From the NCBI GenBank assembly GCA_016195985.1, contig JACPYP010000016.1, positions 1-64,000 on the forward strand: a DNA stretch of 64,000 nt, in the 5' to 3' direction. This document shows positions 1 through 64,000 of this stretch, piece after piece. Origin of the DNA: Acidobacteriota bacterium. GTDB lineage: Bacteria; Acidobacteriota; Holophagae; Holophagales; Holophagaceae. The notes under the pieces are model-generated. The model was not told the DNA's origin. It ran no database searches and saw nothing but the letters and a program-made list of their open reading frames with translations. A program made the translations under genes and the position numbers. Numbering within the stretch: position 1 is the first letter of the stretch; each line of letters begins with the position of its first letter.

Positions 1-78
1 CATCTCGGTGCACCGCGTCCGGCGCACTCGGCATTGGGCGAGCTCTGGGCCGACGACGAGAAGGCAATCGCTAATTAG
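1..78 (+). other. possible C-terminal tail of a gene cut by the window edge
   Basis: A reading frame is open from base 1 to a TAG at 76-78 and would encode 25 residues ending in ELWADDEKAIAN. Nothing in it is recognisable. It lies just upstream of a Tn3 transposase remnant and could be debris from the same element or the end of an unrelated gene. The stretch is too short to distinguish coding from chance. Confidence 0.2.
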
Positions 79-103
79 TACTAATCTTTCCGTCATGACA
101 TAA

Positions 104-275
104 CATCATGTGGTGCAAAGCTATCCACGCCAGAATGGCCTTGGCCCTGTGCGGGTTGGGGCGCCTCGAGCGCACGCTGTTCATTCTGGATTGGCTTCAA
201 AGCGTGGAATTGCGCCGCCAAGTGCATGCAGGGTTGGGCCCCGTTTTTAAGCGCGGGCGTAGCCCGCGTCACTGA
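104..275 (+). pseudogene. Tn3-family transposase (TnpA) C-terminal remnant, frameshifted
   Basis: Two adjoining frames carry the conserved C-terminal block of Tn3-family DDE transposases. From about 119 one frame reads SYPRQNGL. From about 144 the next frame continues with a [14 protein letters not shown] stretch followed by [10 protein letters not shown], ending at a TGA at 273-275. Family members have these two parts in one frame, so a one-base indel near 140 is the simplest explanation. Everything upstream is missing (an in-frame stop lies at 101-103), and the tail after HAGLGP is not transposase-like. No terminal inverted repeat or resolvase is visible. It is a dead fragment marking an old transposon insertion. 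Confidence 0.75.
252..268. repeat. short perfect inverted repeat
   Basis: A 7-bp GC-only stem (252-258 and 262-268) flanks the loop GTA, just past the Tn3 remnant. No T-tract follows on either strand, so it is not a convincing intrinsic terminator. Confidence 0.4.
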
Positions 276-305
276 AGACCGAAGCCTGAGCCCTGAAGAC
301 TGCCC

Positions 306-575
306 TCAGAGCTGCATCACCACGCCCGGGAGCTTCTGGATGGCTTCGCGCAGGGGGACCTCCACCGTGTCGTCCGGCAGGGTGACCCAGAAGGTGTAGC
401 TGATGAAGGCGCCCTTGCAGTTGGCCTGGTGCTGCTCGTCGCCTTGGGCCTGGGGGCCCAGGTGGGCCAGGATCAGTTCCATGATCATATCGGGGCGCAA
501 TTCCTCCTGGCGTCCGATGATCTTCATGGGGATGCGGGTGGGGTACGTGACCTCGGGACGGCGGGGCTCTTCCAT
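306..575 (-). CDS. DUF493 (YbeD-like) family protein
   Basis: This is an 89-residue protein of the small ACT-like DUF493/YbeD family. It opens with YPTRIPMKIIGR, close to the family's beta strand that follows a phenylalanine/proline start. It ends with a VPLREAIQKLPGVVMQL-type helix and strand, matching the usual fold and length of about 90 residues. YbeD of E. coli sits beside lipoate genes and has no settled biochemical role. Here the neighbour is an HU-type protein gene on the same strand, 53 bases upstream, with a perfect palindrome between them. No catalytic residues are expected. Family assignment is fairly good and function is unknown. Confidence 0.65.
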   Translation of the reverse strand: MEEPRRPEVTYPTRIPMKIIGRQEELRPDMIMELILAHLGPQAQGDEQHQANCKGAFISYTFWVTLPDDTVEVPLREAIQKLPGVVMQL

Positions 576-602
576 CCCGCCATCTTCACAGCCTTTCTTC
601 CA

Positions 603-627
603 ACTCTCAACGCGCCGCGTTGAGAGT
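603..627. repeat. 12-bp perfect inverted repeat after the HU-type gene
   Basis: Bases 603-614 and 616-627 are exact reverse complements around a single C. The structure begins 1 base after the stop codon of the HU-type gene. On the minus strand the stem is followed by TTGGAAG and not a T-run, so it could be a weak terminator, a 3' mRNA stabiliser or a protein-binding palindrome. Confidence 0.5.
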
Positions 628-628
628 G

Positions 629-904
629 CTACTCCACTTCGATTTCGCGCAGGTCCTTGCCGGGCTTGAACCGGATGCTCTTGCCCTTGGGAATCTGCAC
701 ACTGGCACCGGTCTTGATGTTCCGGCCCATGCCCCGCTTGCGGGGCCGGGGCTCGAAGACGCCGAAACCGCGGATTTCGATGCGGTGGCCGTTCAATAGG
801 GCGTCTTTCAGTCGTTCGGTGAGGAGATCCACCACTTGGAGGGCGGTGGCGCGAGAGCAGGGATGAACCTTCATCAGCGAATTGGCGATGTCAATCTTGA
901 TCAT
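629..904 (-). CDS. HU/IHF family DNA-binding protein
   Basis: This 91-residue protein has the whole HU/IHF fold. An N-terminal helix pair starts MIKIDIANSL. The core is IRGFGVFEPRPRKRGMGRNIKTG, with the conserved GFG, and a beta-arm carries the P of IPKGKS before the closing RFKPGKDL. It bends DNA in the nucleoid and assists recombination and promoter architecture. The start was set at 904 because a GAGG lies about 7 bases upstream. An upstream in-frame ATG at 922 lacks a ribosome binding site and would add six residues outside the family. Sequence alone does not separate HU from IHF subunits. Confidence 0.9.
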   Translation of the reverse strand: MIKIDIANSLMKVHPCSRATALQVVDLLTERLKDALLNGHRIEIRGFGVFEPRPRKRGMGRNIKTGASVQIPKGKSIRFKPGKDLREIEVE

Positions 905-953
905 CTGCGACCTCGGGGCCATGGGTGGGAGAGCCAGAATAGGGGAAGGCCGC

Positions 954-2189
954 CTAGCGTGCCAGGGTGATTTTCACGTCGGGGGCGGGGAGCGGGGGCA
1001 ATGGGGCGCCCGGGGCTTTGGGCGGTGCCGCGGTGGGCGGGGTTCCGGACTCCCGGCCGCCGCCCTGGGCGATGGACATGCCCCGTTCCATGTTGGCCTT
1101 GGCCATGTCGGCAGTGGCCATGACGCCCTCGAGGCGAAGCTTGAATTCGCCCACATTCGTGGCCCTGAGCAGCGCCTCTTCCTCGGTGATGAGCCCCTGG
1201 CGAAGAAGGAAGTACAGGCTCTGGTCGAAGGTCTGCATGCCGTACTGGGCGGTGCCGGCGGCGATGACGTCCTTCAGGGTCTTGGTCTTGTCCTTGTCCT
1301 CAATGCAGGTGCGCACGGTTTCGGTGGTGACCATGACTTCCACGGCGGGGACGCGGCCCTGGCCATCGGCACGCGGCACCAGGCGCTGAGAGATGATGCC
1401 CTTGAGCACGGCGGCCATCTGGAGGCGGATCTGCTTCTGGTGGTGCGGAGGGAACACGGAGATGACGCGGTTGATGGTTTCCGTGGCGTCGAGGGTATGG
1501 AGGGTGCTGAAGACGAGGTGGCCCGTTTCGGCGGCGTGAAGGGCGGTTTCGATGGTCTCCAGGTCGCGCATTTCGCCCACCAGGATGACGTCGGGATCCT
1601 GGCGGAGGGCGGCTCGCAGGGCGGAGGAGAAAGTCCGGCAGTCCGCTTCCACTTCGCGCTGGTTCACGATGCTGAGGTTGTCCCGGTGCAGGTATTCAAT
1701 GGGGTCCTCGATGGTGAGGATGTGCTCGGTGCGGGTGGCGTTGATGAGGTCGATCATGGCCGCCAGGGTGGTGGACTTGCCGGATCCCGTGGTGCCTGTC
1801 ACCAGCACAAGGCCGCGCTGCTCCTGGCAGATGGTCTTGAGCACCTTGGGCAGCATGAGGTCGTCAATGGTGTAGATCTTCCGGGGAATCACGCGGAGCA
1901 CCAAGCCGACCGTGCCGCGCTGGTTGAAGATGTTGCACCGGAAGCGGCCCAAGCTGGGAACGGAATAGGCGATGTCAAGGTCGAGGCTGTCCTTGAACTT
2001 CGCCTTCTGTTTGTCGCTGGCCATGATGGCGTAGGCCATGGCGATGGTGTCTTCCTGGACCAGCCGCTTGAACTGGGTCATGGGCGTGAGTTTGCCCCGG
2101 ATGCGGGCGATGGGGTGGTTGCCGACCTTCAAGTGGAGGTCGCTGGCGCCCTGCTCGCAGACCACGGTGAGCAGTTCATTGATATGCAT
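954..2189 (-). CDS. pilT: type IV pilus twitching motility ATPase PilT
   Basis: This 411-residue protein is a secretion-superfamily ATPase of the PilT/PilU branch that powers pilus retraction at the cytoplasmic base. Residues 1-100 are the PAS-like N-terminal domain beginning MHINELL with the GASDLHLKVG signature. The Walker A is GTTGSGKST. The Asp box (ILTIEDPIEYLH), Walker B (DPDVILVGEMRD) and His box (GHLVFSTLHT) follow in order. The C-terminal GMQTFDQSL is typical of PilT. The last 50 residues are a Pro/Ala-rich tail beyond the usual 340-370 length. It stands alone here, with no other pilus genes in the window. PilU is possible, because paralogues are common. Confidence 0.9.
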   Translation of the reverse strand: MHINELLTVVCEQGASDLHLKVGNHPIARIRGKLTPMTQFKRLVQEDTIAMAYAIMASDKQKAKFKDSLDLDIAYSVPSLGRFRCNIFNQRGTVGLVLRVIPRKIYTIDDLMLPKVLKTICQEQRGLVLVTGTTGSGKSTTLAAMIDLINATRTEHILTIEDPIEYLHRDNLSIVNQREVEADCRTFSSALRAALRQDPDVILVGEMRDLETIETALHAAETGHLVFSTLHTLDATETINRVISVFPPHHQKQIRLQMAAVLKGIISQRLVPRADGQGRVPAVEVMVTTETVRTCIEDKDKTKTLKDVIAAGTAQYGMQTFDQSLYFLLRQGLITEEEALLRATNVGEFKLRLEGVMATADMAKANMERGMSIAQGGGRESGTPPTAAPPKAPGAPLPPLPAPDVKITLAR

Positions 2190-2281
2190 AGAGTTCTCCC
2201 GAGGGGGATCCGTTTATCTTAGACTCCTGCCGCGACAATGGAAGGGGTTGAGAATCCCGCTCGGAAAATGAGCTCGGCTCT

Positions 2282-2289
2282 GGTAAAAT
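2282..2289 (+). promoter_or_regulatory. possible extended -10 promoter element for typA/bipA
   Basis: TGGTAAAAT at 2281-2289 fits an extended -10 (TGnTAnnnT) and lies about 45 bases upstream of the BipA start, in the divergent gap with pilT. No good -35 hexamer is visible, so support is modest. Confidence 0.3.
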
Positions 2290-2333
2290 CGAGGGTTCTG
2301 CCCGGCCTTTGCCAGGGCCAACCAGGGAACCTG

Positions 2334-4160
<1,827 letters not shown>

Positions 4161-4170
4161 CCCCCCGAGC

Positions 4171-4866
4171 ATGCCGCAGCCCTTTCACGCCCCGCCCGGT
4201 GCCAGTTTCGTGCAGAAGCTGGGACCCGGCGGGGCGGCCTCGCTGGGGCTGGCTCTGCTCAGCTGTCTGGGGCTGGCGGGTTTGCCCTGGGCCGTCCGGC
4301 TTGCCCAAGTGCTGCAGGGAGCCTCCGGAGATGAAGGCGCGCCCTCAGATGCCATCCTGGTGCTGGGAAGAAGGCTAGAGGCGGATCGACCCACCCAGGT
4401 GTTCAGGGCCCGGCTGGCCCATGCAGAGCGCTTGTGGCGTTCGGGGCTGGCCCCCAGGATCTTCGTGGCGGGCGGCCGCACAGGGACTTCCATCCAGAGT
4501 GAAGCCGAAGCCGGCAGGGACTGGCTGCTGGCCCGGGGGGTTCCTCCAGAGGCCATCCTCCTGGAGGGCCGGAGCCAGCACACCCTGGAGAACCTCTTCA
4601 ATGTCCGGACCGAGATGCGAACCCTGGGCTGGTCAACCCTCCTGATGGTCTCTGATCCCCTCCACCTGGCCCGGGCCCGGGCCACGGCCCAAGGCCTGGG
4701 CTTGGCGGTGCGCTGCAGCCCGGCTCTGGAGGCGCGGCCGGTGCGAGGCTCCGCGGGCTGGTGGCGCCGCGCGGCCGCGGAGGCCTTCCTGCTGCATTGG
4801 TACCATTCCGGCATGCTCTACAGCCGCCTGATCCGCAGCCAGAGGCAGCTGGAGCGGGTGACCTAG
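4171..4866 (+). CDS. YdcF/SanA-like DUF218 protein
   Basis: This 231-residue protein is probably membrane-anchored, with a hydrophobic segment around residues 20-45. It then has a DUF218 domain with DAILVLGRR, a VAGGRTG loop, ENLFNVRTEM and SDPLHLARA, the usual motif order of the YdcF/SanA/ElyC fold. Family members affect envelope integrity and cell-wall or polysaccharide precursor metabolism, but the reaction is not well defined. It starts 10 bases after typA on the same strand and may be co-transcribed with it. Family call good, substrate unknown. Confidence 0.75.
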   Translation: MPQPFHAPPGASFVQKLGPGGAASLGLALLSCLGLAGLPWAVRLAQVLQGASGDEGAPSDAILVLGRRLEADRPTQVFRARLAHAERLWRSGLAPRIFVAGGRTGTSIQSEAEAGRDWLLARGVPPEAILLEGRSQHTLENLFNVRTEMRTLGWSTLLMVSDPLHLARARATAQGLGLAVRCSPALEARPVRGSAGWWRRAAAEAFLLHWYHSGMLYSRLIRSQRQLERVT

Positions 4867-4941
4867 CTGGAGGCGACTCCGAGCCGCATCACTTTCATCC
4901 CGGGCCTCGGTCCGGTCGAAAGAGGGACTGGGGAGGATGGC

Positions 4942-6048
4942 GTGCCTGACCACCGTCTGCTCAAGCGCTATGCGAGGCGTTTCCGGTCTGAGGCGGCTTC
5001 TCTGGAGGCTCTGTCCCGCGCCATCCACGCGCTGTTGCAGGCGGGCGGTGCCGGCGACCCCTTTTTCCTGTCCCGCGGCCTCGAACTGGTGGTGAAGCAT
5101 TTGAGCGCCTCCCAGGCCACGCTGGTGATGGTCTCGGGAGCCTCCGTGGAAACCCGCTGGTGGTTCCCCGAAGCAGGGAATGAGCCGCCTCCCGCGCCCA
5201 TCTCCTCGTTCTGCGAGTGGTTGCTTGAGCACCCGGAGCGCATCCTGGTGGTCCGGGACATGGCTTCCGGCCCCCACGTCCCCTTTCTGATCGACCCTCC
5301 CTCCATCCCCCATGGCGCGGCCCTGGGGTGCGCCCTGCGCCAGGGAGAAGGGGTGCGCGCCCTGGTATTCGCCTTCTTCGGGCAGCCCAAGGCCTTCTCC
5401 CGGGGGGACTACGCGCTGCTGGAGGCCGTCGCAGGGTTCATGGGGCGCGTGCTGGAGATCGAGGATCTGAAACAGTCCCTCAACCGCCTGGAAGACGCGT
5501 TGGCCATCACCCAGGCGGTCATGGAGGACAGCTCCACCAGGGATCCCGAGACGGACCTCCCCAACCGCCGCTACCTCGACATTTGGGAAAAGGCCTTGCT
5601 CAGCTCAGAGCGCCGGCCGGACAGCTTCGTGGTGGCCGAGTGCGAGATGGAGGCCAAAGGGCGCAAAGATGCGGCCAGGATCCGCAAGGCCGCTGAAGGC
5701 ATCCGGGCAGGGGACCTCATGGTGCGGACCTCGCCGGGCCGGGTTCAGATCATCTTCCGGCACACGCCCCGCAGCATCGCCCACATCCTGCTGTTGCGGC
5801 TGCGCACCCAGCTGGAGGGGGCGCCCATGGGCGCCACCCTGTGGGTGCCCGGGCGGGAGGGGCTGGGGCTGGAATCCTGCCAATCCCGGCTGGAGGCGGC
5901 ACTGGCGGAAAGCCGCGCCATGGAGCAGCCGGGCCTGGTGTGGCACTTGCCGGACGGCGTGGCTCCAGAGCCGCCACCCCAGAAGCGGCCCGCCCGGCCT
6001 TCGGCCTCCCTCCCTCGATGGGAGCCGCCGCCGTTGCGGAAGGTCTAA
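4942..6048 (+). CDS. GAF domain protein with a degenerate GGDEF domain
   Basis: This 368-residue cytoplasmic protein is a likely sensor or adaptor. Residues about 40-170 look like a GAF domain (ends YALLEAVAGFMGRVLEIEDL), followed by a short coiled linker. From about 200 a diguanylate cyclase-like domain opens with the typical DPETDLPNRRYLD. The expected active-site strand R-x-GGDEF is replaced by RTSPGRVQIIF around 262-272, and the central metal-binding aspartate segment is also lost. The domain should therefore not make c-di-GMP but may bind nucleotide or partners. The tail is Pro-rich. The start is a GTG with GGGAGG 5 bases upstream. The next gene is rsmI. Confidence 0.6.
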   Translation: MPDHRLLKRYARRFRSEAASLEALSRAIHALLQAGGAGDPFFLSRGLELVVKHLSASQATLVMVSGASVETRWWFPEAGNEPPPAPISSFCEWLLEHPERILVVRDMASGPHVPFLIDPPSIPHGAALGCALRQGEGVRALVFAFFGQPKAFSRGDYALLEAVAGFMGRVLEIEDLKQSLNRLEDALAITQAVMEDSSTRDPETDLPNRRYLDIWEKALLSSERRPDSFVVAECEMEAKGRKDAARIRKAAEGIRAGDLMVRTSPGRVQIIFRHTPRSIAHILLLRLRTQLEGAPMGATLWVPGREGLGLESCQSRLEAALAESRAMEQPGLVWHLPDGVAPEPPPQKRPARPSASLPRWEPPPLRKV

Positions 6049-6100
6049 GCCTCTCGCGCCTGAATGTCGCGTTCGTTCGAGGGCTGCCAGACTGGGAATC

Positions 6101-6952
6101 ATGACCGGCCACCTCGTCCTCGTCCCCACGCCCATTGGAAACCTCGGCGACCTCACGGATCGCGCCAAGGAGGCCCTCGCCGCTGCCGACCTGGTGGCCT
6201 GCGAGGACACGCGCCGCACCGGCGGCCTGCTCAAGCACCTGGGCCTCGACAAGCCCCTGCTGCGCTTCGACGACCACGCCAGCGCTGCGGCCTTCGAGCG
6301 CCTGGGGATGGAGCTGCTCTCGGGCCGCACGGTGGCCTACTGCAGCGACGCCGGCATGCCCGGCATCAACGATCCCGGCTTCGAGATCGCCCGGGCCGCC
6401 CGCGCCGCGGGCGCCAAGGTGACCGTGCTGCCCGGCGCCTCGGCGGTGTTGCTGGCCGTGGTGGCTTCCGGCCTGCCCAGCCACGCCTTCAGCTTCTGGG
6501 GCTACCTGCCCAACCGCAGCGAACCGCGGAAGACCATGCTGAAGAAACTGGGCGCCGAAGAGGAAACGGTGGTGGTCTTCGAGACGCCCCACCGCATCCA
6601 CGAAACCCTGTCCGACCTGGAGGAGCTGCTGCCCGACCGGGAGATCGCCCTGGGCCGGGAGCTCACCAAGCTGCACGAAACCTGGTACCGCGGCACCGCC
6701 GCCCAGGTGAAGGCTCAGCTGGGGCGCGAGGACCGCGGGGAAATGGTGCTGGTGCTGGCCGGGGCCAGCGCCAAGCGGATCGTCACCGAAGTGGAAGCGG
6801 ATTTCGACGGCTTCGAGTTGCCTGACTGGGCCAAGGCCTTCCTCGCCGCCGCCCGCGAAGGGGGCATGACCCAGCGGGAGGCGGTGAAACCCCTGGCCAA
6901 GCACCTGGGGGTTTCCGCCTCGGAGATCTACCGGCTGGCCTCAGAGGTTTGA
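6101..6952 (+). CDS. rsmI: 16S rRNA (cytidine(1402)-2'-O)-methyltransferase RsmI
   Basis: This 283-residue tetrapyrrole-methylase-fold enzyme uses SAM to 2'-O-methylate C1402 in the 16S rRNA decoding site. It begins GHLVLVPTPIGNLGDLT, the family signature. ACEDTRRTGGLLKHLG, YCSDAGMPGINDPGF and LPGASAVLLAVVASGLP follow, all hallmarks of RsmI. The C-terminal helical domain ends ASEIYRLASEV. The ATG at 6101 gives the usual length. An upstream in-frame extension overlaps the preceding gene and was discarded. The 3' end of this gene has a decayed second copy about 1.9 kb downstream (near 8750-8850). Confidence 0.95.
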   Translation: MTGHLVLVPTPIGNLGDLTDRAKEALAAADLVACEDTRRTGGLLKHLGLDKPLLRFDDHASAAAFERLGMELLSGRTVAYCSDAGMPGINDPGFEIARAARAAGAKVTVLPGASAVLLAVVASGLPSHAFSFWGYLPNRSEPRKTMLKKLGAEEETVVVFETPHRIHETLSDLEELLPDREIALGRELTKLHETWYRGTAAQVKAQLGREDRGEMVLVLAGASAKRIVTEVEADFDGFELPDWAKAFLAAAREGGMTQREAVKPLAKHLGVSASEIYRLASEV

Positions 6953-6995
6953 GGCTGATTAACTTATTAGGTGGCTTTGGGCTTGTTTGTCCCAA

Positions 6996-7052
6996 GGGCG
7001 GCCTGGTCACTGGAAGATATAATGGTGATTATAAAAAGTCACTCGGCCGCCC
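6996..7052. repeat. inverted repeat in the rsmI/AT-rich island junction
   Basis: An 8-bp GC-rich arm at 6996-7003 is exactly complementary to 7045-7052, with a 41-base AT-rich loop between. It sits in the gap between convergent genes, so it may be a bidirectional terminator. It may also mark the junction, since base composition drops sharply here. Confidence 0.35.
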
Positions 7053-7082
7053 AGTGGTCGTATGGTTTTGATTGTTAGATAG

Positions 7083-8465
7083 CTAAAATTTCCATATCGA
7101 AACCTGCTCGCCATACATCGAAATTACTTCTTCGAGATAGCTTCCGGATTGTGGGCTTGGATTCGACACGCCTGCATTGCCGAATACATGTGGATCGCGG
7201 ACACGATAGGCCAGATAGCAATGAAGGTTACCGTCATAGAGCCTTAATATGCTGCTATTGGGGTGATCCACATACCAAGCACCATAAGGATTAGGGCCGA
7301 AGTCAACCAGTGCATCTCGCACACACAGAGGATACAGATTGGAGCGAGAATCGAAAGTCCAAAGATACATGAGGTCACGTTCTGATCCAGGCTCCTCATT
7401 AATTATGGGATTGCCAACAATAAACGGGATTCCGTTTAAAGAATTTCCGATGCACATTGGTCCACTACGTGCCTGATCTACATGTAATACCTGTGCCCAT
7501 GTCATTCCCCCATTGGTGGAGCGCCAGGCATTGATGTCTTGAGCTCTAGCTGTCCCCATGGGAGGGTTTTGCCGACCATCATCGCGTGCAGTGAATAATA
7601 AAGCTCCACTTGCTTCTCTAATTAAGCTCGGCTCAAAATAGTTGTGTACATTAATTTCACTATAAGCGATCGGAATAAATGAAACAACCTGCCATGAATT
7701 ATTAATTCGGCTCCAACGGCTGATGCCGGAGCACTCGATGGTTTCATTTCTTGCCCATACTGGGAATAATAGGTCGCAACCATCAGGAATTGCCATCGAT
7801 ATCCCACCGGAGAGAATGATCCATGGGCTGTTTGGGACGCTTAAGGGGTTGCTTTCGTTTTTTAAAGAGGTCGATACGATTTGAAAATTATCGCCTTGAT
7901 ACGAGAACTGAAAAATTTCTATTTTTCGGCAAATTGGCGATGAATTCCAACTGAATGTACCATCGGAAGCCAGAGGAAATGTCAAAATTTGGGATATGCC
8001 AAAGCCAGTTCCGGCGTGAGGGTGTGAGCTTGATTCGTCGATTTTTGCGCCGTATGGAACAAAACCGCCCACAACTGGAAAGCGATTAAAATATCGATTT
8101 TGATTATTAAAATCATTATCGGATGCAATGCCGCTACGATTTATACAAACCGCATTGTCTGGTTTAATTGTGTCAACATTGTCAAAAACAATTAAATCAT
8201 TACCATCTTCAAAATCGTAGTTCCAGTTTGTGGTATATACTCCTCGATTGACAAATGCTGCAGCCATCTTTGGACCGATTTGAAATGGGAAAATAACTCC
8301 ATAGCGCATATTATCATTATTGGGCCCCTTTTTATTGCTAATTGGGCCAAGTGCCAGTGGTTTTGTCAGTACACTACTCATGCGAGGCGTTTCCTGTCCT
8401 GTCAGTGGGCTGTTCAGGACCATGAGAACCGCAAAAGATATCAAACCGATTTTTCTAGGGGTCAT
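7083..8465 (-). CDS. secreted sialidase-like (BNR/Asp-box) protein, AT-rich
   Basis: This 460-residue exported protein has an N-terminal signal peptide (MTPRKIGLISFAVLMVLNSP, then a polar TGQ cleavage area). The body is beta-rich. An Asp-box-like motif RSTNGGMTW lies at 315-323, and an EPSLIREASGALLFTARDD-type segment at about 278-296 resembles the conserved E-P-S-L strand of sialidases and other six-bladed beta-propeller hydrolases. Only one clear Asp box is seen, so activity and substrate (sialic acid or another glycoside) are unproved. Its codons are strikingly AT-rich compared with all neighbours, which suggests recent horizontal gain. It has its own promoter-like region and an AAGGAG site. 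It may be a hydrolase or a glycan-binding propeller. Confidence 0.55.
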   Translation of the reverse strand: MTPRKIGLISFAVLMVLNSPLTGQETPRMSSVLTKPLALGPISNKKGPNNDNMRYGVIFPFQIGPKMAAAFVNRGVYTTNWNYDFEDGNDLIVFDNVDTIKPDNAVCINRSGIASDNDFNNQNRYFNRFPVVGGFVPYGAKIDESSSHPHAGTGFGISQILTFPLASDGTFSWNSSPICRKIEIFQFSYQGDNFQIVSTSLKNESNPLSVPNSPWIILSGGISMAIPDGCDLLFPVWARNETIECSGISRWSRINNSWQVVSFIPIAYSEINVHNYFEPSLIREASGALLFTARDDGRQNPPMGTARAQDINAWRSTNGGMTWAQVLHVDQARSGPMCIGNSLNGIPFIVGNPIINEEPGSERDLMYLWTFDSRSNLYPLCVRDALVDFGPNPYGAWYVDHPNSSILRLYDGNLHCYLAYRVRDPHVFGNAGVSNPSPQSGSYLEEVISMYGEQVSIWKF

Positions 8466-8498
8466 TTAATATCTCCTTGATTTGTTTGCATTGTGCTC

Positions 8499-8529
8499 AT
8501 TATACATCACATTAATGGCAGGTGTGTAA
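8499..8529 (-). promoter_or_regulatory. putative promoter of the sialidase-like gene
   Basis: On the minus strand a perfect TATAAT (8504 down to 8499) preceded by TG lies about 34 bases upstream of the ATG. A weak TTACAC -35 candidate is at 8529-8524 with a 19-base spacer. The surrounding DNA is AT-rich. Confidence 0.45.
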
Positions 8530-8614
8530 CAAATGAAATGTGAATTAAACTCTATATTTCTATATTGATTCCATGGAATTAACAAGCATGAAGCTAAAGA
8601 AAAAGGAAACTAGG

Positions 8615-8732
8615 CTCTAGTGTGATTCAGGAAATCAAATAGCGGCGAATAATACCTTCTGAACAGAGATCAACATTGAGGCCGCTTTTTGGTTGCCGCA
8701 GGGAGGTCATTCCAAACTCTAGTGTGGTTCGG
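8615..8732 (+). repeat. pair of short direct repeats
   Basis: CTCTAGTGTGATTCAG at 8615-8630 recurs as CTCTAGTGTGGTTCGG at 8717-8732, two mismatches in 16. The pair lies at the right edge of the AT-rich island, just before the rsmI remnant, and could be a trace of an insertion event or chance. Confidence 0.3.
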
Positions 8733-8734
8733 TA

Positions 8735-8860
8735 CCAAACAGGTCGCCGCCGAAGTGGAAACCGATTTGAAGGATTTTGAACTCTTGGACTGAACCAAGG
8801 CCCTCCTCGCTGACGTTTGAGAAGAGGCATGACCCAATTGGAAGTGGTAAGGCGTCTCGG
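8735..8860 (+). pseudogene. decayed copy of the rsmI 3' end
   Basis: Bases 8750-8850 align collinearly with rsmI 6786-6886. Shared exact runs include an 11-mer (6786-6796 and 8750-8760), CCAAGGCC, and an 11-mer ending GACCCA (6863-6873 and 8826-8836). Hand comparison gives roughly 70% identity with a single 1-base gap. In translation the remnant reads AEVETDLKDFELLD then a stop, against TEVEADFDGFELPD in RsmI, followed by further stops. Substitutions are mostly toward A/T, as expected for an unselected copy. Nothing of the rsmI 5' part is present, so this is a 3'-end duplicate on the far side of the AT-rich gene. Confidence 0.75.
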
Positions 8861-8896
8861 GGGCGCCTGACTCTGAGGCCGTAGCCCCGCCGAGCA

Positions 8897-11386
8897 TCAT
8901 TTGGCCCGGGCGGGCTGCGGAAACAGGAAGTCGTAGTTGGCGCCCGCGGGCTGGCGGTAGTACTTCTCCAGGTAGAGGCGGACCGCTTCCTCGTAGCTGA
9001 GGTTCGGCTTCTCGGTCTGGCTCCAGGTCAGGCGCACTTGGCGAGCCCCAGCGGGAAGGAGCAGGCTCCCCTGGGCGATGGGGGCCGGCGCGCCGTCGAT
9101 GGTGGCGGCGCTGACCTTGAGGAACCAGGGCAGGTGGAGGACCAGGGATTCGGGGGCCGCGGCGGCCTTCCAGCGATTGTCCAGGCTCAGCGTGGCGCCG
9201 TCCGCCCGGCAGTCCAGGGTGTAGGACACCTGGCCGAAGAAGGTGGGCGCCTCGCTGACCCGCACCTGTTTTCCGGGCTCCACCCACTTGGGGGCCAGCA
9301 CGGAGGCGAGGTGGACCTGCCGGCCTTCTTCGCGGACCAGCATGTTCCGCACCTGGGCCAGGTACCGCGCGGCGAACCATCCGTGGGGGGTGAAATTGTC
9401 GCCCGGATCGCGGGTGGTCCAGGCGGGAATGCCGAACTCGAAACCGCTGTGGGTGCTTCCGGTGTGGGCCAGGATCGAATAGAGATCCTCCACCACCTTC
9501 CGCTGCTCGCCCAGGATGGTGTTGCCTTCGGTGACGGAGAAGATCTCGTAGTGGTGCAGGGTTCCCTCAGGCGGCTTCTTGCCCTCCCGCCTGCGCTGCT
9601 TGGCCACCCAGGCGTTGCCGCCGTAGGTGATGACACCTTCCCGGTAGTTGAAGTCGCGGACCATGTCGAGGGTTTTGCGGACCAGCGGATCGTCCTTGGC
9701 GAGGGCCTCGAAGGGATAGAGGCCGGCGCTGGCGTTGTCCCAGTCACTTCCGTCGGTGGCCTTGTCCATGCCCGGCGGAATGTAGCCCTCGGACTGGGAG
9801 GCCAGTTCCCGGAGTTGCTTGAGGAAGTTGGCCGAGTAGTCGTCATGCACCTTCTGCCACTTGGCGGCGTCGCCGGCGCGGCCCATGGTCTGCGCCATGG
9901 ACACCGCGTACTTCAGGCCCAGCAGGGCCCAGAAGCTGTGGCCCGTGTAGTGGCCGTTGATGGCCTCGTTGTCGTAGGGGCCCGCCACTGGCCAAAGCCC
10001 CCTGGGATCTTTCGCGCACTTGGCGACGAAGGCATCGATGTGGGGGCCGAGCAGGGGGTAGATCTGTTCGAGCAGGGCGCGGTCCTGATTGGTCCGCAGG
10101 TGGGCGCCGAAGGCCCAGAGCACCTGGCCCCAGTAGTCGTCCTGGACGGAGAGGCGGGCCCCCGCCGGCTGGGGCGAACCGGGGGCGAAGAACCCGACGG
10201 GCTTGCCGTCCTGCCAGACCAGGAACGAATCGAGCATCTGCCGGGCCATGCGGGGCATGCCGAGCATGTCGTAGGTGCGCACGAAATAGCTGGCGTCGCG
10301 GATCCAGAAATAGTTGTAGTGCAGCTTGTTGACCCGCTGATAGACGCGGCCTTCCTCGGAGAGCTCGCTGGCGATCAGATCGTTGACCAGGCTGGTCTTC
10401 AAGGTATCCATCACCTTGGGATCCGCCACCGTGAAGCGGTCCGCCTGGGCGATCTCCTGCTTCCAGTAGGCCAGGGTGCGGGCGCGGTAATCGTCGTGCC
10501 CGGCTTCCATCACCTCCCGCACGGCTTCGGGCTTTTTCAGCGACACCGGCACGGCGGGCATCTTGAACCGCCAGGTCCGTCTCCCGCCTGCGGGAAGGTC
10601 AAAGGCGTAGTCCACCACCGCCTGCCGGAGGGCCCCGGCCGACGGGTGAGGTCGCGCGCCGGCGGCCGGGCCCGAGAAGACCAGGTGGCCGCCCTGCAGG
10701 GCCTGGCCCTGGGCCCAGTCGACTTTCTGGAGGCTGGCGGCGAAGGCCTCCTCATCCATGAACCGCCTGGTGTGCCACTTCGTGGACCGCTGGGCTTCCA
10801 GGGCCTGCTTGAGGTTCTGGCGGTAGGTCCGCGCCCATCCATAGAAAGGATCCACCGAGATTTCGGGCGCGATATCCCCGAATTGGGCGCGGATGAGGCC
10901 CTTCCGCGCCTGCGCGCCTGGATTGCTGACGGTGCACTCGATGAAGGTGATCAGGTTGTTCTTGGGATCCAGGGAGACCGGCGTGGCGAAGGCCTCGAAG
11001 GCGTAATGCAGCCCATCGCGATCGAACCCGAACTGGATCACCGGAAGGTGGCCATCCACGAGGGTCTTGACCCGCTTGCTGACGGGCCGGGGGGATTCAG
11101 GCGCGCCGACCGAGAAGGCAAGCTGCCCGAAGGGGCTGACGAAGGCCCCGTCGTGGGTCACGATGGCCGCCTTGGGCGCGCTCCTGAAGCCCAGCTGGTC
11201 CGTGGGGACCATGAAATAGCAGAAGGGTTCGGACAGCTCCTGCTGGATGGCCTTTCCGGCCTCGTCCGCCACCTCCGGCGGAACCTGGGTTTTTCCTCCA
11301 GACGCGAGCGCTAGGGCCGGCTGTCCCGGAAGCGGCGAGCCTCCGATGAGTGCCGCCAGGACCAGGGAAGGAGTGAATCGCCTCAT
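8897..11386 (-). CDS. secreted six-hairpin glycosidase-like protein
   Basis: This 829-residue exported protein has a signal peptide (MRRFTPSLVLAALIGGSPLP). Residues about 30-300 form a beta-rich N-terminal domain. The middle is an (alpha/alpha)6 barrel of the six-hairpin glycosidase superfamily (GH15/GH63/GH37-like): YNYFWIRDASYFVRTYDMLG, QDDYWGQVLWAFGAHLR and GYIPPGMDKATDGSDWDNASAG run in the expected order of acid-bearing helices. A small C-terminal beta domain follows. The start at 11386 was chosen because it places a signal peptide at the N-terminus with GGGAG upstream. The longer frame from 11461 buries it. A glycan substrate is likely but not identifiable. Confidence 0.7.
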   Translation of the reverse strand: MRRFTPSLVLAALIGGSPLPGQPALALASGGKTQVPPEVADEAGKAIQQELSEPFCYFMVPTDQLGFRSAPKAAIVTHDGAFVSPFGQLAFSVGAPESPRPVSKRVKTLVDGHLPVIQFGFDRDGLHYAFEAFATPVSLDPKNNLITFIECTVSNPGAQARKGLIRAQFGDIAPEISVDPFYGWARTYRQNLKQALEAQRSTKWHTRRFMDEEAFAASLQKVDWAQGQALQGGHLVFSGPAAGARPHPSAGALRQAVVDYAFDLPAGGRRTWRFKMPAVPVSLKKPEAVREVMEAGHDDYRARTLAYWKQEIAQADRFTVADPKVMDTLKTSLVNDLIASELSEEGRVYQRVNKLHYNYFWIRDASYFVRTYDMLGMPRMARQMLDSFLVWQDGKPVGFFAPGSPQPAGARLSVQDDYWGQVLWAFGAHLRTNQDRALLEQIYPLLGPHIDAFVAKCAKDPRGLWPVAGPYDNEAINGHYTGHSFWALLGLKYAVSMAQTMGRAGDAAKWQKVHDDYSANFLKQLRELASQSEGYIPPGMDKATDGSDWDNASAGLYPFEALAKDDPLVRKTLDMVRDFNYREGVITYGGNAWVAKQRRREGKKPPEGTLHHYEIFSVTEGNTILGEQRKVVEDLYSILAHTGSTHSGFEFGIPAWTTRDPGDNFTPHGWFAARYLAQVRNMLVREEGRQVHLASVLAPKWVEPGKQVRVSEAPTFFGQVSYTLDCRADGATLSLDNRWKAAAAPESLVLHLPWFLKVSAATIDGAPAPIAQGSLLLPAGARQVRLTWSQTEKPNLSYEEAVRLYLEKYYRQPAGANYDFLFPQPARAK

Positions 11387-11520
11387 GAAGACTCCCGCTT
11401 GATGCGCGGTTCCAGGCCTGGCGCGGCGCATCAGGAAACAGAATTCTTCATTTGCAGACATTTGCCAAGGCTTATTACTTGTCTTATTTCAGCAGTTGTA
11501 TAAAACAATATTGATTCTGA

Positions 11521-11559
11521 AAAGCCAGGCCGGCCACCCCGGGGCGCCGGCCTGGCTTC
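11521..11559 (-). terminator. intrinsic terminator of the DUF4382 lipoprotein gene
   Basis: A 13-bp perfect GC-rich stem (11523-11535 with 11547-11559) is followed on the minus strand by TTTTCAGAATC. It lies about 35 bases beyond the stop codon at 11595. Of the terminators seen here it has the best T-tract. Confidence 0.75.
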
Positions 11560-11594
11560 GTCTTCGCGGTCCCCGTCGGGGTTCCGTGGGGGTT

Positions 11595-12749
11595 CTAAAG
11601 GGCGAGGTTGACCGTCACTGTGAGGCTCGCCGTGACGACGGTCGGTTGGACTGCCGAAGTGCTGGAGGAGACCGTGCCATCAGCGTTCAGCGTGGCCCGG
11701 GTGGCCTGGACGCTGTAGGCCCCCACGGGGAGGTTCGCGAAGGCGTATGTTTCGCTGGAGCTTCCGACGGTGGCCATGGCGGTGTCCACGATGAAGGTGT
11801 GGGTTCCCGACGTGGGTGTGGCCAGGGACGCCAGCAGGTTGACCTGATCGCTCTGGCTGCTGGTCGCCATGGGCGTGAGGTTGCCGGAGATCCCGCCGGG
11901 TGTGGGCGCCGCGGTGAAGGCCGTCGAGTAGGTGAAGGTGGGCGAGGTTGACGTCAGCGCCAGGCCGTCACTGGCCTTGGCGCCGTAGGCCTGGACCGTG
12001 GTGGTGCCGAGGGCCGGCTGGCTTACCACGTAGTAGGTCGCGCCGACGGGCAGCAGGTCCAGCGTGTAGGCGCCGCTGGCATCAGTGGTGGTGGTCCGGA
12101 CGATGCGGGCGCTGCCCGACGCATCCAGGGTTTCGGCATAGACCGTGGCGCCGGCCAGGGCCCCCGCGGTGCCCGCGTCGGTGAGCTTGCCGGAGATGGA
12201 GCCCGTGGCCACCTTGTCAAAGGCCCAGAGGGTGGGGCGCAGCAGGTAGCGGTTCGAGGCGCCCGCCTGGACCACCTGGATGGAGTGGGCCGCGTCGAAG
12301 TCGATCCAGACATCCTTCGTGGTTCCGGCGGCCACGTCGAAACTCACCACCAGCTTGAGGCCCGACTGGAGGCCCGAGGGAACGGTCAGATCCTGGACCG
12401 TCCCGTCCGCGAGCTTCACGGTGTTGCCGGAGCCCAGCACCAGCCTCATTTGTCCGTAGTGTCCGGCGGCCAGGGTGGCGCCGTTGGCGAGGGTTTCGTC
12501 CACGCCGCCCACGAGGTGGAGCAGGTTGATGGTCTTGTTGGGGGTGCTGAGGACGGTCCAACCCCCGCTTCCGCTGATCTCCACGGATTGGATATTGACG
12601 TTGATCTCCTGGAAGCCGGAGATGGGGCCATCCACCAGGTGGACGTTCATGGCGGCGGAAGGGGATGGGGAGGACTTGGAGGAGCCGCTGCAGCCGAGGA
12701 CCAACAGCGAGGCGAAGGCCACAGGGAGGGTGACGCGTGCGAGGTTCAT
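11595..12749 (-). CDS. DUF4382 lipoprotein with carboxypeptidase-like repeat
   Basis: This 384-residue lipoprotein has a signal ending in the lipobox LVLGC (Cys about 20). Residues 35-180 match DUF4382, recognisable from MNVHLVDGPISGFQEINVNIQSV and the GHYGQMRLVL strand. From about 182 a carboxypeptidase-regulatory-like beta-sandwich follows (GSISGKLTDAGTAG through DLLPVGATYYVV), and a second, weaker repeat follows that. Such proteins are typical surface or periplasmic lipoproteins of Acidobacteriota and Bacteroidota without known enzymatic role. The gene is monocistronic, with a strong terminator directly downstream. Confidence 0.75.
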   Translation of the reverse strand: MNLARVTLPVAFASLLVLGCSGSSKSSPSPSAAMNVHLVDGPISGFQEINVNIQSVEISGSGGWTVLSTPNKTINLLHLVGGVDETLANGATLAAGHYGQMRLVLGSGNTVKLADGTVQDLTVPSGLQSGLKLVVSFDVAAGTTKDVWIDFDAAHSIQVVQAGASNRYLLRPTLWAFDKVATGSISGKLTDAGTAGALAGATVYAETLDASGSARIVRTTTTDASGAYTLDLLPVGATYYVVSQPALGTTTVQAYGAKASDGLALTSTSPTFTYSTAFTAAPTPGGISGNLTPMATSSQSDQVNLLASLATPTSGTHTFIVDTAMATVGSSSETYAFANLPVGAYSVQATRATLNADGTVSSSTSAVQPTVVTASLTVTVNLAL

Positions 12750-12934
12750 ATGCGCTCCTTGAAGAAAAGGGACCGGGAAGCCAGAGACCGGATTCCGGCC
12801 CTTTGGGGGGGATGCCGTCCCGCGGGACGGGGAGCCGAATCAAGGCCCGTGCCACGCCTATCGACAGCACTTAGGCGCCCGCCCGGGGCATTCCGACCCG
12901 TTTCAGCCGGGGCGGCGGGTCAGAATGCCGCGCC

Positions 12935-13708
12935 CTAGAATCGGCGGATCAGGGCCAGGTCGGCGCTCCGCCGGGGGCCTCCGTCATTGAGTCCCGCCGT
13001 GAAGCTGGCCTGCAGTCCCCAGGCCGGGGAAAAGGGGTGGAACATCCCCAGGGAGACCTCGCGCGCTCCGGGTGTGTCGGCGCGGGCGGAGCCCCGTCCG
13101 CCCACGGAGAGCTCCCACCGGGTGAGGTTGGCGTGGAAGGCCAGCCCCAGGCCCAGCACGTAGCCGCCGGGCGTGAGGGTTTCCGGACCCGCGCTGGAGG
13201 GGGAGGCGCTTCCCCGGATCCACCCTCCCAGGAAGGTCCATTGAAAGGCGCCCCCCCGGTGGCGGGCCACGAGGAAGCCTCCCCCGTCGGTGCGCCCCGT
13301 GCCCAGGCCGGCGCTTTCGCTGGCGGTGGGGAGCTTCACCACGCCGGTGCCGTCCAGGGACCAGCCCGCCTCATTTTCGGGCCACAGCAGAACGGTGCCC
13401 CGCAGCAGGACATCGCCCAGGCCCCGATCCCTGGTGACCACCCCACCTTCTTCACGGGTGACTTGGAGGGTGGGAACCGTGAGGCTGGCATCCCACTTTC
13501 CCCGGGCGGCTCCCAGGGTGGCATAGCCCATCCATAGGGTGCTCCGGACGGGCGTGCCGTAATCCCCCTGCCGCCATCCCCCGCCCACCTGCACGTAGGC
13601 GGTCAGCTCCTGGGCCCGGAGGGGGCTGCCGGCTCCGCCCAGAAGGAGGAGCGCCCCCAAGCATCGGGAGACACCTTTCGGGGTTTCCGGAGCCGGGCCT
13701 CCCCTCAT
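12935..13708 (-). CDS. predicted outer-membrane beta-barrel-like protein
   Basis: This 257-residue protein has a signal-like N-terminus (GALLLLGGAGSPLRAQE). The rest is alternating aromatic/glycine beta strands (TAYVQVGGGW, STLWMGYATLGAARGKWDASLTV, GLGLAFHANLTRWELSVGGRG) ending in LALIRRF with a terminal Phe, the usual signature of outer-membrane barrels. The start codon overlaps the stop of the FecR-domain gene (ATGA), so translation is probably coupled. As the last gene of the CHASE2-NtrC-FecR set it may be the envelope output of that system. No family name can be given. Confidence 0.6.
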   Translation of the reverse strand: MRGGPAPETPKGVSRCLGALLLLGGAGSPLRAQELTAYVQVGGGWRQGDYGTPVRSTLWMGYATLGAARGKWDASLTVPTLQVTREEGGVVTRDRGLGDVLLRGTVLLWPENEAGWSLDGTGVVKLPTASESAGLGTGRTDGGGFLVARHRGGAFQWTFLGGWIRGSASPSSAGPETLTPGGYVLGLGLAFHANLTRWELSVGGRGSARADTPGAREVSLGMFHPFSPAWGLQASFTAGLNDGGPRRSADLALIRRF

Positions 13709-14418
13709 CGATGCGAGCGGCCCAGGCCCAGTCCGCGCCCGGGCAGGGTGCCCAGGACGGCGAGGGCGTTGGCGTTGGCCGGGCCCTCTGGACGAAGGCC
13801 CTGGCCCCAGGCCCGTTCCCCGAAGCCGCGCGCGGGAATGGCTTCGACCTTGGGGGCCCGTCCCGGACCGAAGGTGGTCCACTGTCCCGCCCTCACCTGG
13901 ACCGGTTCGAGGCCTGGCCCCGGCCGGAGCACCTCCACCACGCCCTCGAAGACCACCAGGGTGGACTTTCCTTCGGAATCCACCTCCACGCCGTAGCGGG
14001 TGCCCCTGACGGCCAGGAGGGCGCCGGGGACGGCCACCCGGCGCTCCGCCGGGGCGCCTTCGGTGAGGTGCTGGAAGAAGGCTTTGATGCGGCCCTGGGT
14101 GAGCACGAGCAGGACCCCCGGCTCGCCCCCGGCCAGCTTCACCTGGGTGTTGGCGTAGACCTCGAAGCGGGCCTGGCGCTCGGGCACGGAAAGCAGGGCC
14201 TGGCCCCACCAGCCGGTTTTCACGCCGTCGCCCGTGAGGGCCTGGTCCCCTTTGGCGACCTTCCTCTCCTGGGCCTGGTCCCCCCCCGGCCAGCGGAGGA
14301 CGGAGCGCTTCACCTCCTCGAACCGGTAGGTGAAGGCCTGGGGGACGGGGGGCTGCGCCTGGGGCTGAATCGGGGGTTGGGCCAGCATGAACAGCAGGGG
14401 AGCAAGGATCGCGATCAT
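13705..14418 (-). CDS. FecR domain-containing periplasmic protein
   Basis: This 237-residue protein has a signal peptide (MIAILAPLLFMLAQPP) and a FecR-type domain over about 60-165. That domain includes the ARFEVYANTQVKLAGG strand, VAVPGALLAVRGTRYGVEV, and VFEGVVEVL. Here FecR is a stand-alone exported domain and not an anti-sigma factor, because there is no inner-membrane helix or N-terminal sigma-binding region. The start at 14418 has AAGGAGG at ideal spacing and overlaps the stop of the upstream regulator gene (ATGA). CHASE2 and FecR domains often co-occur, which supports a common envelope-signalling role. Confidence 0.75.
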   Translation of the reverse strand: MIAILAPLLFMLAQPPIQPQAQPPVPQAFTYRFEEVKRSVLRWPGGDQAQERKVAKGDQALTGDGVKTGWWGQALLSVPERQARFEVYANTQVKLAGGEPGVLLVLTQGRIKAFFQHLTEGAPAERRVAVPGALLAVRGTRYGVEVDSEGKSTLVVFEGVVEVLRPGPGLEPVQVRAGQWTTFGPGRAPKVEAIPARGFGERAWGQGLRPEGPANANALAVLGTLPGRGLGLGRSHR

Positions 14419-15794
14419 GGTTCGCCTCCTTCCGGGTCGTCCACCTCGCCACCTTCGGTCCGCCGGAGTTTTCGCGCAAGCGTCTTTCGCTCGATGCCCA
14501 GGATCGCGGCGGCTTCGGTCTTGTTGCCCCCGGTGTGGGCCAGGACCGCCAGGAGGTACATCCGCTCCATGGCCTCCAGGGGGACGAAGGGCTCCGCGAA
14601 ATGGGCGGGGGATAGAGGCCCGTCCTTCCTCTCGCTGGGGATGGGAGAGGTGCCCAGGAGCCTCTGGATCGTGCCGGCATCCTCCAGGGAGCCCGCCTCG
14701 ATGAGCGCTCGGCGGAGGATGTGGCTCAGTTCCCGGATGTTGCCCGGCCACGGGTGGGCCGCGAGAAGGGAGAGCACCTCCGGCGCCACCTGGCCGCGCT
14801 CGGGCAACCCGAATTCCAGGCGGTAGCGCTGCTGGAAATGCGCGACGAGGGTGCCGAGGTCCGAGAGGCGCTCCCGCAGCGGCGGAATGCGGATCTCGTA
14901 GCCCGCCAGGCGGTAGTAGAGATCCTCGCGGAATCTGCCGTCGGTCACCAGGGCCTTCAGATCGCGGTGGGTGGCGGCGACGACGCGCACCGCGACGGGT
15001 TCGGCCCTTTCCGCGCCCAGGGGCAGCACGAGGCCATCCTCCAGGAATCGCAGGAGCTTCACCTGGAACATCGGAGTGATGTCGCCGACTTCGTCGAGGA
15101 AGACTGTTCCGCCATGGGCCTGGACCAGGGCCCCGCGCCGGTCCCGCTGGGCATCAGTGAAGGCCCCCTTTTTGTGGCCGAAGAGCTCGCTTTCGATGAG
15201 CGTGTCGGGGATGGCGCCGCAGTGGACCGGCACGAAGGGGCCCTGGGGGCAGGCCCCGTGGCGGTGGAGCGCCTGGGCCACCAGCTCCTTTCCGGTTCCC
15301 GTTTCGCCCAGCACCAGGACGGGCACCGGGAGGGGGGCGACCCGGGCGACCGCCTTGTACACCTCGACGATGGCCGGGTGGGCGCCGATGATCAGGCTTT
15401 CGGGCCCTTCAACTTCCGGGGAAGGCGCCGGCGGGTGGATTCTCAGGGCCGCCTGTACCCGTTCGAGCATCAGGTCCAGGTCGAAGGGCTTGGCCAGGTA
15501 GTCGAAGACGCCGTCCCGCAGGGCCGATGCCGCCGTCTCGACGCTGCCCTTGGCTGTCATGAGGATGAGGGGGAGAGGCTCCGCCTGTTCCCGGATCCGC
15601 TGCAGGAGGTCCAGGCCGGAACCGCCGGGCATGTAGATGTCGCTGAGGATGAGATCCGGCCAGGGCTCCCGGAGGGCCCGGAGGGCGGCGGCGAAGCCAT
15701 CGGCCCGCTCCACGCGGTGGCCCCGCTTCTCCAGGGCCAGGGCGACCATTTCGCGGATGGCCAGGTCGTCGTCCACCACCAGAATCCGTGCCAT
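14415..15794 (-). CDS. NtrC-family response regulator
   Basis: This 459-residue regulator has a receiver domain 1-120 with acidic pocket VDDD (7-10), phosphoacceptor Asp52 in LILSDIYMP, and Lys102 in YLAKPF. A sigma-54-type AAA+ domain spans about 135-365, with Walker A GETGTGKE (163-170) and Walker B VFLDEVGD (231-238). The sigma-54 contact loop reads GAFTDA (210-215) in place of the standard GAFTGA, a conservative-position variant that should be checked for sigma-54 dependence. A Fis-type helix-turn-helix (NKTEAAAILGIERKTLARKL) closes the protein. The partner kinase is directly upstream, 8 bases away. Confidence 0.92.
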   Translation of the reverse strand: MARILVVDDDLAIREMVALALEKRGHRVERADGFAAALRALREPWPDLILSDIYMPGGSGLDLLQRIREQAEPLPLILMTAKGSVETAASALRDGVFDYLAKPFDLDLMLERVQAALRIHPPAPSPEVEGPESLIIGAHPAIVEVYKAVARVAPLPVPVLVLGETGTGKELVAQALHRHGACPQGPFVPVHCGAIPDTLIESELFGHKKGAFTDAQRDRRGALVQAHGGTVFLDEVGDITPMFQVKLLRFLEDGLVLPLGAERAEPVAVRVVAATHRDLKALVTDGRFREDLYYRLAGYEIRIPPLRERLSDLGTLVAHFQQRYRLEFGLPERGQVAPEVLSLLAAHPWPGNIRELSHILRRALIEAGSLEDAGTIQRLLGTSPIPSERKDGPLSPAHFAEPFVPLEAMERMYLLAVLAHTGGNKTEAAAILGIERKTLARKLRRTEGGEVDDPEGGEP

Positions 15795-15802
15795 GCCTCC
15801 CC

Positions 15803-17638
15803 TCAGTTTGAATGTCGCAAGATCAACGGGAGTCTAACCTGGAAGCAGCTACCCTCTCCGGAGCCCTCCCCGGATCCTGCTCGGACCGACACGCTGCCGT
15901 TGTGCCAGGCCGCCACCTCGGCGACCAGGGCCAGCCCGAGCCCCAGCCCCGGCGCCAGGCTCTGGGTGGTGCCGCGCGCGAACCGGCCGAAGATGGCCAC
16001 GCGTTCCGGCAGCGGAACCCCGGGACCCCGGTCCTCCACCTCAAGGATGGCCGCGGGGCCTTCGGCCCGCAGCCGCACCCCGACGGGCGCATGCTCCGGG
16101 GAGAACTTGAGGGCATTGGACACGAGGTTTTCGAGGGCCCTTTCGATCAGCGCCCCATCGCCTTGGATCTGGAGGCCGGGTTCCACCTCGATCCGGATTT
16201 CCCGCCTGAGGCCCACGCGGAGGACTTCGGCCCGCCGGAGGCAGAGGGCCGACAGATCCAGGGCCTGTGCCTCCCGGTCGAAGTTCCGGAGGCGGAGCCG
16301 CTCCAGGTCCAGGAGGGCATCCACCATCTGGGTCAGGCGGGAGGTTTCCGCCACCACCAGCTCTGCCACCCGGTTGCGCTCTGGCCCGGAGAGGTCGAAG
16401 CGGGCGAGCAGCTGGGCCAGGCCCCGCACGGAGGTCAGCGGCGTCTTGAGTTCGTGGGCCACCACGCGGCGGGCCTCGGCATCCTGCCTTCCTGTCTCCG
16501 CCAGGGCCCGCTGCAGCCGCTCCAGCTCCTGGATGCGGCCTTGGGCCGCGCCCAGGACGAAACGGGCATGGCGCCAGCGGAGCGAAGCCGCGAGAAGGCC
16601 CACCAGGGCCAGCGCCGACATCCCCGCCAAGGGCGCCAATTCCAGGTTCAGCTGGTGGAGGGCCGCCGCGGAAATCGGGAGCGGCGCCAGGACGACCAGG
16701 GATGCGCCGGACACCAAGACTGGCCGCCGAGAGGCCAGGAGAAGGGTGCCAAGCAGGCCCAGGCCGAAGCCGAGGAGGCCCCCCACGAGGGGCGAGGTGC
16801 CGCGCAGGAGGTCCTTCGACAGGATGGCCTCGGTGGACATGGCTTCGACGAGGACGCCGGGTTCGGGGGAGCCTCCCTGGGCATTGGGGGTGATGAAACG
16901 GTCGCCGATGCCTGCGGCGCTGGCGCCGAGGAAGACGAGGCGGCCCCGCAGGGCTTCAGCGGGTTTTCCCTCCAGCAGGGCGGCTGCGCTGACCTGAGGA
17001 ATGGGGCGCGTGCGGAAGGCGGGCCGCAGGCTGAGACCGACTGGAACGGGCAGCCCGGGGTCGGCGAGGCGGGCGGCCGCCACCGGAAGGGCGGGCAGGG
17101 CCCGGCCCTCCAGCTGCTTGGTGGAGGAGAAGCGCCTGACCACGCCGTCCCGGTCCAGGTCGAAGCTGACATGTCCCAGCGGGAGGCCCCGGAAAGCCTG
17201 GTCCGGCAGCAGCCAATGCCCCGAATCATCCACTCCGGCCGCCAGGGCCGAGGGGCCCTGGTTCAGGGCCCGGACCAGGTCCGCGTCGCCTTCTCCTGCC
17301 TCCGGAAAGAGGAAATCGATGGCGACGCCCCGGGCCCCGGCGGCGAAGAGGCCGTCCACCAGCCGGGCCAGCCGCGGCCGGTCCCAGGGCCAGCGGCCTT
17401 GGGATCGGATGGCGGCCTCGTCGATGAGCACCACCGCCACCTTGGGGGACCGCTGGCCGGGCTGGGCCCGGAGGAGGGCATCGCGCAGAAGCAGTTCCGC
17501 CGGAGACAACAGGCCCGACGCCTGCAGCGCGAGCGCGAGCAGGCCCACCAGGATGGGCCAAAGGAGGCTCAGGGAAGGGCCAGCCTCTCGGTTCGCCGGG
17601 CCGGAGCGGGGGATGGGCATCCCTGGATTGTTACGCAT
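15803..17638 (-). CDS. CHASE2-domain sensor histidine kinase
   Basis: This 611-residue membrane kinase has a first TM helix near 25-45. A periplasmic CHASE2 domain follows to about 280, recognisable from KVAVVLIDEAAI, RWPWDRPRLARLVDGL and GARGVAIDFLFPE. Three closely spaced TM helices (about 283-353) follow, as is standard for CHASE2. A short coiled linker leads to HisKA with His395 (VAHELKTPLTS) and a HATPase domain (ENLVSNALKF, DRGPGVP, GLGLGLALV). It should phosphorylate the adjacent NtrC-type regulator. Its start lies 18 bases after hydC on the same strand with no terminator between, so it may read through from the hydrogenase operon. Confidence 0.9.
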   Translation of the reverse strand: MRNNPGMPIPRSGPANREAGPSLSLLWPILVGLLALALQASGLLSPAELLLRDALLRAQPGQRSPKVAVVLIDEAAIRSQGRWPWDRPRLARLVDGLFAAGARGVAIDFLFPEAGEGDADLVRALNQGPSALAAGVDDSGHWLLPDQAFRGLPLGHVSFDLDRDGVVRRFSSTKQLEGRALPALPVAAARLADPGLPVPVGLSLRPAFRTRPIPQVSAAALLEGKPAEALRGRLVFLGASAAGIGDRFITPNAQGGSPEPGVLVEAMSTEAILSKDLLRGTSPLVGGLLGFGLGLLGTLLLASRRPVLVSGASLVVLAPLPISAAALHQLNLELAPLAGMSALALVGLLAASLRWRHARFVLGAAQGRIQELERLQRALAETGRQDAEARRVVAHELKTPLTSVRGLAQLLARFDLSGPERNRVAELVVAETSRLTQMVDALLDLERLRLRNFDREAQALDLSALCLRRAEVLRVGLRREIRIEVEPGLQIQGDGALIERALENLVSNALKFSPEHAPVGVRLRAEGPAAILEVEDRGPGVPLPERVAIFGRFARGTTQSLAPGLGLGLALVAEVAAWHNGSVSVRAGSGEGSGEGSCFQVRLPLILRHSN

Positions 17639-17656
17639 CCAGGGGCGTCCGGTCCC

Positions 17657-18226
17657 CTACTTCGGTTCAGAGGCCGAGTTGGCCATCATGTCCTCCGCCG
17701 CCCGGGCCAGGTAGCCTTCCAGCAGCGTCGGGATCTGGCTCGGCGACAAGGGGCCGTGCACTTCGTCGCCGATCATCACCACCGGCGCGAGGCCGCAGGT
17801 GCCCACGCAACGGGTGCTTTCCAGGCTGAAGATGCCGTCCTTGCTGGTCTCGCCGAAATGGATCCCCAGTTCCTCCGTGAGCTTCTGGGCCACCTTTTCG
17901 GCGCCCTTCACGTAGCAGGCCGTGCCCAGGCACACGTTGATGAGGTACCTGCCCCGGGGTTGCAGCCGGAAATAGTGGTAGAAGGTGGCCACGCCGGTCA
18001 CCTTGGCGAGCGGCACTTGCATGAGCTGGGCCACGGCTTCCAGGTGGCCGGGCCCCAGGTGGCCGAAGTGCCCCTGCACCATGTGGAGCGTGGCGATGAG
18101 CATGCTCTCGCTGTGCTCCTTGGCGCGGTTGGCGTCGATGAAGGCGAGGACGTCGGCGGGCAGCATGGCGCGGTAGCCGCGCTCCAGCTCTTCCCAGTTG
18201 TCGGTGCCGTGGCAGCAGTCGCTCAT
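17657..18226 (-). CDS. hydC: NADH-linked [FeFe] hydrogenase small subunit HydC (NuoE-like)
   Basis: This 189-residue thioredoxin-like [2Fe-2S] subunit is homologous to NuoE and HydC. Cluster cysteines are C99 and C104 (NVCLGTACY) and C140 and C144 (TRCVGTCG), with the preceding helical bundle containing TGVATFYHYFRL, a family hallmark. It passes electrons between the flavin site of HydB and the complex. The ATG overlaps the stop of hydA (ATGA), so it is translated with it. It is the third gene in the order hydB-hydA-hydC. An extra CC pair at residues 4-5 is not part of the known cluster. Confidence 0.92.
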   Translation of the reverse strand: MSDCCHGTDNWEELERGYRAMLPADVLAFIDANRAKEHSESMLIATLHMVQGHFGHLGPGHLEAVAQLMQVPLAKVTGVATFYHYFRLQPRGRYLINVCLGTACYVKGAEKVAQKLTEELGIHFGETSKDGIFSLESTRCVGTCGLAPVVMIGDEVHGPLSPSQIPTLLEGYLARAAEDMMANSASEPK

Positions 18227-19989
18227 CGGATCCCCCGGGGCGTGCGGGCGGTGTAGTGCGTGTGCAGCAGGTCGTGGGCCTTTTCGCTCAACGGCTCGCC
18301 GAGGAAGTCGGCGTAGAGCTTCTGGATTTCGGGGTTGTCATGGCTGCACCGGATGGCCTTGGCCGAATCGATGTCGTAGAGGGCCTTGGCGCGGGCGGCG
18401 CGCAGGCCGCGGTCCAGGGTGTAGGTGCCCAAGGGCGGGTAGGGCTGGCCGCCGCCGCAGATGCAGCCGCCGGGGCAGGCCATGATCTCGATGAGGTGGT
18501 AGTCCTTCTCGCCGCGCTTGACGGCATCCAGAAGCACCTTGCCGTTCTGCAAGCCGTCGGCCACCGCCACGTTGATGGTCTGGCCCGCCAGGTGGATGGA
18601 CGCTTCGCGGATCTCTCCGTTGGCGCTGCGCACCATGGTGAGATCGAGGTTGCCCAGGTTCTGGCCCGTGAGCTTGAAGGCGGCCGTGCGCAGGGCGGCC
18701 TCCATCACGCCGCCCGTGGCGCCGAAGATGTCGCCGGCCCCGGAGGAAGCGCCCAGGGGATGGTCGAAGTCGCCGTCGGGAAGCTTGAGGAAATCGATGC
18801 CGTAGGACTTGATCATCTGCGCCAGTTCGCGGGTGGTGATGACCGCATCGGTGGTGGGCAGGCCGTCCACCACGTGCTCGGGCCGCGCGGCCTCGAATTT
18901 CTTGGCCACGCAGGGCATCACCGACACCACGTAGATGTCCTTGGGATCGAGCCCCTTCTGCTGGGCGTAGTAGGTCTTCAGCAGGGTCGACTGCATCTGC
19001 ATGGGGCTCTTGCAGCTCGACATGTGCGGGATGAGCTCGGGGTAGAACTTCTCCAGGAAGCTCACCCAGCCGGGGCTGCAGGAGGTGAGGAGGGGCAGGG
19101 GGCCGCCGTTCCGGATGCGGTGCAGCAGCTCGTGGGCCTCTTCCATGATGGTGAGGTCGGCCGTGAAGTTGACATCGAACACTGCGTCGAAGCCCATGCG
19201 GCGCAGCGCCGTCACCATCTTGCCGGTGACCGGCGTGCCGATGGGCAGCCCGAAGGCTTCGCCCAGGGCCGCGCGGATGGCGGGAGCGGTGGTCACGACC
19301 ACGTGCTTCTCGGAGCGCTTGTGGGCCAGGGCCTTCCAGACCCGTTCGGTGTGGTCCTGCTCGATGAAGGCGGCGGTGGGGCACACGCTCACGCACTGGC
19401 CGCAATGGATGCAGGTGCTTTCGTCCATCGGCGCCAGGTTGGCCGGGCCCACCACCGTGTGGAAGCCCCGTCCGTGCTGGCTGAGGTTGAAGACGCCCTG
19501 CACTTCGCCGCAGACCCGGATGCAGCGGCCGCAGAGGATGCACTTCTCGGCGTTGCGCACCACGGAGGCGCTCGTGGCGTCGATGGGGAACTGCTTGCGC
19601 CTGCCCTCGAAGTGGCGCTCGCGCACGCCCATGCGGTACGAGAGGTTCTGCAGTTCGCAGTTGCCATCACGGTCGCAGGTCTGGCAATCCTTCGGATGGT
19701 TGTCCAGCAGCAGTTCCACGATGTCGCGGCGGGCCTGGCGGATCATGGGGCTGTTGGTCTGCACCTCCATGCCGTCCCAGGCCCTGGTGGCGCAGGAGGC
19801 CAGGCCGTGGTCGAAACCCTCCACCGCCACCACGCAGACGCGGCAGTTGCCTTCCAGGCTGAGGTCCGGGTGGTAGCAGAGGCGGGGGATGTGGATGCCG
19901 ATCTGCTCGGCCGCGTCCATGACGGTGGTGCCCTCGGGCACCAGAATGGTTTCGCCGTCGATCTTGAGATTGATCATCTGGGACATCAC
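18223..19989 (-). CDS. hydA: [FeFe] hydrogenase catalytic subunit HydA
   Basis: This 588-residue cytoplasmic iron-only hydrogenase makes or consumes H2 at an H-cluster. The N-terminus is a 2Fe-2S ferredoxin domain (C38, C49, C52, C66). A His/Cys 4Fe-4S site (H98, C102, C105, C111) and two 4Fe-4S sites (C150/153/156/160 and C193/196/199/203) follow. H-cluster loops are L1 TSCSPGW (302-308), L2 MPCVAKKFE (358-366) and L3 MACPGGCICGGGQP (503-516). L1 has Ser at the second position of the textbook Cys pair, and L3 has an additional Cys511. It starts 6 bases after hydB. An internal ATG at 19980 is an alternative start. NAD-linked group A enzyme, possibly bifurcating. Confidence 0.96.
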   Translation of the reverse strand: MMSQMINLKIDGETILVPEGTTVMDAAEQIGIHIPRLCYHPDLSLEGNCRVCVVAVEGFDHGLASCATRAWDGMEVQTNSPMIRQARRDIVELLLDNHPKDCQTCDRDGNCELQNLSYRMGVRERHFEGRRKQFPIDATSASVVRNAEKCILCGRCIRVCGEVQGVFNLSQHGRGFHTVVGPANLAPMDESTCIHCGQCVSVCPTAAFIEQDHTERVWKALAHKRSEKHVVVTTAPAIRAALGEAFGLPIGTPVTGKMVTALRRMGFDAVFDVNFTADLTIMEEAHELLHRIRNGGPLPLLTSCSPGWVSFLEKFYPELIPHMSSCKSPMQMQSTLLKTYYAQQKGLDPKDIYVVSVMPCVAKKFEAARPEHVVDGLPTTDAVITTRELAQMIKSYGIDFLKLPDGDFDHPLGASSGAGDIFGATGGVMEAALRTAAFKLTGQNLGNLDLTMVRSANGEIREASIHLAGQTINVAVADGLQNGKVLLDAVKRGEKDYHLIEIMACPGGCICGGGQPYPPLGTYTLDRGLRAARAKALYDIDSAKAIRCSHDNPEIQKLYADFLGEPLSEKAHDLLHTHYTARTPRGIR

Positions 19990-19995
19990 AAGCTC

Positions 19996-22176
19996 CTACA
20001 CCCGGTCGATCGCCGTGAATTTGCAGACGTCGAAACAGTTGCCGCACTTGATGCAGGCATCCTGGTTGATGACGTGGGCCTCCTTGCGGGCGCCGCTGAT
20101 GCACTCCACGGGGCAGTTGCGGGCGCAGATGGTGCAGCCGATGCATTTCTCGGCGTTGATCTCATAGCGGATGAGGGCCACGCATTTCTTCGCGGGGCAG
20201 TGCTTGTCGTGGATGTGCGCCTCGAATTCGTCGCGGAAATGCTTGAGGCTGCTCAACACGGGGTTCGGCGCGGCGCGGCCGAGGCCGCAGAGGCTGGTGC
20301 GCTGGCAGAGGCGGGACAGCCGGTGCAGCTTGTCCATGTCCTCCGGAACGCCCTCGCCCTGGGTGATGCGCTCCAGGATTTCCAGAATGCGGGTGGTGCC
20401 TTCGCGGCAGGGCGTGCACTTGCCGCAGCTTTCTTCCTGGCTGAAGGCCATGTAGAACTTGGCGATGTCGACCATGCAGTCGTCCTCGCTGAGGACGATC
20501 ATGCCGCCCGATCCCATGATGGAGCCGGCCTTCTGCAGGGGCTCGAAATCCACTTCCATGTCCTGCATGGAGGCGGGAATGAAACCGCCCGCGGGGCCGC
20601 CCGTCTGGATGGCCTTGAGGGCCTTGCCGCCGGAGACGCCGCCGCCGATCTCGTTCACCACGCGGGAGAGCGTCGTTCCCAGCGGCACTTCCACGAGCCC
20701 CGTGTGCTTGACCTTGCCCGCCAGGGCGAAGACTTTCGTCCCGCCGCTCTTCTCGGTGCCGATGCGCGCGTACCAGCCGCCGCTGAAGCGCAGGATGGCG
20801 GAGATGTTGGCGAAGGTCTCCACGTTGTTGATGACGGTGGGGTGGCCCCAGAGCCCGCGGTCCGTGGGGTAGGGCGGGCGCACCTTCGGCTGGCCGCGTT
20901 CGCCCTCGATGGAACGGATGAGGGCCGTCTCCTCGCCGCAGACGAAGGCCCCGGCGCCGAGGCGGATCTCCAGGTCGAAGTCGAAGCCCGAGCCCATAAT
21001 GTCGGCGCCCAGCAGCCCGTTCTGCTTGCAGATGTCGATGGCCATCTGGATGCGCTTGATGGCCAGGGGATATTCGGCGCGGATGTAGAAAAATCCCTTT
21101 TGCGCGCCGATGGAGTGGCCGCCGATGATCATGCCCTCGACGATGTTGAAGGGATCGCTCTCCAGCATGGAGCGGTCCATGAACGCGCCGGGATCGCCCT
21201 CGTCGCCGTTGCAGATGATGTACCGGGTGGCGTCCGCCTGCTTGCGGGCCATGGCCCACTTGGCGCCGGTGGTGAATCCGCCGCCGCCCCGGCCCCGCAG
21301 GCGGGCCTTGGTCAGTTCGCTGATGACCCAGTCCGGATCCTGGCGGGTGAGCACTTCGGCCAGGGCCTTGAATCCGTCGTAGGCGACGTATTCCTCCAGG
21401 CTTTCGGGATCCACCACGCCCGCGTTGCGAAGGGCGATGCGGCTCTGGCGGTTGAAGAAGGCCACGTCGCCGTAGCGCTCCAGGAACTCCAGGGCGATGG
21501 GTTCCTGCTTGGCCTTCAGCCGCTCCACCACCCGGCCTTCGAGCACGTGGCCTTCGATCAGGGCCACCAGGTCCTCCTCGGTGGCGACCTGGTAGAGCAC
21601 CTTCTCGGGCCGGGCCAGGACGAAGGCCGCCGGGGCACCTTCGGACAGACCGCAGGCCCCGAAGCAGCTGGCGGCGGCCGCCCGCACCTTCTGCGGCGCG
21701 ATGCCCCGGGTTTCGAGAAGGGCCTGGAAGCGCTCCCGGAGCCCGGCGCCGGGGCCTTTGCAGCGGCTGCCTTCGCAGAACATGAACTCCCGCTCGGGCA
21801 GGGCCTCGCCGGTGTGGTCCAGGATGTGCTTCAGCACCGGGGTCTGGCTCTGGATGTGCTCGGTGAAGATGCGGTGCACCAGGTCGCGGTTCACCCGCTC
21901 GTATTTCACGGGGATCTGGCCGGGCACCTGGATTCCCACGATGGGTTCGCGCGAGCAGCGCCCGGTGCAGCCCGTCCGGTGGATGACGATGTCATTGCGT
22001 CCCGAGGCGCGGAGGTGCCGGGCGAACTCCTCGGCCACGGCCTGGGATCCGGCGGCATGTTCACAGGTGGCCGACCCCACCTGGATGAGGATCTTGCGGT
22101 CCAGGTCTCTGTCCGCCAGGGTGGCGGCGGCGCGATCCGCCAAGGACCTGTAGAAATCGGGCGCGGAAAGAGACAT
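19996..22176 (-). CDS. hydB: NADH-linked [FeFe] hydrogenase flavin subunit HydB (NuoF-like), with duplicated thioredoxin-like domain
   Basis: This 726-residue subunit carries FMN, the NAD(H) site and several Fe-S clusters. The N-terminal thioredoxin-like domain has C38, C70 and C74 (ATCEHAAGS, TGCTGRCS). A second, fully cysteine-equipped one follows with C134, C139, C171 and C175 (FCEGSRCKG, SCFGACG). The NuoF core has the FMN loop LRGRGGGGFTTGAKW (293-307) and NGDEGDPGAF, then SLBB and ESCGKCTPCREG with SLCGLG for a 4Fe-4S cluster. The C-terminus is a 2x4Fe-4S ferredoxin domain (CIGCTICARNC, CIKCGNCFDVC). HydB proteins usually have a single N-terminal thioredoxin-like domain, so this one is longer. 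Confidence 0.95.
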   Translation of the reverse strand: MSLSAPDFYRSLADRAAATLADRDLDRKILIQVGSATCEHAAGSQAVAEEFARHLRASGRNDIVIHRTGCTGRCSREPIVGIQVPGQIPVKYERVNRDLVHRIFTEHIQSQTPVLKHILDHTGEALPEREFMFCEGSRCKGPGAGLRERFQALLETRGIAPQKVRAAAASCFGACGLSEGAPAAFVLARPEKVLYQVATEEDLVALIEGHVLEGRVVERLKAKQEPIALEFLERYGDVAFFNRQSRIALRNAGVVDPESLEEYVAYDGFKALAEVLTRQDPDWVISELTKARLRGRGGGGFTTGAKWAMARKQADATRYIICNGDEGDPGAFMDRSMLESDPFNIVEGMIIGGHSIGAQKGFFYIRAEYPLAIKRIQMAIDICKQNGLLGADIMGSGFDFDLEIRLGAGAFVCGEETALIRSIEGERGQPKVRPPYPTDRGLWGHPTVINNVETFANISAILRFSGGWYARIGTEKSGGTKVFALAGKVKHTGLVEVPLGTTLSRVVNEIGGGVSGGKALKAIQTGGPAGGFIPASMQDMEVDFEPLQKAGSIMGSGGMIVLSEDDCMVDIAKFYMAFSQEESCGKCTPCREGTTRILEILERITQGEGVPEDMDKLHRLSRLCQRTSLCGLGRAAPNPVLSSLKHFRDEFEAHIHDKHCPAKKCVALIRYEINAEKCIGCTICARNCPVECISGARKEAHVINQDACIKCGNCFDVCKFTAIDRV

Positions 22177-22235
22177 GGGATCTCCTGGCTTCCGGTGGGA
22201 TTCATGCGGGCAGCTGGGCGGACGCGTGGGCGGGG

Positions 22236-22274
22236 CCGGCGGGCGGTCTAGGGGGGTGGGTCACCGCCCGCCGG
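22236..22274 (-). repeat. 12-bp inverted repeat in the hydE-hydB gap
   Basis: Bases 22236-22247 and 22263-22274 are perfectly complementary and GC-only except for one A/T pair, around a 15-base loop. This is the only sizeable gap (141 bases) inside the hyd cluster. No T-run follows on the minus strand, so it may be an mRNA processing or stabilising element separating maturase from structural genes, not a full terminator. Confidence 0.5.
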
Positions 22275-22317
22275 GCACCTACTTGCACTGGGAGTTTGCT
22301 TATTGATTACCGAAAGG

Positions 22318-23430
22318 TCAGTGATGGAGATCACTTGAACCGGACATTTCGGAATCCGCTTTCTGCCGCCCTCCGGGTCCTTTGCCCATGCGCCTTCCCA
22401 GCGCCTGGATGCGCCCCTGGAGGCAGCCCTGGCAGGCATTGGCGGTTTCGTGGATGCAGGCCTTGCCGGGGTAGATCTCATACCGGGCGCGGTATTCCAC
22501 GGGGGTCACGTTGGGCATGATCACGTTGGCCCCGCGCAGGAGGGCCAGCTCGCGGCCGTGGGCGCGGTCCAGGGTGGCCAGGGCCGTGGTGCTGGGGATG
22601 TTGGCGTCGGGGCAGACCAGGCGCGTGAGGGCCACGACCTTCAGCGTGGTGAGCTCGTCGTTGGGAACCTGATCCCCGGGGGTGGCGCGGAGGGCCGCGG
22701 CCTCGGGGCGGCCCAGAGGCGTCCGGGGGCTGGGGAGGAAGGGGCCCACGCCGATCATGTCCATGTCGAAATCGCGGAAGCGCAGGATGTCGGCGGCGAG
22801 GATGTCCCAGGTCTGCCCCGGGATGCCCACCATGACGCCGGTGCCGATCTCGTAGCCCATGGCGCGCATGCGTTCGAGCTGGGCCAGGCGGTCGCTGGCG
22901 ACGCCGGGCAGGCCCGGATGGATGCGCCGGTACAGGACCGGATCGCTGGTTTCGAAGCGCAGCAGGTAGCGGTCGGCGCCCGCCTCGCGCCAGGCCCGCA
23001 GATCCTCGTCGCAGCGCTCGCCCAGGGAGAGGGTCACGGCCAGGGGCGTGTGCTGCTTGATGATGCGCACAGCGCTGGCGATGTGATCGCGGGTGAGGCC
23101 TGGATCCTCGCCCGCCTGGATCACCACGCTGCCGTAGCCCAGGCGCCGGGCCTCCAGCGCGCAGGCCAGGATCTCTCCCACGTCCATGCGGTACCGGTCC
23201 AGCCCCTCGGAGGGCGCCCGCAGCCCGCAGTAGAGGCAGTTCTGGATGCAGTGGCTGGAGGCCTCGATGAGGCCGCGCAGATGCACGGCGTCGCCGACAT
23301 GGGCGGCCCGCACCTGGTCGGCTTCGGCCCAGAGCCGTTCCAGGGCGGCGGGATCGGTCTCCTTCAACCAGGCGCAGATGCCCGCATGGTCGAGGTTCAG
23401 GCTGGTTTCAGTCTCAAGCGCGAAGGGCAT
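22318..23430 (-). CDS. hydE: [FeFe] hydrogenase H-cluster radical SAM maturase HydE
   Basis: This 370-residue radical SAM enzyme is needed to build the di-iron subcluster (dithiolmethylamine assembly). The CX3CX2C site is C61-C65-C68 in SSHCIQNCLYCGLR. The TIM barrel continues with VIQAGEDPGL, GADRYLLRFET, TGVMVGIPGQT and PNVTPVEYR, all typical of HydE. Three cysteines near the C-terminus lie in a GKACIHET...CQGC segment. The start at 23430 has an AGGAG upstream and overlaps the hydF 3' end by 17 bases. The longer frame from 23550 would lie within hydF. Third gene of hydG-hydF-hydE. Confidence 0.95.
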   Translation of the reverse strand: MPFALETETSLNLDHAGICAWLKETDPAALERLWAEADQVRAAHVGDAVHLRGLIEASSHCIQNCLYCGLRAPSEGLDRYRMDVGEILACALEARRLGYGSVVIQAGEDPGLTRDHIASAVRIIKQHTPLAVTLSLGERCDEDLRAWREAGADRYLLRFETSDPVLYRRIHPGLPGVASDRLAQLERMRAMGYEIGTGVMVGIPGQTWDILAADILRFRDFDMDMIGVGPFLPSPRTPLGRPEAAALRATPGDQVPNDELTTLKVVALTRLVCPDANIPSTTALATLDRAHGRELALLRGANVIMPNVTPVEYRARYEIYPGKACIHETANACQGCLQGRIQALGRRMGKGPGGRQKADSEMSGSSDLHH

Positions 23431-24646
23431 GGAGGAACTCCTGGACTTCGGGGAAGGGGCGCAGGGCGCGGTCAAAGATGCCGAGGGAATAGGCGATGGC
23501 CAGGCCGTAGTTGGTGATGGGCACGCCGGCCGCGTCGCAGCGGTGGACACGGGCGAGCATTTCGCGGCGGTTGCCCATGCAGTTGCCGCAGTGCACCACC
23601 AGCTTGTAGGGGGAGAGGTCCACGGGGAAGTCGCGGCCCTGCACAGTGTCGAAGCGCAGGGGCTCGCCGGCCTTCTGCTCCAGCCAGCGGGGCAGCTTCA
23701 CCCGGCCGATGTCTTCTTCCGTGGGGTGGTGGGTGCAGCCCTCGGCCACCAGCACGCGGTCGCCGCCGCGCAGGCCTTCGATGGCGAAGGCGCCCCGCAC
23801 CTGGGCGGCCAGGCTGCCGTGGAAGCGGCTCATGAGGATGCTGAAGGAAGTCATGGGCACCGAATCCGGCACGTCCCGCGCCACGGAATGGAAGGCCTGG
23901 GAATCCGTCACCACCAGGGCCGGCAGGCCCTTCAGCGAGGACAGAGCTCGGGACAGCTCCCGGGCCTGCACGACCAGCGCCAGTCCCGCGCCGTCCAGCA
24001 CATCGCGCACGGCCATGACCTGGGGCAGGATCAGGCGGCCCTTGGGCGCCGAGGCGTCGATGGGCATGACCAGCACCGCCACCTCGCCGGGCGGGACCAG
24101 ATCGGACAGCAGATGCCGCGAATCGAAGTGGTCCGCCGGGGCGGCCCGCAGCAGGGCCTCGCGGAGGGCATCCACGCCGTGTCCATCCAGGGCCGACACG
24201 GCCACCGCCTCAAGGCCCTCCAAAGGGGGAAGGTCCGCCTCGGAGCGCAGGTCGTGCTTGTTGAAGGCCACCACGGTGGGGATGTTCCGGCCCTTCAGGT
24301 CCGCCAGCAGGCCCTCTTCGAAGGGGCCCCAGGCGCCGCGCTCGGCCACCAGGATGCCCAGATCCACCCGGTCGAGCACGGCGCGGGAGCGGCTGGAGCG
24401 GACTTCGCCCAGCAGGCCCTCGTCATCCAGGCCGGCGGTATCCACGAAGAGCACCGGGCCGAAGGGAAGGAGTTCCATGGGCTTTTCCACGGGATCCGTG
24501 GTGGTGCCCGCCTGGGCCGAGACGATGGAGACCTGCTGGCGGGTGAGGGCGTTGAGCAGGGAGGATTTCCCCACGTTGCGCCGGCCGAAGAGGCCGATGT
24601 GGAGCCTCATGCTGCGGGAGGCGGGCTGCATGTCAGCAGAACACAT
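23414..24646 (-). CDS. hydF: [FeFe] hydrogenase H-cluster maturation GTPase HydF
   Basis: This 410-residue scaffold GTPase carries the di-iron precursor to apo-HydA. The G domain has GRRNVGKSSL (21-30), AGTTTDPV (G2), VDTAGLDDEG (G3), FNKHD (G4) and SALDGHGV (G5). The dimerisation and Fe-S domain has the HydF ligands in CTHH and the later HCGNC, plus ITNYGLAIAYSLG near the end. The start overlaps the hydG stop by 14 bases, with GGAGGGAG upstream of the first ATG. A later ATG at 24610 directly before the P-loop domain lacks a binding site. Confidence 0.95.
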   Translation of the reverse strand: MCSADMQPASRSMRLHIGLFGRRNVGKSSLLNALTRQQVSIVSAQAGTTTDPVEKPMELLPFGPVLFVDTAGLDDEGLLGEVRSSRSRAVLDRVDLGILVAERGAWGPFEEGLLADLKGRNIPTVVAFNKHDLRSEADLPPLEGLEAVAVSALDGHGVDALREALLRAAPADHFDSRHLLSDLVPPGEVAVLVMPIDASAPKGRLILPQVMAVRDVLDGAGLALVVQARELSRALSSLKGLPALVVTDSQAFHSVARDVPDSVPMTSFSILMSRFHGSLAAQVRGAFAIEGLRGGDRVLVAEGCTHHPTEEDIGRVKLPRWLEQKAGEPLRFDTVQGRDFPVDLSPYKLVVHCGNCMGNRREMLARVHRCDAAGVPITNYGLAIAYSLGIFDRALRPFPEVQEFLHALRA

Positions 24647-26027
24647 CGCGGGCTCCCTCCTTCACCTGGGCCACCATGCGCTCCGACTGGACGCGGATCC
24701 GGGGATCCAGCTGCGCGAGGTCCGAGGCGATGAGCTGTTCCGCCGCGCGCCGGGTCCCGGGGCTGGCGTGGTCTTCCACGAATTCCTGCAGGGTGGAGAG
24801 GGCGTTGGGGTGGCAGTGCGCCTTGATCTCCCCGGGCTTGGCCAGATCCATGAAATCCACGCCGGTGCGGCCCATGCGGTAGCAGCTGGTGCAGAAGCTG
24901 GGGATGAAGCCGGTCTCCGCCAGATCGCGCACCACCTCGTCCAGGCTGCGGTGGTCGCCCAGGGAGAACTGGGCGCCGCCTTCGGAATCGTCCTCGTAGC
25001 CGCCGGGGTTGGTGCGGCTGCCTGCGCTGATCTGGCTGATGCCCAGCTGCAGGGCGGTCCGGCGCGCCTCGGGCCGCTCCCGGGTGCTGAGGATGAGGCC
25101 GGTGTAGGGCACGGCCAGCCGCAGGATGGCGATGATCTTCCAGAAGTCTTCATCCCGCACCGCGTGGGGCGGGTGCTCGCTGGTGGCGGATCCCTCCGCG
25201 GGCTCGATGCGCGGCACGCTGATGGTGTGGGGACCGCAGCCGAAGCGGGCCTCCAGGTGGCGGGCGTGATGCATGATGGCCAGCAGCTCGAAGCGCCAGT
25301 CGTAGAGGCCGAAAAGGGCGCCGATGCCCACGTCGTCGATGCCCGCCTGCATGGCGCGGTCCATGCAGCCCAGTCTCCAGTCGAAGTCCGCCTTGAGGCC
25401 CCGCTGGTGCATCCGGGCGTAGGTCTCCCGGTGATAGGTCTCCTGGAAGAGCTGGTAGGTGCCGATCTCGGTTTCCTTCAGGCGGCGGAAATCCGGCACG
25501 TCCAGGGGGGCGATGTTGACGTTCACGCGGCGGATGTTCTCGTCGCCGCGGCGCACGGCGTACACGGTGCGGATGGCCGACAGGATGTAGTCGAGGCCCT
25601 CTTTCGGATAGGCTTCGCCCGCCACCAGCACCAGGCGCTTGTGGCCCTGGGAAAGGAGGCAGTCCACCTCGGCGGCGATCTCGGCCTGGCTGAGCGCGCG
25701 GCGCTTCAGTTCGCGGTTGGAGGCGCGGAAGGCGCAGTAGAGGCATTCGTTGGCGCAGAGGTTCGACACGTACAGCGGCGCGAACATCACGATGCGGTTG
25801 CCGTAGATCTGGTCCTTCACCCAGCGGGCGGCGTCGAAGATCTCCCGCAGCAGGTCCGGATCCTGGGCGGCCATGAGGGGGGGCAGGTCCAGGTCCGCCA
25901 GGCCCTTCATCTCCCGGGCCTTGGCCAGGATCTCCCGCACGCGGGCCGGATCCTCCTTCGGCGCCGTTCCCAAGGCCGAGTGGATGGAGGCTTCGTCCAA
26001 GGGGAAGGTTTCTGAGGGTCCGCGCAT
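24633..26027 (-). CDS. hydG: [FeFe] hydrogenase H-cluster radical SAM maturase HydG
   Basis: This 464-residue tyrosine lyase splits L-tyrosine to p-cresol and provides CO and cyanide ligands for the H-cluster. The radical SAM site is C91-C95-C98 (NLCANECLYCAF). The C-terminal auxiliary cluster site is complete: CTSC, then 22 residues, then Cys. Core motifs VAGEAYPKEGLDYI and LFQETYHRETYARMH are typical. The start at 26027 has GGAGG 8 bases upstream. The longer frame from 26174 runs into the EamA gene and was rejected. First gene of the maturase set, 82 bases after the EamA transporter gene on the same strand. Confidence 0.96.
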   Translation of the reverse strand: MRGPSETFPLDEASIHSALGTAPKEDPARVREILAKAREMKGLADLDLPPLMAAQDPDLLREIFDAARWVKDQIYGNRIVMFAPLYVSNLCANECLYCAFRASNRELKRRALSQAEIAAEVDCLLSQGHKRLVLVAGEAYPKEGLDYILSAIRTVYAVRRGDENIRRVNVNIAPLDVPDFRRLKETEIGTYQLFQETYHRETYARMHQRGLKADFDWRLGCMDRAMQAGIDDVGIGALFGLYDWRFELLAIMHHARHLEARFGCGPHTISVPRIEPAEGSATSEHPPHAVRDEDFWKIIAILRLAVPYTGLILSTRERPEARRTALQLGISQISAGSRTNPGGYEDDSEGGAQFSLGDHRSLDEVVRDLAETGFIPSFCTSCYRMGRTGVDFMDLAKPGEIKAHCHPNALSTLQEFVEDHASPGTRRAAEQLIASDLAQLDPRIRVQSERMVAQVKEGARDVFC

Positions 26028-26109
26028 GGAAAGAACCTCCGCGGGGGAGCCGCAGGCAAAACATAACCCCGAGGTAATTTTTAAACCAGCCCCCGCCGGC
26101 GGACCTGCG

Positions 26110-26991
26110 TCACAACAGGGAGGCCCGGGGCCTGGAAGCCCTTGATCCCAAGCTGTACCAGCTGATGGTGGCAAGAATGACGAGGCCGCCCGCCAGGGCC
26201 CAGGCGGAGGGGCGCTCGCCGATGCCCAGGAACACCCAGACGGGGTTGAGCACGGCTTCCAGGGTGCCGGTCACCACGGCCGCCGTGGCCGTGAGGTGGC
26301 GCATGCCCGCGTTGAAGAGCAGGTAGGCGAGGCCGATCTGGAAGACGCCCAGGTAGACCAGGATGCCCCCCTGGGCGAGGGTCGGGTGGAAGTCCCGCAG
26401 GGCGGAGGGGGCGCACAGGACGGCCACCAGGAGGTTGCCCAGGATGATGGCGCCGATGGGATCGGCCCCGGGGCGGCGCTCCCTCTGGAGTTTGAGGGTC
26501 AGCGAAAAGAGGGCCAGGCAAAGGCCCGTGGCCACGCCCAGGAGGTTGCCGGACAGGGTGCCCGCGCCCAGGCGGCCCACGAAGAAGAGGGTCATGGCGC
26601 CCAGGCAGAGGGCCACGGCGGTCAGATCCCGCCGCTGCACGGCCCGGCCCGTCACCCAGGGCTCCATGAACACCAGGTAGATGGGGGCCGAAAACTGGAG
26701 AAAGATCGCGTTGGCCGCGGTGGTCAGCTTGGTGGCGGCCACGAAGGTGACGAGGGTTCCCGCGTAGGCCAGGGTACATCCGAGGGACAGCGCGTCGGGC
26801 CGGGGGAAAGGCCTCCCTCCCCGGGCCTTCACCACCGCCGCAATGATGACCGCTGCCACCAGGCTGCGCACGAAGGCGATCTGCAGGGCGCCCAGGGGCA
26901 GCACTTTGATGAAGAGGCCGCTGGAACTCCAGAACAAGGCCGCCAGGGCCACGAGTCCGACGCCCCGGGTGGTGTCGCTGCTTCGCATCAT
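26110..26991 (-). CDS. EamA (DMT) family transporter
   Basis: This 293-residue inner-membrane protein has about ten hydrophobic helices arranged as two EamA repeats. The first is GLVALAALFWSSSGLFIKVLPLG and the second begins near GNLLGVATGLCLALFSLTLK, with the inverted similarity usual for the drug/metabolite transporter superfamily. It is probably an exporter or permease for a small metabolite, with no substrate indication. It lies between the anti-sigma gene (49 bases upstream) and hydG (82 bases downstream) on one strand, so it could be part of either unit. No link to hydrogenase assembly is established. Confidence 0.8.
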   Translation of the reverse strand: MMRSSDTTRGVGLVALAALFWSSSGLFIKVLPLGALQIAFVRSLVAAVIIAAVVKARGGRPFPRPDALSLGCTLAYAGTLVTFVAATKLTTAANAIFLQFSAPIYLVFMEPWVTGRAVQRRDLTAVALCLGAMTLFFVGRLGAGTLSGNLLGVATGLCLALFSLTLKLQRERRPGADPIGAIILGNLLVAVLCAPSALRDFHPTLAQGGILVYLGVFQIGLAYLLFNAGMRHLTATAAVVTGTLEAVLNPVWVFLGIGERPSAWALAGGLVILATISWYSLGSRASRPRASLL

Positions 26992-27040
26992 GGGGCTATT
27001 GGAGCACAGGCGAGGCTGAAACCAAGCCCCTGGGCGGTTC

Positions 27041-27829
27041 CTAGAGGAACAGCCCCAGCGCCCCGCGCCAGCCCAGGAACTTCACGGGGCGCTCCAGGGC
27101 CACCAGCGCCCAGCATTCGCACCCGTCGTCGGCGGTGGGGCCGTGCAGGTGGCCGCTGGCGTGGGCCATCCAATCGCCGGCCCGCAGATGGGCGGGACCG
27201 TCCTGCAGGGCGCCGCTCAGCACCAGGGCGCATTCCAGGCCCAGATGATCGTGGACGGGGCTGCTTTTGCCGCCGGGCAGGCAGGCCAGGTTGAGGGTGG
27301 CGCCGGTGGCGGCATCTTCGTGAACGATGGCCACCCGGCCGCCGCCCAGGCCCCGTCTGATCCAGCGCCACTGGTTTTCCGGGGGCAGGTGGGGACGGAG
27401 GGCATCCAGGGCGTCGCCGGTGATGGGAATGGCCTCGTGCTCGCCGTGGGCCTCACGGCAGCTCGCGCAGCGTCCGAGATGGAGGCGCAGCAGCAGTGCC
27501 AGCAGGGGATCCCCGCCGGGGGCCAGGGCCGACCACATTTCGGGCTCGGGATGGTGCTGGGGGCCCGCGGGCGCGCGGCCGTCGCGGAGGGCCGCCAGGG
27601 CCCCGGAAAGGGCCTGCTCGGCCCCGGGGGCGGGCTCGCCGTCCCAGGCCTGCCAAGCCTGGCGCAGCAGGGCCGGCGCGCGGTCGAAGGTGTCGAGGAA
27701 GGCCTGGCAGGGCGGGCAGAAGGCCAGGTGGAGCTTGACGCCCAGCCGGTCGAAGGGGCCGAGGGCGCCCTCCTCGTAGGCCGTGAGCAGGCTGGTGACC
27801 CGTTCGCAGGTGGGGATGAGGATGGTCAT
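27041..27829 (-). CDS. ChrR-like anti-sigma factor with zinc-finger and cupin domains
   Basis: This 262-residue cytoplasmic protein is encoded directly after an ECF sigma factor. Residues 1-60 form a zinc-binding anti-sigma domain with H34, C38 and C41 in HLAFCPPC. A second HLGRCASC motif lies near 120. The C-terminus is a cupin fold (SSPVHDHLGLECALVLSGALQDG through AGDWMAHASGHLHGP), with His/Glu residues able to bind metal. The layout matches ChrR, which senses singlet oxygen with ZAS plus cupin, but the second HxxxCxxC is unusual. The start at 27829 overlaps the sigma stop (ATGA). It likely sequesters the sigma until an oxidant or metal signal. Confidence 0.75.
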   Translation of the reverse strand: MTILIPTCERVTSLLTAYEEGALGPFDRLGVKLHLAFCPPCQAFLDTFDRAPALLRQAWQAWDGEPAPGAEQALSGALAALRDGRAPAGPQHHPEPEMWSALAPGGDPLLALLLRLHLGRCASCREAHGEHEAIPITGDALDALRPHLPPENQWRWIRRGLGGGRVAIVHEDAATGATLNLACLPGGKSSPVHDHLGLECALVLSGALQDGPAHLRAGDWMAHASGHLHGPTADDGCECWALVALERPVKFLGWRGALGLFL

Positions 27830-28446
27830 CGATCCTCCCGCGCGGGGGCGAATTCCGGCAGCATGGCCCGCAGCGCGAGGCGGGCCCGGTGCACCCGCTG
27901 GCGCACCAGTTCGCGGGTGATGCCCAGGTGCCTGGCGATCTCCTCGGTGTTCCATCCCTCGAGATCGCGGAGGACGAAGACGGCGCGCTGGTCGTCGGAC
28001 AGGCGGTCCAGGCCCGTCTGGACCCTGGCCTTCAGCTCCGCCTGCTCGACTTTCATGAGCGCCTCCGCGTCCTCGCTCCAGTCAAGGAGCGTGTCGACGT
28101 CCTTGTGATGCCCTTCGTCACCGAAACGTGGCATCAGATCTTCGATGGCGTCCTCCCGCCGCCGGACGCGCTTCCGCCGGGCCATGAGTGCCTGGTTGAC
28201 GCAGATCCGGTAGGCCCAGGTGCTGAATTTGCTGGCCCCCTGGAAGCCGGGCAGCTCCCGGTGAAGGGTGAGCAGGGCGTCCTGGAGCGCGTCCTGGCTT
28301 TCGGCCTCGTTGCCCAGGATGCGCTCGATGACCCGGAAAAGCATGCCGAGGTGGGGGCGCACCAGGGCCTCGAAAGCGGTGGCGTCCCCCTGGGCGGCGG
28401 CCTGGACCAGGTCCGTTTCCGGGCGGGCCGGGAGCGGCTCAGGCAT
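27826..28446 (-). CDS. ECF-type RNA polymerase sigma factor
   Basis: This 206-residue sigma-70 family member has region 2 (LVRPHLGMLFRVIERILGN, DALQDALLTLHRELPGF, FSTWAYRICVNQALMARRK) and region 4 (LDRLSDDQRAVFVLRDLEGWNTEEIARHLG with ITRELVRQRVHRARLAL). It directs polymerase to stress promoters. The start at 28446 has GGAGAGG 6 bases upstream and overlaps the histidine-kinase 3' end by 8 bases. An ATG at 28470 would lengthen the overlap without a better site. Its anti-sigma factor follows with a 4-base overlap. A kinase gene overlapping an ECF sigma gene is unusual. Confidence 0.92.
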   Translation of the reverse strand: MPEPLPARPETDLVQAAAQGDATAFEALVRPHLGMLFRVIERILGNEAESQDALQDALLTLHRELPGFQGASKFSTWAYRICVNQALMARRKRVRRREDAIEDLMPRFGDEGHHKDVDTLLDWSEDAEALMKVEQAELKARVQTGLDRLSDDQRAVFVLRDLEGWNTEEIARHLGITRELVRQRVHRARLALRAMLPEFAPAREDR

Positions 28447-29698
28447 CCGCGGCCTCTCCGGCGGGCGCATCGGCCGGCTGATCGGCGGGCCTGGCGATGC
28501 GGGGCAGCCGGATGGTGAAGGCCGAGCCCAGGCCGACGCCCCGGCTGGTGGCCCGCGCGTCGCCGCCGTGCCGGGTCACGATCTCCTTCACCAGGAAGAG
28601 GCCCAGCCCGGTGCCCGCGACCTGGCGGGTCATTTCGTCGCCCACGCGGAAGAAGCGGTGGAAGACCCGGGGCAGATCTTTGGGTGCCAGGCCGTGTCCC
28701 AGGTCGCTGACCACGATGAGGGCGTCGTCGCCGTCGCCGTCGAGGGTGACCGTGGTCTGGCGGGGCTCGGAAGCGTACTTGAAGGCGTTGGAGAGCAGGT
28801 TCTCCAGCACGGTCCCCAGGGCTTTGGGATCCGCGTTCACCCACAGGGGATCCGGGCCGAATTCCAGCTTGAGGCCGAGCTGGCCCGGCCCCAGGCGCTC
28901 GTCCATGGCCTCGCAGACTCCGCGCAGCCATGGCTCCAGCTCCAACGGGGCCAGGTGCAGCACCAGGCTTCCCGACTCGGCGCGGGCCACGTCCAGGAGG
29001 TTGCCCACCAGTTCCCGAAGGCGGGCGAGATCCTTCTCCATGAGCCCGCGGACCCGCAGCCGCTGCTCCTCGCCGAGGGACCGGGTGAACAGGGTCTCGG
29101 TCCAGACCTGCAGGGAGGCGATGGGGGTTTTCAGCTCGTGGGTCACCGCTGAGGTGAAGTTGCGTTGCCGGAGCTTCAGGTCGAGCTCTTCCTCCAGTTT
29201 CCGGTACATCACCACGAAGCCCAGCAGCACCGCCGCCACCATGAAGGCCCCTTCGGAGGCCGCCCGGAACACCGAGTGCCACCGCTGGTTCTGCAGCTCG
29301 ATCAGGGGCTCGGGGCGCAAGGTGAGGAAGGCCCGGCCGTCGAGCAGGGGCAGATCCTGGGAGGTGATCGGGGCCAGCACCACGGCCACGTGGGGGAACC
29401 GGCGGTGGATGGCGTCCCGCCGCTGCCGGAGGTCGGGCAGGGGGACGTAGCGGCCCTCGATGGCCCCGGAGCGGGAGGAGGGATCGGGGTTGGCGTGGAT
29501 GAAGGCGAGGATGCTGAGGCTGTCCATCTGCCAGGCCTCGGCGCGGCTGGCGAAGAGCGCCTGGGTGCGGGCCTCGAGAAGGCGCCGGGATTCGCGGATC
29601 TGCACGTTGATCCACCAGCCCACCTGCACGCACACCACCAGCGACACGGCCAGGAAGATGATGCGCTGAAGGGAAAAGGTGGGGGCGCGGTTCGCCAT
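28439..29698 (-). CDS. sensor histidine kinase (no cognate response regulator)
   Basis: This membrane kinase of about 419 residues has TM helices near the N-terminus (IIFLAVSLVVCVQVGWWI) and around 150-175 (GAFMVAAVLLGFVVMY). Between them lies a periplasmic sensor of about 115 residues without a recognisable family. HisKA has VTHELKTPIASL. HATPase has ENLLSNAFKY, DLGHGLAP and GTGLGLFLV. No receiver-domain gene lies beside it. Its 3' end overlaps the ECF sigma gene. ATG 29698 is used here. A TTG at 29716 is an alternative, since neither has a strong binding site. Confidence 0.88.
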   Translation of the reverse strand: MANRAPTFSLQRIIFLAVSLVVCVQVGWWINVQIRESRRLLEARTQALFASRAEAWQMDSLSILAFIHANPDPSSRSGAIEGRYVPLPDLRQRRDAIHRRFPHVAVVLAPITSQDLPLLDGRAFLTLRPEPLIELQNQRWHSVFRAASEGAFMVAAVLLGFVVMYRKLEEELDLKLRQRNFTSAVTHELKTPIASLQVWTETLFTRSLGEEQRLRVRGLMEKDLARLRELVGNLLDVARAESGSLVLHLAPLELEPWLRGVCEAMDERLGPGQLGLKLEFGPDPLWVNADPKALGTVLENLLSNAFKYASEPRQTTVTLDGDGDDALIVVSDLGHGLAPKDLPRVFHRFFRVGDEMTRQVAGTGLGLFLVKEIVTRHGGDARATSRGVGLGSAFTIRLPRIARPADQPADAPAGEAADA

Positions 29699-29823
29699 GG
29701 CTCCATCTTGGGACAATCCCGTCCGATTGAGCCTGTCCGATTGAACCTGCCCCGGTCTGGAGGGTTCCCTTTCCAGACAGGGGCCTTGGCAGCTCCTTCC
29801 GGCGGGGCCATTCTAGGAGGCAC

Positions 29824-31272
29824 ATGAGCAGCCCTCAACCTCCACCCGGCCCCAAGCCGCCTCCGCAGCCGGCCCCCTCGGGTTCCCACCCCTCTTCGGG
29901 GCCCAAGCAGGTGCCCGTGGCGCCGCGCCCCCAGGGCTCCGAGATGCTGGCGGAGCTCATGCAGACGCAGCGGCAGCTCACCCAGATCATGCACGAGACG
30001 CGGGATCTCAGGGCCAAGTTGAACCGGCGCTCCCACCAGATGCAGGTGCTCCAGCAGGTGTCGGAAATCCTGGCGGCCACCTCCAAGGGCGGCCAGGTGG
30101 TCAGCGTGGTGCTTGATGTGCTGGCCCAGGAGTTCCACTGCCGCCGGGCCGTGGTCTGGACCCTGGAAGACGGCGGCGCGGGGTATGTTCCCAAGGATGG
30201 AAACGGTCTTTCGAGGGCGGAGTGGTCCGCTCTTCGTCTGCCCGCCCCCAATCCTTTTCCTGCCACGCCCCTGGTGCTCTTTCAAAGCCAATGGCTGGAT
30301 TCCGTCAGTGACGAAGGCCGCTTGGGAGCCCTGCGCGGCACGGACGGCGCCCACCTCTTCTTCATCCCCTTCGAGCACCAGCTCCTGCTGCTGGGATTTG
30401 CCGTCCTGGCCATGCCCAACGACCGGAAATGGGAAGAGGACGATCTCGATTCCATCACCATCCTGCAGCGGCAGGCGGCGGTCTCCCTTTACAACGCCTG
30501 GCTGTTCCGGGACCTTTCCGAGCAACGCGATGCCCTCCAGCGCCAGACGCTGGAGTTGGAGCGGGTCAACGACGCCCTGCGCGAGGCCGATCAGCTGAAG
30601 AGCGAATTCCTGGCCCTCACCAGCCACGAGCTGCGCACTCCGCTCACGGGCATCCTGGGCTTCACCCGCCTGGTGATGGACGGCCTCTACGATGATGCCG
30701 AAGAGATGCGTTCGATGCTCCAGGACAGCTACTCCTCCGGGCAGCACCTGCTGGGCCTCCTCAACGACATCCTGGATCTGGCCAAGATCGAATCGGGCAA
30801 GCTGGAAGTGCATCCCGAACCCTATTCCCTTCCGCTCCTCCTTGAAGAGGTGCGGCCCATCGCCGAAGCCTATCCCCGCAAGCCCGGGGTGGAGCTGATC
30901 TGGCCGGAGAACCTCGACATCCCCGAAGTGGTGGTAGATCCCAGCCGCCTGAAGCAGGTAATGCTGAACCTGCTGTCCAACGCCCTGAAGTTTACGAAGG
31001 AGGGCAGCGTCTCCGTGCAGGTGGAGCGCCATCCGGGCCTCATCTCGCTGCTGGTGGTGGATACGGGCATCGGTGTGAGCCAAGAGGCCCAGACCCGTCT
31101 GTTCCAGAAATTCGCGCAGGCCGAAGGCGGCCACAGCCGCGAGTACGGAGGCACCGGCCTCGGCCTGGTGATCTGCAAACACCTCATGGAAATGATGGGA
31201 GGCACCATCAGCCTGAGCAGCGACGGCCTGGGCACTGGCAGCACCCTGAGCATCACCGTGGGCATCGCGTAG
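29824..31272 (+). CDS. GAF-domain sensor histidine kinase
   Basis: This 482-residue soluble kinase starts with a Pro-rich N-terminus (1-35), then a coiled coil (about 40-85). A GAF-like domain at about 85-235 has LDVLAQEFHCRRAVVWTLED and ITILQRQAAVSLYNAWLF. After a second coiled coil comes HisKA with LTSHELRTPLTGILG. HATPase carries LNLLSNALKFT, DTGIGVS, a FQKFAQAEGG lid and GGTGLGLVICKHLMEMMGG. No transmembrane segment is evident. It is transcribed divergently from the kinase-ECF operon across a gap of about 125 bases. A ligand bound by GAF cannot be inferred. Confidence 0.88.
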   Translation: MSSPQPPPGPKPPPQPAPSGSHPSSGPKQVPVAPRPQGSEMLAELMQTQRQLTQIMHETRDLRAKLNRRSHQMQVLQQVSEILAATSKGGQVVSVVLDVLAQEFHCRRAVVWTLEDGGAGYVPKDGNGLSRAEWSALRLPAPNPFPATPLVLFQSQWLDSVSDEGRLGALRGTDGAHLFFIPFEHQLLLLGFAVLAMPNDRKWEEDDLDSITILQRQAAVSLYNAWLFRDLSEQRDALQRQTLELERVNDALREADQLKSEFLALTSHELRTPLTGILGFTRLVMDGLYDDAEEMRSMLQDSYSSGQHLLGLLNDILDLAKIESGKLEVHPEPYSLPLLLEEVRPIAEAYPRKPGVELIWPENLDIPEVVVDPSRLKQVMLNLLSNALKFTKEGSVSVQVERHPGLISLLVVDTGIGVSQEAQTRLFQKFAQAEGGHSREYGGTGLGLVICKHLMEMMGGTISLSSDGLGTGSTLSITVGIA

Positions 31273-31349
31273 AGTTCGTTCCGTAGACCGCCGCTCCATC
31301 CCCGGGGGGCGGCTGTGGGACAATGGCAGCTTCCTTCGACGGAGCGCTC

Positions 31350-32558
31350 ATGTCCTATCAACGCCGCCAGGAATTCCTCCCATTCACCCGGCCCATGGTG
31401 GGCGAAGAGGAAATCGCCGAAATCATCGACACCATCCACAGCGGGTGGATCACCACGGGGCCCAAGTCCGCCAGGTTCGAGGAGCTGCTGAAGGCCTACA
31501 ACGGCGTGCCCCACTGCCTGGCCATGAACAGCGCCACCACGGCCCAGGAGATCACCATGCAGGTGCTGAACCTGCAGCCCGGGGATGAAGTCATCACCAC
31601 CTCGCTCACCTGGGTGAGCACCCTCAGCACCGTGGTGCTTCAGGGCGGCGTGCCGGTGCTGGTGGACATCGATCCCGTCACCCTGAACATCGACCCCGCC
31701 AAGATCGAGGCGGCCATCACGCCCCGTACCAAGGGCATCATTCCGGTGCACCTGACGGGCCTGCCCTGTCCCATGGAAGCCATCTGGCAAATCGCCGAGA
31801 GACACGGCCTCTGGGTGATCGAGGACGCGGCCCAGGCCATGGGCGCCCACCACAAGGGCACCAAGATCGGCGGCGACCCGCGCTCGATCATGAGCGTCTA
31901 CAGCTTCCACCCCAACAAGAACATGACCACCGGCGAAGGCGGCGCCATCGCCTTCTTCAACGACGAGTTCGAGAGCCGCATCAAGCGCCTGCGCTTCCAC
32001 GGCATCGACCGCGACGCCTGGAAGCGCTTCGCCAAGGAGGGCAGCCCCCACACCGAGGTGTTCGAACCCGCCCGCAAGGCCAATTTCATGGACCTGCAGG
32101 CGGCCATGGGCCTGCACCAGATCGGCAAGCTGGATGACTTCAACGCCCGTCGTGGAACGCTGTTCCACCGCTACCTCGATTTGATGAAGGACATCGATGA
32201 GGTGATGCTGCCCTGGCCCGGAGATGCTGATCACGGCCACTGCTTCCACCTGTTCGTGCTGCGCATCCATCCCGAAAAGCTCGGCATGGACCGCGACGCC
32301 TTCGTGGCCGCGCTCAAGGAGGAGAACATCGGCACGGGCATCCATTACCGCCCGGCCCACGTGCACCCCTGGTACCGGGACTTCTACGCGGCCAACCCCC
32401 AGCACCTGCCCAAGGAGGGCCTGCCCCACAGCGAGTGGAGCGGCGAGCGCTTGCTAAGCCTGCCCCTCTGGCCCGGCCTCAGTGAAGCGGATCAGGATCA
32501 GGTGGTTGCGGCCATCCGGCAGGTGATCGCCCAGGCGAAAGTCGGGGCCCGGGCGTAG
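31350..32558 (+). CDS. DegT/DnrJ/EryC1/StrS family PLP-dependent aminotransferase
   Basis: This 402-residue sugar aminotransferase family enzyme is close in layout to ArnB-type enzymes. Motifs are SGWITTGPKSARFEE, MNSATTAQEITMQVL (phosphate-binding), VIEDAAQAMGAHHKG (Asp pairing with the PLP nitrogen) and SFHPNKNMTTGEGG, with the Schiff-base Lys. GIHYRPAHVHPWY near 335 is typical. Such enzymes aminate 4-keto-nucleotide sugars for surface glycans or lipid A. No nucleotide-sugar genes are adjacent, so the product is unknown. The start at 31350 has GGAG 6 bases upstream. The ATG at 31323 lacks one. Confidence 0.88.
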   Translation: MSYQRRQEFLPFTRPMVGEEEIAEIIDTIHSGWITTGPKSARFEELLKAYNGVPHCLAMNSATTAQEITMQVLNLQPGDEVITTSLTWVSTLSTVVLQGGVPVLVDIDPVTLNIDPAKIEAAITPRTKGIIPVHLTGLPCPMEAIWQIAERHGLWVIEDAAQAMGAHHKGTKIGGDPRSIMSVYSFHPNKNMTTGEGGAIAFFNDEFESRIKRLRFHGIDRDAWKRFAKEGSPHTEVFEPARKANFMDLQAAMGLHQIGKLDDFNARRGTLFHRYLDLMKDIDEVMLPWPGDADHGHCFHLFVLRIHPEKLGMDRDAFVAALKEENIGTGIHYRPAHVHPWYRDFYAANPQHLPKEGLPHSEWSGERLLSLPLWPGLSEADQDQVVAAIRQVIAQAKVGARA

Positions 32559-32620
32559 GCCACATCGGCATTCACCCAGCCAGGTTCAGCTGCCGATAAG
32601 CCCTTTTTGGGCCCCCTTAC

Positions 32621-34483
32621 ATGCTGAATCTTGCGGTCATTCTTCTGTCGATCCTGCTGCAGATCCTGGCGGCAGGGTTCGGCATGCGCATCAGCCGCAC
32701 GGCCGGGCGGCCCTTCGCCTGGTTTCTGTTGTCCCTGGCCCTGGTGCTGATGGCCGCCCGCCGTCTCTTCGTGCTGGTGGAAGTCCTGGAGCAGGGGGTG
32801 CCCGTCCCCGTGCTGCCCAACGAGGTGCTGGGCCTGGTGATCTCCGCCCTCATGCTGTCCGGGGTTCTGCTGATCCGGGGCATCTTCCGCTCCAAGGAGG
32901 TGCAGGCCGCGCGCCTGGAGGAGGCCCGCGCCGAGGCCCGGGCGGAGGCGGACAAGTTGGGGGCGGTGATGACAGCAACACCCGTGCCCCTTTGGATCGC
33001 CGAGGGACCTGACTGCCGTTTGATCCAGGGCAATCCCGCGGCCTGGTCCCTGCTGCGCACCCCGGGCCCCCAGGACCAGGGCCCTTCGGCCCCCTTCGTT
33101 TGGCCTGCCCATGCCGTGCTGCAACAGGGAGGCGTCGAGCTTCGGCGGGACGACCATCCCATCCAGCGGGCGGCAGTCCGGGGAGAGGAAGTGAGAGGCC
33201 GGGCTTTGGATCTGGTGTTCGAGGATGGCTCGCTCCGCCATGTGACGGCCTACGCCACGCCCCTGCGGGACCGGCAGGAGCGGGTTCACGGCGCGGTGTG
33301 CTGCCTGGTGGACGTCACCGAAATCCGCCGGGCCGAAGAAGCCCTAGCGAAATCCCAGAAGATGGAAAGCCTCGGCATGCTGGCCGGAGGGCTGGCCCAC
33401 GACTTCAACAACATCTTCCAGATGATGGTGGCGAACCTGGAAATGGCGGCTGCCGCGGCTCCGGCGCATTCCCGCACCCTGGTCTACCTCCAGCGGCTGA
33501 GGGGCGGCCTGGATCGGGCCACGGGCCTGAGCCGGGACATCCTGCATTGTTCCGGCGGCGATCTCCGGCGCCCGGAACCCTGGGAACTGAGCGCCCTCGT
33601 CAGCGAATGCCTGGATCGCATCGGCGTGCCGGCCATCCGTGATCTGGCGAAGGACCTTCCAAAGGTGCTGGTGGATCCGGTGCTCCTGGGGCGCGTCGTG
33701 GAAGGCCTCCTCGCCAACGCCGAGGACGCCAGCACGGGCCCGGGCCTCCAGGCGGCCGGCACCATCCGTGTGCGGACCTATGTCCGCCACGTGGGCGCCG
33801 GGGACCTGGCCCTGGGGCATTGGCCCGATCCCCTGGAGCCCGGGCCCTACGCGGTGCTCGAAGTCGCGGACCAGGGCCACGGCATTGAGCCCGCCACCCT
33901 GCCGAAGATCTTCGATCCTTTCTTCTCCACGAGGGATCTGGGCCGCGGCCTGGGTCTGGCGGCGGCCCTGGGCATCATCCGGGGCCACCGGGGGGGGATC
34001 CAGGTGGAGAGCATTCCCGGGGTTGGGAGTGTGTTCCGCATCCACCTCCCCTGCCCCGAAGGACAGGTCCTGTCCCATGTTCCGAAGGGGGAACGCGGTT
34101 CCGGCCGCAGGCTGGTGCTGCTCGCGGACGATGAGGCGGATTTATGCGATGTGCTGGCCGAGATGCTGCGGGACTGGTTTGGCCTGGAAGTCGTGACCGC
34201 CACGGATGGTTTGGAAGCGCTGGAACTGTTCCGCCAGCGCCCCGAGGCCTTCGACCTGGTGATCCTCGACGCCACCATGCCGCGCATGGGCGGTGTGGAG
34301 GCCTTCCAGGCCATGCGGACGCTCCGGCCCCACCTTCCCGGCATCCTGTCCAGCGGCTACGCGCTGCCCGTGTCGCGGGAGCAGGCCGTGGCCCAGGGCT
34401 TCGTGGATTTCCTCAAGAAACCCTTCACCAGCGCGGAGCTGGAGTTGCTCGTCGACCGGGCTATGGGCGCGAAAGCGAAGTGA
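32621..34483 (+). CDS. hybrid sensor histidine kinase / response regulator
   Basis: This 620-residue protein has an N-terminal membrane region of two or three hydrophobic segments (1-20, 33-57, 68-86), then a coiled coil. A PAS-like domain at about 115-240 ends in the PAC-type GAVCCLVDVTEIRRAEEAL. HisKA is of the NtrB-like type, LGMLAGGLAHDFNNIF. HATPase carries DQGHGIEPATLPKIFDPFFSTRD and GRGLGLAAALGII. A C-terminal receiver at about 490-615 has LLADDEADL, phosphoacceptor in LVILDATMPRMGG, and FLKKPF. Its 3' end overlaps the convergent HAD gene by 23 bases. No partner regulator is adjacent. Confidence 0.9.
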   Translation: MLNLAVILLSILLQILAAGFGMRISRTAGRPFAWFLLSLALVLMAARRLFVLVEVLEQGVPVPVLPNEVLGLVISALMLSGVLLIRGIFRSKEVQAARLEEARAEARAEADKLGAVMTATPVPLWIAEGPDCRLIQGNPAAWSLLRTPGPQDQGPSAPFVWPAHAVLQQGGVELRRDDHPIQRAAVRGEEVRGRALDLVFEDGSLRHVTAYATPLRDRQERVHGAVCCLVDVTEIRRAEEALAKSQKMESLGMLAGGLAHDFNNIFQMMVANLEMAAAAAPAHSRTLVYLQRLRGGLDRATGLSRDILHCSGGDLRRPEPWELSALVSECLDRIGVPAIRDLAKDLPKVLVDPVLLGRVVEGLLANAEDASTGPGLQAAGTIRVRTYVRHVGAGDLALGHWPDPLEPGPYAVLEVADQGHGIEPATLPKIFDPFFSTRDLGRGLGLAAALGIIRGHRGGIQVESIPGVGSVFRIHLPCPEGQVLSHVPKGERGSGRRLVLLADDEADLCDVLAEMLRDWFGLEVVTATDGLEALELFRQRPEAFDLVILDATMPRMGGVEAFQAMRTLRPHLPGILSSGYALPVSREQAVAQGFVDFLKKPFTSAELELLVDRAMGAKAK

Positions 34484-35957
34484 GGAGGCCGCCCGCCCGT
34501 TCGTGGGGCAGGCTGGGAATGGGCCCGTAGACCGTCGCCAGGGGATCGTACATGTGGAGGTTCCCCACCTTGCCCGTGTAGGCGCAGGCGAACTGCTGCA
34601 GCTGGTCGGCGAAGCGGGTCAGCTCGTCGCGGTCGCGGAACATGGGGCCCCAGGTGGGGTTGAAGGTGGCTTCCACGGCGCTGGAGAGCCCCTGCAGTTC
34701 GAGGCCCTGCACCTCCGCGCGGCGCCGGAGGGCTTCAGCGCTGGCGGCCAGCTGGGCGGCCTCGTGATCCAGCGCCGCCGTGGCGTCGGGGCTGAGGCGC
34801 TGCCCCAGCACGTGGTAGCGCAGACGGTTCCGCTTCAGCTGGTCCTGAAGGACCGAGGCCCGCCGCAGGGTGCGCCGCCGGGCCGTTTCCAGGCGGAACA
34901 GCTCCCGCAGATCGTCGGCTTTGGCCTCCAGGAGCTTCAGTTCCCGCTCCAGCTCCGGCACCAGCATCAGCGTGCGCCAGGAGGCATTCTTCTTGGAGCG
35001 CAGCACATCGCCGTAGATGTGATCGCCCACGTAGAGCACCTGCTCGCCCCTGGCCTCCAGCGTCTCTTCCAGCCAGGCCGCGTGGCCGCCGGAGAAGCAG
35101 CGGGGATGGCCCTTCAGCGGCACGGCCTCCGGCGTTTCGAGGAAGAATCCAGGTTTGCGGCTGCTGACCACCACGAGATCGAAATAGTTGGTCCAGGAAG
35201 GGTGGTCCTCGTCCTGGCCGTTGAGCAGGTGGCCGAGCACGCCATCCGTGAAAGTCCATTCGCTGTTGGTGAGCAGGAAGAGCTTCTTCCCGGCCCGTTT
35301 CAAGCGGCCCAGGGCCAGGGCCAACTGGGGATCGCGCGGAATGAAGAAATCCTTGTGCTGGAGGATCTCGGCCTTCATCTCGCCGTTGCGGTGGGCGGTG
35401 TCGATGGCCCAGCGCACATCCCGGAACAGCTGCAGGTAGTTCTCGGCCCTGAGCAGCCCCCTGTCCAGGCCATCCACCATCTGAGCGTACAGATGGCTTT
35501 CGGGGATCTCGAACAGCGTGTCGATGCTGCGGAAGCCCTTGGCCGCGGTGGACAGGCGGCGACGCCCATACACCGCCTCCATCTCGACCCGGGTCATGGC
35601 CAGGCTGCCGTGGCCGGCCCGCACCACCTGGCGCTCCCGGTTGAGTTTCAGCAGGTTGCCCCGCAGCCCGTCCAGCACCAGGCCGCGCACCGCGAAGGCG
35701 GGGTTGTAGTCGATCTCCAGCAGCCAAGGCGAGTAGCCCCGCTCGCGCACCAGCAGGCGCGCGGCCTTCTTGAAGGCCAGGTCGTCGATCTCCGGCGAGC
35801 GGTAGCGGGCCAGGGTGTGATCCATGTCGAAGCCCACGGCCCTGATGTCTCCCAGGGGCAGGGTGCGCAAGGCATAGATCTTGTGCGCCGGGGCCAGCCG
35901 GTCTTCGGCCTCGGTCAGGGGTGGGGCGGCAAGGAAGGCGGGATCCCAGGCGTTCAT
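34461..35957 (-). CDS. HAD-IG family 5'-nucleotidase
   Basis: This 498-residue cytoplasmic enzyme of the cytosolic purine 5'-nucleotidase (cN-II/IMP-GMP-type) group of the HAD superfamily has motif I in VGFDMDHTLARY (nucleophile and acid Asp) and motif II near LFLLTNSEW. Lys and acidic motifs III and IV lie in the GEQVLYVGDHIYGDVLRSKK region. A long helical cap and a C-terminal FRDRDELTRFADQLQQFACAY block match the family. It would dephosphorylate purine nucleoside monophosphates. It converges on the hybrid kinase gene with a 23-base 3' overlap. Confidence 0.87.
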   Translation of the reverse strand: MNAWDPAFLAAPPLTEAEDRLAPAHKIYALRTLPLGDIRAVGFDMDHTLARYRSPEIDDLAFKKAARLLVRERGYSPWLLEIDYNPAFAVRGLVLDGLRGNLLKLNRERQVVRAGHGSLAMTRVEMEAVYGRRRLSTAAKGFRSIDTLFEIPESHLYAQMVDGLDRGLLRAENYLQLFRDVRWAIDTAHRNGEMKAEILQHKDFFIPRDPQLALALGRLKRAGKKLFLLTNSEWTFTDGVLGHLLNGQDEDHPSWTNYFDLVVVSSRKPGFFLETPEAVPLKGHPRCFSGGHAAWLEETLEARGEQVLYVGDHIYGDVLRSKKNASWRTLMLVPELERELKLLEAKADDLRELFRLETARRRTLRRASVLQDQLKRNRLRYHVLGQRLSPDATAALDHEAAQLAASAEALRRRAEVQGLELQGLSSAVEATFNPTWGPMFRDRDELTRFADQLQQFACAYTGKVGNLHMYDPLATVYGPIPSLPHERAGGLLTSLSRP

Positions 35958-36023
35958 GGCTGGAGTGTAACCGGCGGGCCCCCGGGCTTCGACCCGTCCT
36001 TGCCGGATTCCTTCAGCAGCGGG

Positions 36024-36419
36024 CTAATCGCCCTCCGAGCCGATGCCGTGAGTAATCGCCTGATGCCCGAACACCTCCCAGGCTAGCTGCCGGAACCGCT
36101 CGCTGTGGCCCCAATCCCTCTCCCGGTCCATCCAGAGCTTGTAGTGGATCAGCTCGTGCTCCAGGATGCGCTGCTGCACCTCTTCCGGCGCATGGCAGTT
36201 CATCCCGCACACCTGCTGCGGCCAGGGCCAGTCCCGGCGGCGCAGCAGCGGGATCGACAGGCGGATCTCCGGATGCCACTTCCCCCGCGCATCCTTCTCG
36301 ATGACGAACAACCCCGCGCAACGCGCCATGCGGGGTGACCAGACGCAGGGCGGCGGCGGGATCTCCCAGCCTGCCTGGTGGAGGATGGCCTGAGCGCGGT
36401 GGCGGAGGGTGAGGGTCAT
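36024..36419 (-). CDS. SprT-like zinc metalloprotease-fold protein
   Basis: This 131-residue protein has a putative zinc site HELIH (88-92) followed by GHSERF with His105, the HExxH...H arrangement of SprT-like domains. A preceding strand (WHPEIRLSIPLL) and helix (PEEVQQRILEHELIHYKLWMD) also match. The C-terminal zinc ribbon present in many SprT/Spartan proteins is absent. It may be a small protease or an orphan zinc protein, and its substrate is unknown. It lies 66 bases after the HAD nucleotidase start, on the same strand. Confidence 0.65.
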   Translation of the reverse strand: MTLTLRHRAQAILHQAGWEIPPPPCVWSPRMARCAGLFVIEKDARGKWHPEIRLSIPLLRRRDWPWPQQVCGMNCHAPEEVQQRILEHELIHYKLWMDRERDWGHSERFRQLAWEVFGHQAITHGIGSEGD

Positions 36420-36629
36420 GCCTTGATTTTGAGCGGAATTCTGTCGAATGGGTCACCGCCAGGCCATGTGTCAGCTTGTGGGCCTGTCATCGAGATCCGG
36501 GGATGCGGTGCGGTTGTCCTCACCGGGGGACCGGCTCTCCTGTAGAAATTGAGATTTCACGGAGCGGGGCCCTGAGCTTGTGCCGCTTCACCAGCCTGGA
36601 TCTTCTGGCTAACCTGTCCAAGGAGTCTG

Positions 36630-36680
36630 GATGTCTTCCCTGAACATCGTCAGCAAGGCGTCGGTGCTGGCCGCTTCGTA
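36630..36680 (+). other. possible 16-residue leader ORF ending in a hairpin
   Basis: An ATG at 36630 with AAGGAG 7 bases upstream opens a 16-codon frame (MSSLNIVSKASVLAAS). It ends in TAA at 36678-36680, inside the loop of a perfect 8-bp hairpin. It sits about 75 bases before a methyltransferase gene. It could be a leader peptide or the stub of a deleted gene. Confidence 0.3.
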
Positions 36681-36690
36681 AGCGAAGCGG
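36671..36690. repeat. 8-bp perfect hairpin with TAAG loop
   Basis: Bases 36671-36678 and 36683-36690 are exact complements around TAAG. The 334-base gap from 36420 to 36753 otherwise holds only the short ORF above and no recognisable gene. Confidence 0.5.
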
Positions 36691-36753
36691 ACGACCGACT
36701 CCTACCTCGGGCCCGATGGGCCCTGGCTTTGACGTGTTCATTTGGAGATTAAA

Positions 36754-37518
36754 ATGAATCTGTACCCCCCGTTTCCCTCCATGCCATTCATGGCTGCATG
36801 GGCACCCCTCTTACGCTTGTTCAAGGGCCTGTCGCGCAAAGGGCCCGGCAGCGAAACTTCGACCCTCCGCGCCCTTTCTTTGTGTCCCCTCCCGGCCCAA
36901 CCTCGTGTCGCTGATTTCGGCTGCGGCTCCGGGGCTTCCGCCTTGTTACTTGCGCAGACGCTGCAGGTGCCCGTGCTGGCCCTGGATGCCGACGGAATGG
37001 CTTTGGATGATCTGTGGGAATCCGCTCGGGATCGTGGGCTGCTTCACCTGGTGAAGCCTTGTCCAGGTGACATGGCGAACCCCGGCTTGGCTCCAGAGAG
37101 CCTCGACCTCATCTGGTCCGAAGGGGCTGTGACCCATCTGGGCTTGGTGGAGGGGCTTCGCTGCTGGCAGGCGCTCCTCTGCTCTGGTGGCGTGATGGCC
37201 CTGACCGACGCCACCTGGTTCGACACCGACCCTCCGGAGGAAGCCAGGCGTGCCTGGGCTGAGTGGTACCCAACCATGGGGACCGAAGCCAGGAACCTCC
37301 AGGTCGCCCGGGATGCCGGGCTCAAGGTGCTCGGCCACTTTCGGCTTCCCAGCCGGGACTGGTGGGACTACTACGACGGCGTGGCAGCCCGGCTCCCGCT
37401 GTTCGCAACCGATGAAAGCGTCGCCAGTGTCATCGAGGGCCAGAAGGCCGAGATGGACCTCTACCGTCGCACGGGATCCAGCTATGGCTACGTCTTTTAC
37501 GTACTCCAGAAACCCTGA
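36754..37518 (+). CDS. class I SAM-dependent methyltransferase
   Basis: This 254-residue Rossmann-fold methyltransferase has motif I VADFGCGSGASALLLA near residue 52. An acidic post-motif follows (VLALDADGMALDDL), and the motif IV region is SLDLIWSEGAVTHLG. The C-terminal half has many Trp residues (WAEWYPTMG, SRDWWDYYDG), as in small-molecule methyltransferases. Its substrate is not identifiable. ATG 36754 follows GGAG at close spacing. An in-frame TTG at 36742 is less likely. It stands alone between a hairpin-bearing gap and a recombinase pseudogene, so it may be accessory. Confidence 0.78.
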   Translation: MNLYPPFPSMPFMAAWAPLLRLFKGLSRKGPGSETSTLRALSLCPLPAQPRVADFGCGSGASALLLAQTLQVPVLALDADGMALDDLWESARDRGLLHLVKPCPGDMANPGLAPESLDLIWSEGAVTHLGLVEGLRCWQALLCSGGVMALTDATWFDTDPPEEARRAWAEWYPTMGTEARNLQVARDAGLKVLGHFRLPSRDWWDYYDGVAARLPLFATDESVASVIEGQKAEMDLYRRTGSSYGYVFYVLQKP

Positions 37519-37559
37519 TCTGCCCTGAGCTTGGTCGTCCCTTCCCTTCCGGGCCTGCG

Positions 37560-37920
37560 GTGTTGGGATGGGACGACTCTTGGGTCTCGATGCAGATTAC
37601 GGTGATCTCGACCTTCGAGTGGCGCGTCTGTTTCTGGATCGTCGGGAGCGGGACGCCGCGCTTGTTGAGGACGGTGGCGAAGGACGCATGCAGCCGGTGG
37701 TCGGTCAGGTCCCAGTGGCAGCCCAACAGCTTCAGCCGCCCTCCGGATGTACCGGATCGCGGAATCATGGCCGGGAGGCTTGCCTTCCTTCCAGCCAGGG
37801 CAAGTCAGGAGGTCGGGCCTGTCAGGGGGCTGGAATGGCTTTCGCTCATGGTCTGATTTGTACCAATAAACCACCCGAAACGGATGGGTTCTCTGCCGGC
37901 TTGCGTCCGCCAATGCCACG
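37560..37920 (-). pseudogene. tyrosine recombinase (phage-type integrase) C-terminal remnant
   Basis: Two minus-strand frames together resemble the catalytic end of a tyrosine recombinase. One frame (about 37769-37719) gives AIRYIRRAAEAVGL. After a frameshift near 37720 the next gives DLTDHRLHASFATVLNKRG and IQKQTRHSKVEIT. The Arg of the HxLRH box is replaced (HRLHASFAT). The position of the catalytic Tyr reads Cys (TVICIETQ). With the frame broken and two catalytic residues lost, the gene is dead. It borders the glucan-utilisation locus, 7 bases from the 3' end of the GH30 gene. Confidence 0.7.
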
Positions 37921-37926
37921 GCGGGC

Positions 37927-39570
37927 TCAGCGCATCTGGCCGATGGGAATGAGGAAGGATTGGAGGGCCTGGGGCGGGATCTTGACGGAGGCGTGGTAGG
38001 CGCCCACCTGGATGGTGTAGGTGGCGGGGCGAGGGGCTTCGTTGTAGGCGATGAGCACCAGGTGCTTGCCGTCCTTCCTTAGGGCGGCGGTGGCATGGAG
38101 GCCGTGGGACCCTTGCCCCTGCGGAGAAGCCGTCACCTGGACGATCCGGTCTCCCGGCATGAGGTAGCGGCTGAAGTGGGCCATCACGTAATAGAGCGGG
38201 GTGATGTGCGTCTCGCCCGTGCCGGTGTCCACCATGACCGGCGCGGCGCAGAAGTTGTTTACGTGGTTCGGCCCGCCCTGCCGGTCGAGCACGATGTTCC
38301 AGTCGATCCAGCCCGCGAACCCGTGGTTGAGGCCCTCCAAGAGATCCAGGGCATAGCGGTGCACGGGCGCGTACTTGGGGTGGGCCTGCTTTTCCTCGGG
38401 CGGCGCCCAGTAGTACCCCCAGTCCGTGGCCGAGGCCGTCCACCACCAGGCTTCATTTTTCCAGCCGAGGAAATGGCCTTTGGGGGAACTGTCTTCGGTG
38501 CCGATGCCGTCGATGCACCCTTCGGTGTGGAGCAGCGCCTTGCCGGGGAACCGGGTCTGGAGCTGGTCGAGGAGTCCCGTCTGGACGCTGTTGGTGGTGC
38601 TGTACCAGTGCAGGCCCGTGCCCCAGACGTAGGCCGCGGCGGCAGGGTCGCCCAGCACCGTCTCGCTGAAGCGGAGGGCATGGGCGTCGCGGTTGTGGTC
38701 GAACTGGACGATGCGGACATGGGAAAGGCCGTGCTGCTCAAGCTGAGGCCCAAGGTGCAGCTTGATGTAGTCGCGCAGGCCCTCGGCGGTGAACTCCATG
38801 CTCTCCCACTGGCCGCCATTGCCCACTGGCTCGTTTTCCGGCGTGACGCCCCAGATGGACACGCCTTCAGCGGCATAGGCCTGCACGTACTTCACCATGT
38901 ACCGGGCGAAGGTGTCGTAGTGCTCCGGACGCAGGCTTCCTCCCCGGCCATGGCCGTACCAGTCGCGGTTGTCCTTCATCCACGCAGGGGCCGTCCAGGG
39001 GCTGGCCAGCACCTTCAACTGGGGGTTCCTGGCCAGGGCGTCCTTGATCAGGGGGAGCAGGGCGTAGGAGGGATCTTTGGCTCCAGCGAAACCGTTCTTG
39101 TCCGGAGCGATGCTGAAGTGGGCCAGGGCCGAGTCATCGGGTACATCGGCGTATGAAAAACGCCCGGTCACCGAGAAATCGCAGGCGCCAATGGGCGCGC
39201 GGGCGAGGGTGAAGCGCGCGCCATGGGGGCCGAAGAACCGGTCGAGGAGGCTCTCACGGTCCGGTTTCGCCAGGTGGGCCAGGACGAAAGCTGACGACTC
39301 GGTGAGGGCGCCCCCGATGCCTTCCAGGATCTGGAGCTGGCGCGAGGGGTCCACCGCGACGGTGAGGCCGGCTGGAGCGGCGCCCTTGCTGAACTTCAGG
39401 GGTGGCCTCTGCTTGAACCGGTCACCTCCCGCGCTGGTCTGGACGAATCCGGCCAGCCGAGGGCCCAGCAGCTTGGGCAAGCCGGGGGTCCGGGACGGCG
39501 CGCCTTCAGAGTGCAGCCAGGCTGTGGTCAGGCAGGAGAGCGCCAGGGGAACCAACCAGGGAGATGACAT
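37927..39570 (-). CDS. GH30 family glycoside hydrolase, secreted
   Basis: This 547-residue exported enzyme has a signal peptide at about 1-24 and a GH30 (beta/alpha)8 barrel with C-terminal beta sandwich. IEGIGGALTESSAF-like residues at about 82-95, LASPWTAPAWMKDN and GVTPENEP (acid/base Glu247) follow the GH30 order. LLHTEGCIDG carries the nucleophile Glu350. GH30 covers glucosylceramidases and beta-1,6-glucanases. Given GH16 and GH17 nearby, removal of beta-1,6 branches from a beta-1,3-glucan is a reasonable guess. It is last in the leftward arm of the glucan locus. Confidence 0.88.
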   Translation of the reverse strand: MSSPWLVPLALSCLTTAWLHSEGAPSRTPGLPKLLGPRLAGFVQTSAGGDRFKQRPPLKFSKGAAPAGLTVAVDPSRQLQILEGIGGALTESSAFVLAHLAKPDRESLLDRFFGPHGARFTLARAPIGACDFSVTGRFSYADVPDDSALAHFSIAPDKNGFAGAKDPSYALLPLIKDALARNPQLKVLASPWTAPAWMKDNRDWYGHGRGGSLRPEHYDTFARYMVKYVQAYAAEGVSIWGVTPENEPVGNGGQWESMEFTAEGLRDYIKLHLGPQLEQHGLSHVRIVQFDHNRDAHALRFSETVLGDPAAAAYVWGTGLHWYSTTNSVQTGLLDQLQTRFPGKALLHTEGCIDGIGTEDSSPKGHFLGWKNEAWWWTASATDWGYYWAPPEEKQAHPKYAPVHRYALDLLEGLNHGFAGWIDWNIVLDRQGGPNHVNNFCAAPVMVDTGTGETHITPLYYVMAHFSRYLMPGDRIVQVTASPQGQGSHGLHATAALRKDGKHLVLIAYNEAPRPATYTIQVGAYHASVKIPPQALQSFLIPIGQMR

Positions 39571-39616
39571 GGTTCAATCCGTTTTCATGGGGGACATTCC
39601 GAGGGACTGGCCGGCA

Positions 39617-41083
39617 TCAATGGAAGTAGATGTTGTCCAGGTAGAAATGTCCGGGCGCGCTGGTGACGAACTTGAGCTGGCGGAGGGTGGTCAGGCTGAA
39701 ACCCGCTTGGTCGATGGGGATGTCGAGCTCCGCCCATGCGCCCTTCACGAGGGGGCCGGCGTCGATGGCGTATTCGGAAGAGGCGTTGATGGGGAAGACT
39801 TGCAGCGTGGTGCCGTCCGCGGTCCAGTAGCTGATGTGGAGGATGTTCTTCCCCGTGATGTCGAGGACGCCGGAATCGGTGGCGGCCCCGTTCGGAGACG
39901 AGATGTTCACGCCCTGGTAGTTCACGAGGTTCATCAGCTTGATGGTCTTTGTGGCGACGGTCGCATCCGCGATGGAACCGCCCTGGCCCCAGTTGGGATT
40001 CCAGTCGCCGACCGGGACATTGGTGTAGGTCCCGCTGCTGTTCAGCAACGAGATGACCTTGGAGGCGGGAAGGGCGGGCGCGCCCGGCAGGGTGGTGGGA
40101 GCCGTCACGGCGGGAGGAGTGAGCGGGGGGGCCGAGGCCATCGAGGTGCCGAGGAAGGAGATGGTTCCGACGTAGTAGGTCTGGTCGGCCGCGGGGACGA
40201 TTCCGAAATTCGGGAAGATGGAAACCTTGTTGTAGGTGTGCGCGAGATCCAGCGCCGGGGTGCCGCCCGTCGGGAGGGCCATGTCGAAGGTGAGTGTCTG
40301 CCAGCCCGCCGCGGCGATGGCATCCGATTCCACGGAGTGTGTCTTGTCATTGGCGTCTTCCACCTTCAATTTGAAGCTGGCGCCTGCCGCCGGCGAGTAG
40401 ACCTGCGCCGTCAGCTTTGTGTGCAAGGAGGAGAAGGGAAGGGTGCCGATCGAATCGAGGTAGCCCGCCGAGGGGGTGGTTCCGGCCCAGATTTCAGCAC
40501 CCTTCGTCTTGACGACCTGGATGACCCGGCCCGCGGGACCTCCGGCCGGCGCGCCGACCGCCGGAAAGGTGGAGGCGACGCCTCCGAAATTGGTCAGGTT
40601 GAGGGTTTGTCCGGTGGCGTTGAGATCGATCGCCGCATAGGACACGGGAGAGGCCACGGTGTTGAAGGGTTGATCCAGGGTGGCCGCAGCCACATTCAAG
40701 TTGCCCGCAAGGTCGCTGAAAGATCCTGCCGCGAGGCTGATCTGCAGGGAACCCGTGGCGCCGGAGGGGGGTGTGACCACCAGGGTGTAGTGGGTGGCGT
40801 CGACCTTGATCAAGGTGGGGGCGGCGGTCCCGTTCGTGACGGTGATGTCGCTCAGGGCGAAACTGGTGCCGATGTCCTCGCTGAAGGTGAAGGTCACGGT
40901 CACCGGGGCCGTGACCGGCGCGCTGCTTCCGGCGCTGATGGATGCGGTGGGAGCCGTGGTGTCTGCCGGCGCAGCCTGGGCCGCAGTCGAGGACTTGCCT
41001 CCGCACCCAACCAGGAAGGCTGGCACGGATGCCGCAGAGAGGGCCGCCACCAGGAGGAAGCCTCGAGTTCGATAGGCCGTCAT
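39617..41083 (-). CDS. lipoprotein with Ig-like domain and putative glycan-binding domains
   Basis: This 488-residue lipoprotein has the lipobox FLVGC (Cys about 27). An Ig-like beta sandwich spans about 42-145 (DTTAPTASISAG through GNLNVA). A jelly-roll-like central domain (NLTNFGGVASTFP through TYYVGTISFLG) follows, and a C-terminal domain starts VISLLNSSGTYTNVPVGDWNPNWG and ends HFYLDNIYFH. That C-terminal domain is shared with the lipoprotein at 45856, on the other side of the locus. No catalytic residues are evident, so it is probably a surface glycan-binding protein. GGAGAG precedes the ATG. The 46-base gap to GH30 suggests co-transcription. Confidence 0.7.
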   Translation of the reverse strand: MTAYRTRGFLLVAALSAASVPAFLVGCGGKSSTAAQAAPADTTAPTASISAGSSAPVTAPVTVTFTFSEDIGTSFALSDITVTNGTAAPTLIKVDATHYTLVVTPPSGATGSLQISLAAGSFSDLAGNLNVAAATLDQPFNTVASPVSYAAIDLNATGQTLNLTNFGGVASTFPAVGAPAGGPAGRVIQVVKTKGAEIWAGTTPSAGYLDSIGTLPFSSLHTKLTAQVYSPAAGASFKLKVEDANDKTHSVESDAIAAAGWQTLTFDMALPTGGTPALDLAHTYNKVSIFPNFGIVPAADQTYYVGTISFLGTSMASAPPLTPPAVTAPTTLPGAPALPASKVISLLNSSGTYTNVPVGDWNPNWGQGGSIADATVATKTIKLMNLVNYQGVNISSPNGAATDSGVLDITGKNILHISYWTADGTTLQVFPINASSEYAIDAGPLVKGAWAELDIPIDQAGFSLTTLRQLKFVTSAPGHFYLDNIYFH

Positions 41084-41313
41084 TTTCTCTCCTTCAATCG
41101 AATCGGCATTCCGCCGAACGGACGTGCGAATAACTGCTTAACGGTGCGCAAGGTGACGGCCGCACCAAGGGTTGAGAGCACGCAAATGGCGGGTGAGCAC
41201 CCCAAGGCTGTTCTCAAAAAAATGGTTGATCAATGTCCTTTATTCATAATCCGGGGCGATTTTTCGGCGGACCCAGGGGCGATCAAGATCCAGGGTAGGG
41301 TCCCGGGTCCGGT

Positions 41314-42969
41314 CTATTCCTTGATCCGGAGGGGCTCGGCCCAGGCATCCGGGTAGACGTGGCGGTGGGCGTGGATGGTTCTGGAGAATTTGCCGAAACG
41401 GACATCGATTCCGGCGTAGATCGACAGCATCGGAGAGCCTTCCGGAAGGACGTAGACCTCGGACAGGGTCTGCTCCTTCTGCTTCGGATCAATCCTTCGG
41501 GTGCGGGCTTCGGCCCGGTCCCAGCCTTTGTGGTGCGAGAAGGCGCATCGCAGCTCCCCGTCCAGGGCGAAGGTGCCGTCGGCGTTGCGAATGCTCAGTT
41601 CCAGCGGGACTTCCCGCTTGATCGACGGATCGGCGGCGCGGACCTGGAGGTCGAGGGTGGGCCACTGGACGGGGTCCTTGCCCGTGAGGACGATCAGGGT
41701 TTCGGTCTTGAGGAGGCGGCCGTTCGCGCCGTAGGCCTCCATGACGAACTCGCGGTCCTTGAGCCCTTCGTCGCCGAAGGAGAGATTCGCGGAGATGTAG
41801 CCGTGCGCATCCGGCGCCAGCTCCATCAGGATGCGGTCCTGGTGGACCACTCTCAGCTTCCTGACCGCGGGCTGGCAGAAGGCCTCGACAGGGACGGCGT
41901 TCTGGTAGAACTGCCGGTTCTTGGGCGAGGTGATCAAGGCCGTGTTGTACTGCTTCAGGGCATGCCAGGCGGGGCGCGGATGGCCGGTGGAATCCTTCAG
42001 GTCGCGGAAGCCGATGAAGCCGAACCACTCTTCTGCTTCGTCGTCGTGGACGGCGGGCGCGCCGGCCTTCCACCAGCCATCGGCGAAGTAGAAGGGGCAG
42101 AGGCCGGTGGCGCCGGAATCCAGGATGTCCCGGTAGTAGCGGAGCATGGCGTCGGCCTGCTCCTGCAGGCTGTTGCCGCCGTAGAGCCCGCTTCCCTTGC
42201 GGGAAACGGAGCGTCCGAACTCCGTCAGGAGGACGGGCTTGCCCTGGCCGAGGGCATCGGTGATGGCCCGTTGGGACTGGGTGAAGCCGTGGGTGAAGTT
42301 GGAGCCGTCCTTGTAGTCGTAGGCGTTCCTGCCATAGACGTCGAACAGATTCATGTCGAGCCATTCGGTGATGGCGGTGTTTCCTGAGATGGTGACCGGA
42401 ATGCCGGGGTGCAGCTGATGGATGAGATCGGCGGTTCTCGTCCAGAGTTCCCGCGTGGCCTGGGCTCCGACCTTGCGGATGTGCTCTGGCATGGGCTCAT
42501 TCATGATCAGGTAGGTGATCACGCAGTCGTATTTGCGGGAGTAGGACAGGACCCGCCTGACGAGGGCGAGGTCCTCCGCCACCACCTTCGGATCCGAGAA
42601 GTCTTCGTCGGGCTTCAGCCAGATGCCGAAAACGACCTTCAGGCCCGAGGCCTGGACCACTTTCAGTTCGGCCTCGGACATCTGGGACCAGGTGCGGATT
42701 CCGTTGAACCCCGCCTCCTTGATGCGCTTCAGGTCGCTTCGAATCTGCGCGAGATCGCGTGATGCCTCGCCGTAGGGCGCCTCTCCCGGGCGCGCTCCGG
42801 ACTCATAGCCGATGGCGTTGACGAGGAATTTGCGCCCCTTGATGTGGTACCAGCCATCCTTCAACTCGACACCGGCTTTCGGGTGCGGCGGCGGCGCAGG
42901 GACCGCCGCCGGCATCGCGCCCGCCGTCAGCGCCAGGGCGAGAAGAGCACGGATCAGTCGATTTGGCAC
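41314..42969 (-). CDS. secreted TIM-barrel glycoside hydrolase (GH2/GH5-like)
   Basis: This 551-residue exported enzyme has a signal peptide at 1-24. A short lead strand (DGWYHIKGRKFLVNAIGYES) is followed by a (beta/alpha)8 barrel with GFNGIRTWSQ, LIMNEPM (acid/base Glu158) and PVLLTEFGRS (nucleophile Glu250). This is the clan GH-A arrangement seen in the TIM domain of GH2 and in GH5. The C-terminal 200 residues are beta-rich, possibly glycan-binding. The start is a GTG with GGGGGAG upstream. A beta-glycan substrate is inferred from context. A 230-base gap separates it from the lipoprotein gene downstream. Confidence 0.75.
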   Translation of the reverse strand: MPNRLIRALLALALTAGAMPAAVPAPPPHPKAGVELKDGWYHIKGRKFLVNAIGYESGARPGEAPYGEASRDLAQIRSDLKRIKEAGFNGIRTWSQMSEAELKVVQASGLKVVFGIWLKPDEDFSDPKVVAEDLALVRRVLSYSRKYDCVITYLIMNEPMPEHIRKVGAQATRELWTRTADLIHQLHPGIPVTISGNTAITEWLDMNLFDVYGRNAYDYKDGSNFTHGFTQSQRAITDALGQGKPVLLTEFGRSVSRKGSGLYGGNSLQEQADAMLRYYRDILDSGATGLCPFYFADGWWKAGAPAVHDDEAEEWFGFIGFRDLKDSTGHPRPAWHALKQYNTALITSPKNRQFYQNAVPVEAFCQPAVRKLRVVHQDRILMELAPDAHGYISANLSFGDEGLKDREFVMEAYGANGRLLKTETLIVLTGKDPVQWPTLDLQVRAADPSIKREVPLELSIRNADGTFALDGELRCAFSHHKGWDRAEARTRRIDPKQKEQTLSEVYVLPEGSPMLSIYAGIDVRFGKFSRTIHAHRHVYPDAWAEPLRIKE

Positions 42970-43023
42970 AGGGACTCCCCCGGGCTGGGTCGGCCCCAGC
43001 CCGATACAAGGTCGATGGAACGG

Positions 43024-43869
43024 TCAAGAGCGGCGGTAGACGCGAACGTAGTCCACCAGCATCTGCTGGGGGAAGGTGGTGGAGCCGTCCGGAGCCCCGG
43101 GCCAGTTCCCTCCCACCGCCAGATTCAGGATGAGGAAGAAGGGATGGTCGAAGACCCAAAGGGATCCGTTGGCAGGAAGGTCCGCGGGCGTGCGCGTTGC
43201 GAAGAGGGCGCCGTCCACGTAGAAACGCATCTGGGTGCCCTCCCACTCCACGGCGTAGAGGTGGAAGTCGTCGGCGAATTTCCCGGCGGCCAGGGTCTTG
43301 GCCGCAGAGATGCCGTTTCCTCCGCTGTAGCCGGGGCCGTGGATGGTGGCGTGCACCGTGGCGGGTTCCTTGCCGACGTTCTCCATGATGTCGATCTCGC
43401 CGCAGGCGGGCCATCCGTTGGATCCGAGGTCGTTCCCCAGCATCCAGAAGGCGGGCCAGAGCCCTTGTCCGGCCGGGATCTTGATGCGGGCCTCGAAGCG
43501 CCCGCTCGACTGGGCGAAGAGGCCCTGGGTCTTGACGCGGCCGGAGGTGTAGTTCCGGGCGATGCCGTCGGTGCCCGTGTAGGTCTCCTTGACCGCCGTG
43601 ATGACCAGGTTCCCGCCGTGGATCGAGACATTCTGAGGGCGGCCGGTGTAGGTCTGAAGCTCGGCGTTGCCCCATCCGCCGCCGCCGAGATCGAAGGCCC
43701 ATTTGGCGGGATCGGGGGCGCTGCCATCAGCCCCACTGAATTCATCGCTCCAGCTCAGCGCCCAGGCGCCCGTGGGGTTGGCCGGAACGGCTGTCTGAGG
43801 CGTCGAGGATCCGCCGCCGCAGCCCAGGCAGAGGGTGAAGGCGAAGGTGAGGAGGCTGGGCGATCTCAT
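43024..43869 (-). CDS. GH16 family beta-glucanase (laminarinase-like) lipoprotein
   Basis: This 281-residue lipoprotein has its lipid Cys at 17 (CLGCGG). A single GH16 jelly roll runs from about 36 to the end. The strand WSDEFSGADG, GWGNAELQTYT and the active-site strand GEIDIMENVG (nucleophile Glu158, Asp160, acid/base Glu163) are classic for endo-beta-1,3-glucanases. The closing LVDYVRVYRR also matches. It would cut laminarin-type glucan at the cell surface. AAGGAAG precedes the ATG. It lies 117 bases downstream of the regulator gene, with a candidate operator in between. Confidence 0.93.
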   Translation of the reverse strand: MRSPSLLTFAFTLCLGCGGGSSTPQTAVPANPTGAWALSWSDEFSGADGSAPDPAKWAFDLGGGGWGNAELQTYTGRPQNVSIHGGNLVITAVKETYTGTDGIARNYTSGRVKTQGLFAQSSGRFEARIKIPAGQGLWPAFWMLGNDLGSNGWPACGEIDIMENVGKEPATVHATIHGPGYSGGNGISAAKTLAAGKFADDFHLYAVEWEGTQMRFYVDGALFATRTPADLPANGSLWVFDHPFFLILNLAVGGNWPGAPDGSTTFPQQMLVDYVRVYRRS

Positions 43870-43929
43870 GCGTGGTTCTTCCTTATGGCCAGGGCGGACC
43901 CCCCAGCATGCCCCTCACAAAAGAGGTGA

Positions 43930-43962
43930 TGGAATAGTCTTTTTTGGTAAACAGGTATCGGT
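43930..43962. promoter_or_regulatory. candidate operator upstream of the GH16 gene
   Basis: An ATAGTCTTTTTTGG stretch at about 43936 resembles, in plus orientation, the reverse complement of the 45519-45535 region (ATGGTCTTTTTTCG) upstream of the regulator. Shared poly-T blocks could be a binding site of the XylR-like regulator. Evidence is only this one resemblance. Confidence 0.25.
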
Positions 43963-43986
43963 TTTCCTTTAATCCCGGGCCCGGAT

Positions 43987-45165
43987 TTAACGCCCGGAAA
44001 GGCCTGCGCGGTAAAGGGCCGGGGTGGTGCCCGTTTCACGTTTGAAGAAACGGCAGAAATAGGTGGCGGAGTTGAATCCGCATTCGCGGCCCACCTCCTC
44101 GACGGACAAGTTCGAGTTCTCGAGGAGGCGCATGCCCCGGTTGAGCCGGACCCTGAGCACCTCTCCGGCCACGGGTCGCCCGAGGTGCTTCTTGAAGAGG
44201 TTGTCCAGGGTGGAGCGGGAGCAGCCCGTCAACTCGCAGACCTGCTCGACCGAGATGCCACGGCAGGCCCGGTCGCGGATGATCCGGGAGGCGGCGACGA
44301 CCGTGGGGTTCTCGGCCGTGGTGATATCCGTGGACTGGCGGTCGACAACCCGCAGGGGAGGATGGTGGTAGAGCCGGGGCTCGACGGTTTTGCCGTCCAG
44401 AATGCTGATGAGCATTTCCGAAGCCAGCAGGCCGATGCCCTCGGTATCGGGGGCGATGCTCGTCAGGGTGGGACGGCAGAGGCGGCAGAGGATGTCGTCA
44501 TTGTCGACGCCGATGACTGAGATCTCGCCCGGCATGGAGATTCCAAGGTCGCGGCTGGCCGTGATGATCTGCTGGCCCCGGGTGTCGTTGCAGGCCAGGA
44601 TGGCCACCGGCTTCGGAAGCTGGGACAGCCAGACCGCCAGGGCCTGTTCGTATTCAAGGCCCCGCATTTCCCGGAACTGGAGGTTGATCGAGGCGGACAC
44701 CTTGGGCGGCGGCTGGTAGATGCTGATCTCGTGGCCGCGAGCCGCGAAGATGCGCCTGAATGCGTCGGATCGCCGGTCGGAGAAGAAGATGCCGGGGTAT
44801 CCGCAGAAGGCGAAGTTGATGAATCCGGCCTGGGTGAAGAAGTCCGCGGCGAGCTGGGCCACGATCCCTGCATCGGTGTCGATCACCGGCGTGTCCGGAC
44901 AATTGCCTTCTCCCTGCACATCCACGATGGGAACGCCCAGCGCCTTGATCTGGCGTCCCAGGTCCGCATTGGTGACGAACCCGATGATTCCGTCGATGTG
45001 GCCCTTCTTGAGCCACGAGGGGAGTTTCATGAACTCCGCCCGCTCATACGGAAAGATCAGGAGATCCTCCCGTTCGAGCGCATAGGTGGCCACCCCCCTG
45101 CAAATGCCTCGGCTGTAACCACCTGCGGCGGGGACCAGGAGGGCGATGTGGCGGATCGACGGCAT
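43987..45165 (-). CDS. XylR-like transcriptional regulator (LacI-type sensor plus AraC DNA-binding domain)
   Basis: This 392-residue regulator joins a periplasmic-binding-protein sensor to an AraC-family DNA-binding domain. The sensor (about 1-275) starts IALLVPAAGGYSRGICRGV and contains HIDGIIGF, AILACNDTRGQQ and ISVIGVDNDDILC, as in the LacI/XylR sugar sensors. The AraC part (about 290-392) has ISVEQVCELTGCSRSTLDNLFKKHLG and LSVEEVGRECGFNSATYFCRFFKRETG. XylR-type proteins activate sugar genes when the sensor binds a sugar. Placed between two divergent glycan-degrading arms, it probably controls both. The inducer is probably a glucan oligosaccharide (inference). Confidence 0.9.
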   Translation of the reverse strand: MPSIRHIALLVPAAGGYSRGICRGVATYALEREDLLIFPYERAEFMKLPSWLKKGHIDGIIGFVTNADLGRQIKALGVPIVDVQGEGNCPDTPVIDTDAGIVAQLAADFFTQAGFINFAFCGYPGIFFSDRRSDAFRRIFAARGHEISIYQPPPKVSASINLQFREMRGLEYEQALAVWLSQLPKPVAILACNDTRGQQIITASRDLGISMPGEISVIGVDNDDILCRLCRPTLTSIAPDTEGIGLLASEMLISILDGKTVEPRLYHHPPLRVVDRQSTDITTAENPTVVAASRIIRDRACRGISVEQVCELTGCSRSTLDNLFKKHLGRPVAGEVLRVRLNRGMRLLENSNLSVEEVGRECGFNSATYFCRFFKRETGTTPALYRAGLSGR

Positions 45166-45855
45166 GAGAAAGGATCATACTCTTCCCCTATTTCACGGTA
45201 ATTCTGATTTCCTGCGGCCGGGATCGGCTTGCCAAGGTTTCATCGCGGTTTTGGGGGCCCCGGTCCCCTGAGATGCAGGCGGGGGCTCGATCCAGAACGC
45301 AGGGCCGGCGCAGGCCGTCCGGGCTGCGAATCCGGCGGGCGGATTTCCGGGCTGGATGGTGACGAAGCGCACAAAGCTGGAAAGGGCCGCGGATCTGCTG
45401 CCGCTCATTCCGGTCAGCCGCCAGGCTGAATTCGCATAATGCTGTTGATAGGTCGTTAAATCCGGTCAATAGATCTGTCTGGACAAGGAATATCTCGCCA
45501 AAAAAACACATGTGAAAACGAAAAAAGACCATATACAAGCGCAATTTTAGAAATCAGGCTTGCCCAGTCTTCTTTGAACCAAGTCGCCGGGCAGCCCTCA
45601 GGATTCCGATCTCACAGGGCCCCCCGCTCGCAAGCCGGATTGACCCCCTCCTCCTGGGCGGGGACAGATGAATGCCCATCGATGGATCCCTCGCGCCTGA
45701 CCGCGCGGGTGGGCATGGGTGAGCGCAGGTGGACCTAGGCTAGGGTGAGCCAGGGTGAGGTTGTCTGGCCCTGGAACGATTTAAAAATCAATGAAAACAA
45801 TCTTTAGGTTTCAAGAAATCCCATGCGAAAGACCTTCCTAAAAAAGGAGAGAACC
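45166..45855. promoter_or_regulatory. divergent intergenic region of the glucan locus
   Basis: These 690 bases separate the regulator from the rightward arm and hold no convincing gene. Visible features are a CACATGTG palindrome (45507-45514) within an A-rich tract, the AAAAAAGACCAT block at about 45521, and AGGGTGAG twice at 10-base spacing (45742, 45752), with a third GGGTGAG at 45717. Both promoters of the locus and regulator sites are expected here. Base content near 45240-45420 is coding-like, but the frames there match nothing recognisable. Confidence 0.45.
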
Positions 45856-47466
45856 ATGACGGCCCATCGATTCCGAGGCGTATTGGCGCTTCTGGCTGCC
45901 TTCACCATGGCCCTGTTGAGTGGTTGCGGCGGGAAATCCCGTCCCGACACTTCGTCCTCATTCATCTCCATCGCGCCGGTGGCCTGGACCTTGTACCCCG
46001 GCCAGTCAGAGCAGCTCGTGGTGACCCGCCACAATTCAGACGGCTCCAGCTCCGTGGTGAGTTCCGGCGTCGTTTTCGCGGCTTCGGCCGATGCCGTGGC
46101 CTCCGTCAGCGCCACTGGCCTGATGACGGGAGTCAGCGTGGGCACCGGCACCGTGACGGCCACGGTGGGCGACAAGACCGCGGACGCCGTGGTGAAGGTG
46201 ACACCGCTGTTCGCGGGCCCTGTCTTCACCGATGACTACGCGGCGGGAACGACCTTCGTGCCCTTCGGAGGCTCCGTCAATGACCTCGCGGTGGACCGGC
46301 TGGAGCACCACTCCTGGTCGGCCTCGCTGAAGGTGACGGTGCCCGCCGCGGGGTATACGGGCGGCGCTCTGAAGGCCGCCTCGCCCCAGAACATGTCACC
46401 CTACAACGCCGTGACGTTCTGGGCCAAGGCGAGCAAGGCGGTCACGCTTGCGACGGCGGGTTTCGGAGACAGCGCCACAGGCGATGTGCGCTTCAAGGCG
46501 GAGGTGGAGTCCCTCGCGCTCACGACTGAATGGGCCAAGTTTGTCATGCCCATCCCGGTTCCCGGGAAGCTCAGCGAGAATGCGGCCCTCTTCCATTTCG
46601 CGCAGGGCAGTTCAGGATCGGCCTATGCCATCTGGTTCGACGACATCCAGTACGAATACCTGGGAGCCTCGGCCCTTGGCGCGCCCGCCACTGCGGCGGT
46701 AGGCTGGCGCCCGATCAGCGTCGATCTCGGCAAGACCGCGGCGCTTCCCAGCGGGAACGGCAGCGGCAACACCGCGACCTACAGCCTTCCCGCCGTGAAG
46801 CTCGTCAACCTCGGCATCGGCTACTTCGACATCACCTCCGACGCGCCGGCCATCGCCACGCCGAACCTCGACGGCACCGTGAAGGGCTTGGCCTTCGGGG
46901 CCGCCCATCTCACCGCCAAGCTGGGCGGCCTCTCCGCCGGGACCGGCACCGTCACGGTGGCTCCCGCCAGCCCGACATCGGCGCCACCTGCTCCCACGGC
47001 GTCTGCGGGCAACGTGATCTCGCTGCTTTCGAAGGCCTACACGAACAGTCCGGTCGATACCTGGAATGCCAGCTGGGGCGTGGTCGGCGGTTTCTCGGAG
47101 GCGGTCATCGCCGGCGACAACATGAAGAAATACGCGAACCTCGGCTATGCAGGCATCGAGTTCGTCAGCCACCAGATCGACGCGGCGCAGATGGGCTACT
47201 TCCACATCGACATCTGGACGCCGGATATGACGGCCTTCCACGTGAAGCTCGTCGATTTCGGCCCCGACGGCGCCTACGGGGGAGGTGACGACACCGGTGT
47301 GGAGATCTCGGTTCCCGTGTCCGCCCTGCGGCAGTGGCAGAGCATCGACTTGCCGCTGAGCTCGTTCACCGGGCTGAAGCTCAAGAACCAGGCCCAGATC
47401 GTGATCGTGGGCGAGCCTTACGCGAACGGCACGGTCTTCATCGACAACGTCTACTACCACAAGTGA
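45856..47466 (+). CDS. lipoprotein with BIG2-like and putative glycan-binding domains
   Basis: This 536-residue lipoprotein has the lipobox LLSGC (Cys about 24). A BIG2-like domain follows (APVAWTLYPGQSEQLVVTRH through GTGTVTATVGDKTAD). A central jelly-roll-like domain includes FDDIQYEYLG. A second BIG2-like strand set ends TGTVTVAP. The C-terminal domain starts NVISLLSKAYTNSPVDTWNASWG and ends FIDNVYYHK. That last domain is paralogous to the end of the lipoprotein at 39617-41083. Likely a surface glycan-binding protein. ATG 45856 has GGAGAG upstream. The frame's earlier ATG at 45823 is less well placed. A strong hairpin terminator-like stem follows. Confidence 0.72.
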   Translation: MTAHRFRGVLALLAAFTMALLSGCGGKSRPDTSSSFISIAPVAWTLYPGQSEQLVVTRHNSDGSSSVVSSGVVFAASADAVASVSATGLMTGVSVGTGTVTATVGDKTADAVVKVTPLFAGPVFTDDYAAGTTFVPFGGSVNDLAVDRLEHHSWSASLKVTVPAAGYTGGALKAASPQNMSPYNAVTFWAKASKAVTLATAGFGDSATGDVRFKAEVESLALTTEWAKFVMPIPVPGKLSENAALFHFAQGSSGSAYAIWFDDIQYEYLGASALGAPATAAVGWRPISVDLGKTAALPSGNGSGNTATYSLPAVKLVNLGIGYFDITSDAPAIATPNLDGTVKGLAFGAAHLTAKLGGLSAGTGTVTVAPASPTSAPPAPTASAGNVISLLSKAYTNSPVDTWNASWGVVGGFSEAVIAGDNMKKYANLGYAGIEFVSHQIDAAQMGYFHIDIWTPDMTAFHVKLVDFGPDGAYGGGDDTGVEISVPVSALRQWQSIDLPLSSFTGLKLKNQAQIVIVGEPYANGTVFIDNVYYHK

Positions 47467-47469
47467 TCG

Positions 47470-47506
47470 CCAGGAGCGCCGCCTGGCCCGCGGGCGGCGC
47501 TCCTGG
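47470..47506 (+). terminator. probable intrinsic terminator after the lipoprotein gene
   Basis: A perfect 14-bp GC-rich stem (47470-47483 with 47493-47506) with a 9-base loop starts 3 bases after the stop codon. Only ACCTTT follows, so termination may be partial, which would favour higher expression of the lipoprotein than of downstream genes. Confidence 0.6.
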
Positions 47507-47661
47507 ACCTTTCGGTCGAACGCAAGGTCAGCCCGCGCGATTCCCGGCGGTCGATGCAGGGGTCGGGCCTCGCAGGATTGAGTGATCCACAAGCGATTCC
47601 AGGTTGTTGTCAACGGATTGTCCAGAGGCCATGGGCGCTGGGTATCAATGGGGAGGAAGTC

Positions 47662-48429
47662 ATGATCAAGGCGGTGAATATGGTTCGATGGGGTCTGGTG
47701 GCATGCCTCTGCGCGTCGCTTTCGCCCATGCGCGCCCAGGACACGGGGTTTTCCAAGGAATTCAAGTTCCGCCTTGGATACGCGCAAAACCCCAAGGACC
47801 ATATGCGGGCTCCGTACACCGGGTTCGGTCTCAACCTGGGCTATGGCATCGGGGTGGGCAGGCTCGGCCTCGAGTTGGGCTACTTCTACAAGACCGGCGA
47901 CACCTACATCACGCGGCCTGACGACTCGGCGCTGGGCGCGGCGCAGCTGCCGATGAATCCGGCCAAGTCCGTGGAGGACAAGCGCAACCAGCTGGCGGGG
48001 TTCTCGGTGCGCACGGCCTTCAGCCGAGAATTGGCTGAGAACTGGCGCTGGCAGGCGGGTCTGCAGTTCGGCGGAACCTTCAAGCACCAGTATGTGGGCG
48101 ATACGCAGAGCCTGCCCTGGGACGCCGGCACGGGCACCGCGGGTTGGCGGGATTTCTATCTGGGGACGCCCACCAAGGGGGGGCTGAATCCCACGCCCTT
48201 CGGCGGCGTGAGCTGGAAGGCGGACAAGGATTCCAGCGTCGAACTGAACCTCGTGCTCCTGAACTACCAGGCGATCGAGTACCACCATTTCGCAGGGACG
48301 GGCACGGTCTACGTCAGCAGCGCCTCGGGCCCCCACTCCTCGGTGGATACGGCCTTCCCCAGCGATTCGCTGGCGAAGAAGAACCGCCTCGTCCCCCACC
48401 TTGAAATCGCCTATGTGTTCCATTTCTAG
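47662..48429 (+). CDS. predicted outer-membrane beta-barrel protein
   Basis: This 255-residue exported protein has a signal peptide ending SPMRAQD. The rest is alternating strands rich in Gly and aromatics (EFKFRLGYAQNP, GFGLNLGYGIGVGRLGLELGYFYKTG, SVELNLVLLNYQAIEYH), ending in EIAYVFHF with a terminal Phe. It could be a small porin or an accessory barrel of the glucan locus. Its start has GGGAGGAA upstream. It lies 196 bases after the lipoprotein and 30 bases before the TonB receptor gene, so it is co-transcribed with the latter. Confidence 0.65.
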   Translation: MIKAVNMVRWGLVACLCASLSPMRAQDTGFSKEFKFRLGYAQNPKDHMRAPYTGFGLNLGYGIGVGRLGLELGYFYKTGDTYITRPDDSALGAAQLPMNPAKSVEDKRNQLAGFSVRTAFSRELAENWRWQAGLQFGGTFKHQYVGDTQSLPWDAGTGTAGWRDFYLGTPTKGGLNPTPFGGVSWKADKDSSVELNLVLLNYQAIEYHHFAGTGTVYVSSASGPHSSVDTAFPSDSLAKKNRLVPHLEIAYVFHF

Positions 48430-48459
48430 GCCCAACCCCCTGAATCCCGGAGATAGACC

Positions 48460-51400
48460 ATGAACATGCGCAACACACTCCAACTCTCCACCCTCGCGGT
48501 GATGCTGGCCGGTGGTGTGAGCCTGGTCGCGCAGACGACCACCGGAGCTCTGCGTGGCCAAGTGACGGACGAGGCTGGGAAGCCCGTGGCCAATGCCCGC
48601 GTCTCGCTGGAGAGCACAGCCCTCTTCCAGACGCGGGTCATCCTGACCGATGCTGACGGGACCTACCGCGCCCTCCTGCTCCCCGTGGGCAACTACACGA
48701 TCCGCGTGAGCGCCGAAGGGCTGCTCGGCAAGACCGCCAACGATGTCCGCGTGGGCGTGGGTTCCAACCTGGCCATGTCCTTCGTCCTGAAGCCCACGCA
48801 GGCCGCCGCCGCCGTGGTCGAAGTCGTCGGAACCACGGCCGCCGAGGCCAAGACCAGCGACAAGATCTCCGTCAACTACTCCGCCGATCAGCTGCTGAAG
48901 CTGCCCGTCTCCATGCAGGGATTCGATTCCATCACCAACATCGCCCCTGGCGTGGCCGGCTACGGAACAGCCGCCCGGGTCCGCGGGTCGGACACGAACC
49001 AGGTCCTCTACAGCGTCGATGGCATCAACGTGAAGGACGATTCCGGCAAGGCGGCCTCTCTCTACTCCCCCCTGCCTGATTCCATCGAGGATGTGCAAGT
49101 GGTCGCCTCCGGGCTGAACGCCCGCAACGGCCTGGTCAGCGGCGGCCAGGTCAACATGGTGACGAAGAGCGGCTCCAACACCTTCGAAGGCACTGTCCGG
49201 GCCAACATGTCCAGGGCCTCGATGGGCGCCGACTACTACCTCACCAACGCGGCGAACAACAGCAACCTCCTTCGCGAGGACCTCACCCACACGACCGACA
49301 TCACGATGAGCGGCCCCATCGTCAAGGATCGGCTCTGGTTCACGCTGGGGACCCGCTTCACGCCTTCCCAGGCCACGACGGGCCTCCTTGGCTACACGGT
49401 GCTGGGCATCCGGGAAGGGCAGACCTCGCCCATCCCCTGGAACACGGTCCGGACCATGCTCCATCCCATGTCCACCTATGGCCTGAATCCCGGCGTGGAC
49501 GCCGTGGTCAACGCCGGCGCCGGCGCTGGCTACGCCATCGACACGGAACAGGCGGGCACCCAGCTCAGCTCTTCCATCCGCTTCCAGAAGATCGAAGGGA
49601 AGCTGACCGGGATGATCTCGCCGAACCACGCCATGAGCTTCACCTACCTGACGGAGAAGACGACTCAGGGGAACGTCCAGGGGCAGAAGAACGCCGACCC
49701 CTGGGAGGGCAACATTCTCCGCGGCATCGGCGAGATGAAGACCGAAACCAAGGCCTACACGCTGTCCTGGAACGGCATCCTGGCGCCGAACTGGACCATC
49801 GAGGCGCGCACGACCTACGCGGCCATTTCAGCCAACGATGTGCCCAACCCGAACCCTGGCGTGGCCGTCTCGGGCTACTTCTCGACGGGGGATCCGACGC
49901 TGCGGCTCCGGGGCGAGAGCGGCCCCCATTCCTGGCTCGCCGACGAGGGCTACAACTACGGCCCCCTGCTCACCAACATGAGCACCTACATCAACCCGGA
50001 AAAACGGGGGAACCAGACGGCCACCGTGAACGTCAAGACCATCCAGGAATTCCACGGCAACCACGACATCGACATGGGAGGCGAGCGCGTCGCCACCCTC
50101 TACAACTTCGGCCGCACCAAGTTCGGCAACCGCGGCGTGTTCACGGGCGGATGGGAGCGGAATGCCGCCACGGGGCAGTACCTCTATCCCGTCTTCCGCC
50201 GGGGCGCCCAGGGGACCACGCCTTCGGAAATCCTCCAGATCGGGCCTGGCGAGAACCCGTCGGCGAACGGGTGGACCGCCTGGGATTCCATGCCCAACGG
50301 CCTGGGCACGCAGTCGCCCTTTCTCCATTGGGAGGCCATCCGCGGCCCCAGCGCCCACATGGAGCGGTTTTTCGACGACGCGGGCGACTCGAAGAACAGC
50401 ACCACTTCGTTCTGGCTGAACGACAACTGGACCATCAATCCCCAGTGGAATGTCATGGTGGGCGCCCGCATGAACAAGCTGGTCATGGAGGACCAGGGCG
50501 GCAACCACCTGCACGACATGAACATCTTCGAGCCCCGGTTCATGGTCAAGTTCAATCCGGATGGCAACAACAAGGAGGTGTTTTCCTTCTCCGCCGCCAA
50601 GTTGGCTTCGGCCTATTCGGATGCCGTCGCCAACAATTTCCGGGGGAACGCCTGGGAGGTTCGCACGGTCCACCTCTGGAGCGGCGCGGGGCTGAATCCG
50701 GGCATCGCGCAGCCAGGGTTCGACACGGCGGCTTCGGCCTCGGATGCCCCCACGGGCACCTACAACGGCTACACCTACACGGGCCAGAATATGCACGGTG
50801 TCCGCTGGGTGGACTACGCCACGCTGACGGACCCGAGCAACTACGGCCCGGCCTACGACATGCTTGACGCGCGCCAGACCTACCTTTCACCCGGCCTCAA
50901 AGCCCCCTACGCCATTGAGCTGAGCCTCGGTTATCAGCGGAACTACGATTCCGGCTACTTCCGCATCAATGGGACGCGCCGCACCTACAAGGACAACATC
51001 GTCGGCCCGATCCATGATTACGGCATGGCTTCCATGGTGCACATGGTGAGCCCGGCGCCGGGCGATCCGCTGCGCATCTGGAAGCAGGCCACGGTCTGGA
51101 AGAATTCGGAGTTCGACCGGATCTACACCGGGCTTGAAATGGTATTCCAGAAACAGCTGTCCGCCCGGTGGAGCATGATGGGCTCGTACACCTGGGATCA
51201 GTCGACCGGCACCAACGACCTGGACTACTACAGCTACAAGACGCTCCGCGAAAAGCTCCTGACTCCGGCGCAGCAGCGGGCTGCTGTGGGGCAGGGCGTC
51301 CTCAGCAGGAACCAGATCGCCCACCTGTTCCTGACCTACACGCTGCCCGTGGGAAAGGGCAACATCTCCTTCTCCGTCAAGGCGGATACGTGGCAGGGTG

Positions 51401-51885
51401 GCGTCATCCAGGCCCAGGGCTGGACGGACTACCGCACCCTTCCGGGCTTCGCGGCCCTGCAGTTGCCGAGCACGATCGGCGGCGAGCGCGTCACCGACGT
51501 CGACCAGCGGACGGGGAACTGGCAGACCTTCTTCCCCACCTACTATGGCGACATGGGCTCCTTCAAGACCGGCGTGGACTACTACCAGATCGGCGCCAAG
51601 CTCCAGTGGGACATTCCGATCGGGGTGGGCAAGGTGCGGATGATCGGCTACGTGACCTTGGACAACCTTTTCAATCACATGCTCATGACCAACGTGTACG
51701 GCTACTTCACCGGGGACTCGCCGAATCAGACCAACAATGTGGCGCCCGGCAGTGCCATGGCCCTCTTCTACAGCAACCGCTACTACGGTCAGACACCAGG
51801 GGACACCGGAGCCAAGTACGGCGACTACAACATGGGGTACGGCGGCCGCCGCGTCAGCGATTTCAGCTTCGGGTTCAAGTTCTAA
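48460..51885 (+). CDS. Oar-like TonB-dependent receptor with N-terminal carboxypeptidase-like domain
   Basis: This 1141-residue outer-membrane receptor has a signal peptide to about residue 25. A carboxypeptidase-regulatory-like domain at about 28-112 (GALRGQVTDEAGKPVANARVSL) precedes a plug of about 130-240 with VRGSDTNQVLYSVDGINVKD and VVASGLNARNGLVSGGQVNMVTKSG. A 22-stranded barrel ends in the typical terminal Phe (SDFSFGFKF). This is the Oar/Acidobacteria type. No SusD partner is adjacent, so it differs from Bacteroidetes SusC/D pairs. It would import glucan oligosaccharides into the periplasm. GGAG precedes the ATG. Confidence 0.9.
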   Translation: MNMRNTLQLSTLAVMLAGGVSLVAQTTTGALRGQVTDEAGKPVANARVSLESTALFQTRVILTDADGTYRALLLPVGNYTIRVSAEGLLGKTANDVRVGVGSNLAMSFVLKPTQAAAAVVEVVGTTAAEAKTSDKISVNYSADQLLKLPVSMQGFDSITNIAPGVAGYGTAARVRGSDTNQVLYSVDGINVKDDSGKAASLYSPLPDSIEDVQVVASGLNARNGLVSGGQVNMVTKSGSNTFEGTVRANMSRASMGADYYLTNAANNSNLLREDLTHTTDITMSGPIVKDRLWFTLGTRFTPSQATTGLLGYTVLGIREGQTSPIPWNTVRTMLHPMSTYGLNPGVDAVVNAGAGAGYAIDTEQAGTQLSSSIRFQKIEGKLTGMISPNHAMSFTYLTEKTTQGNVQGQKNADPWEGNILRGIGEMKTETKAYTLSWNGILAPNWTIEARTTYAAISANDVPNPNPGVAVSGYFSTGDPTLRLRGESGPHSWLADEGYNYGPLLTNMSTYINPEKRGNQTATVNVKTIQEFHGNHDIDMGGERVATLYNFGRTKFGNRGVFTGGWERNAATGQYLYPVFRRGAQGTTPSEILQIGPGENPSANGWTAWDSMPNGLGTQSPFLHWEAIRGPSAHMERFFDDAGDSKNSTTSFWLNDNWTINPQWNVMVGARMNKLVMEDQGGNHLHDMNIFEPRFMVKFNPDGNNKEVFSFSAAKLASAYSDAVANNFRGNAWEVRTVHLWSGAGLNPGIAQPGFDTAASASDAPTGTYNGYTYTGQNMHGVRWVDYATLTDPSNYGPAYDMLDARQTYLSPGLKAPYAIELSLGYQRNYDSGYFRINGTRRTYKDNIVGPIHDYGMASMVHMVSPAPGDPLRIWKQATVWKNSEFDRIYTGLEMVFQKQLSARWSMMGSYTWDQSTGTNDLDYYSYKTLREKLLTPAQQRAAVGQGVLSRNQIAHLFLTYTLPVGKGNISFSVKADTWQGGVIQAQGWTDYRTLPGFAALQLPSTIGGERVTDVDQRTGNWQTFFPTYYGDMGSFKTGVDYYQIGAKLQWDIPIGVGKVRMIGYVTLDNLFNHMLMTNVYGYFTGDSPNQTNNVAPGSAMALFYSNRYYGQTPGDTGAKYGDYNMGYGGRRVSDFSFGFKF

Positions 51886-51909
51886 GCAGCCTATGAGAAG
51901 GAGCAATCC

Positions 51910-52497
51910 ATGACTATCGCGCGCACCTGCATGCTAGGCCTCTTGGCCCTGCCCTTGGCCGCCCAATCCACGAATTTCAGCGCCGGAGGAGGCCTCATCC
52001 ATGGGCTGGACAGCTACAAGAAGGCCGTGAACGCCACCACCGGCCTGAACTTGAACGTCGGCTACGACACCTCGGTCTACAAATCGGGCATTCCGGCGCG
52101 CATCAGCCTGGGAGTGGGGCTCATGCCCGGCAAGGAGCAGAACGGCCTGAAGACCTCGCTGACCCTGTTCCAGCTTGCGGGAGATCTCCTGATCCAGACG
52201 GACGTCCAGGGCCTCCAGGGCGTCGTCGGCCTGTCGCTCAACAGCTACTCGGCCAAGTTTTCAGGCTACGAAAGCCCAGCGGCATCCGATGTGGAGCATC
52301 ACTTCCCGTTCCATGATGCCAAAGGCCTGAAGGGCGGTCTCCGTTTTGGGGTGGAATACGCGTTCAATGCGCGCTGGAACGGGCAGGCCCTGATCCAGGC
52401 CACGGAATTGGCCGGCCGGCAGCGCTTCGATCCGCTGATCCGGGAGGGCGGCATCAATCCGGCCTGGCTGGAAATCGGAGTCCGCTACAAATTCTGA
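51910..52497 (+). CDS. predicted outer-membrane beta-barrel protein
   Basis: This 195-residue exported protein has a signal peptide (MLGLLALPLAAQS) and beta strands such as GLNLNVGYDTSV, ARISLGVGLMPG, GGLRFGVEYAFNARW and LEIGVRYKF, the last with a C-terminal Phe. It is shorter than the other barrel of the locus (47662) and not obviously similar beyond composition. GAAGGAG precedes the ATG. It follows the TonB receptor by 24 bases and so belongs to the same transcript. Function is unknown. An accessory porin or assembly factor is possible. Confidence 0.6.
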   Translation: MTIARTCMLGLLALPLAAQSTNFSAGGGLIHGLDSYKKAVNATTGLNLNVGYDTSVYKSGIPARISLGVGLMPGKEQNGLKTSLTLFQLAGDLLIQTDVQGLQGVVGLSLNSYSAKFSGYESPAASDVEHHFPFHDAKGLKGGLRFGVEYAFNARWNGQALIQATELAGRQRFDPLIREGGINPAWLEIGVRYKF

Positions 52498-52618
52498 GCG
52501 TCTCATGCGCCGGTTCGGACTGCGGCCGTTTGAAGGCCCAGCGCTGGAACCGGCCTCGCCGCCAACACACTGATCGTTTGGAAGCCATTCAAGCCGCGCA
52601 GGCACGGAGGATGAATCC

Positions 52619-54106
52619 ATGGAAGCACAGGACCCTGGAACGGGGCGAACCTCTGGACGGGTGGAGGGAAGGCTTTCGTTCGGAGAGAAGGCCGGCTACT
52701 CGCTCGGGGACGCGGCCTCCAACTTCTATTGGAAGACCTTCGAGTTCTTCATCATCTTCTTCTACACGGATGTCTTCGGCATCTCAGCGGGCGCGGTCGG
52801 AACCATGATGCTGGTCACCCGCATCATGGACGCGGTGGCGGATCCGATCATGGGCAGCATCGCGGACCGGACGAGGACTCGCTGGGGCCACTTCCGGCCC
52901 TACCTGATCTGGTTTTCCGTTCCGCTGGCGTTCGCGGGAGTGCTGACGTTCACCACGCCCAACCTGGGGGGCGGGGGGAAGCTCGTCTATGCCTACCTGA
53001 CCTACTGCCTCCTGATGCTCCTCTACACCGCGGTGAACATTCCCTACAGCGCCCTGCTGGGCGTGATGACTCCGAATTCAAAGGAGCGGACCTCTCTGGC
53101 CTCCTTCCGCTTCGTGGGAGCGTTCTCCGTGGCCGTTCTGGTGCAGTATTGCACCCCGAGCCTGGCCCAGTGGTTCGGCATGGATGCCTCCCTGCGCGCA
53201 GGCCATCCCTTCCTGGCCCACCCCGTGGCCTGGGTGCGATGGTTCCTCTCCAAGGAGTTCCTCCTCCTGCCCTCGAATCTCATGAAGGGCTGGCAGCTGA
53301 CCCTGGCGCTCTATGGCGTGATCGCCGTGATCCTCTTCCTGATGTGTTTCGCCAGCACCCGCGAACGGGTGGTCCCGCCCGAAAACCAGAACCCCGACTT
53401 GAAGCGGGACATGCGGGACATGTTCACCAGCCGGGCTTTCCTGGTCATGCTGGGCGTCGCCATCATCATGATCAGTTCCTTTGTTCTCAAGGGATCGGTC
53501 TCCGCCTACTACTTCAAGTACTACGTCCACCGGAATGACCTGCTGGGGCCCTTCCTCGTTTCGAACGCGCTGGCCTTCCTGGCGGCGGTGATCATCGCTC
53601 CGTCGATCGCGAAGCGGTTCGACAAGAAGACCCTCTTCATGGGATCCATCGGCGTCGGCGGCCTGATCATCGCCGGTTTCTGGTTCGCAACCCCGGGGGA
53701 TGTGGCGCTCATGTTCGCCTTGCAGATCCTTTCCAGTTTCGTGATCGGATTCAACTCGCCGCTGCTGTGGGCCATGTTCGCGGACACGGCCGACGATTCC
53801 GAGTGGCGGCTGGGCCGCAGGAACACCGGACTCGTCTTCGCCTCCGCCATCTTCGGCACCAAGGTCGGGTTGGCCATCGGGGCCTGGGTGACGGGGTTGC
53901 TGTTGACCGGATTCGGTTACGTGGCGAACGTGGAGCAGACGGCCACGTCCCTGCTCGGAATCAGGCTCTCCATGAGCCTCTTCCCCGCCGCGATGCTGGT
54001 GCTCGCCGCCCTCCTGATGAAGGCCTATCCCCTCGATGACCAGCTGATGGTGCGGATCGAATCCGAGCTGAAGGCCCGGAAGACTGCGAGCCCAGATGAG
54101 CAGTAG
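52619..54106 (+). CDS. GPH-family (MelB-like) sugar:cation symporter
   Basis: This 495-residue inner-membrane protein with about twelve helices belongs to the glycoside-pentoside-hexuronide:cation symporter family of the MFS. It shows EKAGYSLGDAASNFYWKTFEFF, TRIMDAVADPIMGSIADRTRT and RWGHFRPYLIW, the conserved loop between helices 2 and 3. The second half has SSFVIGFNSPLLWAMFADTADDSEW, also typical. It would carry di- or oligosaccharides into the cytoplasm with Na+ or H+. The ATG has GGAGG 8 bases upstream. It sits between outer-membrane import genes and intracellular glucanases. Confidence 0.92.
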   Translation: MEAQDPGTGRTSGRVEGRLSFGEKAGYSLGDAASNFYWKTFEFFIIFFYTDVFGISAGAVGTMMLVTRIMDAVADPIMGSIADRTRTRWGHFRPYLIWFSVPLAFAGVLTFTTPNLGGGGKLVYAYLTYCLLMLLYTAVNIPYSALLGVMTPNSKERTSLASFRFVGAFSVAVLVQYCTPSLAQWFGMDASLRAGHPFLAHPVAWVRWFLSKEFLLLPSNLMKGWQLTLALYGVIAVILFLMCFASTRERVVPPENQNPDLKRDMRDMFTSRAFLVMLGVAIIMISSFVLKGSVSAYYFKYYVHRNDLLGPFLVSNALAFLAAVIIAPSIAKRFDKKTLFMGSIGVGGLIIAGFWFATPGDVALMFALQILSSFVIGFNSPLLWAMFADTADDSEWRLGRRNTGLVFASAIFGTKVGLAIGAWVTGLLLTGFGYVANVEQTATSLLGIRLSMSLFPAAMLVLAALLMKAYPLDDQLMVRIESELKARKTASPDEQ

Positions 54107-54230
54107 CGCGAACGGAATAGAATCCGCCCGCCGGACTTCCGGCCAGCCCTTGTCCGGGTGGTTCAGGGCCTCGCGGGCATTGATTTGGGCGAAGCAGGCG
54201 GGCCTCGTCCTGATCATCCGGAGCTTCGCC

Positions 54231-55193
54231 ATGGGCGGAGAGGGCCTCCCCCCCGTCGACCTGGCCAAGCAGCAATGGAACGGCAACGCCATCTGCTACT
54301 CCGGCTATCGCCTGGGCCAGCATCCGGACCGGCAAGCCTTCCCGACCGAAGCCCAGGTTCTCGATGATCTCCGGATTCTGGAGCGGAACTGGCGCCTCAT
54401 CCGCGTGTATGGGGCGGACCGGCACAGCCGCGATGTCCTTGCAGTCATCCGGAAGCATCGGCTGAATCTGCGCGTGATGCTCGGGATCTGGCTGAGCGGG
54501 AAGCCCGGGAAGGAGGCCGAGAACCAGCGCCAGATCGCCTACGGCATCCATCTGGCCAAGGCGTTCCCGGAAGCCGTTGCCGCGGTGAACGTGGGCAACG
54601 AGGCCCTGGTGTCCTGGTCTGATCACCGGATGCCGGAAGAGGCCATGGTCGAATGTGTCCGGCAGGTCAAGGGTTCTGTGGCCTGCCCTGTCACGGTGGC
54701 CGACGACTTCCTCTACTGGATTCAGCCCGGCAACAAGCTGCTTCCCCTCATCGACTTCATCACCCTGCACAGCTACCCCCTTTGGGGTCATCAGGACATC
54801 GAAGAAGGGCTTCCCTCCACCGTCTCGAAATACGACCAGGTGCGGAAGCTCTATCCCGGGAAGACCATCGTGTTCGGCGAAGTGGGTTGGGCCTCCTACA
54901 CGGAACCCCATGCCCAGCATGTGCCGGGGGCAGGCAGCGAAAGCAAGCAGAAGCGCTACTACGAGGAGATCAACGCCTGGGCGAAGAACCAAGGCGTGAC
55001 GGCCTTTTTCTTCGAGGCCTTTGACGAGCCCTGGAAGGGCCAGGGGACGGAAGGGCACTGGGGCGTGTTTTCCGTGGACCGGAAAGCGAAGCCCGTCGTG
55101 CGGGAGGCCTTTCAGGACCTCACGCACGACCGGACCGCCTCTCCAGGCCGCGAGCCGCTGCCGGGCCAGATCCACAAGGCGGACGGGAATTGA
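54231..55193 (+). CDS. GH17-like beta-1,3-glucan hydrolase, no signal peptide
   Basis: About 320 residues of a GH17-type (beta/alpha)8 enzyme. It shows NAICYSGYRLGQ, WRLIRVYGADRH, AVNVGNEALVSW (acid/base Glu) and IVFGEVGWASYTE (nucleophile Glu), in GH17 order. No export signal is seen, so it would act in the cytoplasm on imported oligosaccharides. The start is uncertain. ATG 54231 has GGAG 7 bases upstream. An in-frame ATG at 54096 adds 45 residues that overlap the symporter gene and do not look conserved. It is followed by the phosphorylase gene with an overlapping or abutting start. Confidence 0.8.
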   Translation: MGGEGLPPVDLAKQQWNGNAICYSGYRLGQHPDRQAFPTEAQVLDDLRILERNWRLIRVYGADRHSRDVLAVIRKHRLNLRVMLGIWLSGKPGKEAENQRQIAYGIHLAKAFPEAVAAVNVGNEALVSWSDHRMPEEAMVECVRQVKGSVACPVTVADDFLYWIQPGNKLLPLIDFITLHSYPLWGHQDIEEGLPSTVSKYDQVRKLYPGKTIVFGEVGWASYTEPHAQHVPGAGSESKQKRYYEEINAWAKNQGVTAFFFEAFDEPWKGQGTEGHWGVFSVDRKAKPVVREAFQDLTHDRTASPGREPLPGQIHKADGN

Positions 55194-55195
55194 TC

Positions 55196-58100
55196 ATGAA
55201 TGACATTTTTGTTTCTGAGAGCTCATTGGAAAGGACCCTTCCGGAAGTGGACGGATCCTTTGTGGACCTAGGCGGAGAGCGGTTCTACCGAGTCCAGAAC
55301 TACGACGCGATGCCCCCCTTCCTGCTCAGCCTGGTCAGCGCTTCCGACCATTGGCTGTTCCTTTCCAGCAACGGAGCGCTGACTGCGGGACGGAAGGGCC
55401 CCGACCACGCGCTCTTTCCCTACTACACAGATGACCGGATTCACGACAGCCAGCATCAGACGGGCAGCAAGACCATCCTGCGCGTGACCCGCGGCGGCAA
55501 AACCTCCCTGTGGGAACCCTTTTCCCAGCGCTACCAAGGGCTCTACGGGCTGAAGCGGAACCTGTACAAGAGCGTCTACGGGAACAAGGTCCTTTTTGAA
55601 GAGACCAACCGGGAGCTCGATCTCACCTTCCGGTGCGAGTGGATGAACAGTGATCGCTGGGGGTTCGTGCGGCGCGGGGTGCTCGTCAACAACAGCGAAG
55701 AACCCGCCGCCATCGACCTCCTTGACGGCATCCAGAACCTGCTGCCATGCGGATTGGATCGCCGCTTCCAGCTGGAGTACAGCACCCTCGCCGACGGTTA
55801 CAAGCGCACCGAGCTGGTTCCGGAGACCGGGCTGGCCCTGTTCCGCCTCAGCTCAATTCCCGTGGACAAGGCCGAGCCCAGCGAAGCCCTCTGCGTGAAC
55901 CTGGCCTGGTCGACAGGGCTGAGCCAGGCCAAGCGGCTGCTCTCGGCAGGCCAATTCGAGGGCTTCCGGCGCGGCCTTTCCCTGCACCAGGAAAACGACG
56001 TGCGGGGCCAGCGCGGGGCCTACATGTTGAACGCAAGCCTCGAACTGGATTCCCGCGCACAGAAGGAGTGGCTCATCGTGGCGGAGGTCGACCAGGATGC
56101 GTCGAAGGTGCGCGCCTTGAACCGCTGCATCCTCGAAACGCCGGACCTGGGATGCAGGGTTCTGGCCGACGTGGAGCAAGGGACCCGGGACCTGATCCAC
56201 ATCGTGGCTTCTGCGGACGGCCTCCAGCTCACCGGTGATGAGAGCAGCTGCCGCCGGCACTTCTCCAATGTGCTGTTCAACGTCATGCGGGGAGGCCTTC
56301 CCGAGGACGGCTACGTCATCTCCAGGGAGGATCTGCGAGCGTTTCTCGGCCGGGCCAATGCCGAGGTGGCCCGCCGGGAGGACTCTTTCCTCCAGGCGCT
56401 TCCCGACCGGCTCCATCTCGCGGATCTGAAACGGAGGGCGGCCGGGACGGGAGATCCAGATTTGGCGCGCCTCGTCCATGAGTACCTGCCCCTCACGTTC
56501 AGCCGGCGGCATGGGGATCCGAGCCGGCCCTGGAACATCTTCTCCATCCGGCTGAAGGACGCCTCCGGGCACAAGCTCCTCGACTACGAAGGCAACTGGC
56601 GGGACATCTTCCAGAACTGGGAGGCGCTTGGTCATTCCTTCCCCGGGTTCATCGAGAGCATGATCGCCAAGTTCCTGGACTGTTCCACAGCAGATGGCTA
56701 CAACCCCTATCGCATCATGCGGGACGGCTTCGAGTGGGAAACCATTGACCCTGACGATGCCTGGTCCTTCATCGGCTACTGGGGCGATCACCAGGTCATC
56801 TACCTCCTGAAGCTGTTGGAGGCGTCTCATCGTTTCCGCCCGGGACAGCTGTCCGGGATGCTGGGCCAGAAGCTGTTCAGCTATGCCGACGTGCCGTACC
56901 GGATCAAGCCCTATGAGGATCTGATCGCCAGGCCCCGCGACACGATCCGTTTCGATCAGGCCGCCCACCGCGAGACCATGGAACGGGCTGCGCGCCTGGG
57001 TGCCGACGGGAAATCGCTGATGGGCGCCGACGGGCCCGTCCGGTCCAATCTCGCCGAGAAGCTGCTGCTGGTGGCGCTGACCAGGCTCACGAACTTCATT
57101 CCGGAAGGCGGGGTGTGGATGAACACCCAGAGGCCGGAATGGAACGATGCCAACAACGCTCTGGTCGGATACGGGGTGTCCGTGGTGACCCTGTGCTACC
57201 TGCGGCGCTATCTGGCTTTCTGCCGGGACCTGTTCCAGGCTGGAGAAGAGGGGGGCTGGGAAGTCACCTCGGAAATCGGGCAACTGCTGCACTCCGTGGA
57301 GGAGGTGCTGCGGCGCCATGCGGGTTACCTCGGCGCTCCCGTGACACCCGGTGAGCGCAAGCGCATGCTCGATGCTCTCGGCAGGGCCGGGTCGGAGTAC
57401 CGCGCTGCGATCTACTCCCATGGGTTCACGGGAGACACGGCCACGATCACGCCGGAACAGGTGCGGGCCTTCTGTGACCTGGCCCTTCGCCACGTCGACC
57501 ACTCCATCCAGGCAAACCGTCGGGACGACGGGCTCTACCATGCCTACAACCTGATGAAGGTGGAGGGGGATGGCATCGATCTTCGCAACCTCCACCTGAT
57601 GCTGGAAGGGCAGGTGGCCGCCATCAGTTCCGGTGCCCTCACCAGTGAACAGGTGCTGGTCCTGCTCGATGCTCTGCGCGCCAGCCCGCTCTACCGGGTC
57701 GATCAGGGCAGCTACATGCTCTATCCGGATCGCGTCCTTCCGAGGTTCCTGGACAAGAACAATGTGCCTGAGTCCTCCCACTCCAGGTCCGATCTGCTGA
57801 CCGCGATGCTTCGATCGGGAGACGAGAGGATCGTGGCCAGGGACATCGAGGGGATGGTCCACTTCAGCGCGAGCTTCCGCAATGCGGAGCTGCTCCGGGA
57901 GGCGCTGGAGGGCCTTTCGGAGGGCCCGTACCGGGATCTGGTTGCCCGCGAATCCCATCTCATCCTGGGCATTTACGAGCAGGTTTTCGACCACCAGTCG
58001 TTCACGGGACGGTCTGGAAGTTTCTACAAGTACGAAGGCCTGGGGTGCATCTACTGGCACATGGTTTCCAAGCTGCTCCTGGCGGTTGACGAGGCCCGGG

Positions 58101-58639
58101 GCCGCACGGCGCCTGATGACGCGGCCACGCTGTCCCGCCTGAATGCACACTACCAGGCGATCCGGGAGGGCATTGGCGTCCACAAGTCGCCCGCGGACTA
58201 TGGAGCCATCCCGACGGACCCGTACTCCCATACGCCGGGCTTTGCGGGAGCCCAGCAGCCGGGGATGACCGGGCAGGTGAAAGAGGATTGCCTGACGCGC
58301 CTGAGCGAAACAGGCCTCCAGATCACGGCGGGTCGCCTCCGGTTCAGGCCTGAGCTGGTCAGCGAATCAGAATTCCTGTCGAAGCACGGAATCCTGCGGT
58401 ACGTGGATGTCCACGGGCAAGAGGCGTCGCTCCCCCTGGTCCCCGGAAGCCTGGCCTTCACGTTCTGCCAGGTGCCGGTGGTGGTGCGCCGCGAAGGTCC
58501 GCCGCGCATCCTCGTTGTGCGCCGGGATGGGGCCGTCAAGGAGACCCTCGGCCTTGAGCTGGACGTTCCTGCCAGCACGGCCCTGTTCGGGCGCGACGGC
58601 TCCATCCGGTCGCTGGAGGTCTTCCTCGGCCGAGGATGA
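55196..58639 (+). CDS. large GH94-clan glycoside phosphorylase, probable beta-1,3-glucan phosphorylase
   Basis: This 1147-residue cytoplasmic protein has the size and layout of the large GH94-related phosphorylases (GH149/GH161): an N-terminal beta-sandwich (about 1-330), a helical linker, an (alpha/alpha)6 barrel (about 400-960) and a C-terminal beta domain. A barrel segment reads SFIGYWGDHQVIYLLKLLE near 523-541, where the catalytic Asp would lie (D about 530). Phosphorolysis of beta-1,3-glucan oligosaccharides to glucose-1-phosphate is inferred from GH16 and GH17 neighbours. Exact family number is uncertain. ATG 55196 lies 2 bases past the GH17 stop. A TTG at 55190 is an alternative. Confidence 0.72.
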   Translation: MNDIFVSESSLERTLPEVDGSFVDLGGERFYRVQNYDAMPPFLLSLVSASDHWLFLSSNGALTAGRKGPDHALFPYYTDDRIHDSQHQTGSKTILRVTRGGKTSLWEPFSQRYQGLYGLKRNLYKSVYGNKVLFEETNRELDLTFRCEWMNSDRWGFVRRGVLVNNSEEPAAIDLLDGIQNLLPCGLDRRFQLEYSTLADGYKRTELVPETGLALFRLSSIPVDKAEPSEALCVNLAWSTGLSQAKRLLSAGQFEGFRRGLSLHQENDVRGQRGAYMLNASLELDSRAQKEWLIVAEVDQDASKVRALNRCILETPDLGCRVLADVEQGTRDLIHIVASADGLQLTGDESSCRRHFSNVLFNVMRGGLPEDGYVISREDLRAFLGRANAEVARREDSFLQALPDRLHLADLKRRAAGTGDPDLARLVHEYLPLTFSRRHGDPSRPWNIFSIRLKDASGHKLLDYEGNWRDIFQNWEALGHSFPGFIESMIAKFLDCSTADGYNPYRIMRDGFEWETIDPDDAWSFIGYWGDHQVIYLLKLLEASHRFRPGQLSGMLGQKLFSYADVPYRIKPYEDLIARPRDTIRFDQAAHRETMERAARLGADGKSLMGADGPVRSNLAEKLLLVALTRLTNFIPEGGVWMNTQRPEWNDANNALVGYGVSVVTLCYLRRYLAFCRDLFQAGEEGGWEVTSEIGQLLHSVEEVLRRHAGYLGAPVTPGERKRMLDALGRAGSEYRAAIYSHGFTGDTATITPEQVRAFCDLALRHVDHSIQANRRDDGLYHAYNLMKVEGDGIDLRNLHLMLEGQVAAISSGALTSEQVLVLLDALRASPLYRVDQGSYMLYPDRVLPRFLDKNNVPESSHSRSDLLTAMLRSGDERIVARDIEGMVHFSASFRNAELLREALEGLSEGPYRDLVARESHLILGIYEQVFDHQSFTGRSGSFYKYEGLGCIYWHMVSKLLLAVDEARGRTAPDDAATLSRLNAHYQAIREGIGVHKSPADYGAIPTDPYSHTPGFAGAQQPGMTGQVKEDCLTRLSETGLQITAGRLRFRPELVSESEFLSKHGILRYVDVHGQEASLPLVPGSLAFTFCQVPVVVRREGPPRILVVRRDGAVKETLGLELDVPASTALFGRDGSIRSLEVFLGRG

Positions 58640-58747
58640 AGGCTTTCAGCAAGCATCCCAAGGGCGGCATCCACCCTGACCGCGATCTTCCGGGTCCCCT
58701 GAGCCGCGCATCACGGTCCTGCAGCAAATGCCTTGAAGCGCGGCTGC

Positions 58748-59314
58748 CTACTTCCTCGGCTTCTCCTGCACCTTGCTGTGCTTGAAGGAGCCGATGAGGA
58801 GGTTGGGGCCGGAGGCGGCGATGCTGGCTTCGAGGGGGTCGGGGCCGTACAGGAACTCGTGGTTCTGGTGGCTGAGCTGGGGGGTTCCCAGTTCGGGCAG
58901 GCTGCGCAGCACGGCCACGGCGAGGTGCACCAGGGCGTCGATGTTCTGGTAGGCCACCGCCACGCTGCGGTCCAGCAGCAGATGGTCTTCGTGGCGGTTG
59001 GAGGGCCGGGAATAGTAGAGGGTCTTCCCGTCGAAGAGGATCTGGGTGCCGTCGGTGGCGATGGTGTAGACCTTGCCTTTGTCCGTGACCTCGAACTGGT
59101 AGGCGGCGCCCTTCTTGAAGGCGGCCATGAGGGCCTGGAACTTGGGGTGGTTGAGGTAGGCTCCGCCGAGGTTCACCTTCTTGGGAGCGGGCCGGAACTC
59201 ACCGGCGGTGGGCCCGTACATCATGTGGTTGTAGCGCAGGGCCGCCTGCCGCTCCTCGGGAGTCTGCCGCTTCTCCTTCGCTTTTTTGGGGGCTTTGCCT
59301 GGAGATTCAACCAT
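58748..59314 (-). CDS. protein of unknown function
   Basis: This 188-residue protein without signal peptide starts with a Lys-rich segment (APKKAKEKRQTPEER). A compact domain follows, with YQFEVTDKGKVYTIATDGTQILFDG, KTLYYSRPSNRHEDHLL and ALVHLAVAVLRSLPELG. The short beta strands could form a small beta barrel. No family comes to mind and no catalytic motif stands out. GAGGGA precedes the ATG. It is read toward the phosphorylase gene, with 108 bases between their ends, and is separate from the glucan locus. Confidence 0.6.
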   Translation of the reverse strand: MVESPGKAPKKAKEKRQTPEERQAALRYNHMMYGPTAGEFRPAPKKVNLGGAYLNHPKFQALMAAFKKGAAYQFEVTDKGKVYTIATDGTQILFDGKTLYYSRPSNRHEDHLLLDRSVAVAYQNIDALVHLAVAVLRSLPELGTPQLSHQNHEFLYGPDPLEASIAASGPNLLIGSFKHSKVQEKPRK

Positions 59315-59360
59315 CGGGTCCCTCGGCCTTCGTTGTCGTGGATTCCGATTGTCGCATGAG

Positions 59361-59383
59361 CAGGCCCGCCAATGGCGGGCCTG
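59361..59383 (-). terminator. possible terminator of the NHL lipoprotein gene
   Basis: A 10-bp perfect stem (59361-59370 with 59374-59383) around AAT lies 23 bases past the minus-strand stop at 59406. No T-run follows, so confidence is moderate. Confidence 0.45.
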
Positions 59384-59405
59384 TGGACGGGAAGGGGCTT
59401 GAAAC

Positions 59406-60785
59406 CTAGGGCACGACGGGCGTGGTCACCACGCCTGCTGCGGTGAGGCTCCGCAGGATGTGGTTGTTGGTGTCGGCCACCACCACGTTGCCGGCGGCAT
59501 TGACGGCGACGCCGCAGGGCAGGAAGAACTGGGCCGAGGAACCTGTGCTGTCCACGTTGCCGAGGGTGGCGGAACCGGCTGCCACCGAGACCGCTCCGGC
59601 GGCGGTGACGCGCCGGATGGTGTGGTTGGCGGAGTCGGCCACGTACAGGTTGCCGGAGGCATCCAGCGAGAGGCCCAGGGGCTGGTAGAACTGGGCGACG
59701 GCTCCCGTGCCGTCGGTGAGGCCGTGGGCGGCGTACTGCCCGGCCAGGAGGGACACGGCGCCGCTGGCGGAGATGGCGCGGATCACGGAATTGCCGTAGT
59801 CGGCCAGGTACAGGGTGCCGTTGCCGGCGAGGGCCAGGCCGTTGGGCTGGTTGAACTGGGCGCTGGCCCGGGGGCCGTCCACCTGTCCCGGTTTTCCGGC
59901 CAGGCCGGCGAAGGTAGTGACGTCGCCGTTGGGGGCCAATAGGCGGATGGTGTGGTTCTGGGTGTCGGAGATGTAGACGCCGCCGCCACCCACGGCCAGG
60001 CCGAAGGGGCTGTTGAAACGGGCCAGGGCGCCGTTGCCGTCATCGGATCCCACCTGCCCGGCGGTGCCCGCGAGGGTGGTGACGGTGCCGTCGGGGGCGA
60101 TGCTGCGGATGGTGTGGTTGCCGGTGTCGGCCACCAGCAGGTTGCCGGAGGCGTCCAGGGCCAGGCCGCCAGGGGTGTTGAAGCGCGCCGCGCCGCCCTT
60201 GGCGTCCACGGCGCCGGCCTGGCCGGAAGCCCCGGCCAGGAGGGTCTTCTGGTTGGTGGCGCTCACCTTCCAGATGGTGTGGTCATCCATGTCGGAAACG
60301 TAGGTGTTGCCTGCGGCATCGGTGGCGAGGCCCATGGGGGCGCTGAAGGTCACCGCCTGGGCCACGGTCAGGGTCGCCGCCGAGCTGGTGACCTTGCCGT
60401 TGGGGTTGGTGACGGTCACCGCGTACTTGCCCGCGTCCTGCATCTTGGGGTTGAAGATCGTGTAGGTGGAGCTGATGGCGCCCAGGATGTCGACGCCGTC
60501 CTTGTTCCACTGGTAGCGCAGGGTGATTTCGCCCGTGGCGGTCACGGCGAAGCTGACGGGGCGCCCGGTCACGGTGCTGGCATCCACCGGGGCGGTGGTG
60601 ATGGCCGGGGGTTTGCCGGGGTCGGACGCCGAGTCCTTGTGCTTGGAACAGGCCAGGACGAGCAGCAGGGGCAGGAGGGCCACGCCGAGGGTCCGCAGGC
60701 GCCGGAGGAACCCGCCCGGGGATGCCGTCGCCGGGCGCATCGGGGCGATGGCCGCTTCCCCTGGACCGGGGACCTTCTGGAACAT
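59406..60785 (-). CDS. lipoprotein with Ig-like domain and NHL-type beta-propeller repeats
   Basis: This 459-residue lipoprotein has a lipobox (LLVLACS). An Ig-like domain at about 60-145 (PPAITTAPVDASTVTGRPV through SSAATLTVAQ) precedes a propeller of repeated units such as GLALDASGNLLVADTGNHTIRSI, each about 55 residues, with at least five visible. NHL repeats mediate binding, so an extracellular recognition role is likely, without known ligand. The start at 60785 has GGAGG 4 bases upstream. An earlier in-frame ATG at 60806 adds seven residues. It lies 133 bases after the aspS stop. Confidence 0.78.
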   Translation of the reverse strand: MFQKVPGPGEAAIAPMRPATASPGGFLRRLRTLGVALLPLLLVLACSKHKDSASDPGKPPAITTAPVDASTVTGRPVSFAVTATGEITLRYQWNKDGVDILGAISSTYTIFNPKMQDAGKYAVTVTNPNGKVTSSAATLTVAQAVTFSAPMGLATDAAGNTYVSDMDDHTIWKVSATNQKTLLAGASGQAGAVDAKGGAARFNTPGGLALDASGNLLVADTGNHTIRSIAPDGTVTTLAGTAGQVGSDDGNGALARFNSPFGLAVGGGGVYISDTQNHTIRLLAPNGDVTTFAGLAGKPGQVDGPRASAQFNQPNGLALAGNGTLYLADYGNSVIRAISASGAVSLLAGQYAAHGLTDGTGAVAQFYQPLGLSLDASGNLYVADSANHTIRRVTAAGAVSVAAGSATLGNVDSTGSSAQFFLPCGVAVNAAGNVVVADTNNHILRSLTAAGVVTTPVVP

Positions 60786-60918
60786 GGAGCCTCCAAGACA
60801 AAACACCCCGAAGGGCCAAGCCTAAGTTTACGCGGGAATCGGGTCGCTTCCCCCAAGGGAGGAACCCTTGATGGGTGGAGGCTCGGCGGGGAAGGTTCCG
60901 CCCTTCTCCGGAAAGGGC

Positions 60919-62889
60919 TCAGAACTCAAAGGTGGGGCCGCTGAGGGTCTGGGCGTCGAGGATCTGGCCCTGGGCGTCCAGGGTGACCAGGCCCTGGGTC
61001 TGGCGGGGGGTCAGCTGGCTGATCTGCTGAAGGGCCTGGCCCCGCAGGTCCGCATGGCCGCCTTCGGCGCTCTCGAAGAACACGGCGCCCACCCGGTAGG
61101 TCTGCTTGGCGTCGGTCAGGAGGTGCAGGTCCCGGAGCTGGCGTTCGTCCACGGGGCTGGGGGCATCGGTCATGAGGCAGCGGGCCTGGGCCGTCTTGGG
61201 GAAGGCGATGACCTCGCGGATGTTGTCCACGCCCGCCAGCAGCATCACCAGCCGGTCCAGGCCCAGGGCCAGGCCGCCGTGGGGCGGGGCGCCGAAGGAA
61301 AGGGCGTCCAGCAGGTAGCCGAACTTCGCCCGGGCCTCCGCGTCGCTGATGCCAATGGTGCGGAACATGAGGCTCTGGGTCTCGGCATCGTGGATGCGGA
61401 TGCTGCCGCCGCCCACCTCGTAGCCGTTGAGCACCAGGTCGTAGGCCACGGCGCGGCAGGCCCCGGGGTTGGTGTCCACCAGGCCGAGATCGTCGGGATG
61501 GGGGCTGGTGAAGGGGTGGTGGCAGGCCACGAAGCGCTGGTCGCCCTCGTCCCACTGGAAGAGGGGGAAATCCACCACCCACAGGAATTCGAAGGCGGAT
61601 TCGTCCGTGAGGCCGAAGGCCTTGGCCAGCCTCAGGCGCAGCTCGCCCAGCACCCGGGAGGTCTGGTCGTCGGTGCCCACGGCGAAGATGGCCAATCCTT
61701 CACCGTCGGCCTGTAGGGCGGCCCTCAGGCCCGCCTCAAGCTCGGGAGTGACGAACTTCTTGAAGCTGGAGGCCAGGCCGTCCTTGCCCCACTTGACGTA
61801 GGGCAGGCCGCCGGCGCCCAGCTGCTTGGCCGCCTCCTGCAGCTCGTCCAGCTGCTTGCGGCTGTAGGCGCCGGCAGCCTCGGCGGGGAAGAAGAGGCCC
61901 CGGACGCGGCGCTGGCCCTGGGAGTCGGAGGCGGCCCGGAAGAGGTTGAACTCGCTCTGGGCGAAGAGGCCCGTCACGTCCTGGATCTTGAGCTTGCAGC
62001 GCAGGTCGGGCTTGTCGGAGCCGTACCACTCCATGGCGTCCTTGTAGGCCAGCCGCTGGAAGGGGGCCACGGCCTGCTTGCCCGCCAGGGGGCAGAGCTC
62101 CACCATCAGGCCTTCGATGAGGGACTGCACGTCCTCCTCGCGGACGAAGCTCATCTCCACGTCCACCTGGGTGAACTCGGGCTGGCGGTCGGCGCGCAGG
62201 TCCTCGTCGCGGAAGCACCGGCAGATCTGCACGTAGCGCTCGAAGCCCGAGACCTGCAGCATCTGCTTGTAGAGCTGGGGGCTCTGGGGCAGGGCGAAGA
62301 ACTGCCCGGCGTGCACGCGGCTGGGCACCAGGTAGTCGCGGGCGCCCTCGGGCGTGGACTTGCCGAGGATGGGCGTTTCGAACTCGACGAAATCGTTCTT
62401 CCGGAAGTAGTTCCGGATGATGTTCGACGCCTCGCTGCGCAGGATCATGTTGCGCTGCAGCTGCTCGCGGCGCAGGTCCAGGAAACGGTAGGTGAGGCGC
62501 AGGTCCTCGCCCACGTTCTCGTCTTCCAGGGGGAAGGGCAGGGGCGCGGCGGTGTTGAGGATGTTCAGGCCCGTCAGGCGGATCTCGATGTCGCCCGTGG
62601 CCATGTTGGGATTCTTGCTCTCCCGCTCGGCCACCACGCCTTCGGCCGCCAGCACGAACTCGCTGCGCACGGCCTTGAGCTTGGCCAGCAGCTCGGGATC
62701 GGCGGTTTCCTCGTTGGCCACCAGCTGCACCAGGCCCCAGCGGTCCCGGAGGTCCAGGAACACCAGCGAACCCAGGTTGCGCACCCGGCGGCACCAGCCG
62801 AGCAGGCGCACGGTCTGCCCCGCGTGGTCGAGACGCAGGTCGCCGTTGCGGTGGGAACGTGAGAAGTCGCCGAGCCGATCGAGTTTCAT
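60919..62889 (-). CDS. aspS: aspartyl-tRNA synthetase with C-terminal extension
   Basis: This 656-residue class II synthetase of the bacterial type has an N-terminal OB fold anticodon-binding domain (RNLGSLVFLDLRDRWGLVQLV). Motif 1 is RFLDLRREQL, motif 2 is FRDEDLRADRQPEF with VDVEMSF, a GAD domain is present, and motif 3 is LALGLDRLVMLLAG. The catalytic core closes at DAPSPVDERQLRDLHL. The roughly 70 residues that follow are extra relative to the usual ending and form an acidic, Gln-rich tail (DAKQTYRVGAVFFES through QTLSGPTFEF). The start at 62889 gives the natural N-terminus. Sequence does not tell discriminating from non-discriminating activity. Confidence 0.95.
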   Translation of the reverse strand: MKLDRLGDFSRSHRNGDLRLDHAGQTVRLLGWCRRVRNLGSLVFLDLRDRWGLVQLVANEETADPELLAKLKAVRSEFVLAAEGVVAERESKNPNMATGDIEIRLTGLNILNTAAPLPFPLEDENVGEDLRLTYRFLDLRREQLQRNMILRSEASNIIRNYFRKNDFVEFETPILGKSTPEGARDYLVPSRVHAGQFFALPQSPQLYKQMLQVSGFERYVQICRCFRDEDLRADRQPEFTQVDVEMSFVREEDVQSLIEGLMVELCPLAGKQAVAPFQRLAYKDAMEWYGSDKPDLRCKLKIQDVTGLFAQSEFNLFRAASDSQGQRRVRGLFFPAEAAGAYSRKQLDELQEAAKQLGAGGLPYVKWGKDGLASSFKKFVTPELEAGLRAALQADGEGLAIFAVGTDDQTSRVLGELRLRLAKAFGLTDESAFEFLWVVDFPLFQWDEGDQRFVACHHPFTSPHPDDLGLVDTNPGACRAVAYDLVLNGYEVGGGSIRIHDAETQSLMFRTIGISDAEARAKFGYLLDALSFGAPPHGGLALGLDRLVMLLAGVDNIREVIAFPKTAQARCLMTDAPSPVDERQLRDLHLLTDAKQTYRVGAVFFESAEGGHADLRGQALQQISQLTPRQTQGLVTLDAQGQILDAQTLSGPTFEF

Positions 62890-62931
62890 AGCCCTACAGG
62901 ATCGCATCCGGAGGCCCCGGGCTCAAGCCGG

Positions 62932-63016
62932 GAGGCCTGAAACCCTCCGGCCGTGAGGCCTGGAACCCTCCGGCCGGGAGGCCTGGAACCCTCTGGCCGG
63001 GAGGCCTGGAACCCTC
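62932..63016. repeat. 23-bp tandem repeat, about 3.7 copies
   Basis: Units start at 62932, 62955, 62978 and 63001. Each begins GAGGCCTG and has the core AACCCTC, and units 2 and 3 differ at one base. They lie between aspS and the RND gene, in noncoding DNA. GGCC half-palindromes make each unit able to pair with its neighbours. Confidence 0.85.
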
Positions 63017-63066
63017 GTCGAAAGGATTTGCCACCAAGGCACCGGGAGGGGCCCCCGCAGGTGAGG

Positions 63067-64000
63067 TCAGTCCAGCAACAGGGTTTCGGCCAGCTTGCCC
63101 GGGCCTTTCCGCCAGCGTTCCCAGCGCAGCCGGGCGCGGTCCATGTAGAGGTAGATGACCGGGGTGGTGTAGAGGGTCAGCAGCTGGCTGAAGAGGAGGC
63201 CGCCCACGATGGCGATGCCCAGGGGGCGTCGCAGCTCGGCGCCGGTGCCCATGCCGATGGCCAAGGGCAGGCCGCCCAGCAGGGCCGCCATGGTGGTCAT
63301 GGTGATGGGCCGGAAGCGCAGCAGGCAGGCCTGGAAGATGGCCCGCTCGGGGGTGACGCCTTCCCGGCGTTCCACCTCGATGGCGAAGTCGATCATGAGG
63401 ATGGCGTTCTTCTTGACGATGCCGATGAGCAGGATGATGCCGATGAAGGCGATGACGCTCAACTCGGTGCGGCAAGCCAGCAGGGCCAGCAGGGCGCCCA
63501 CGCCCGCTGAAGGCAGGGTGGAGAGGATCGTCATCGGGTGGATGAGGCTCTCGTACAGCATGCCCAGCACGATGTAGACCACGAAGAGGGCCGCCGCCAC
63601 CAGCAGGGGCTGGTTCGAAAGGGAAGCCTTGAAGGCCTGGGCCGTGCCCATAAAGCTGCCGCGCAGGGTGCCGGGCATGCGGATTTCCTGCTGGGCCTTG
63701 TCGATGGCGTCCACCGCATCGCCCAGGGCCACGCCCACGGGCAGGTTGAAGGAAAGCGTCACCGAGGGCTGCTGGCCCTGGTGGTTCACGGACAGGGCCG
63801 TGTTGCGGCGCTCCAGGGTGGTGAAGGCGCTTAGGGGAACCAGGTTCCCGTTGGTGGAGCGCACGTAGGTGTGGCGCAGGCCGTCCGGCGTCTGCATGAA
63901 GGGGCTGTCCACCTCCATCACCACGTGGTACTGGTTCAGGGCCGTGTAGATGGTGGAGACGAAACGCTGGCCGAAAGCGTCGTAGAGCGTGCTGTCGATG
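63067..64000 (-). CDS. RND efflux permease (AcrB/MdtC-like), C-terminal part
   Basis: The last 310 or so residues of a large inner-membrane RND pump, cut by the right window edge. Visible are the periplasmic funnel and porter region (MEVDSPFMQTPDGLRHTYVRS, PLSAFTTLERR) and the helix cluster VVYIVLGMLYESLIHPMTILSTLP. The conserved helix with GIVKKNAILMIDFAIE and the terminal PLGIAIVGGLLFSQLLTLYTTPVIYLYMD match the MdtB/MdtC subtype. It exports drugs or metals using the proton gradient with MFP and OMF partners, which would lie upstream. The frame stays open to base 64000 at the edge. Confidence 0.9.
   Translation of the reverse strand, partial: IDSTLYDAFGQRFVSTIYTALNQYHVVMEVDSPFMQTPDGLRHTYVRSTNGNLVPLSAFTTLERRNTALSVNHQGQQPSVTLSFNLPVGVALGDAVDAIDKAQQEIRMPGTLRGSFMGTAQAFKASLSNQPLLVAAALFVVYIVLGMLYESLIHPMTILSTLPSAGVGALLALLACRTELSVIAFIGIILLIGIVKKNAILMIDFAIEVERREGVTPERAIFQACLLRFRPITMTTMAALLGGLPLAIGMGTGAELRRPLGIAIVGGLLFSQLLTLYTTPVIYLYMDRARLRWERWRKGPGKLAETLLLD

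Follow-up and report, generated by a model that had tools for sequence, protein, structure and literature searches.

The locus occupies positions 37927-58639 of a 64,000-nt stretch of DNA, here termed the window, and is formed by two divergent arms bordered by a methyltransferase gene (36742-37518) on one side and an NHL-repeat gene (59406-60806) on the other. The source genome (4.26 Mb, 98% complete) shares its genus with Geothrix sp. SG200 (L004, G004). The minus arm encodes GH30, lipoprotein A, GH157, GH16 and a XylR-like regulator; the plus arm encodes lipoprotein B, BarA, an Oar-type TonB receptor, BarB, a GPH symporter, GH17 and GH149. The genes named in an original prediction for this DNA were all found in their predicted places, and the features are as follows:

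37927-39570, minus: GH30 with an N-terminal signal-like segment, likely a beta-1,6-glucosidase (debranching); Pfam GH30 5e-68, 41% identity to the GH30 of Formosa locus L055
39617-41083, minus: lipoprotein A, Big_12 and two C-terminal domains, candidate glycan-binding protein; Pfam Big_12, match to the lipoprotein B model, lipobox LVGC
41314-42969, minus: GH157, likely endo-beta-1,3-glucanase; 465 bits to LaGH157 over its full length, E250 equivalent to E224 of LaGH157
43024-43869, minus: GH16 laminarinase, probable lipoprotein; PF00722 2.2e-25, solved laminarinases down to 2e-81
43987-45165, minus: XylR-like regulator, sugar-binding domain and AraC-type HTH; Peripla_BP_3, HTH_18
45521-45577, plus: promoter-region element between the divergent arms, a candidate site for the regulator; kept in 7 loci, 16-base core
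45823-47466, plus: lipoprotein B, a candidate surface glycan-binding protein with Big_2 and carbohydrate-binding-like beta-sandwich domains; relatives in GH149 loci of Bacteroidota, all-beta model, best fold match SGBP-B 7kwb
47662-48429, plus: BarA, a candidate small barrel of the outer membrane and the receptor's upstream partner; genomic linkage, no Pfam, NCBIfam or PDB match
48460-51885, plus: Oar-type TonB-dependent receptor, CarboxypepD_reg and plug domains; Pfam, cassette-receptor clade (support 0.92)
51910-52497, plus: BarB, a small barrel of the outer membrane and the receptor's downstream partner; OMP_b-brl 4.6e-8, weak OmpA likeness, linkage
52619-54106, plus: GPH-family sugar:cation symporter (PF13347) of the inner membrane; MFS_2 5e-97, TIGR00792 386 bits
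54222-55193, plus: GH17 without signal peptide, likely a cytoplasmic glucanase or transglycosylase; PF00332, matches to 6fcg and 4wtp
55196-58639, plus: GH149 beta-1,3-glucan phosphorylase, likely cytoplasmic; NF058639 1567 bits, 6hq6 1213 bits

The start codon of GH17 was picked from an alignment of orthologues. Two candidate frames were rejected: 42803-43702 (minus), a frame that has no Pfam match and is not the GH16 gene (GH16 being 43024-43869), and 58733-59359 (plus), opposite which the reverse frame scores better. The Oar-type TonB receptor, the GPH symporter and the two lipoproteins are present as predicted (Pfam, TIGR00792 and lipoboxes), and the regulator described as XylR-like does combine Peripla_BP_3 with HTH_18. 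The predicted absence of SusD also held, with no match to SusD families among the genes of the locus and none to SusD_RagB (PF07980) in the genome.

Beta-1,3-glucan, a polysaccharide found in algae and fungi, had been predicted as the substrate class, which is supported by the presence of GH16, GH17, GH30, GH149 and GH157 together in one locus; characterized members of these five families act on beta-1,3- or beta-1,6-glucan. The phosphorylase had been placed in the GH94 clan, a fair description, GH149 and GH94 having a clan in common in CAZy; it is assigned to GH149 by a curated model (NF058639, 1567 bits against a cut-off of 1150, residues 19-1145) and matches structure 6hq6 over its full length with 1213 bits. 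The product of GH149 chemistry is alpha-glucose-1-phosphate. From this family chemistry, it is plausible that glucose enters glycolysis here with no ATP spent on that glucose; two genes of the genome carry the phosphomutase domain PF02878, which is found in other phosphomutases too. A synthetic role, in which GH149 would build beta-1,3-glucan from glucose-1-phosphate, is very improbable: although the reaction is reversible in vitro (PMC5827456), the gene closes an operon-like arm that also encodes a symporter and a glucanase, and in other loci GH149 accompanies degradative enzymes.

The protein previously labeled as GH2/GH5-like proved to be a GH157, matching over its full length (residues 31-546, 465 bits, E 2.7e-138) the solved LaGH157 of Labilibaculum antarcticum, which according to PDB titles has laminari-oligosaccharides bound. 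The catalytic-site glutamate is kept: E224, the residue mutated in LaGH157, has its counterpart in E250, which does not vary among seven orthologues. The AlphaFold model of the protein is poor (pLDDT 51), so it is the sequence match that supports the identity, the family name coming from the PDB title; the protein is likely an endo-beta-1,3-glucanase. Bacteroidota loci yielded distant "GH157" matches (21-29%) that were rejected as orthologues; these proteins have about 1050 residues, and the one scanned has a GH2 TIM-barrel domain.

Whether the natural polymer is algal laminarin or a fungal beta-1,3/1,6-glucan (or curdlan) is finely balanced, and the fungal alternative has a little under an even chance. 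GH157 and GH30_3 degrade fungal beta-glucan in Bacteroides cellulosilyticus (PMC10229575), and the GH30 of this locus matches the model of the BT3312 endo-1,6-beta-glucanase, albeit far under the cut-off (202 against 700 bits). The enzyme set nevertheless fits marine laminarin loci too, the GH30 being 41% identical to that of Formosa, and laminarin and fungal glucan are not separable by sequence alone.

Lipoproteins A and B, whose lipoboxes were read from the sequence, share their last C-terminal domain, as the model of lipoprotein B matches lipoprotein A; the latter had no match in a PDB sequence search. Residues 131-547 of lipoprotein B are related to the product of the gene preceding GH16 in the Formosa locus, and further relatives occur in many GH149 loci of Bacteroidota. 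The predicted model of lipoprotein B is all beta, with SGBP-B of B. thetaiotaomicron (7kwb) as its best fold match, followed by matches that include CBM22, CBM56, CBM30, CBM4 and CBM11 structures. Identity to 7kwb is 13% and the TM-score 0.2-0.3, low whole-chain values being expected because the domain arrangement differs. A lipoprotein signal and a multi-domain beta-sandwich, the features of a surface glycan-binding protein, are thus both found, the fold being taken from the model of lipoprotein B alone, and the two proteins look like candidate surface glycan-binding proteins of a locus having no SusD.

Seven loci retain, between their arms, a conserved element of about 57 bp (45521 in this DNA) whose ends look like inverted repeats of one another. 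Further matches to the first 16 bases of the element lie upstream of units in the variant loci described below; this core has one match in the window against 0.03 expected, and the longer pattern of the element occurs once in the genome. Our guess is that the XylR-like protein binds there.

Gene set and order are kept in six relatives from two genera (G004, G021, G024, G065, G066 and G070; the GH30 end of G024 falls outside the covered stretch); in three of them (G065, G066 and G070) lipoprotein A belongs to the plus arm. Because set and order are conserved in this way, the locus is a real unit. A match to GH149 was found in 16 of the 77 genomes of the family. Six members of the same genus (G018, G038, G040, G042, G044 and G045) carry a variant locus that keeps the GPH symporter and GH149, and also the regulator where that is covered, and that holds GH81 (in all but the truncated G044) and a GH17 lipoprotein. 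In these loci, G044 included, the place of the receptor cassette is taken by an outer-membrane-like protein, unrelated and about 450 residues long, that has no match in Pfam or NCBIfam; an example is L104:11160-15052 (G040), with equivalents in G018, G038, G042 and G045. This protein may possibly provide a second, TonB-independent route. Since these relatives have no cassette there, the cassette is not essential for the use of beta-glucan. Among 80 GH149 loci fetched, GH17 is present in 63, GH16 in 51, GH30 in 48 and a match to lipoprotein B in 39. Two contigs labeled as Brockarchaeota and Demequina MAGs (L003 and L005) encode GH149 proteins 57-59% identical to the one described here, nearer than any Bacteroidota copy; mis-binning or transfer is the probable source of these genes.

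The original prediction had mentioned two barrels in passing; both are present and are the most unusual part of the locus. BarA has no match in PDB, Pfam, NCBIfam or PHROGs, while BarB shows a general match to OMP_b-brl (4.6e-8) and a weak likeness to OmpA. Searches of the source genome with profiles of both revealed pairs of paralogues spaced about 3.3 kb apart, each gap being filled by one Oar-type receptor. There are eight such cassettes, with BarA matches and cassette receptors corresponding one to one; in one of them (C5) a small downstream gene is present that does not match the BarB profile. The other 11 Oar-type receptors of this genome adjoin no BarA or BarB match, such that adjacency is seen for 8/8 cassette receptors versus 0/11 others (chance, 1 in 75,582), and the 20 genes flanking these non-cassette receptors include no glycosidase.

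Loci L169-L188 had been collected through their BarA matches, and linkage was therefore tested independently on 16 whole genomes. In these, 31 of 31 BarA genes immediately precede a receptor gene of the same orientation, with a gap of 19-121 bp in all but one. Receptor matches above 500 bits are accompanied by BarA in 29 of 29 instances and those below in three of 38 (two divergent cassettes and one fragment), a dividing line that is descriptive only, the receptor profile having been trained on cassette receptors. BarB lies downstream of the receptor in 31 of 33 instances, pairwise distances of the three cassette proteins correlate over 31 cassettes (r 0.84-0.89; maximum in 2000 permutations, 0.31), and the receptors of cassettes group together as a clade apart from 14 other receptors (support 0.92), these three results including five orthologous beta-glucan loci for which cassette flags were set by hand from synteny. 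One-to-one linkage, fixed order and co-divergence suggest a functional tie of BarA and BarB to the receptor.

These properties bear on a simpler explanation, that the two barrels are small porins or structural proteins in their own right, merely co-transcribed with a receptor that imports oligosaccharides by itself. The match of BarB to OMP_b-brl is indeed general, and the CUT loci of Xanthomonas import sugars through a TonB receptor without SusD (PMC1790865). Yet a general porin would have no need of a receptor-specific copy, and linkage, order and co-divergence are maintained over eight paralogous cassettes and 16 genomes; we consider this explanation unlikely. A bolder reading, less likely than not, is that the Oar-type receptor and its two barrels would make up a single three-barrel TonB-dependent importer complex in the outer membrane, the counterpart of SusCD in this acidobacterial family, which would have been duplicated in association with different enzyme sets.

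Glycoside hydrolases adjoin six of the eight cassettes of this genome, in neighborhoods comprising GH2 with MFS; GH92 and GH43 with MFS; GH42 with SSF; GH127 and an arabinofuranosidase with SSF and arabinose isomerase; a GH109-like protein with ROK; and the beta-glucan locus itself. The remaining two (C16 and C5) have no sugar genes beside them, and in relatives two cassettes lie beside genes for secreted peptidases, M4 and met-zincin (L171:6701-14008 and L178:6957-14475). On account of C16, C5, L171 and L178, the cassette is not purely for glycans: near peptidases the module may serve peptides too, or may act in secretion like Oar of Myxococcus xanthus. As a general account, export, with the receptor releasing enzymes in the manner of that Oar and BarA and BarB assisting, is improbable. 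Secretion of the PopC protease in M. xanthus requires Oar (PMC11658791), and the peptidase neighbors of L171 and L178 would suit such a role; but cassettes also adjoin inner-membrane sugar transporters and genes of cytoplasmic sugar catabolism (GPH at this locus, SSF with arabinose isomerase, SSF with GH42, and MFS with GH2 or GH92), and Oar-type extensions are frequent on receptors of unknown role as well.

One cassette occupies a conserved site beside housekeeping genes, with no sugar genes, in five genomes (L136, L179, L183, L186 and L188); judged from the start of their sequences, the neighbors are likely asparaginase and seryl-tRNA synthetase. With no more than nine candidates scored per genome, BarA was found in at least 12 of 297 Acidobacteriota genomes, 11 of them in this family (Holophagaceae) and one elsewhere (G167). 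The latter, from another family of the phylum, supplies the sole cassette outside Holophagaceae among the matches listed (L187, on a 6.6-kb contig), for which transfer, mis-binning or an older origin are possible explanations.

Taken as a whole, the locus is best read as a regulated pathway for uptake and breakdown of branched beta-1,3-glucan that includes the cassette, a reading to which we assign a probability of roughly 0.75. We infer its exact substrate, locations, transport, glycan binding and regulation, and any physical association between the receptor and the two barrels, as follows. At the surface, lipoproteins A and B would hold the polymer while GH16 and GH157 cut its beta-1,3 backbone; beta-1,6-linked glucose would be taken off by GH30, either at the surface or in the periplasm. 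The TonB-dependent receptor, together with BarA and BarB, would import oligosaccharides across the outer membrane in the place of SusCD, and the GPH symporter would carry them into the cytoplasm. There GH17 may trim or rearrange them and GH149 would phosphorolyze them to alpha-glucose-1-phosphate, which would reach glycolysis via phosphoglucomutase; the XylR-like regulator would sense a breakdown product and act at the 45521 element. We propose that the cassette serves as a lineage-specific outer-membrane uptake module in place of SusCD.

Several known systems resemble parts of this arrangement. Type II GH149 clusters of Alteromonadales contain a TonB receptor, GH16, a cytoplasmic GH17, a PF13347 transporter and GH149, and are SusD-less (Kuhaudomlarp et al. 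2018, PMC5827456). The present locus has the same gene set and likewise no SusD, but a XylR-like regulator where those clusters have a histidine kinase and response regulator, and in addition GH157, GH30, SGBP-like lipoproteins and BarA and BarB around the receptor. The laminarin PULs of Formosa are induced by laminarin (PMC6246565); in the Hel1_33_131 locus (L055), GH16, GH149, GH17, GH30, an MFS transporter and a lipoprotein B relative are clustered as they are here, although there a GH17 is joined to the MFS protein in one fusion, and orthologues of the receptor, BarA and BarB were not seen in that stretch. The original prediction had set the phosphorylase route against Bacteroidetes PULs; GH149 is present, but it does not separate the two, GH149 genes of Bacteroidetes being mostly located in PULs or CAZyme clusters (PMC5827456). 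Because type II GH149 clusters and Formosa laminarin loci are precedents, neither the lack of SusD nor the phosphorylase route is new, and as a beta-glucan locus this one is a variant of a published kind, with enzymes of known kinds. No description of such a locus was found in literature on Geothrix with laminarin or on acidobacterial laminarin PULs, in a search that subscription literature mostly lay outside.

CUT loci, the broader precedent for doing without SusD, similarly place a TonB receptor beside a degradative enzyme, an inner-membrane transporter and a sugar regulator, with another receptor family and other substrates, and the available part of the report (PMC1790865) does not mention a BarA-BarB pair. 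The SusC/SusD pair that defines PULs of Bacteroidota is not present, the receptor being Oar-type. Lipoprotein B shares with SGBP-B (7kwb) a multi-domain beta-sandwich in a lipoprotein but has another domain arrangement. Like SusCD, the cassette joins a TonB receptor to a constant partner and recurs within one genome next to enzymes for different glycans; the partner of SusC, however, is a SusD-type lipoprotein, whereas those of the cassette receptor are two small barrels in a genome from which SusD_RagB is absent. In the literature searched, no TonB-dependent transporter with barrel partners was found, and the new part seems to be this pair of small barrels in a recurring BarA-receptor-BarB unit. 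A group outside Bacteroidota would here have arrived at the same beta-glucan pathway with other machinery in its outer membrane, and the BarA-receptor-BarB signature marks out one clade, often located by sugar genes, among the numerous Oar-type receptors of these genomes whose assignment is otherwise difficult. Should the barrels indeed be subunits of the transporter, the cassette would represent a TonB-dependent transporter with barrel partners.

What the first reader, a model, noticed from the sequence alone, without database searches (positions are those of the whole stretch)
39617..47466. Paralogous lipoproteins on both arms with a shared C-terminal domain
The proteins at 39617-41083 and 45856-47466 have different N-terminal Ig-like parts. 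They share a C-terminal block starting VISLL-YTN-PV-DWN-WG and ending with a F-(L/I)DN-(I/V)Y-(F/Y)H motif. This domain may be a new carbohydrate-binding module that takes the place of SusD/SGBP.
Basis: partly seen in the sequence, partly recalled or inferred. Interest (0 to 1): 0.5.

Follow-up and report, generated by a model that had tools for sequence, protein, structure and literature searches.

The report
Beta-glucan-binding surface lipoproteins, no SusD
Two lipoproteins in a bacterial beta-glucan gene cluster share an unnamed sugar-binding-type domain that is common in the glucan-capturing surface proteins of another phylum, and here they seem to work without the usual partner protein SusD.

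Summary
Lipoproteins A (39617-41083, -) and B (45856-47466, +) share a ~150-residue C-terminal domain (DOM; 34% identity, BLASTP E 1e-16) with no Pfam or NCBIfam match in either. Its predicted fold (pLDDT 95) is a CBM30/11/29/8-type beta-sandwich.

DOM is not private to this locus: a capped scan found 557 encoding stretches; most of the 80 loci kept are Bacteroidota. In 36 of 81 DOM proteins there it lies between SusD and GH16. DOM is remotely homologous to a solved laminarin-binding CBM (8QX6, 'X584'; hhalign 96.5%), and A's middle domain belongs to the 8QX6 family. In the lipoprotein gene beside the regulator, relatives carry five X584 and no DOM (G018) or four DOM and no X584 (G042).

Among 77 Holophagales genomes, all 13 with DOM have GH149 beta-1,3-glucan phosphorylase; none has a SusD match. 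In a sister genus A and B modules are fused in one protein.

Best reading: SGBP-B-like proteins that capture beta-1,3-glucan for GH16/GH17/GH30 and a non-SusC TonB receptor. 'Takes the place of SusD' is half right: SusD is absent here, but DOM accompanies SusD in many Bacteroidota. Binding is untested.

The parts
39617..41083 (-). Lipoprotein A (488 aa): leader and lipobox, Big_12, X584-type CBM, DOM
   Evidence: ORF; Pfam; domain map
40682..40963 (-). A residues 41-134: Big_12 Ig-like domain (spacer, inferred)
   Evidence: E 2.4e-16
40154..40603 (-). A residues 161-310: member of the family of PDB 8QX6 (laminarin-binding CBM X584)
   Evidence: homologues; profile A7, which includes this copy, finds 8QX6 at E 2.5e-30
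39620..40066 (-). A residues 340-488: shared C-terminal domain (DOM), short subtype
45856..47466 (+). Lipoprotein B (536 aa): leader and lipobox, Big_2, CBM30-like domain, second Big_2-like, DOM
45964..46197 (+). B residues 37-114: Big_2 Ig-like domain
   Evidence: E 9.3e-13
46219..46686 (+). B residues 122-277 (BM): unnamed beta-sandwich, CBM30-like predicted fold, conserved in Bacteroidota and others in front of DOM
   Evidence: model pLDDT 79.8, CBM30 Z 14.0
46711..46968 (+). B residues ~286-371: second Big_2-like domain
   Evidence: profile built from relatives; not reported by Pfam as a separate stretch in B
46999..47463 (+). B residues 382-536: shared C-terminal domain (DOM), long subtype
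   Evidence: model pLDDT 95.0, pTM 0.89
37927..39570 (-). GH30 enzyme beside A; best NCBIfam model endo-1,6-beta-glucanase, below its cut-off
41314..42969 (-). Predicted glycoside hydrolase, unclassified, between A and GH16
   Evidence: GH72 E 0.018, GH5 E 0.062; weak similarity to the GH2-type enzyme next to BM-DOM lipoproteins of Bacteroidota (E 6.2e-6)
43024..43869 (-). GH16 enzyme (laminarinase type inferred)
   Evidence: E 2.4e-25
43987..45165 (-). Regulator: periplasmic-binding-type sensor domain and AraC HTH (XylR-like)
48460..51885 (+). TonB-dependent receptor with CarboxypepD_reg and Plug; no SusC/RagA match
   Evidence: (no NCBIfam match at E 0.001)
52619..54106 (+). GPH-type sugar:cation symporter
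54096..55193 (+). GH17-like enzyme
   Evidence: E 1.7e-6, 28.3 bits against a cut-off of 28.2
55190..58639 (+). GH149 1,3-beta-glucan phosphorylase
   Evidence: 1567 bits against a cut-off of 1150

Best explanation
A and B are outer-membrane surface lipoproteins that capture beta-1,3-glucan (laminarin, callose or fungal-wall type), i.e. SGBP-B-like proteins. DOM is a carbohydrate-binding beta-sandwich, remotely related to the laminarin-binding CBM of PDB 8QX6. Ig-like domains act as spacers holding two binding modules each: X584-type + DOM in A, CBM30-like BM + DOM in B. The captured chain is presented to the GH16/GH30/GH17 enzymes; oligosaccharides enter through the adjacent non-SusC TonB receptor, cross the inner membrane by the GPH symporter, and are phosphorolysed by GH149. 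Shown here: homology, predicted fold, gene context, co-occurrence with GH149, exchange of modules, gene fusion, no SusD match. Inferred: that DOM binds, its ligand, surface exposure, and hand-over to the receptor.
For: Fold: model pLDDT 95.0, pTM 0.89; Foldseek's top ten are CBM30, CBM11 and CBM28 (E 2.6e-6 to 6.4e-5); VIA-align Z 13.6 CBM8, 13.2 CBM30, 13.0 CBM29, 12.8 CBM11, 11.9 8QX6. Remote homology to the 8QX6 family: hhalign 96.5%, E 9e-10. Same proteins: in Zunongwangia (L067) the gene between SusD and GH16 encodes PKD, 8QX6-type CBM (1.6e-47), DOM. Context: of the 80 loci kept, 51 have GH16 and 62 have at least one of GH16/GH3/GH17/GH30/GH149; 36 of 81 DOM proteins lie between SusD and GH16; in 20 control stretches from three flavobacterial genomes, 1 had a marker, 0 had GH16 or SusD. 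B's architecture BM-Ig-DOM recurs beside GH16, GH149, GH30, symporter and GH17 in Saprospiraceae L104 and Bacteroidales L079, and beside most of these in L114, with no SusC/SusD match in the stretches held. GH16 fused to DOM in Emticicia. Co-occurrence: 13 of 77 Holophagales genomes have DOM, all 13 among the 16 with a GH149 match; Fisher p 3e-12, not corrected for kinship. Module exchange in the lipoprotein gene divergent from the XylR-like regulator: 5 X584 + 0 DOM in G018, 4 DOM (last one cut by the contig end) + 0 X584 in G042, 2 X584 + 1 DOM in G044, BM + 1 DOM in the window's B. Fusion: in L035-L037 and L033 one ~1190-aa protein holds BM, DOM and three X584 domains, with no separate A gene found in L035-L037. 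Literature: BuSGBP-B of a Bacteroides beta-1,3-glucan PUL binds laminarin while its SusD homologue does not (PMC7157763, passages); CHU_1279, SGBP-B-like with a CBM11-like C-terminal fold, binds cellulose (PMC12016534, passages).
Against: No binding data exist for DOM. A CBM fold does not prove binding: the N-terminal CBM-like domain of CHU_1279 showed no obvious cellulose binding; a complex I assembly factor scores as high (7zkq, Z 13.0), and 3 of 60 DOM copies hit Pfam CIA30, a complex I assembly family, weakly (best E 0.0037). DOM finds no PDB chain convincingly by sequence (best CBM E 0.061). 13 of 80 loci show no beta-glucan marker, and the DOM proteins of two of them, L050 and L096, carry a type IX secretion tail. 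The 80 loci are the best of at least 557 stretches found with motifs of the long subtype, so they are a biased sample. The G018/G042/G044 loci are arranged differently from the window's, so the shared slot rests on the neighbouring regulator alone. X584 and DOM may bind different parts of a glucan.
Confidence: 0.72

Rival explanations
1. DOM is a CBM-fold spacer or protein-protein domain that does not bind glycan; the X584 domain in A and the BM domain in B do the binding.
For: Non-binding beta-sandwich domains are known in these systems: the PFAM13004 pair of BuGH16 did not bind, and the N-terminal CBM-like domain of CHU_1279 showed no obvious binding. Similar folds occur in proteins that are not glycan binders (7zkq, Z 13.0).
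Against: G042's lipoprotein and the flavobacterial L070 lipoprotein have DOM copies but no separate X584 or BM domain, so DOM is the main candidate binder there. DOM occurs in up to six tandem copies (L114). Positions Y14, W22, W26, W73, W113 (B-domain numbering) are aromatic in 97-100% of 60 rows, though some may be core residues.
Confidence: 0.15
2. DOM binds a different glycan from the 8QX6 CBM, such as mixed-linkage beta-1,3/1,4-glucan, beta-1,6 side chains or cellulose; the locus targets mixed or branched glucan.
For: CBM30 and CBM11 (CtCBM11 solved with mixed-linkage tetrasaccharide) are among the closest folds. The GH30 is nearest to an endo-1,6-beta-glucanase model, below its cut-off. 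BfSGBP-B bound both laminarin and mixed-linkage glucan.
Against: GH149 co-occurs with DOM in all 13 genomes, and DOM is exchanged with 8QX6-type modules in the lipoprotein gene beside the regulator.
Confidence: 0.2
3. DOM is a structural replacement for SusD, forming a lid on the TonB receptor.
For: No SusD match in 77 genomes, and B lies one gene from the TonB receptor.
Against: SusD is an alpha-helical fold (established knowledge); DOM is predicted almost all beta. In Bacteroidota DOM proteins often lie beside SusD. The receptor has no SusC match.
Confidence: 0.07

Closest known systems
PDB 8QX6, 'Novel laminarin-binding CBM X584' from a PKD domain-containing protein (I recall it as CBM102 of Christiangramia forsetii, Zuehlke et al. 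2024; paper not held, not read)
   Same: A's middle domain belongs to this family by profile (E 2.5e-30). DOM is homologous to the family (hhalign 96.5%), has a similar predicted fold (Z 11.9) and occurs in the same proteins.
   Different: The DOM profile does not list 8QX6 up to E 10. DOM has its own signature (VISL..Y.N..W...W, D-W-T, Q, DN-YF) and its own subtypes.
SGBP-B of Bacteroides beta-1,3-glucan PULs (BuSGBP-B; 7KWB/7KWC from B. thetaiotaomicron)
   Same: Lipoprotein type, beta-1,3-glucan locus, CBM-like modules. 7KWB is found by fold for DOM (E 5.0e-4) and BM (Z 11.9). B has the BM-Ig-DOM architecture of a Bacteroides finegoldii protein beside GH16.
   Different: No sequence match to these solved SGBP-Bs was listed. 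The window locus has no SusC or SusD match.
CBM11 (Clostridium thermocellum Lic26A-Cel5E) and CBM30
   Same: Closest folds for DOM and BM. 9 of 60 DOM copies hit Pfam CBM_11, best E 9.4e-4; one relative with three DOM copies (L050) passes the CBM_11 cut-off as a whole protein (40.9 bits against 27), with no single stretch passing.
   Different: The window copies do not hit CBM_11. Identity in the structural alignments to CBM11 and CBM30 is 11-18% for DOM.
SusCD-type polysaccharide utilization loci for laminarin (Formosa, Flavobacterium, Bacteroides)
   Same: GH16, GH17, GH30, GH149 and an MFS-type transporter with binding lipoproteins; Formosa laminarin loci list GH16, GH17, GH3, GH30 and GH149, and a figure legend names PKD and MFS proteins (PMC6246565, passages).
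   Different: No SusD match in the order; the TonB receptor does not match TIGR04056; regulator is XylR-like.

Membership tests
8QX6 / X584 laminarin-binding CBM family | Sequence-profile match to the founding structure: A middle domain | tested here: met
   Profile A7, which includes the window copy, finds 8QX6_A at 2.5e-30. A alone as single sequence found no PDB chain at E 1 or better.
8QX6 / X584 laminarin-binding CBM family | Sequence-profile match to the founding structure: DOM | tested here: not met
   Profile A5 lists 9 distinct sequences up to E 10, 8QX6 not among them. Remote homology only: hhalign 96.5%.
8QX6 / X584 laminarin-binding CBM family | Binds laminarin | not testable with these tools
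   Needs protein.
CBM11 (Pfam CBM_11) | Score above the Pfam cut-off for the window proteins | tested here: not met
   No CBM_11 row for A or B at E 1 or better; 9 of 60 DOM copies weakly; whole protein L050 above the cut-off.
CBM11 (Pfam CBM_11) | CBM11-type beta-sandwich fold | tested here: met
   1v0a Z 12.8, rmsd 3.4, 140 aligned, on a predicted model.
CBM30 (for B middle domain) | Family-level sequence match | tested here: inconclusive
   Profile A6 against 1wmx E 0.0039; fold Z 14.0, rmsd 2.8-3.1, on a model of pLDDT 79.8.
SGBP-B (functional class) | Lipobox-bearing secreted lipoprotein | tested here: met
   Lipobox motif by pattern at the start of both proteins; no signal-peptide predictor was run.
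SGBP-B (functional class) | Encoded in a glycan locus with the outer-membrane transporter | tested here: met
   B is one gene upstream of the TonB receptor; A between GH30 and the predicted GH.
SGBP-B (functional class) | Partner SusC/SusD pair | tested here: not met
   No TIGR04056 match; PF14322 and PF07980 in 0 of 77 genomes.
SGBP-B (functional class) | Binds the locus glycan at the cell surface | not testable with these tools
   Needs protein and cells.
SusD | SusD Pfam domains | tested here: not met
   No SusD family for A or B; DOM model almost all beta.

The most novel reading that the evidence does not exclude
There is a beta-1,3-glucan uptake system without SusC or SusD, of which the Holophagaceae locus is an example: multi-CBM lipoproteins (a pair, or in a sister genus one fused chain) built from domains shared with Bacteroidota SGBPs feed a TonB receptor of another family. 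The same BM-DOM lipoprotein with GH16, GH149, GH30, GH17 and symporter occurs in Saprospiraceae and Bacteroidales loci where no SusC/SusD match was seen in the stretches held. DOM is an uncatalogued CBM family, interchangeable with the 8QX6 family, found in contigs of five phyla.
Probability: 0.5. Interest if true: 0.6.

Novelty: new variant of a known kind. Interest (0 to 1): 0.5.

Why it matters
SGBPs often escape annotation because their binding modules have no family name. DOM would give a name and a predicted ligand class to a module encoded in at least 557 stretches of species genomes, many of them in laminarin-type PULs. The Holophagaceae locus would show that SGBP-B-type modules can work with a non-SusC TonB receptor and no SusD, which makes it a natural test of what SusD and SGBP-B each contribute.

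Tried and rejected
Searches of the PDB with single sequences of DOM, protein A and B's middle domain gave only chance matches or none; only profiles were informative. The DOM profile's best row was a DDR kinase (E 0.048), and it also listed ribosomal proteins (E about 1), which I take as chance; CBM11 stood at E 0.061-0.07.

A recent duplication of A and B was considered and rejected: the DOM copies lie in different subtypes, each with Bacteroidota rows, and the middle domains are of different families. The tree is midpoint-rooted, its bootstrap had not quite settled, and two rows (L044, L045) are long.

An operator for the regulator was looked for between the divergent arms; one imperfect inverted repeat and one short palindrome were found and not followed.

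Christiangramia forsetii, which I recall as the source of 8QX6, was sought among 296 genomes related to L067 and no near-identical copy was found (best 56% identity), so I could not look at its own SGBP.

Literature: ten searches. None listed a paper that names CBM102 or 8QX6 (asked by name; one gave one unrelated review, 97 none). The 20 of 81 papers listed include no title on a Holophagaceae laminarin locus. Of seven papers I saw passages: PMC13188888 (it notes that PKD and hypothetical genes in laminarin loci may bind carbohydrate), PMC6246565, PMC12016534, PMC7157763, PMC10076258, PMC13357471, PMC11345257 (it ascribes laminarin binding to Maribacter GH16 domains by homology to BfSGBP-B). 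These searches cover open-licence PMC papers only; CAZy and dbCAN are not on hand, so I cannot say that DOM has no CBM number.

Rows dropped or limited: A5 uses 45 representatives of 185 full-length DOM copies plus 15 of the 24 copies of A2. A7 uses 31 of 50 non-redundant X584-type rows, leaving out rows overlapping DOM copies and several Holophagaceae near-copies. A8 uses 9 of 16 BM rows. The census covers the 80 loci kept of at least 557 stretches, 81 of their 83 DOM proteins (L063 and L111 fell out where longer overlapping ORFs were preferred), and detects SusC, SusD, GH16 and GH3 by similarity to single proteins, so counts are lower bounds. The 20 control stretches were placed by hand at regular steps in three genomes that carry X584 or DOM proteins themselves.

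Corrections after checking: I first described the G018 and G042 lipoproteins as lying in A's place; searches show them divergent from the regulator, which is B's place, though by sequence they match A best.

Full report
What is there. The window lies in a Holophagaceae genome (Acidobacteriota): G068, which the tool places in the same family, has a 7682-base contig with DOM that matches in length the one titled Holophagaceae bacterium UBA706, and the two DOM copies are identical in the tree (lineage). Two divergent arms flank an intergenic stretch (45166-45822). Left arm, minus strand: XylR-like regulator, GH16, an unclassified predicted glycoside hydrolase, lipoprotein A, GH30. Right arm, plus strand: lipoprotein B, a 291-aa protein without a family match, a TonB receptor, a 195-aa protein without an NCBIfam match, a GPH sugar symporter, a GH17-like protein, and GH149 1,3-beta-glucan phosphorylase (1567 bits against a cut-off of 1150). 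I read this as a beta-1,3-glucan locus.

Check of the observation. A and B share a C-terminal domain (DOM): 34% identity in the domain alignment, BLASTP E 1e-16, score 155 against 31.1 +/- 5.5 in 1000 shuffles. The Ig-like domains differ (Big_12 and Big_2). In addition the leaders resemble each other, and each protein has a middle domain of its own family, AM in A and BM in B.

Family of DOM. Neither A nor B gives a Pfam or NCBIfam match over DOM. The genome has two copies. In the order Holophagales 13 of 77 genomes have it; in a sample of 297 Acidobacteriota genomes 4 have it, all of this family. DOM occurs singly or in up to six tandem copies. In a tree of 60 copies A-type and B-type DOM fall on two sides of a supported branch (100/97), each side with Bacteroidota rows; Holophagaceae form one group on each side. 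I infer that both subtypes are older than their presence in Holophagaceae, and that horizontal transfer is likely given the patchy presence in two genera.

Fold. AlphaFold2 on B's DOM with 43 rows gives pLDDT 95.0 and pTM 0.89, almost all beta. Foldseek's best solved structures are CBM30, CBM11 and CBM28. VIA-align gives Z 13.6 (CBM8, 7t7y, rmsd 2.6, 135 aligned), 13.2 (CBM30), 13.0 (CBM29), 12.8 (CBM11), and 11.9 for 8QX6 (rmsd 3.0, 133 aligned). Rows within 1 of each other are ties, and the list also holds a complex I assembly factor at 13.0; 3 of 60 DOM copies hit the complex I assembly family CIA30 weakly, against 9 of 60 for CBM_11 and 2 of 60 for SGBP_B_XBD. The fold alone does not prove binding. 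B's middle domain, with only 9 rows, gives pLDDT 79.8 and resembles CBM30 most (Z 14.0; profile E 0.0039).

Link to a known laminarin binder. The profile of A's middle domain and its relatives finds PDB 8QX6, titled 'Novel laminarin-binding CBM X584', at E 2.5e-30 (title, match). A's middle domain is therefore a member of that family by sequence. DOM and this family are remote homologues: hhalign probability 96.5%, E 9e-10; DOM and BM score 81%, E 1.2e-5. They share proteins: the Zunongwangia lipoprotein L067, between SusD and GH16, reads PKD, 8QX6-type (1.6e-47), DOM. Of six other stretches fetched from relatives of L067 for their 8QX6-type domains, one protein has two 8QX6-type and four DOM, one has three and two, and four have two to four 8QX6-type only. 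I recall that 8QX6 was named CBM102 from a Christiangramia forsetii SGBP with four such modules; that paper is not held and I did not read it.

Context across species. In Flavobacterium micromati (L070) the order is Y_Y_Y/LuxR-type regulator, SusC, SusD, lipoprotein with two DOM copies, GH16, GH3, GH16. Of 80 loci, 51 have GH16, 43 SusD, 43 SusC, 32 GH3, and 62 at least one of GH16, GH3, GH17, GH30, GH149; 36 of 81 DOM proteins lie directly between SusD and GH16. Among 20 control stretches of 16.4 kb from three flavobacterial genomes, 1 carried a marker (GH149, GH17, GH30 and symporter together) and none GH16 or SusD. 13 of the 80 loci had no marker. The window's TonB receptor had no match at E 1e-10 in the 80 loci.

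A second locus type. B's architecture (BM, Ig-like, DOM) recurs outside Holophagaceae, and there it keeps other company: a ~1045-aa GH2-type enzyme, the BM-DOM lipoprotein, GH16, then GH149, GH30, symporter and GH17 in some order (L104 Saprospiraceae, L079 Bacteroidales; in both the DOM part is split over two reading frames); a similar, partly shorter set in L114; GH2-type, BM-DOM, GH16 in L045, L044 and L061, the last with a GH149 match at its end. The ~1045-aa enzymes are homologous to each other; two of three scanned pass the Pfam GH2 TIM-barrel cut-off, and two of three used as queries resemble the window's unclassified hydrolase weakly (best E 6.2e-6). No SusC or SusD match was seen in L104, L079, L114, L061 or L066 within the stretches held. 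The window locus thus looks like the acidobacterial form of this gene set, with A added and a TonB receptor of its own.

Three tests inside Holophagales. (1) Co-occurrence: all 13 genomes with DOM are among the 16 of 77 with a GH149 match (12 above the cut-off); Fisher p 3e-12 without correction for kinship. Of the three with GH149 but no DOM, G028 and G061 are assemblies of about 310 and 330 contigs with partial matches. (2) The third, G018, has divergent from its XylR-like regulator a 1024-aa lipoprotein-like protein with five 8QX6-type domains and no DOM, about 10 kb from GH149. In the same position G042 has a protein with four DOM copies, the last cut by the contig end, and no 8QX6-type domain; G044 has two 8QX6-type and one DOM; the window has B (BM, DOM). 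The module types thus replace each other beside the same kind of regulator; the rest of these loci is arranged differently from the window. (3) Fusion: in G065, G066 and G070, and G068 on a short contig, one protein of about 1190 aa holds BM, DOM and three 8QX6-type domains; in the one scanned with Pfam (L036) Big_2 stands near the start and Big_12, A's Ig-like type, between DOM and the 8QX6-type domains. In the first three no separate A gene is found in the locus. A and B therefore very likely act together.

SusD. SusD-like_3 and SusD_RagB match 0 of 77 genomes of the order, while the control search rings in a Bacteroides. The window's receptor has no SusC/RagA match, whereas the flavobacterial SusC scores 798 bits. 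So the locus seems to work without SusC and SusD. But DOM accompanies SusD in many Bacteroidota, so it is not tied to SusD's absence. In a Bacteroides beta-1,3-glucan locus the SGBP-B binds laminarin while the SusD homologue does not (PMC7157763, passages), which shows that SGBP-B can supply capture.

Most likely mechanism. Surface lipoproteins A and B hold beta-1,3-glucan by several sites on Ig-like stalks; GH16 and the GH30/GH17 enzymes cut it; oligosaccharides pass the TonB receptor and the symporter and are phosphorolysed by GH149. Steps shown: gene content, homology, predicted fold, exchange, fusion, co-occurrence. Steps inferred: binding by DOM, ligand, surface exposure, and contact with the receptor. 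Confidence 0.72 that DOM binds a beta-glucan and A/B act as SGBPs; about 0.15 that DOM is a non-binding spacer.

Novelty. The protein kind (SGBP with CBM-like modules) is known, and one of A's modules belongs to a family with a solved laminarin-binding structure. New here, as far as the held sources show, are the unnamed DOM family and its link to that family, its exchange with it beside one kind of regulator, and the setting without SusC and SusD. I could not check CAZy.

Noticed in passing
41314-42969 (-): Predicted glycoside hydrolase with only sub-threshold GH72/GH5 signals, kept near GH16 in several Holophagaceae relatives and weakly similar to a ~1045-aa GH2-type enzyme beside BM-DOM lipoproteins in Bacteroidota; may be an unclassified enzyme.
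   Followed up: partly
L061 2866-6009, L104 2430-5573, L044 7971-11105 and homologues: A conserved ~1045-aa GH2-type enzyme, weakly or not recognised by Pfam, next to BM-DOM lipoproteins; in L050-L052 and L056 a homologue lies in the same stretch as a DOM protein.
   Followed up: partly
47554-48429 (+) and 51910-52497 (+): Two proteins without family match flank the TonB receptor (47554: Pfam and NCBIfam; 51910: NCBIfam only) and are conserved with it in relatives.
   Followed up: partly
L035 8658-12221; L036 7763-11323; L037 8367-11930: Modules of A and B fused into one ~1190-aa protein in a sister genus.
   Followed up: yes
L158 (G018), 3211017-3214091 of its contig: Five tandem 8QX6-type CBMs, no DOM, beside the regulator: a natural module swap.
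   Followed up: yes
L070 8534-10177: The flavobacterial GH16 after the DOM lipoprotein has about 200 residues between its PKD-like and catalytic domains without a Pfam family and without DOM, X584 or BM match.
   Followed up: no
L050 7386-9743 and L096 6432-11543: DOM proteins with a type IX secretion tail and no beta-glucan marker nearby; possibly secreted binders.
   Followed up: partly
L044 (NZ_OY725931.1): A Bacteroides finegoldii record labelled plasmid that carries rpsA and a glucan locus; looks like a chromosomal piece.
   Followed up: no
45315-45359: Imperfect inverted repeat (20-nt arms, 70% complementary) between the divergent arms, possible operator.
   Followed up: no
43987-45165 (-): Regulator joining a periplasmic-binding-type sensor with an AraC HTH; a homologue lies in a fetched stretch with the lipoprotein in 12 of 13 DOM genomes (not in G045's contig) and in G018.
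   Followed up: partly
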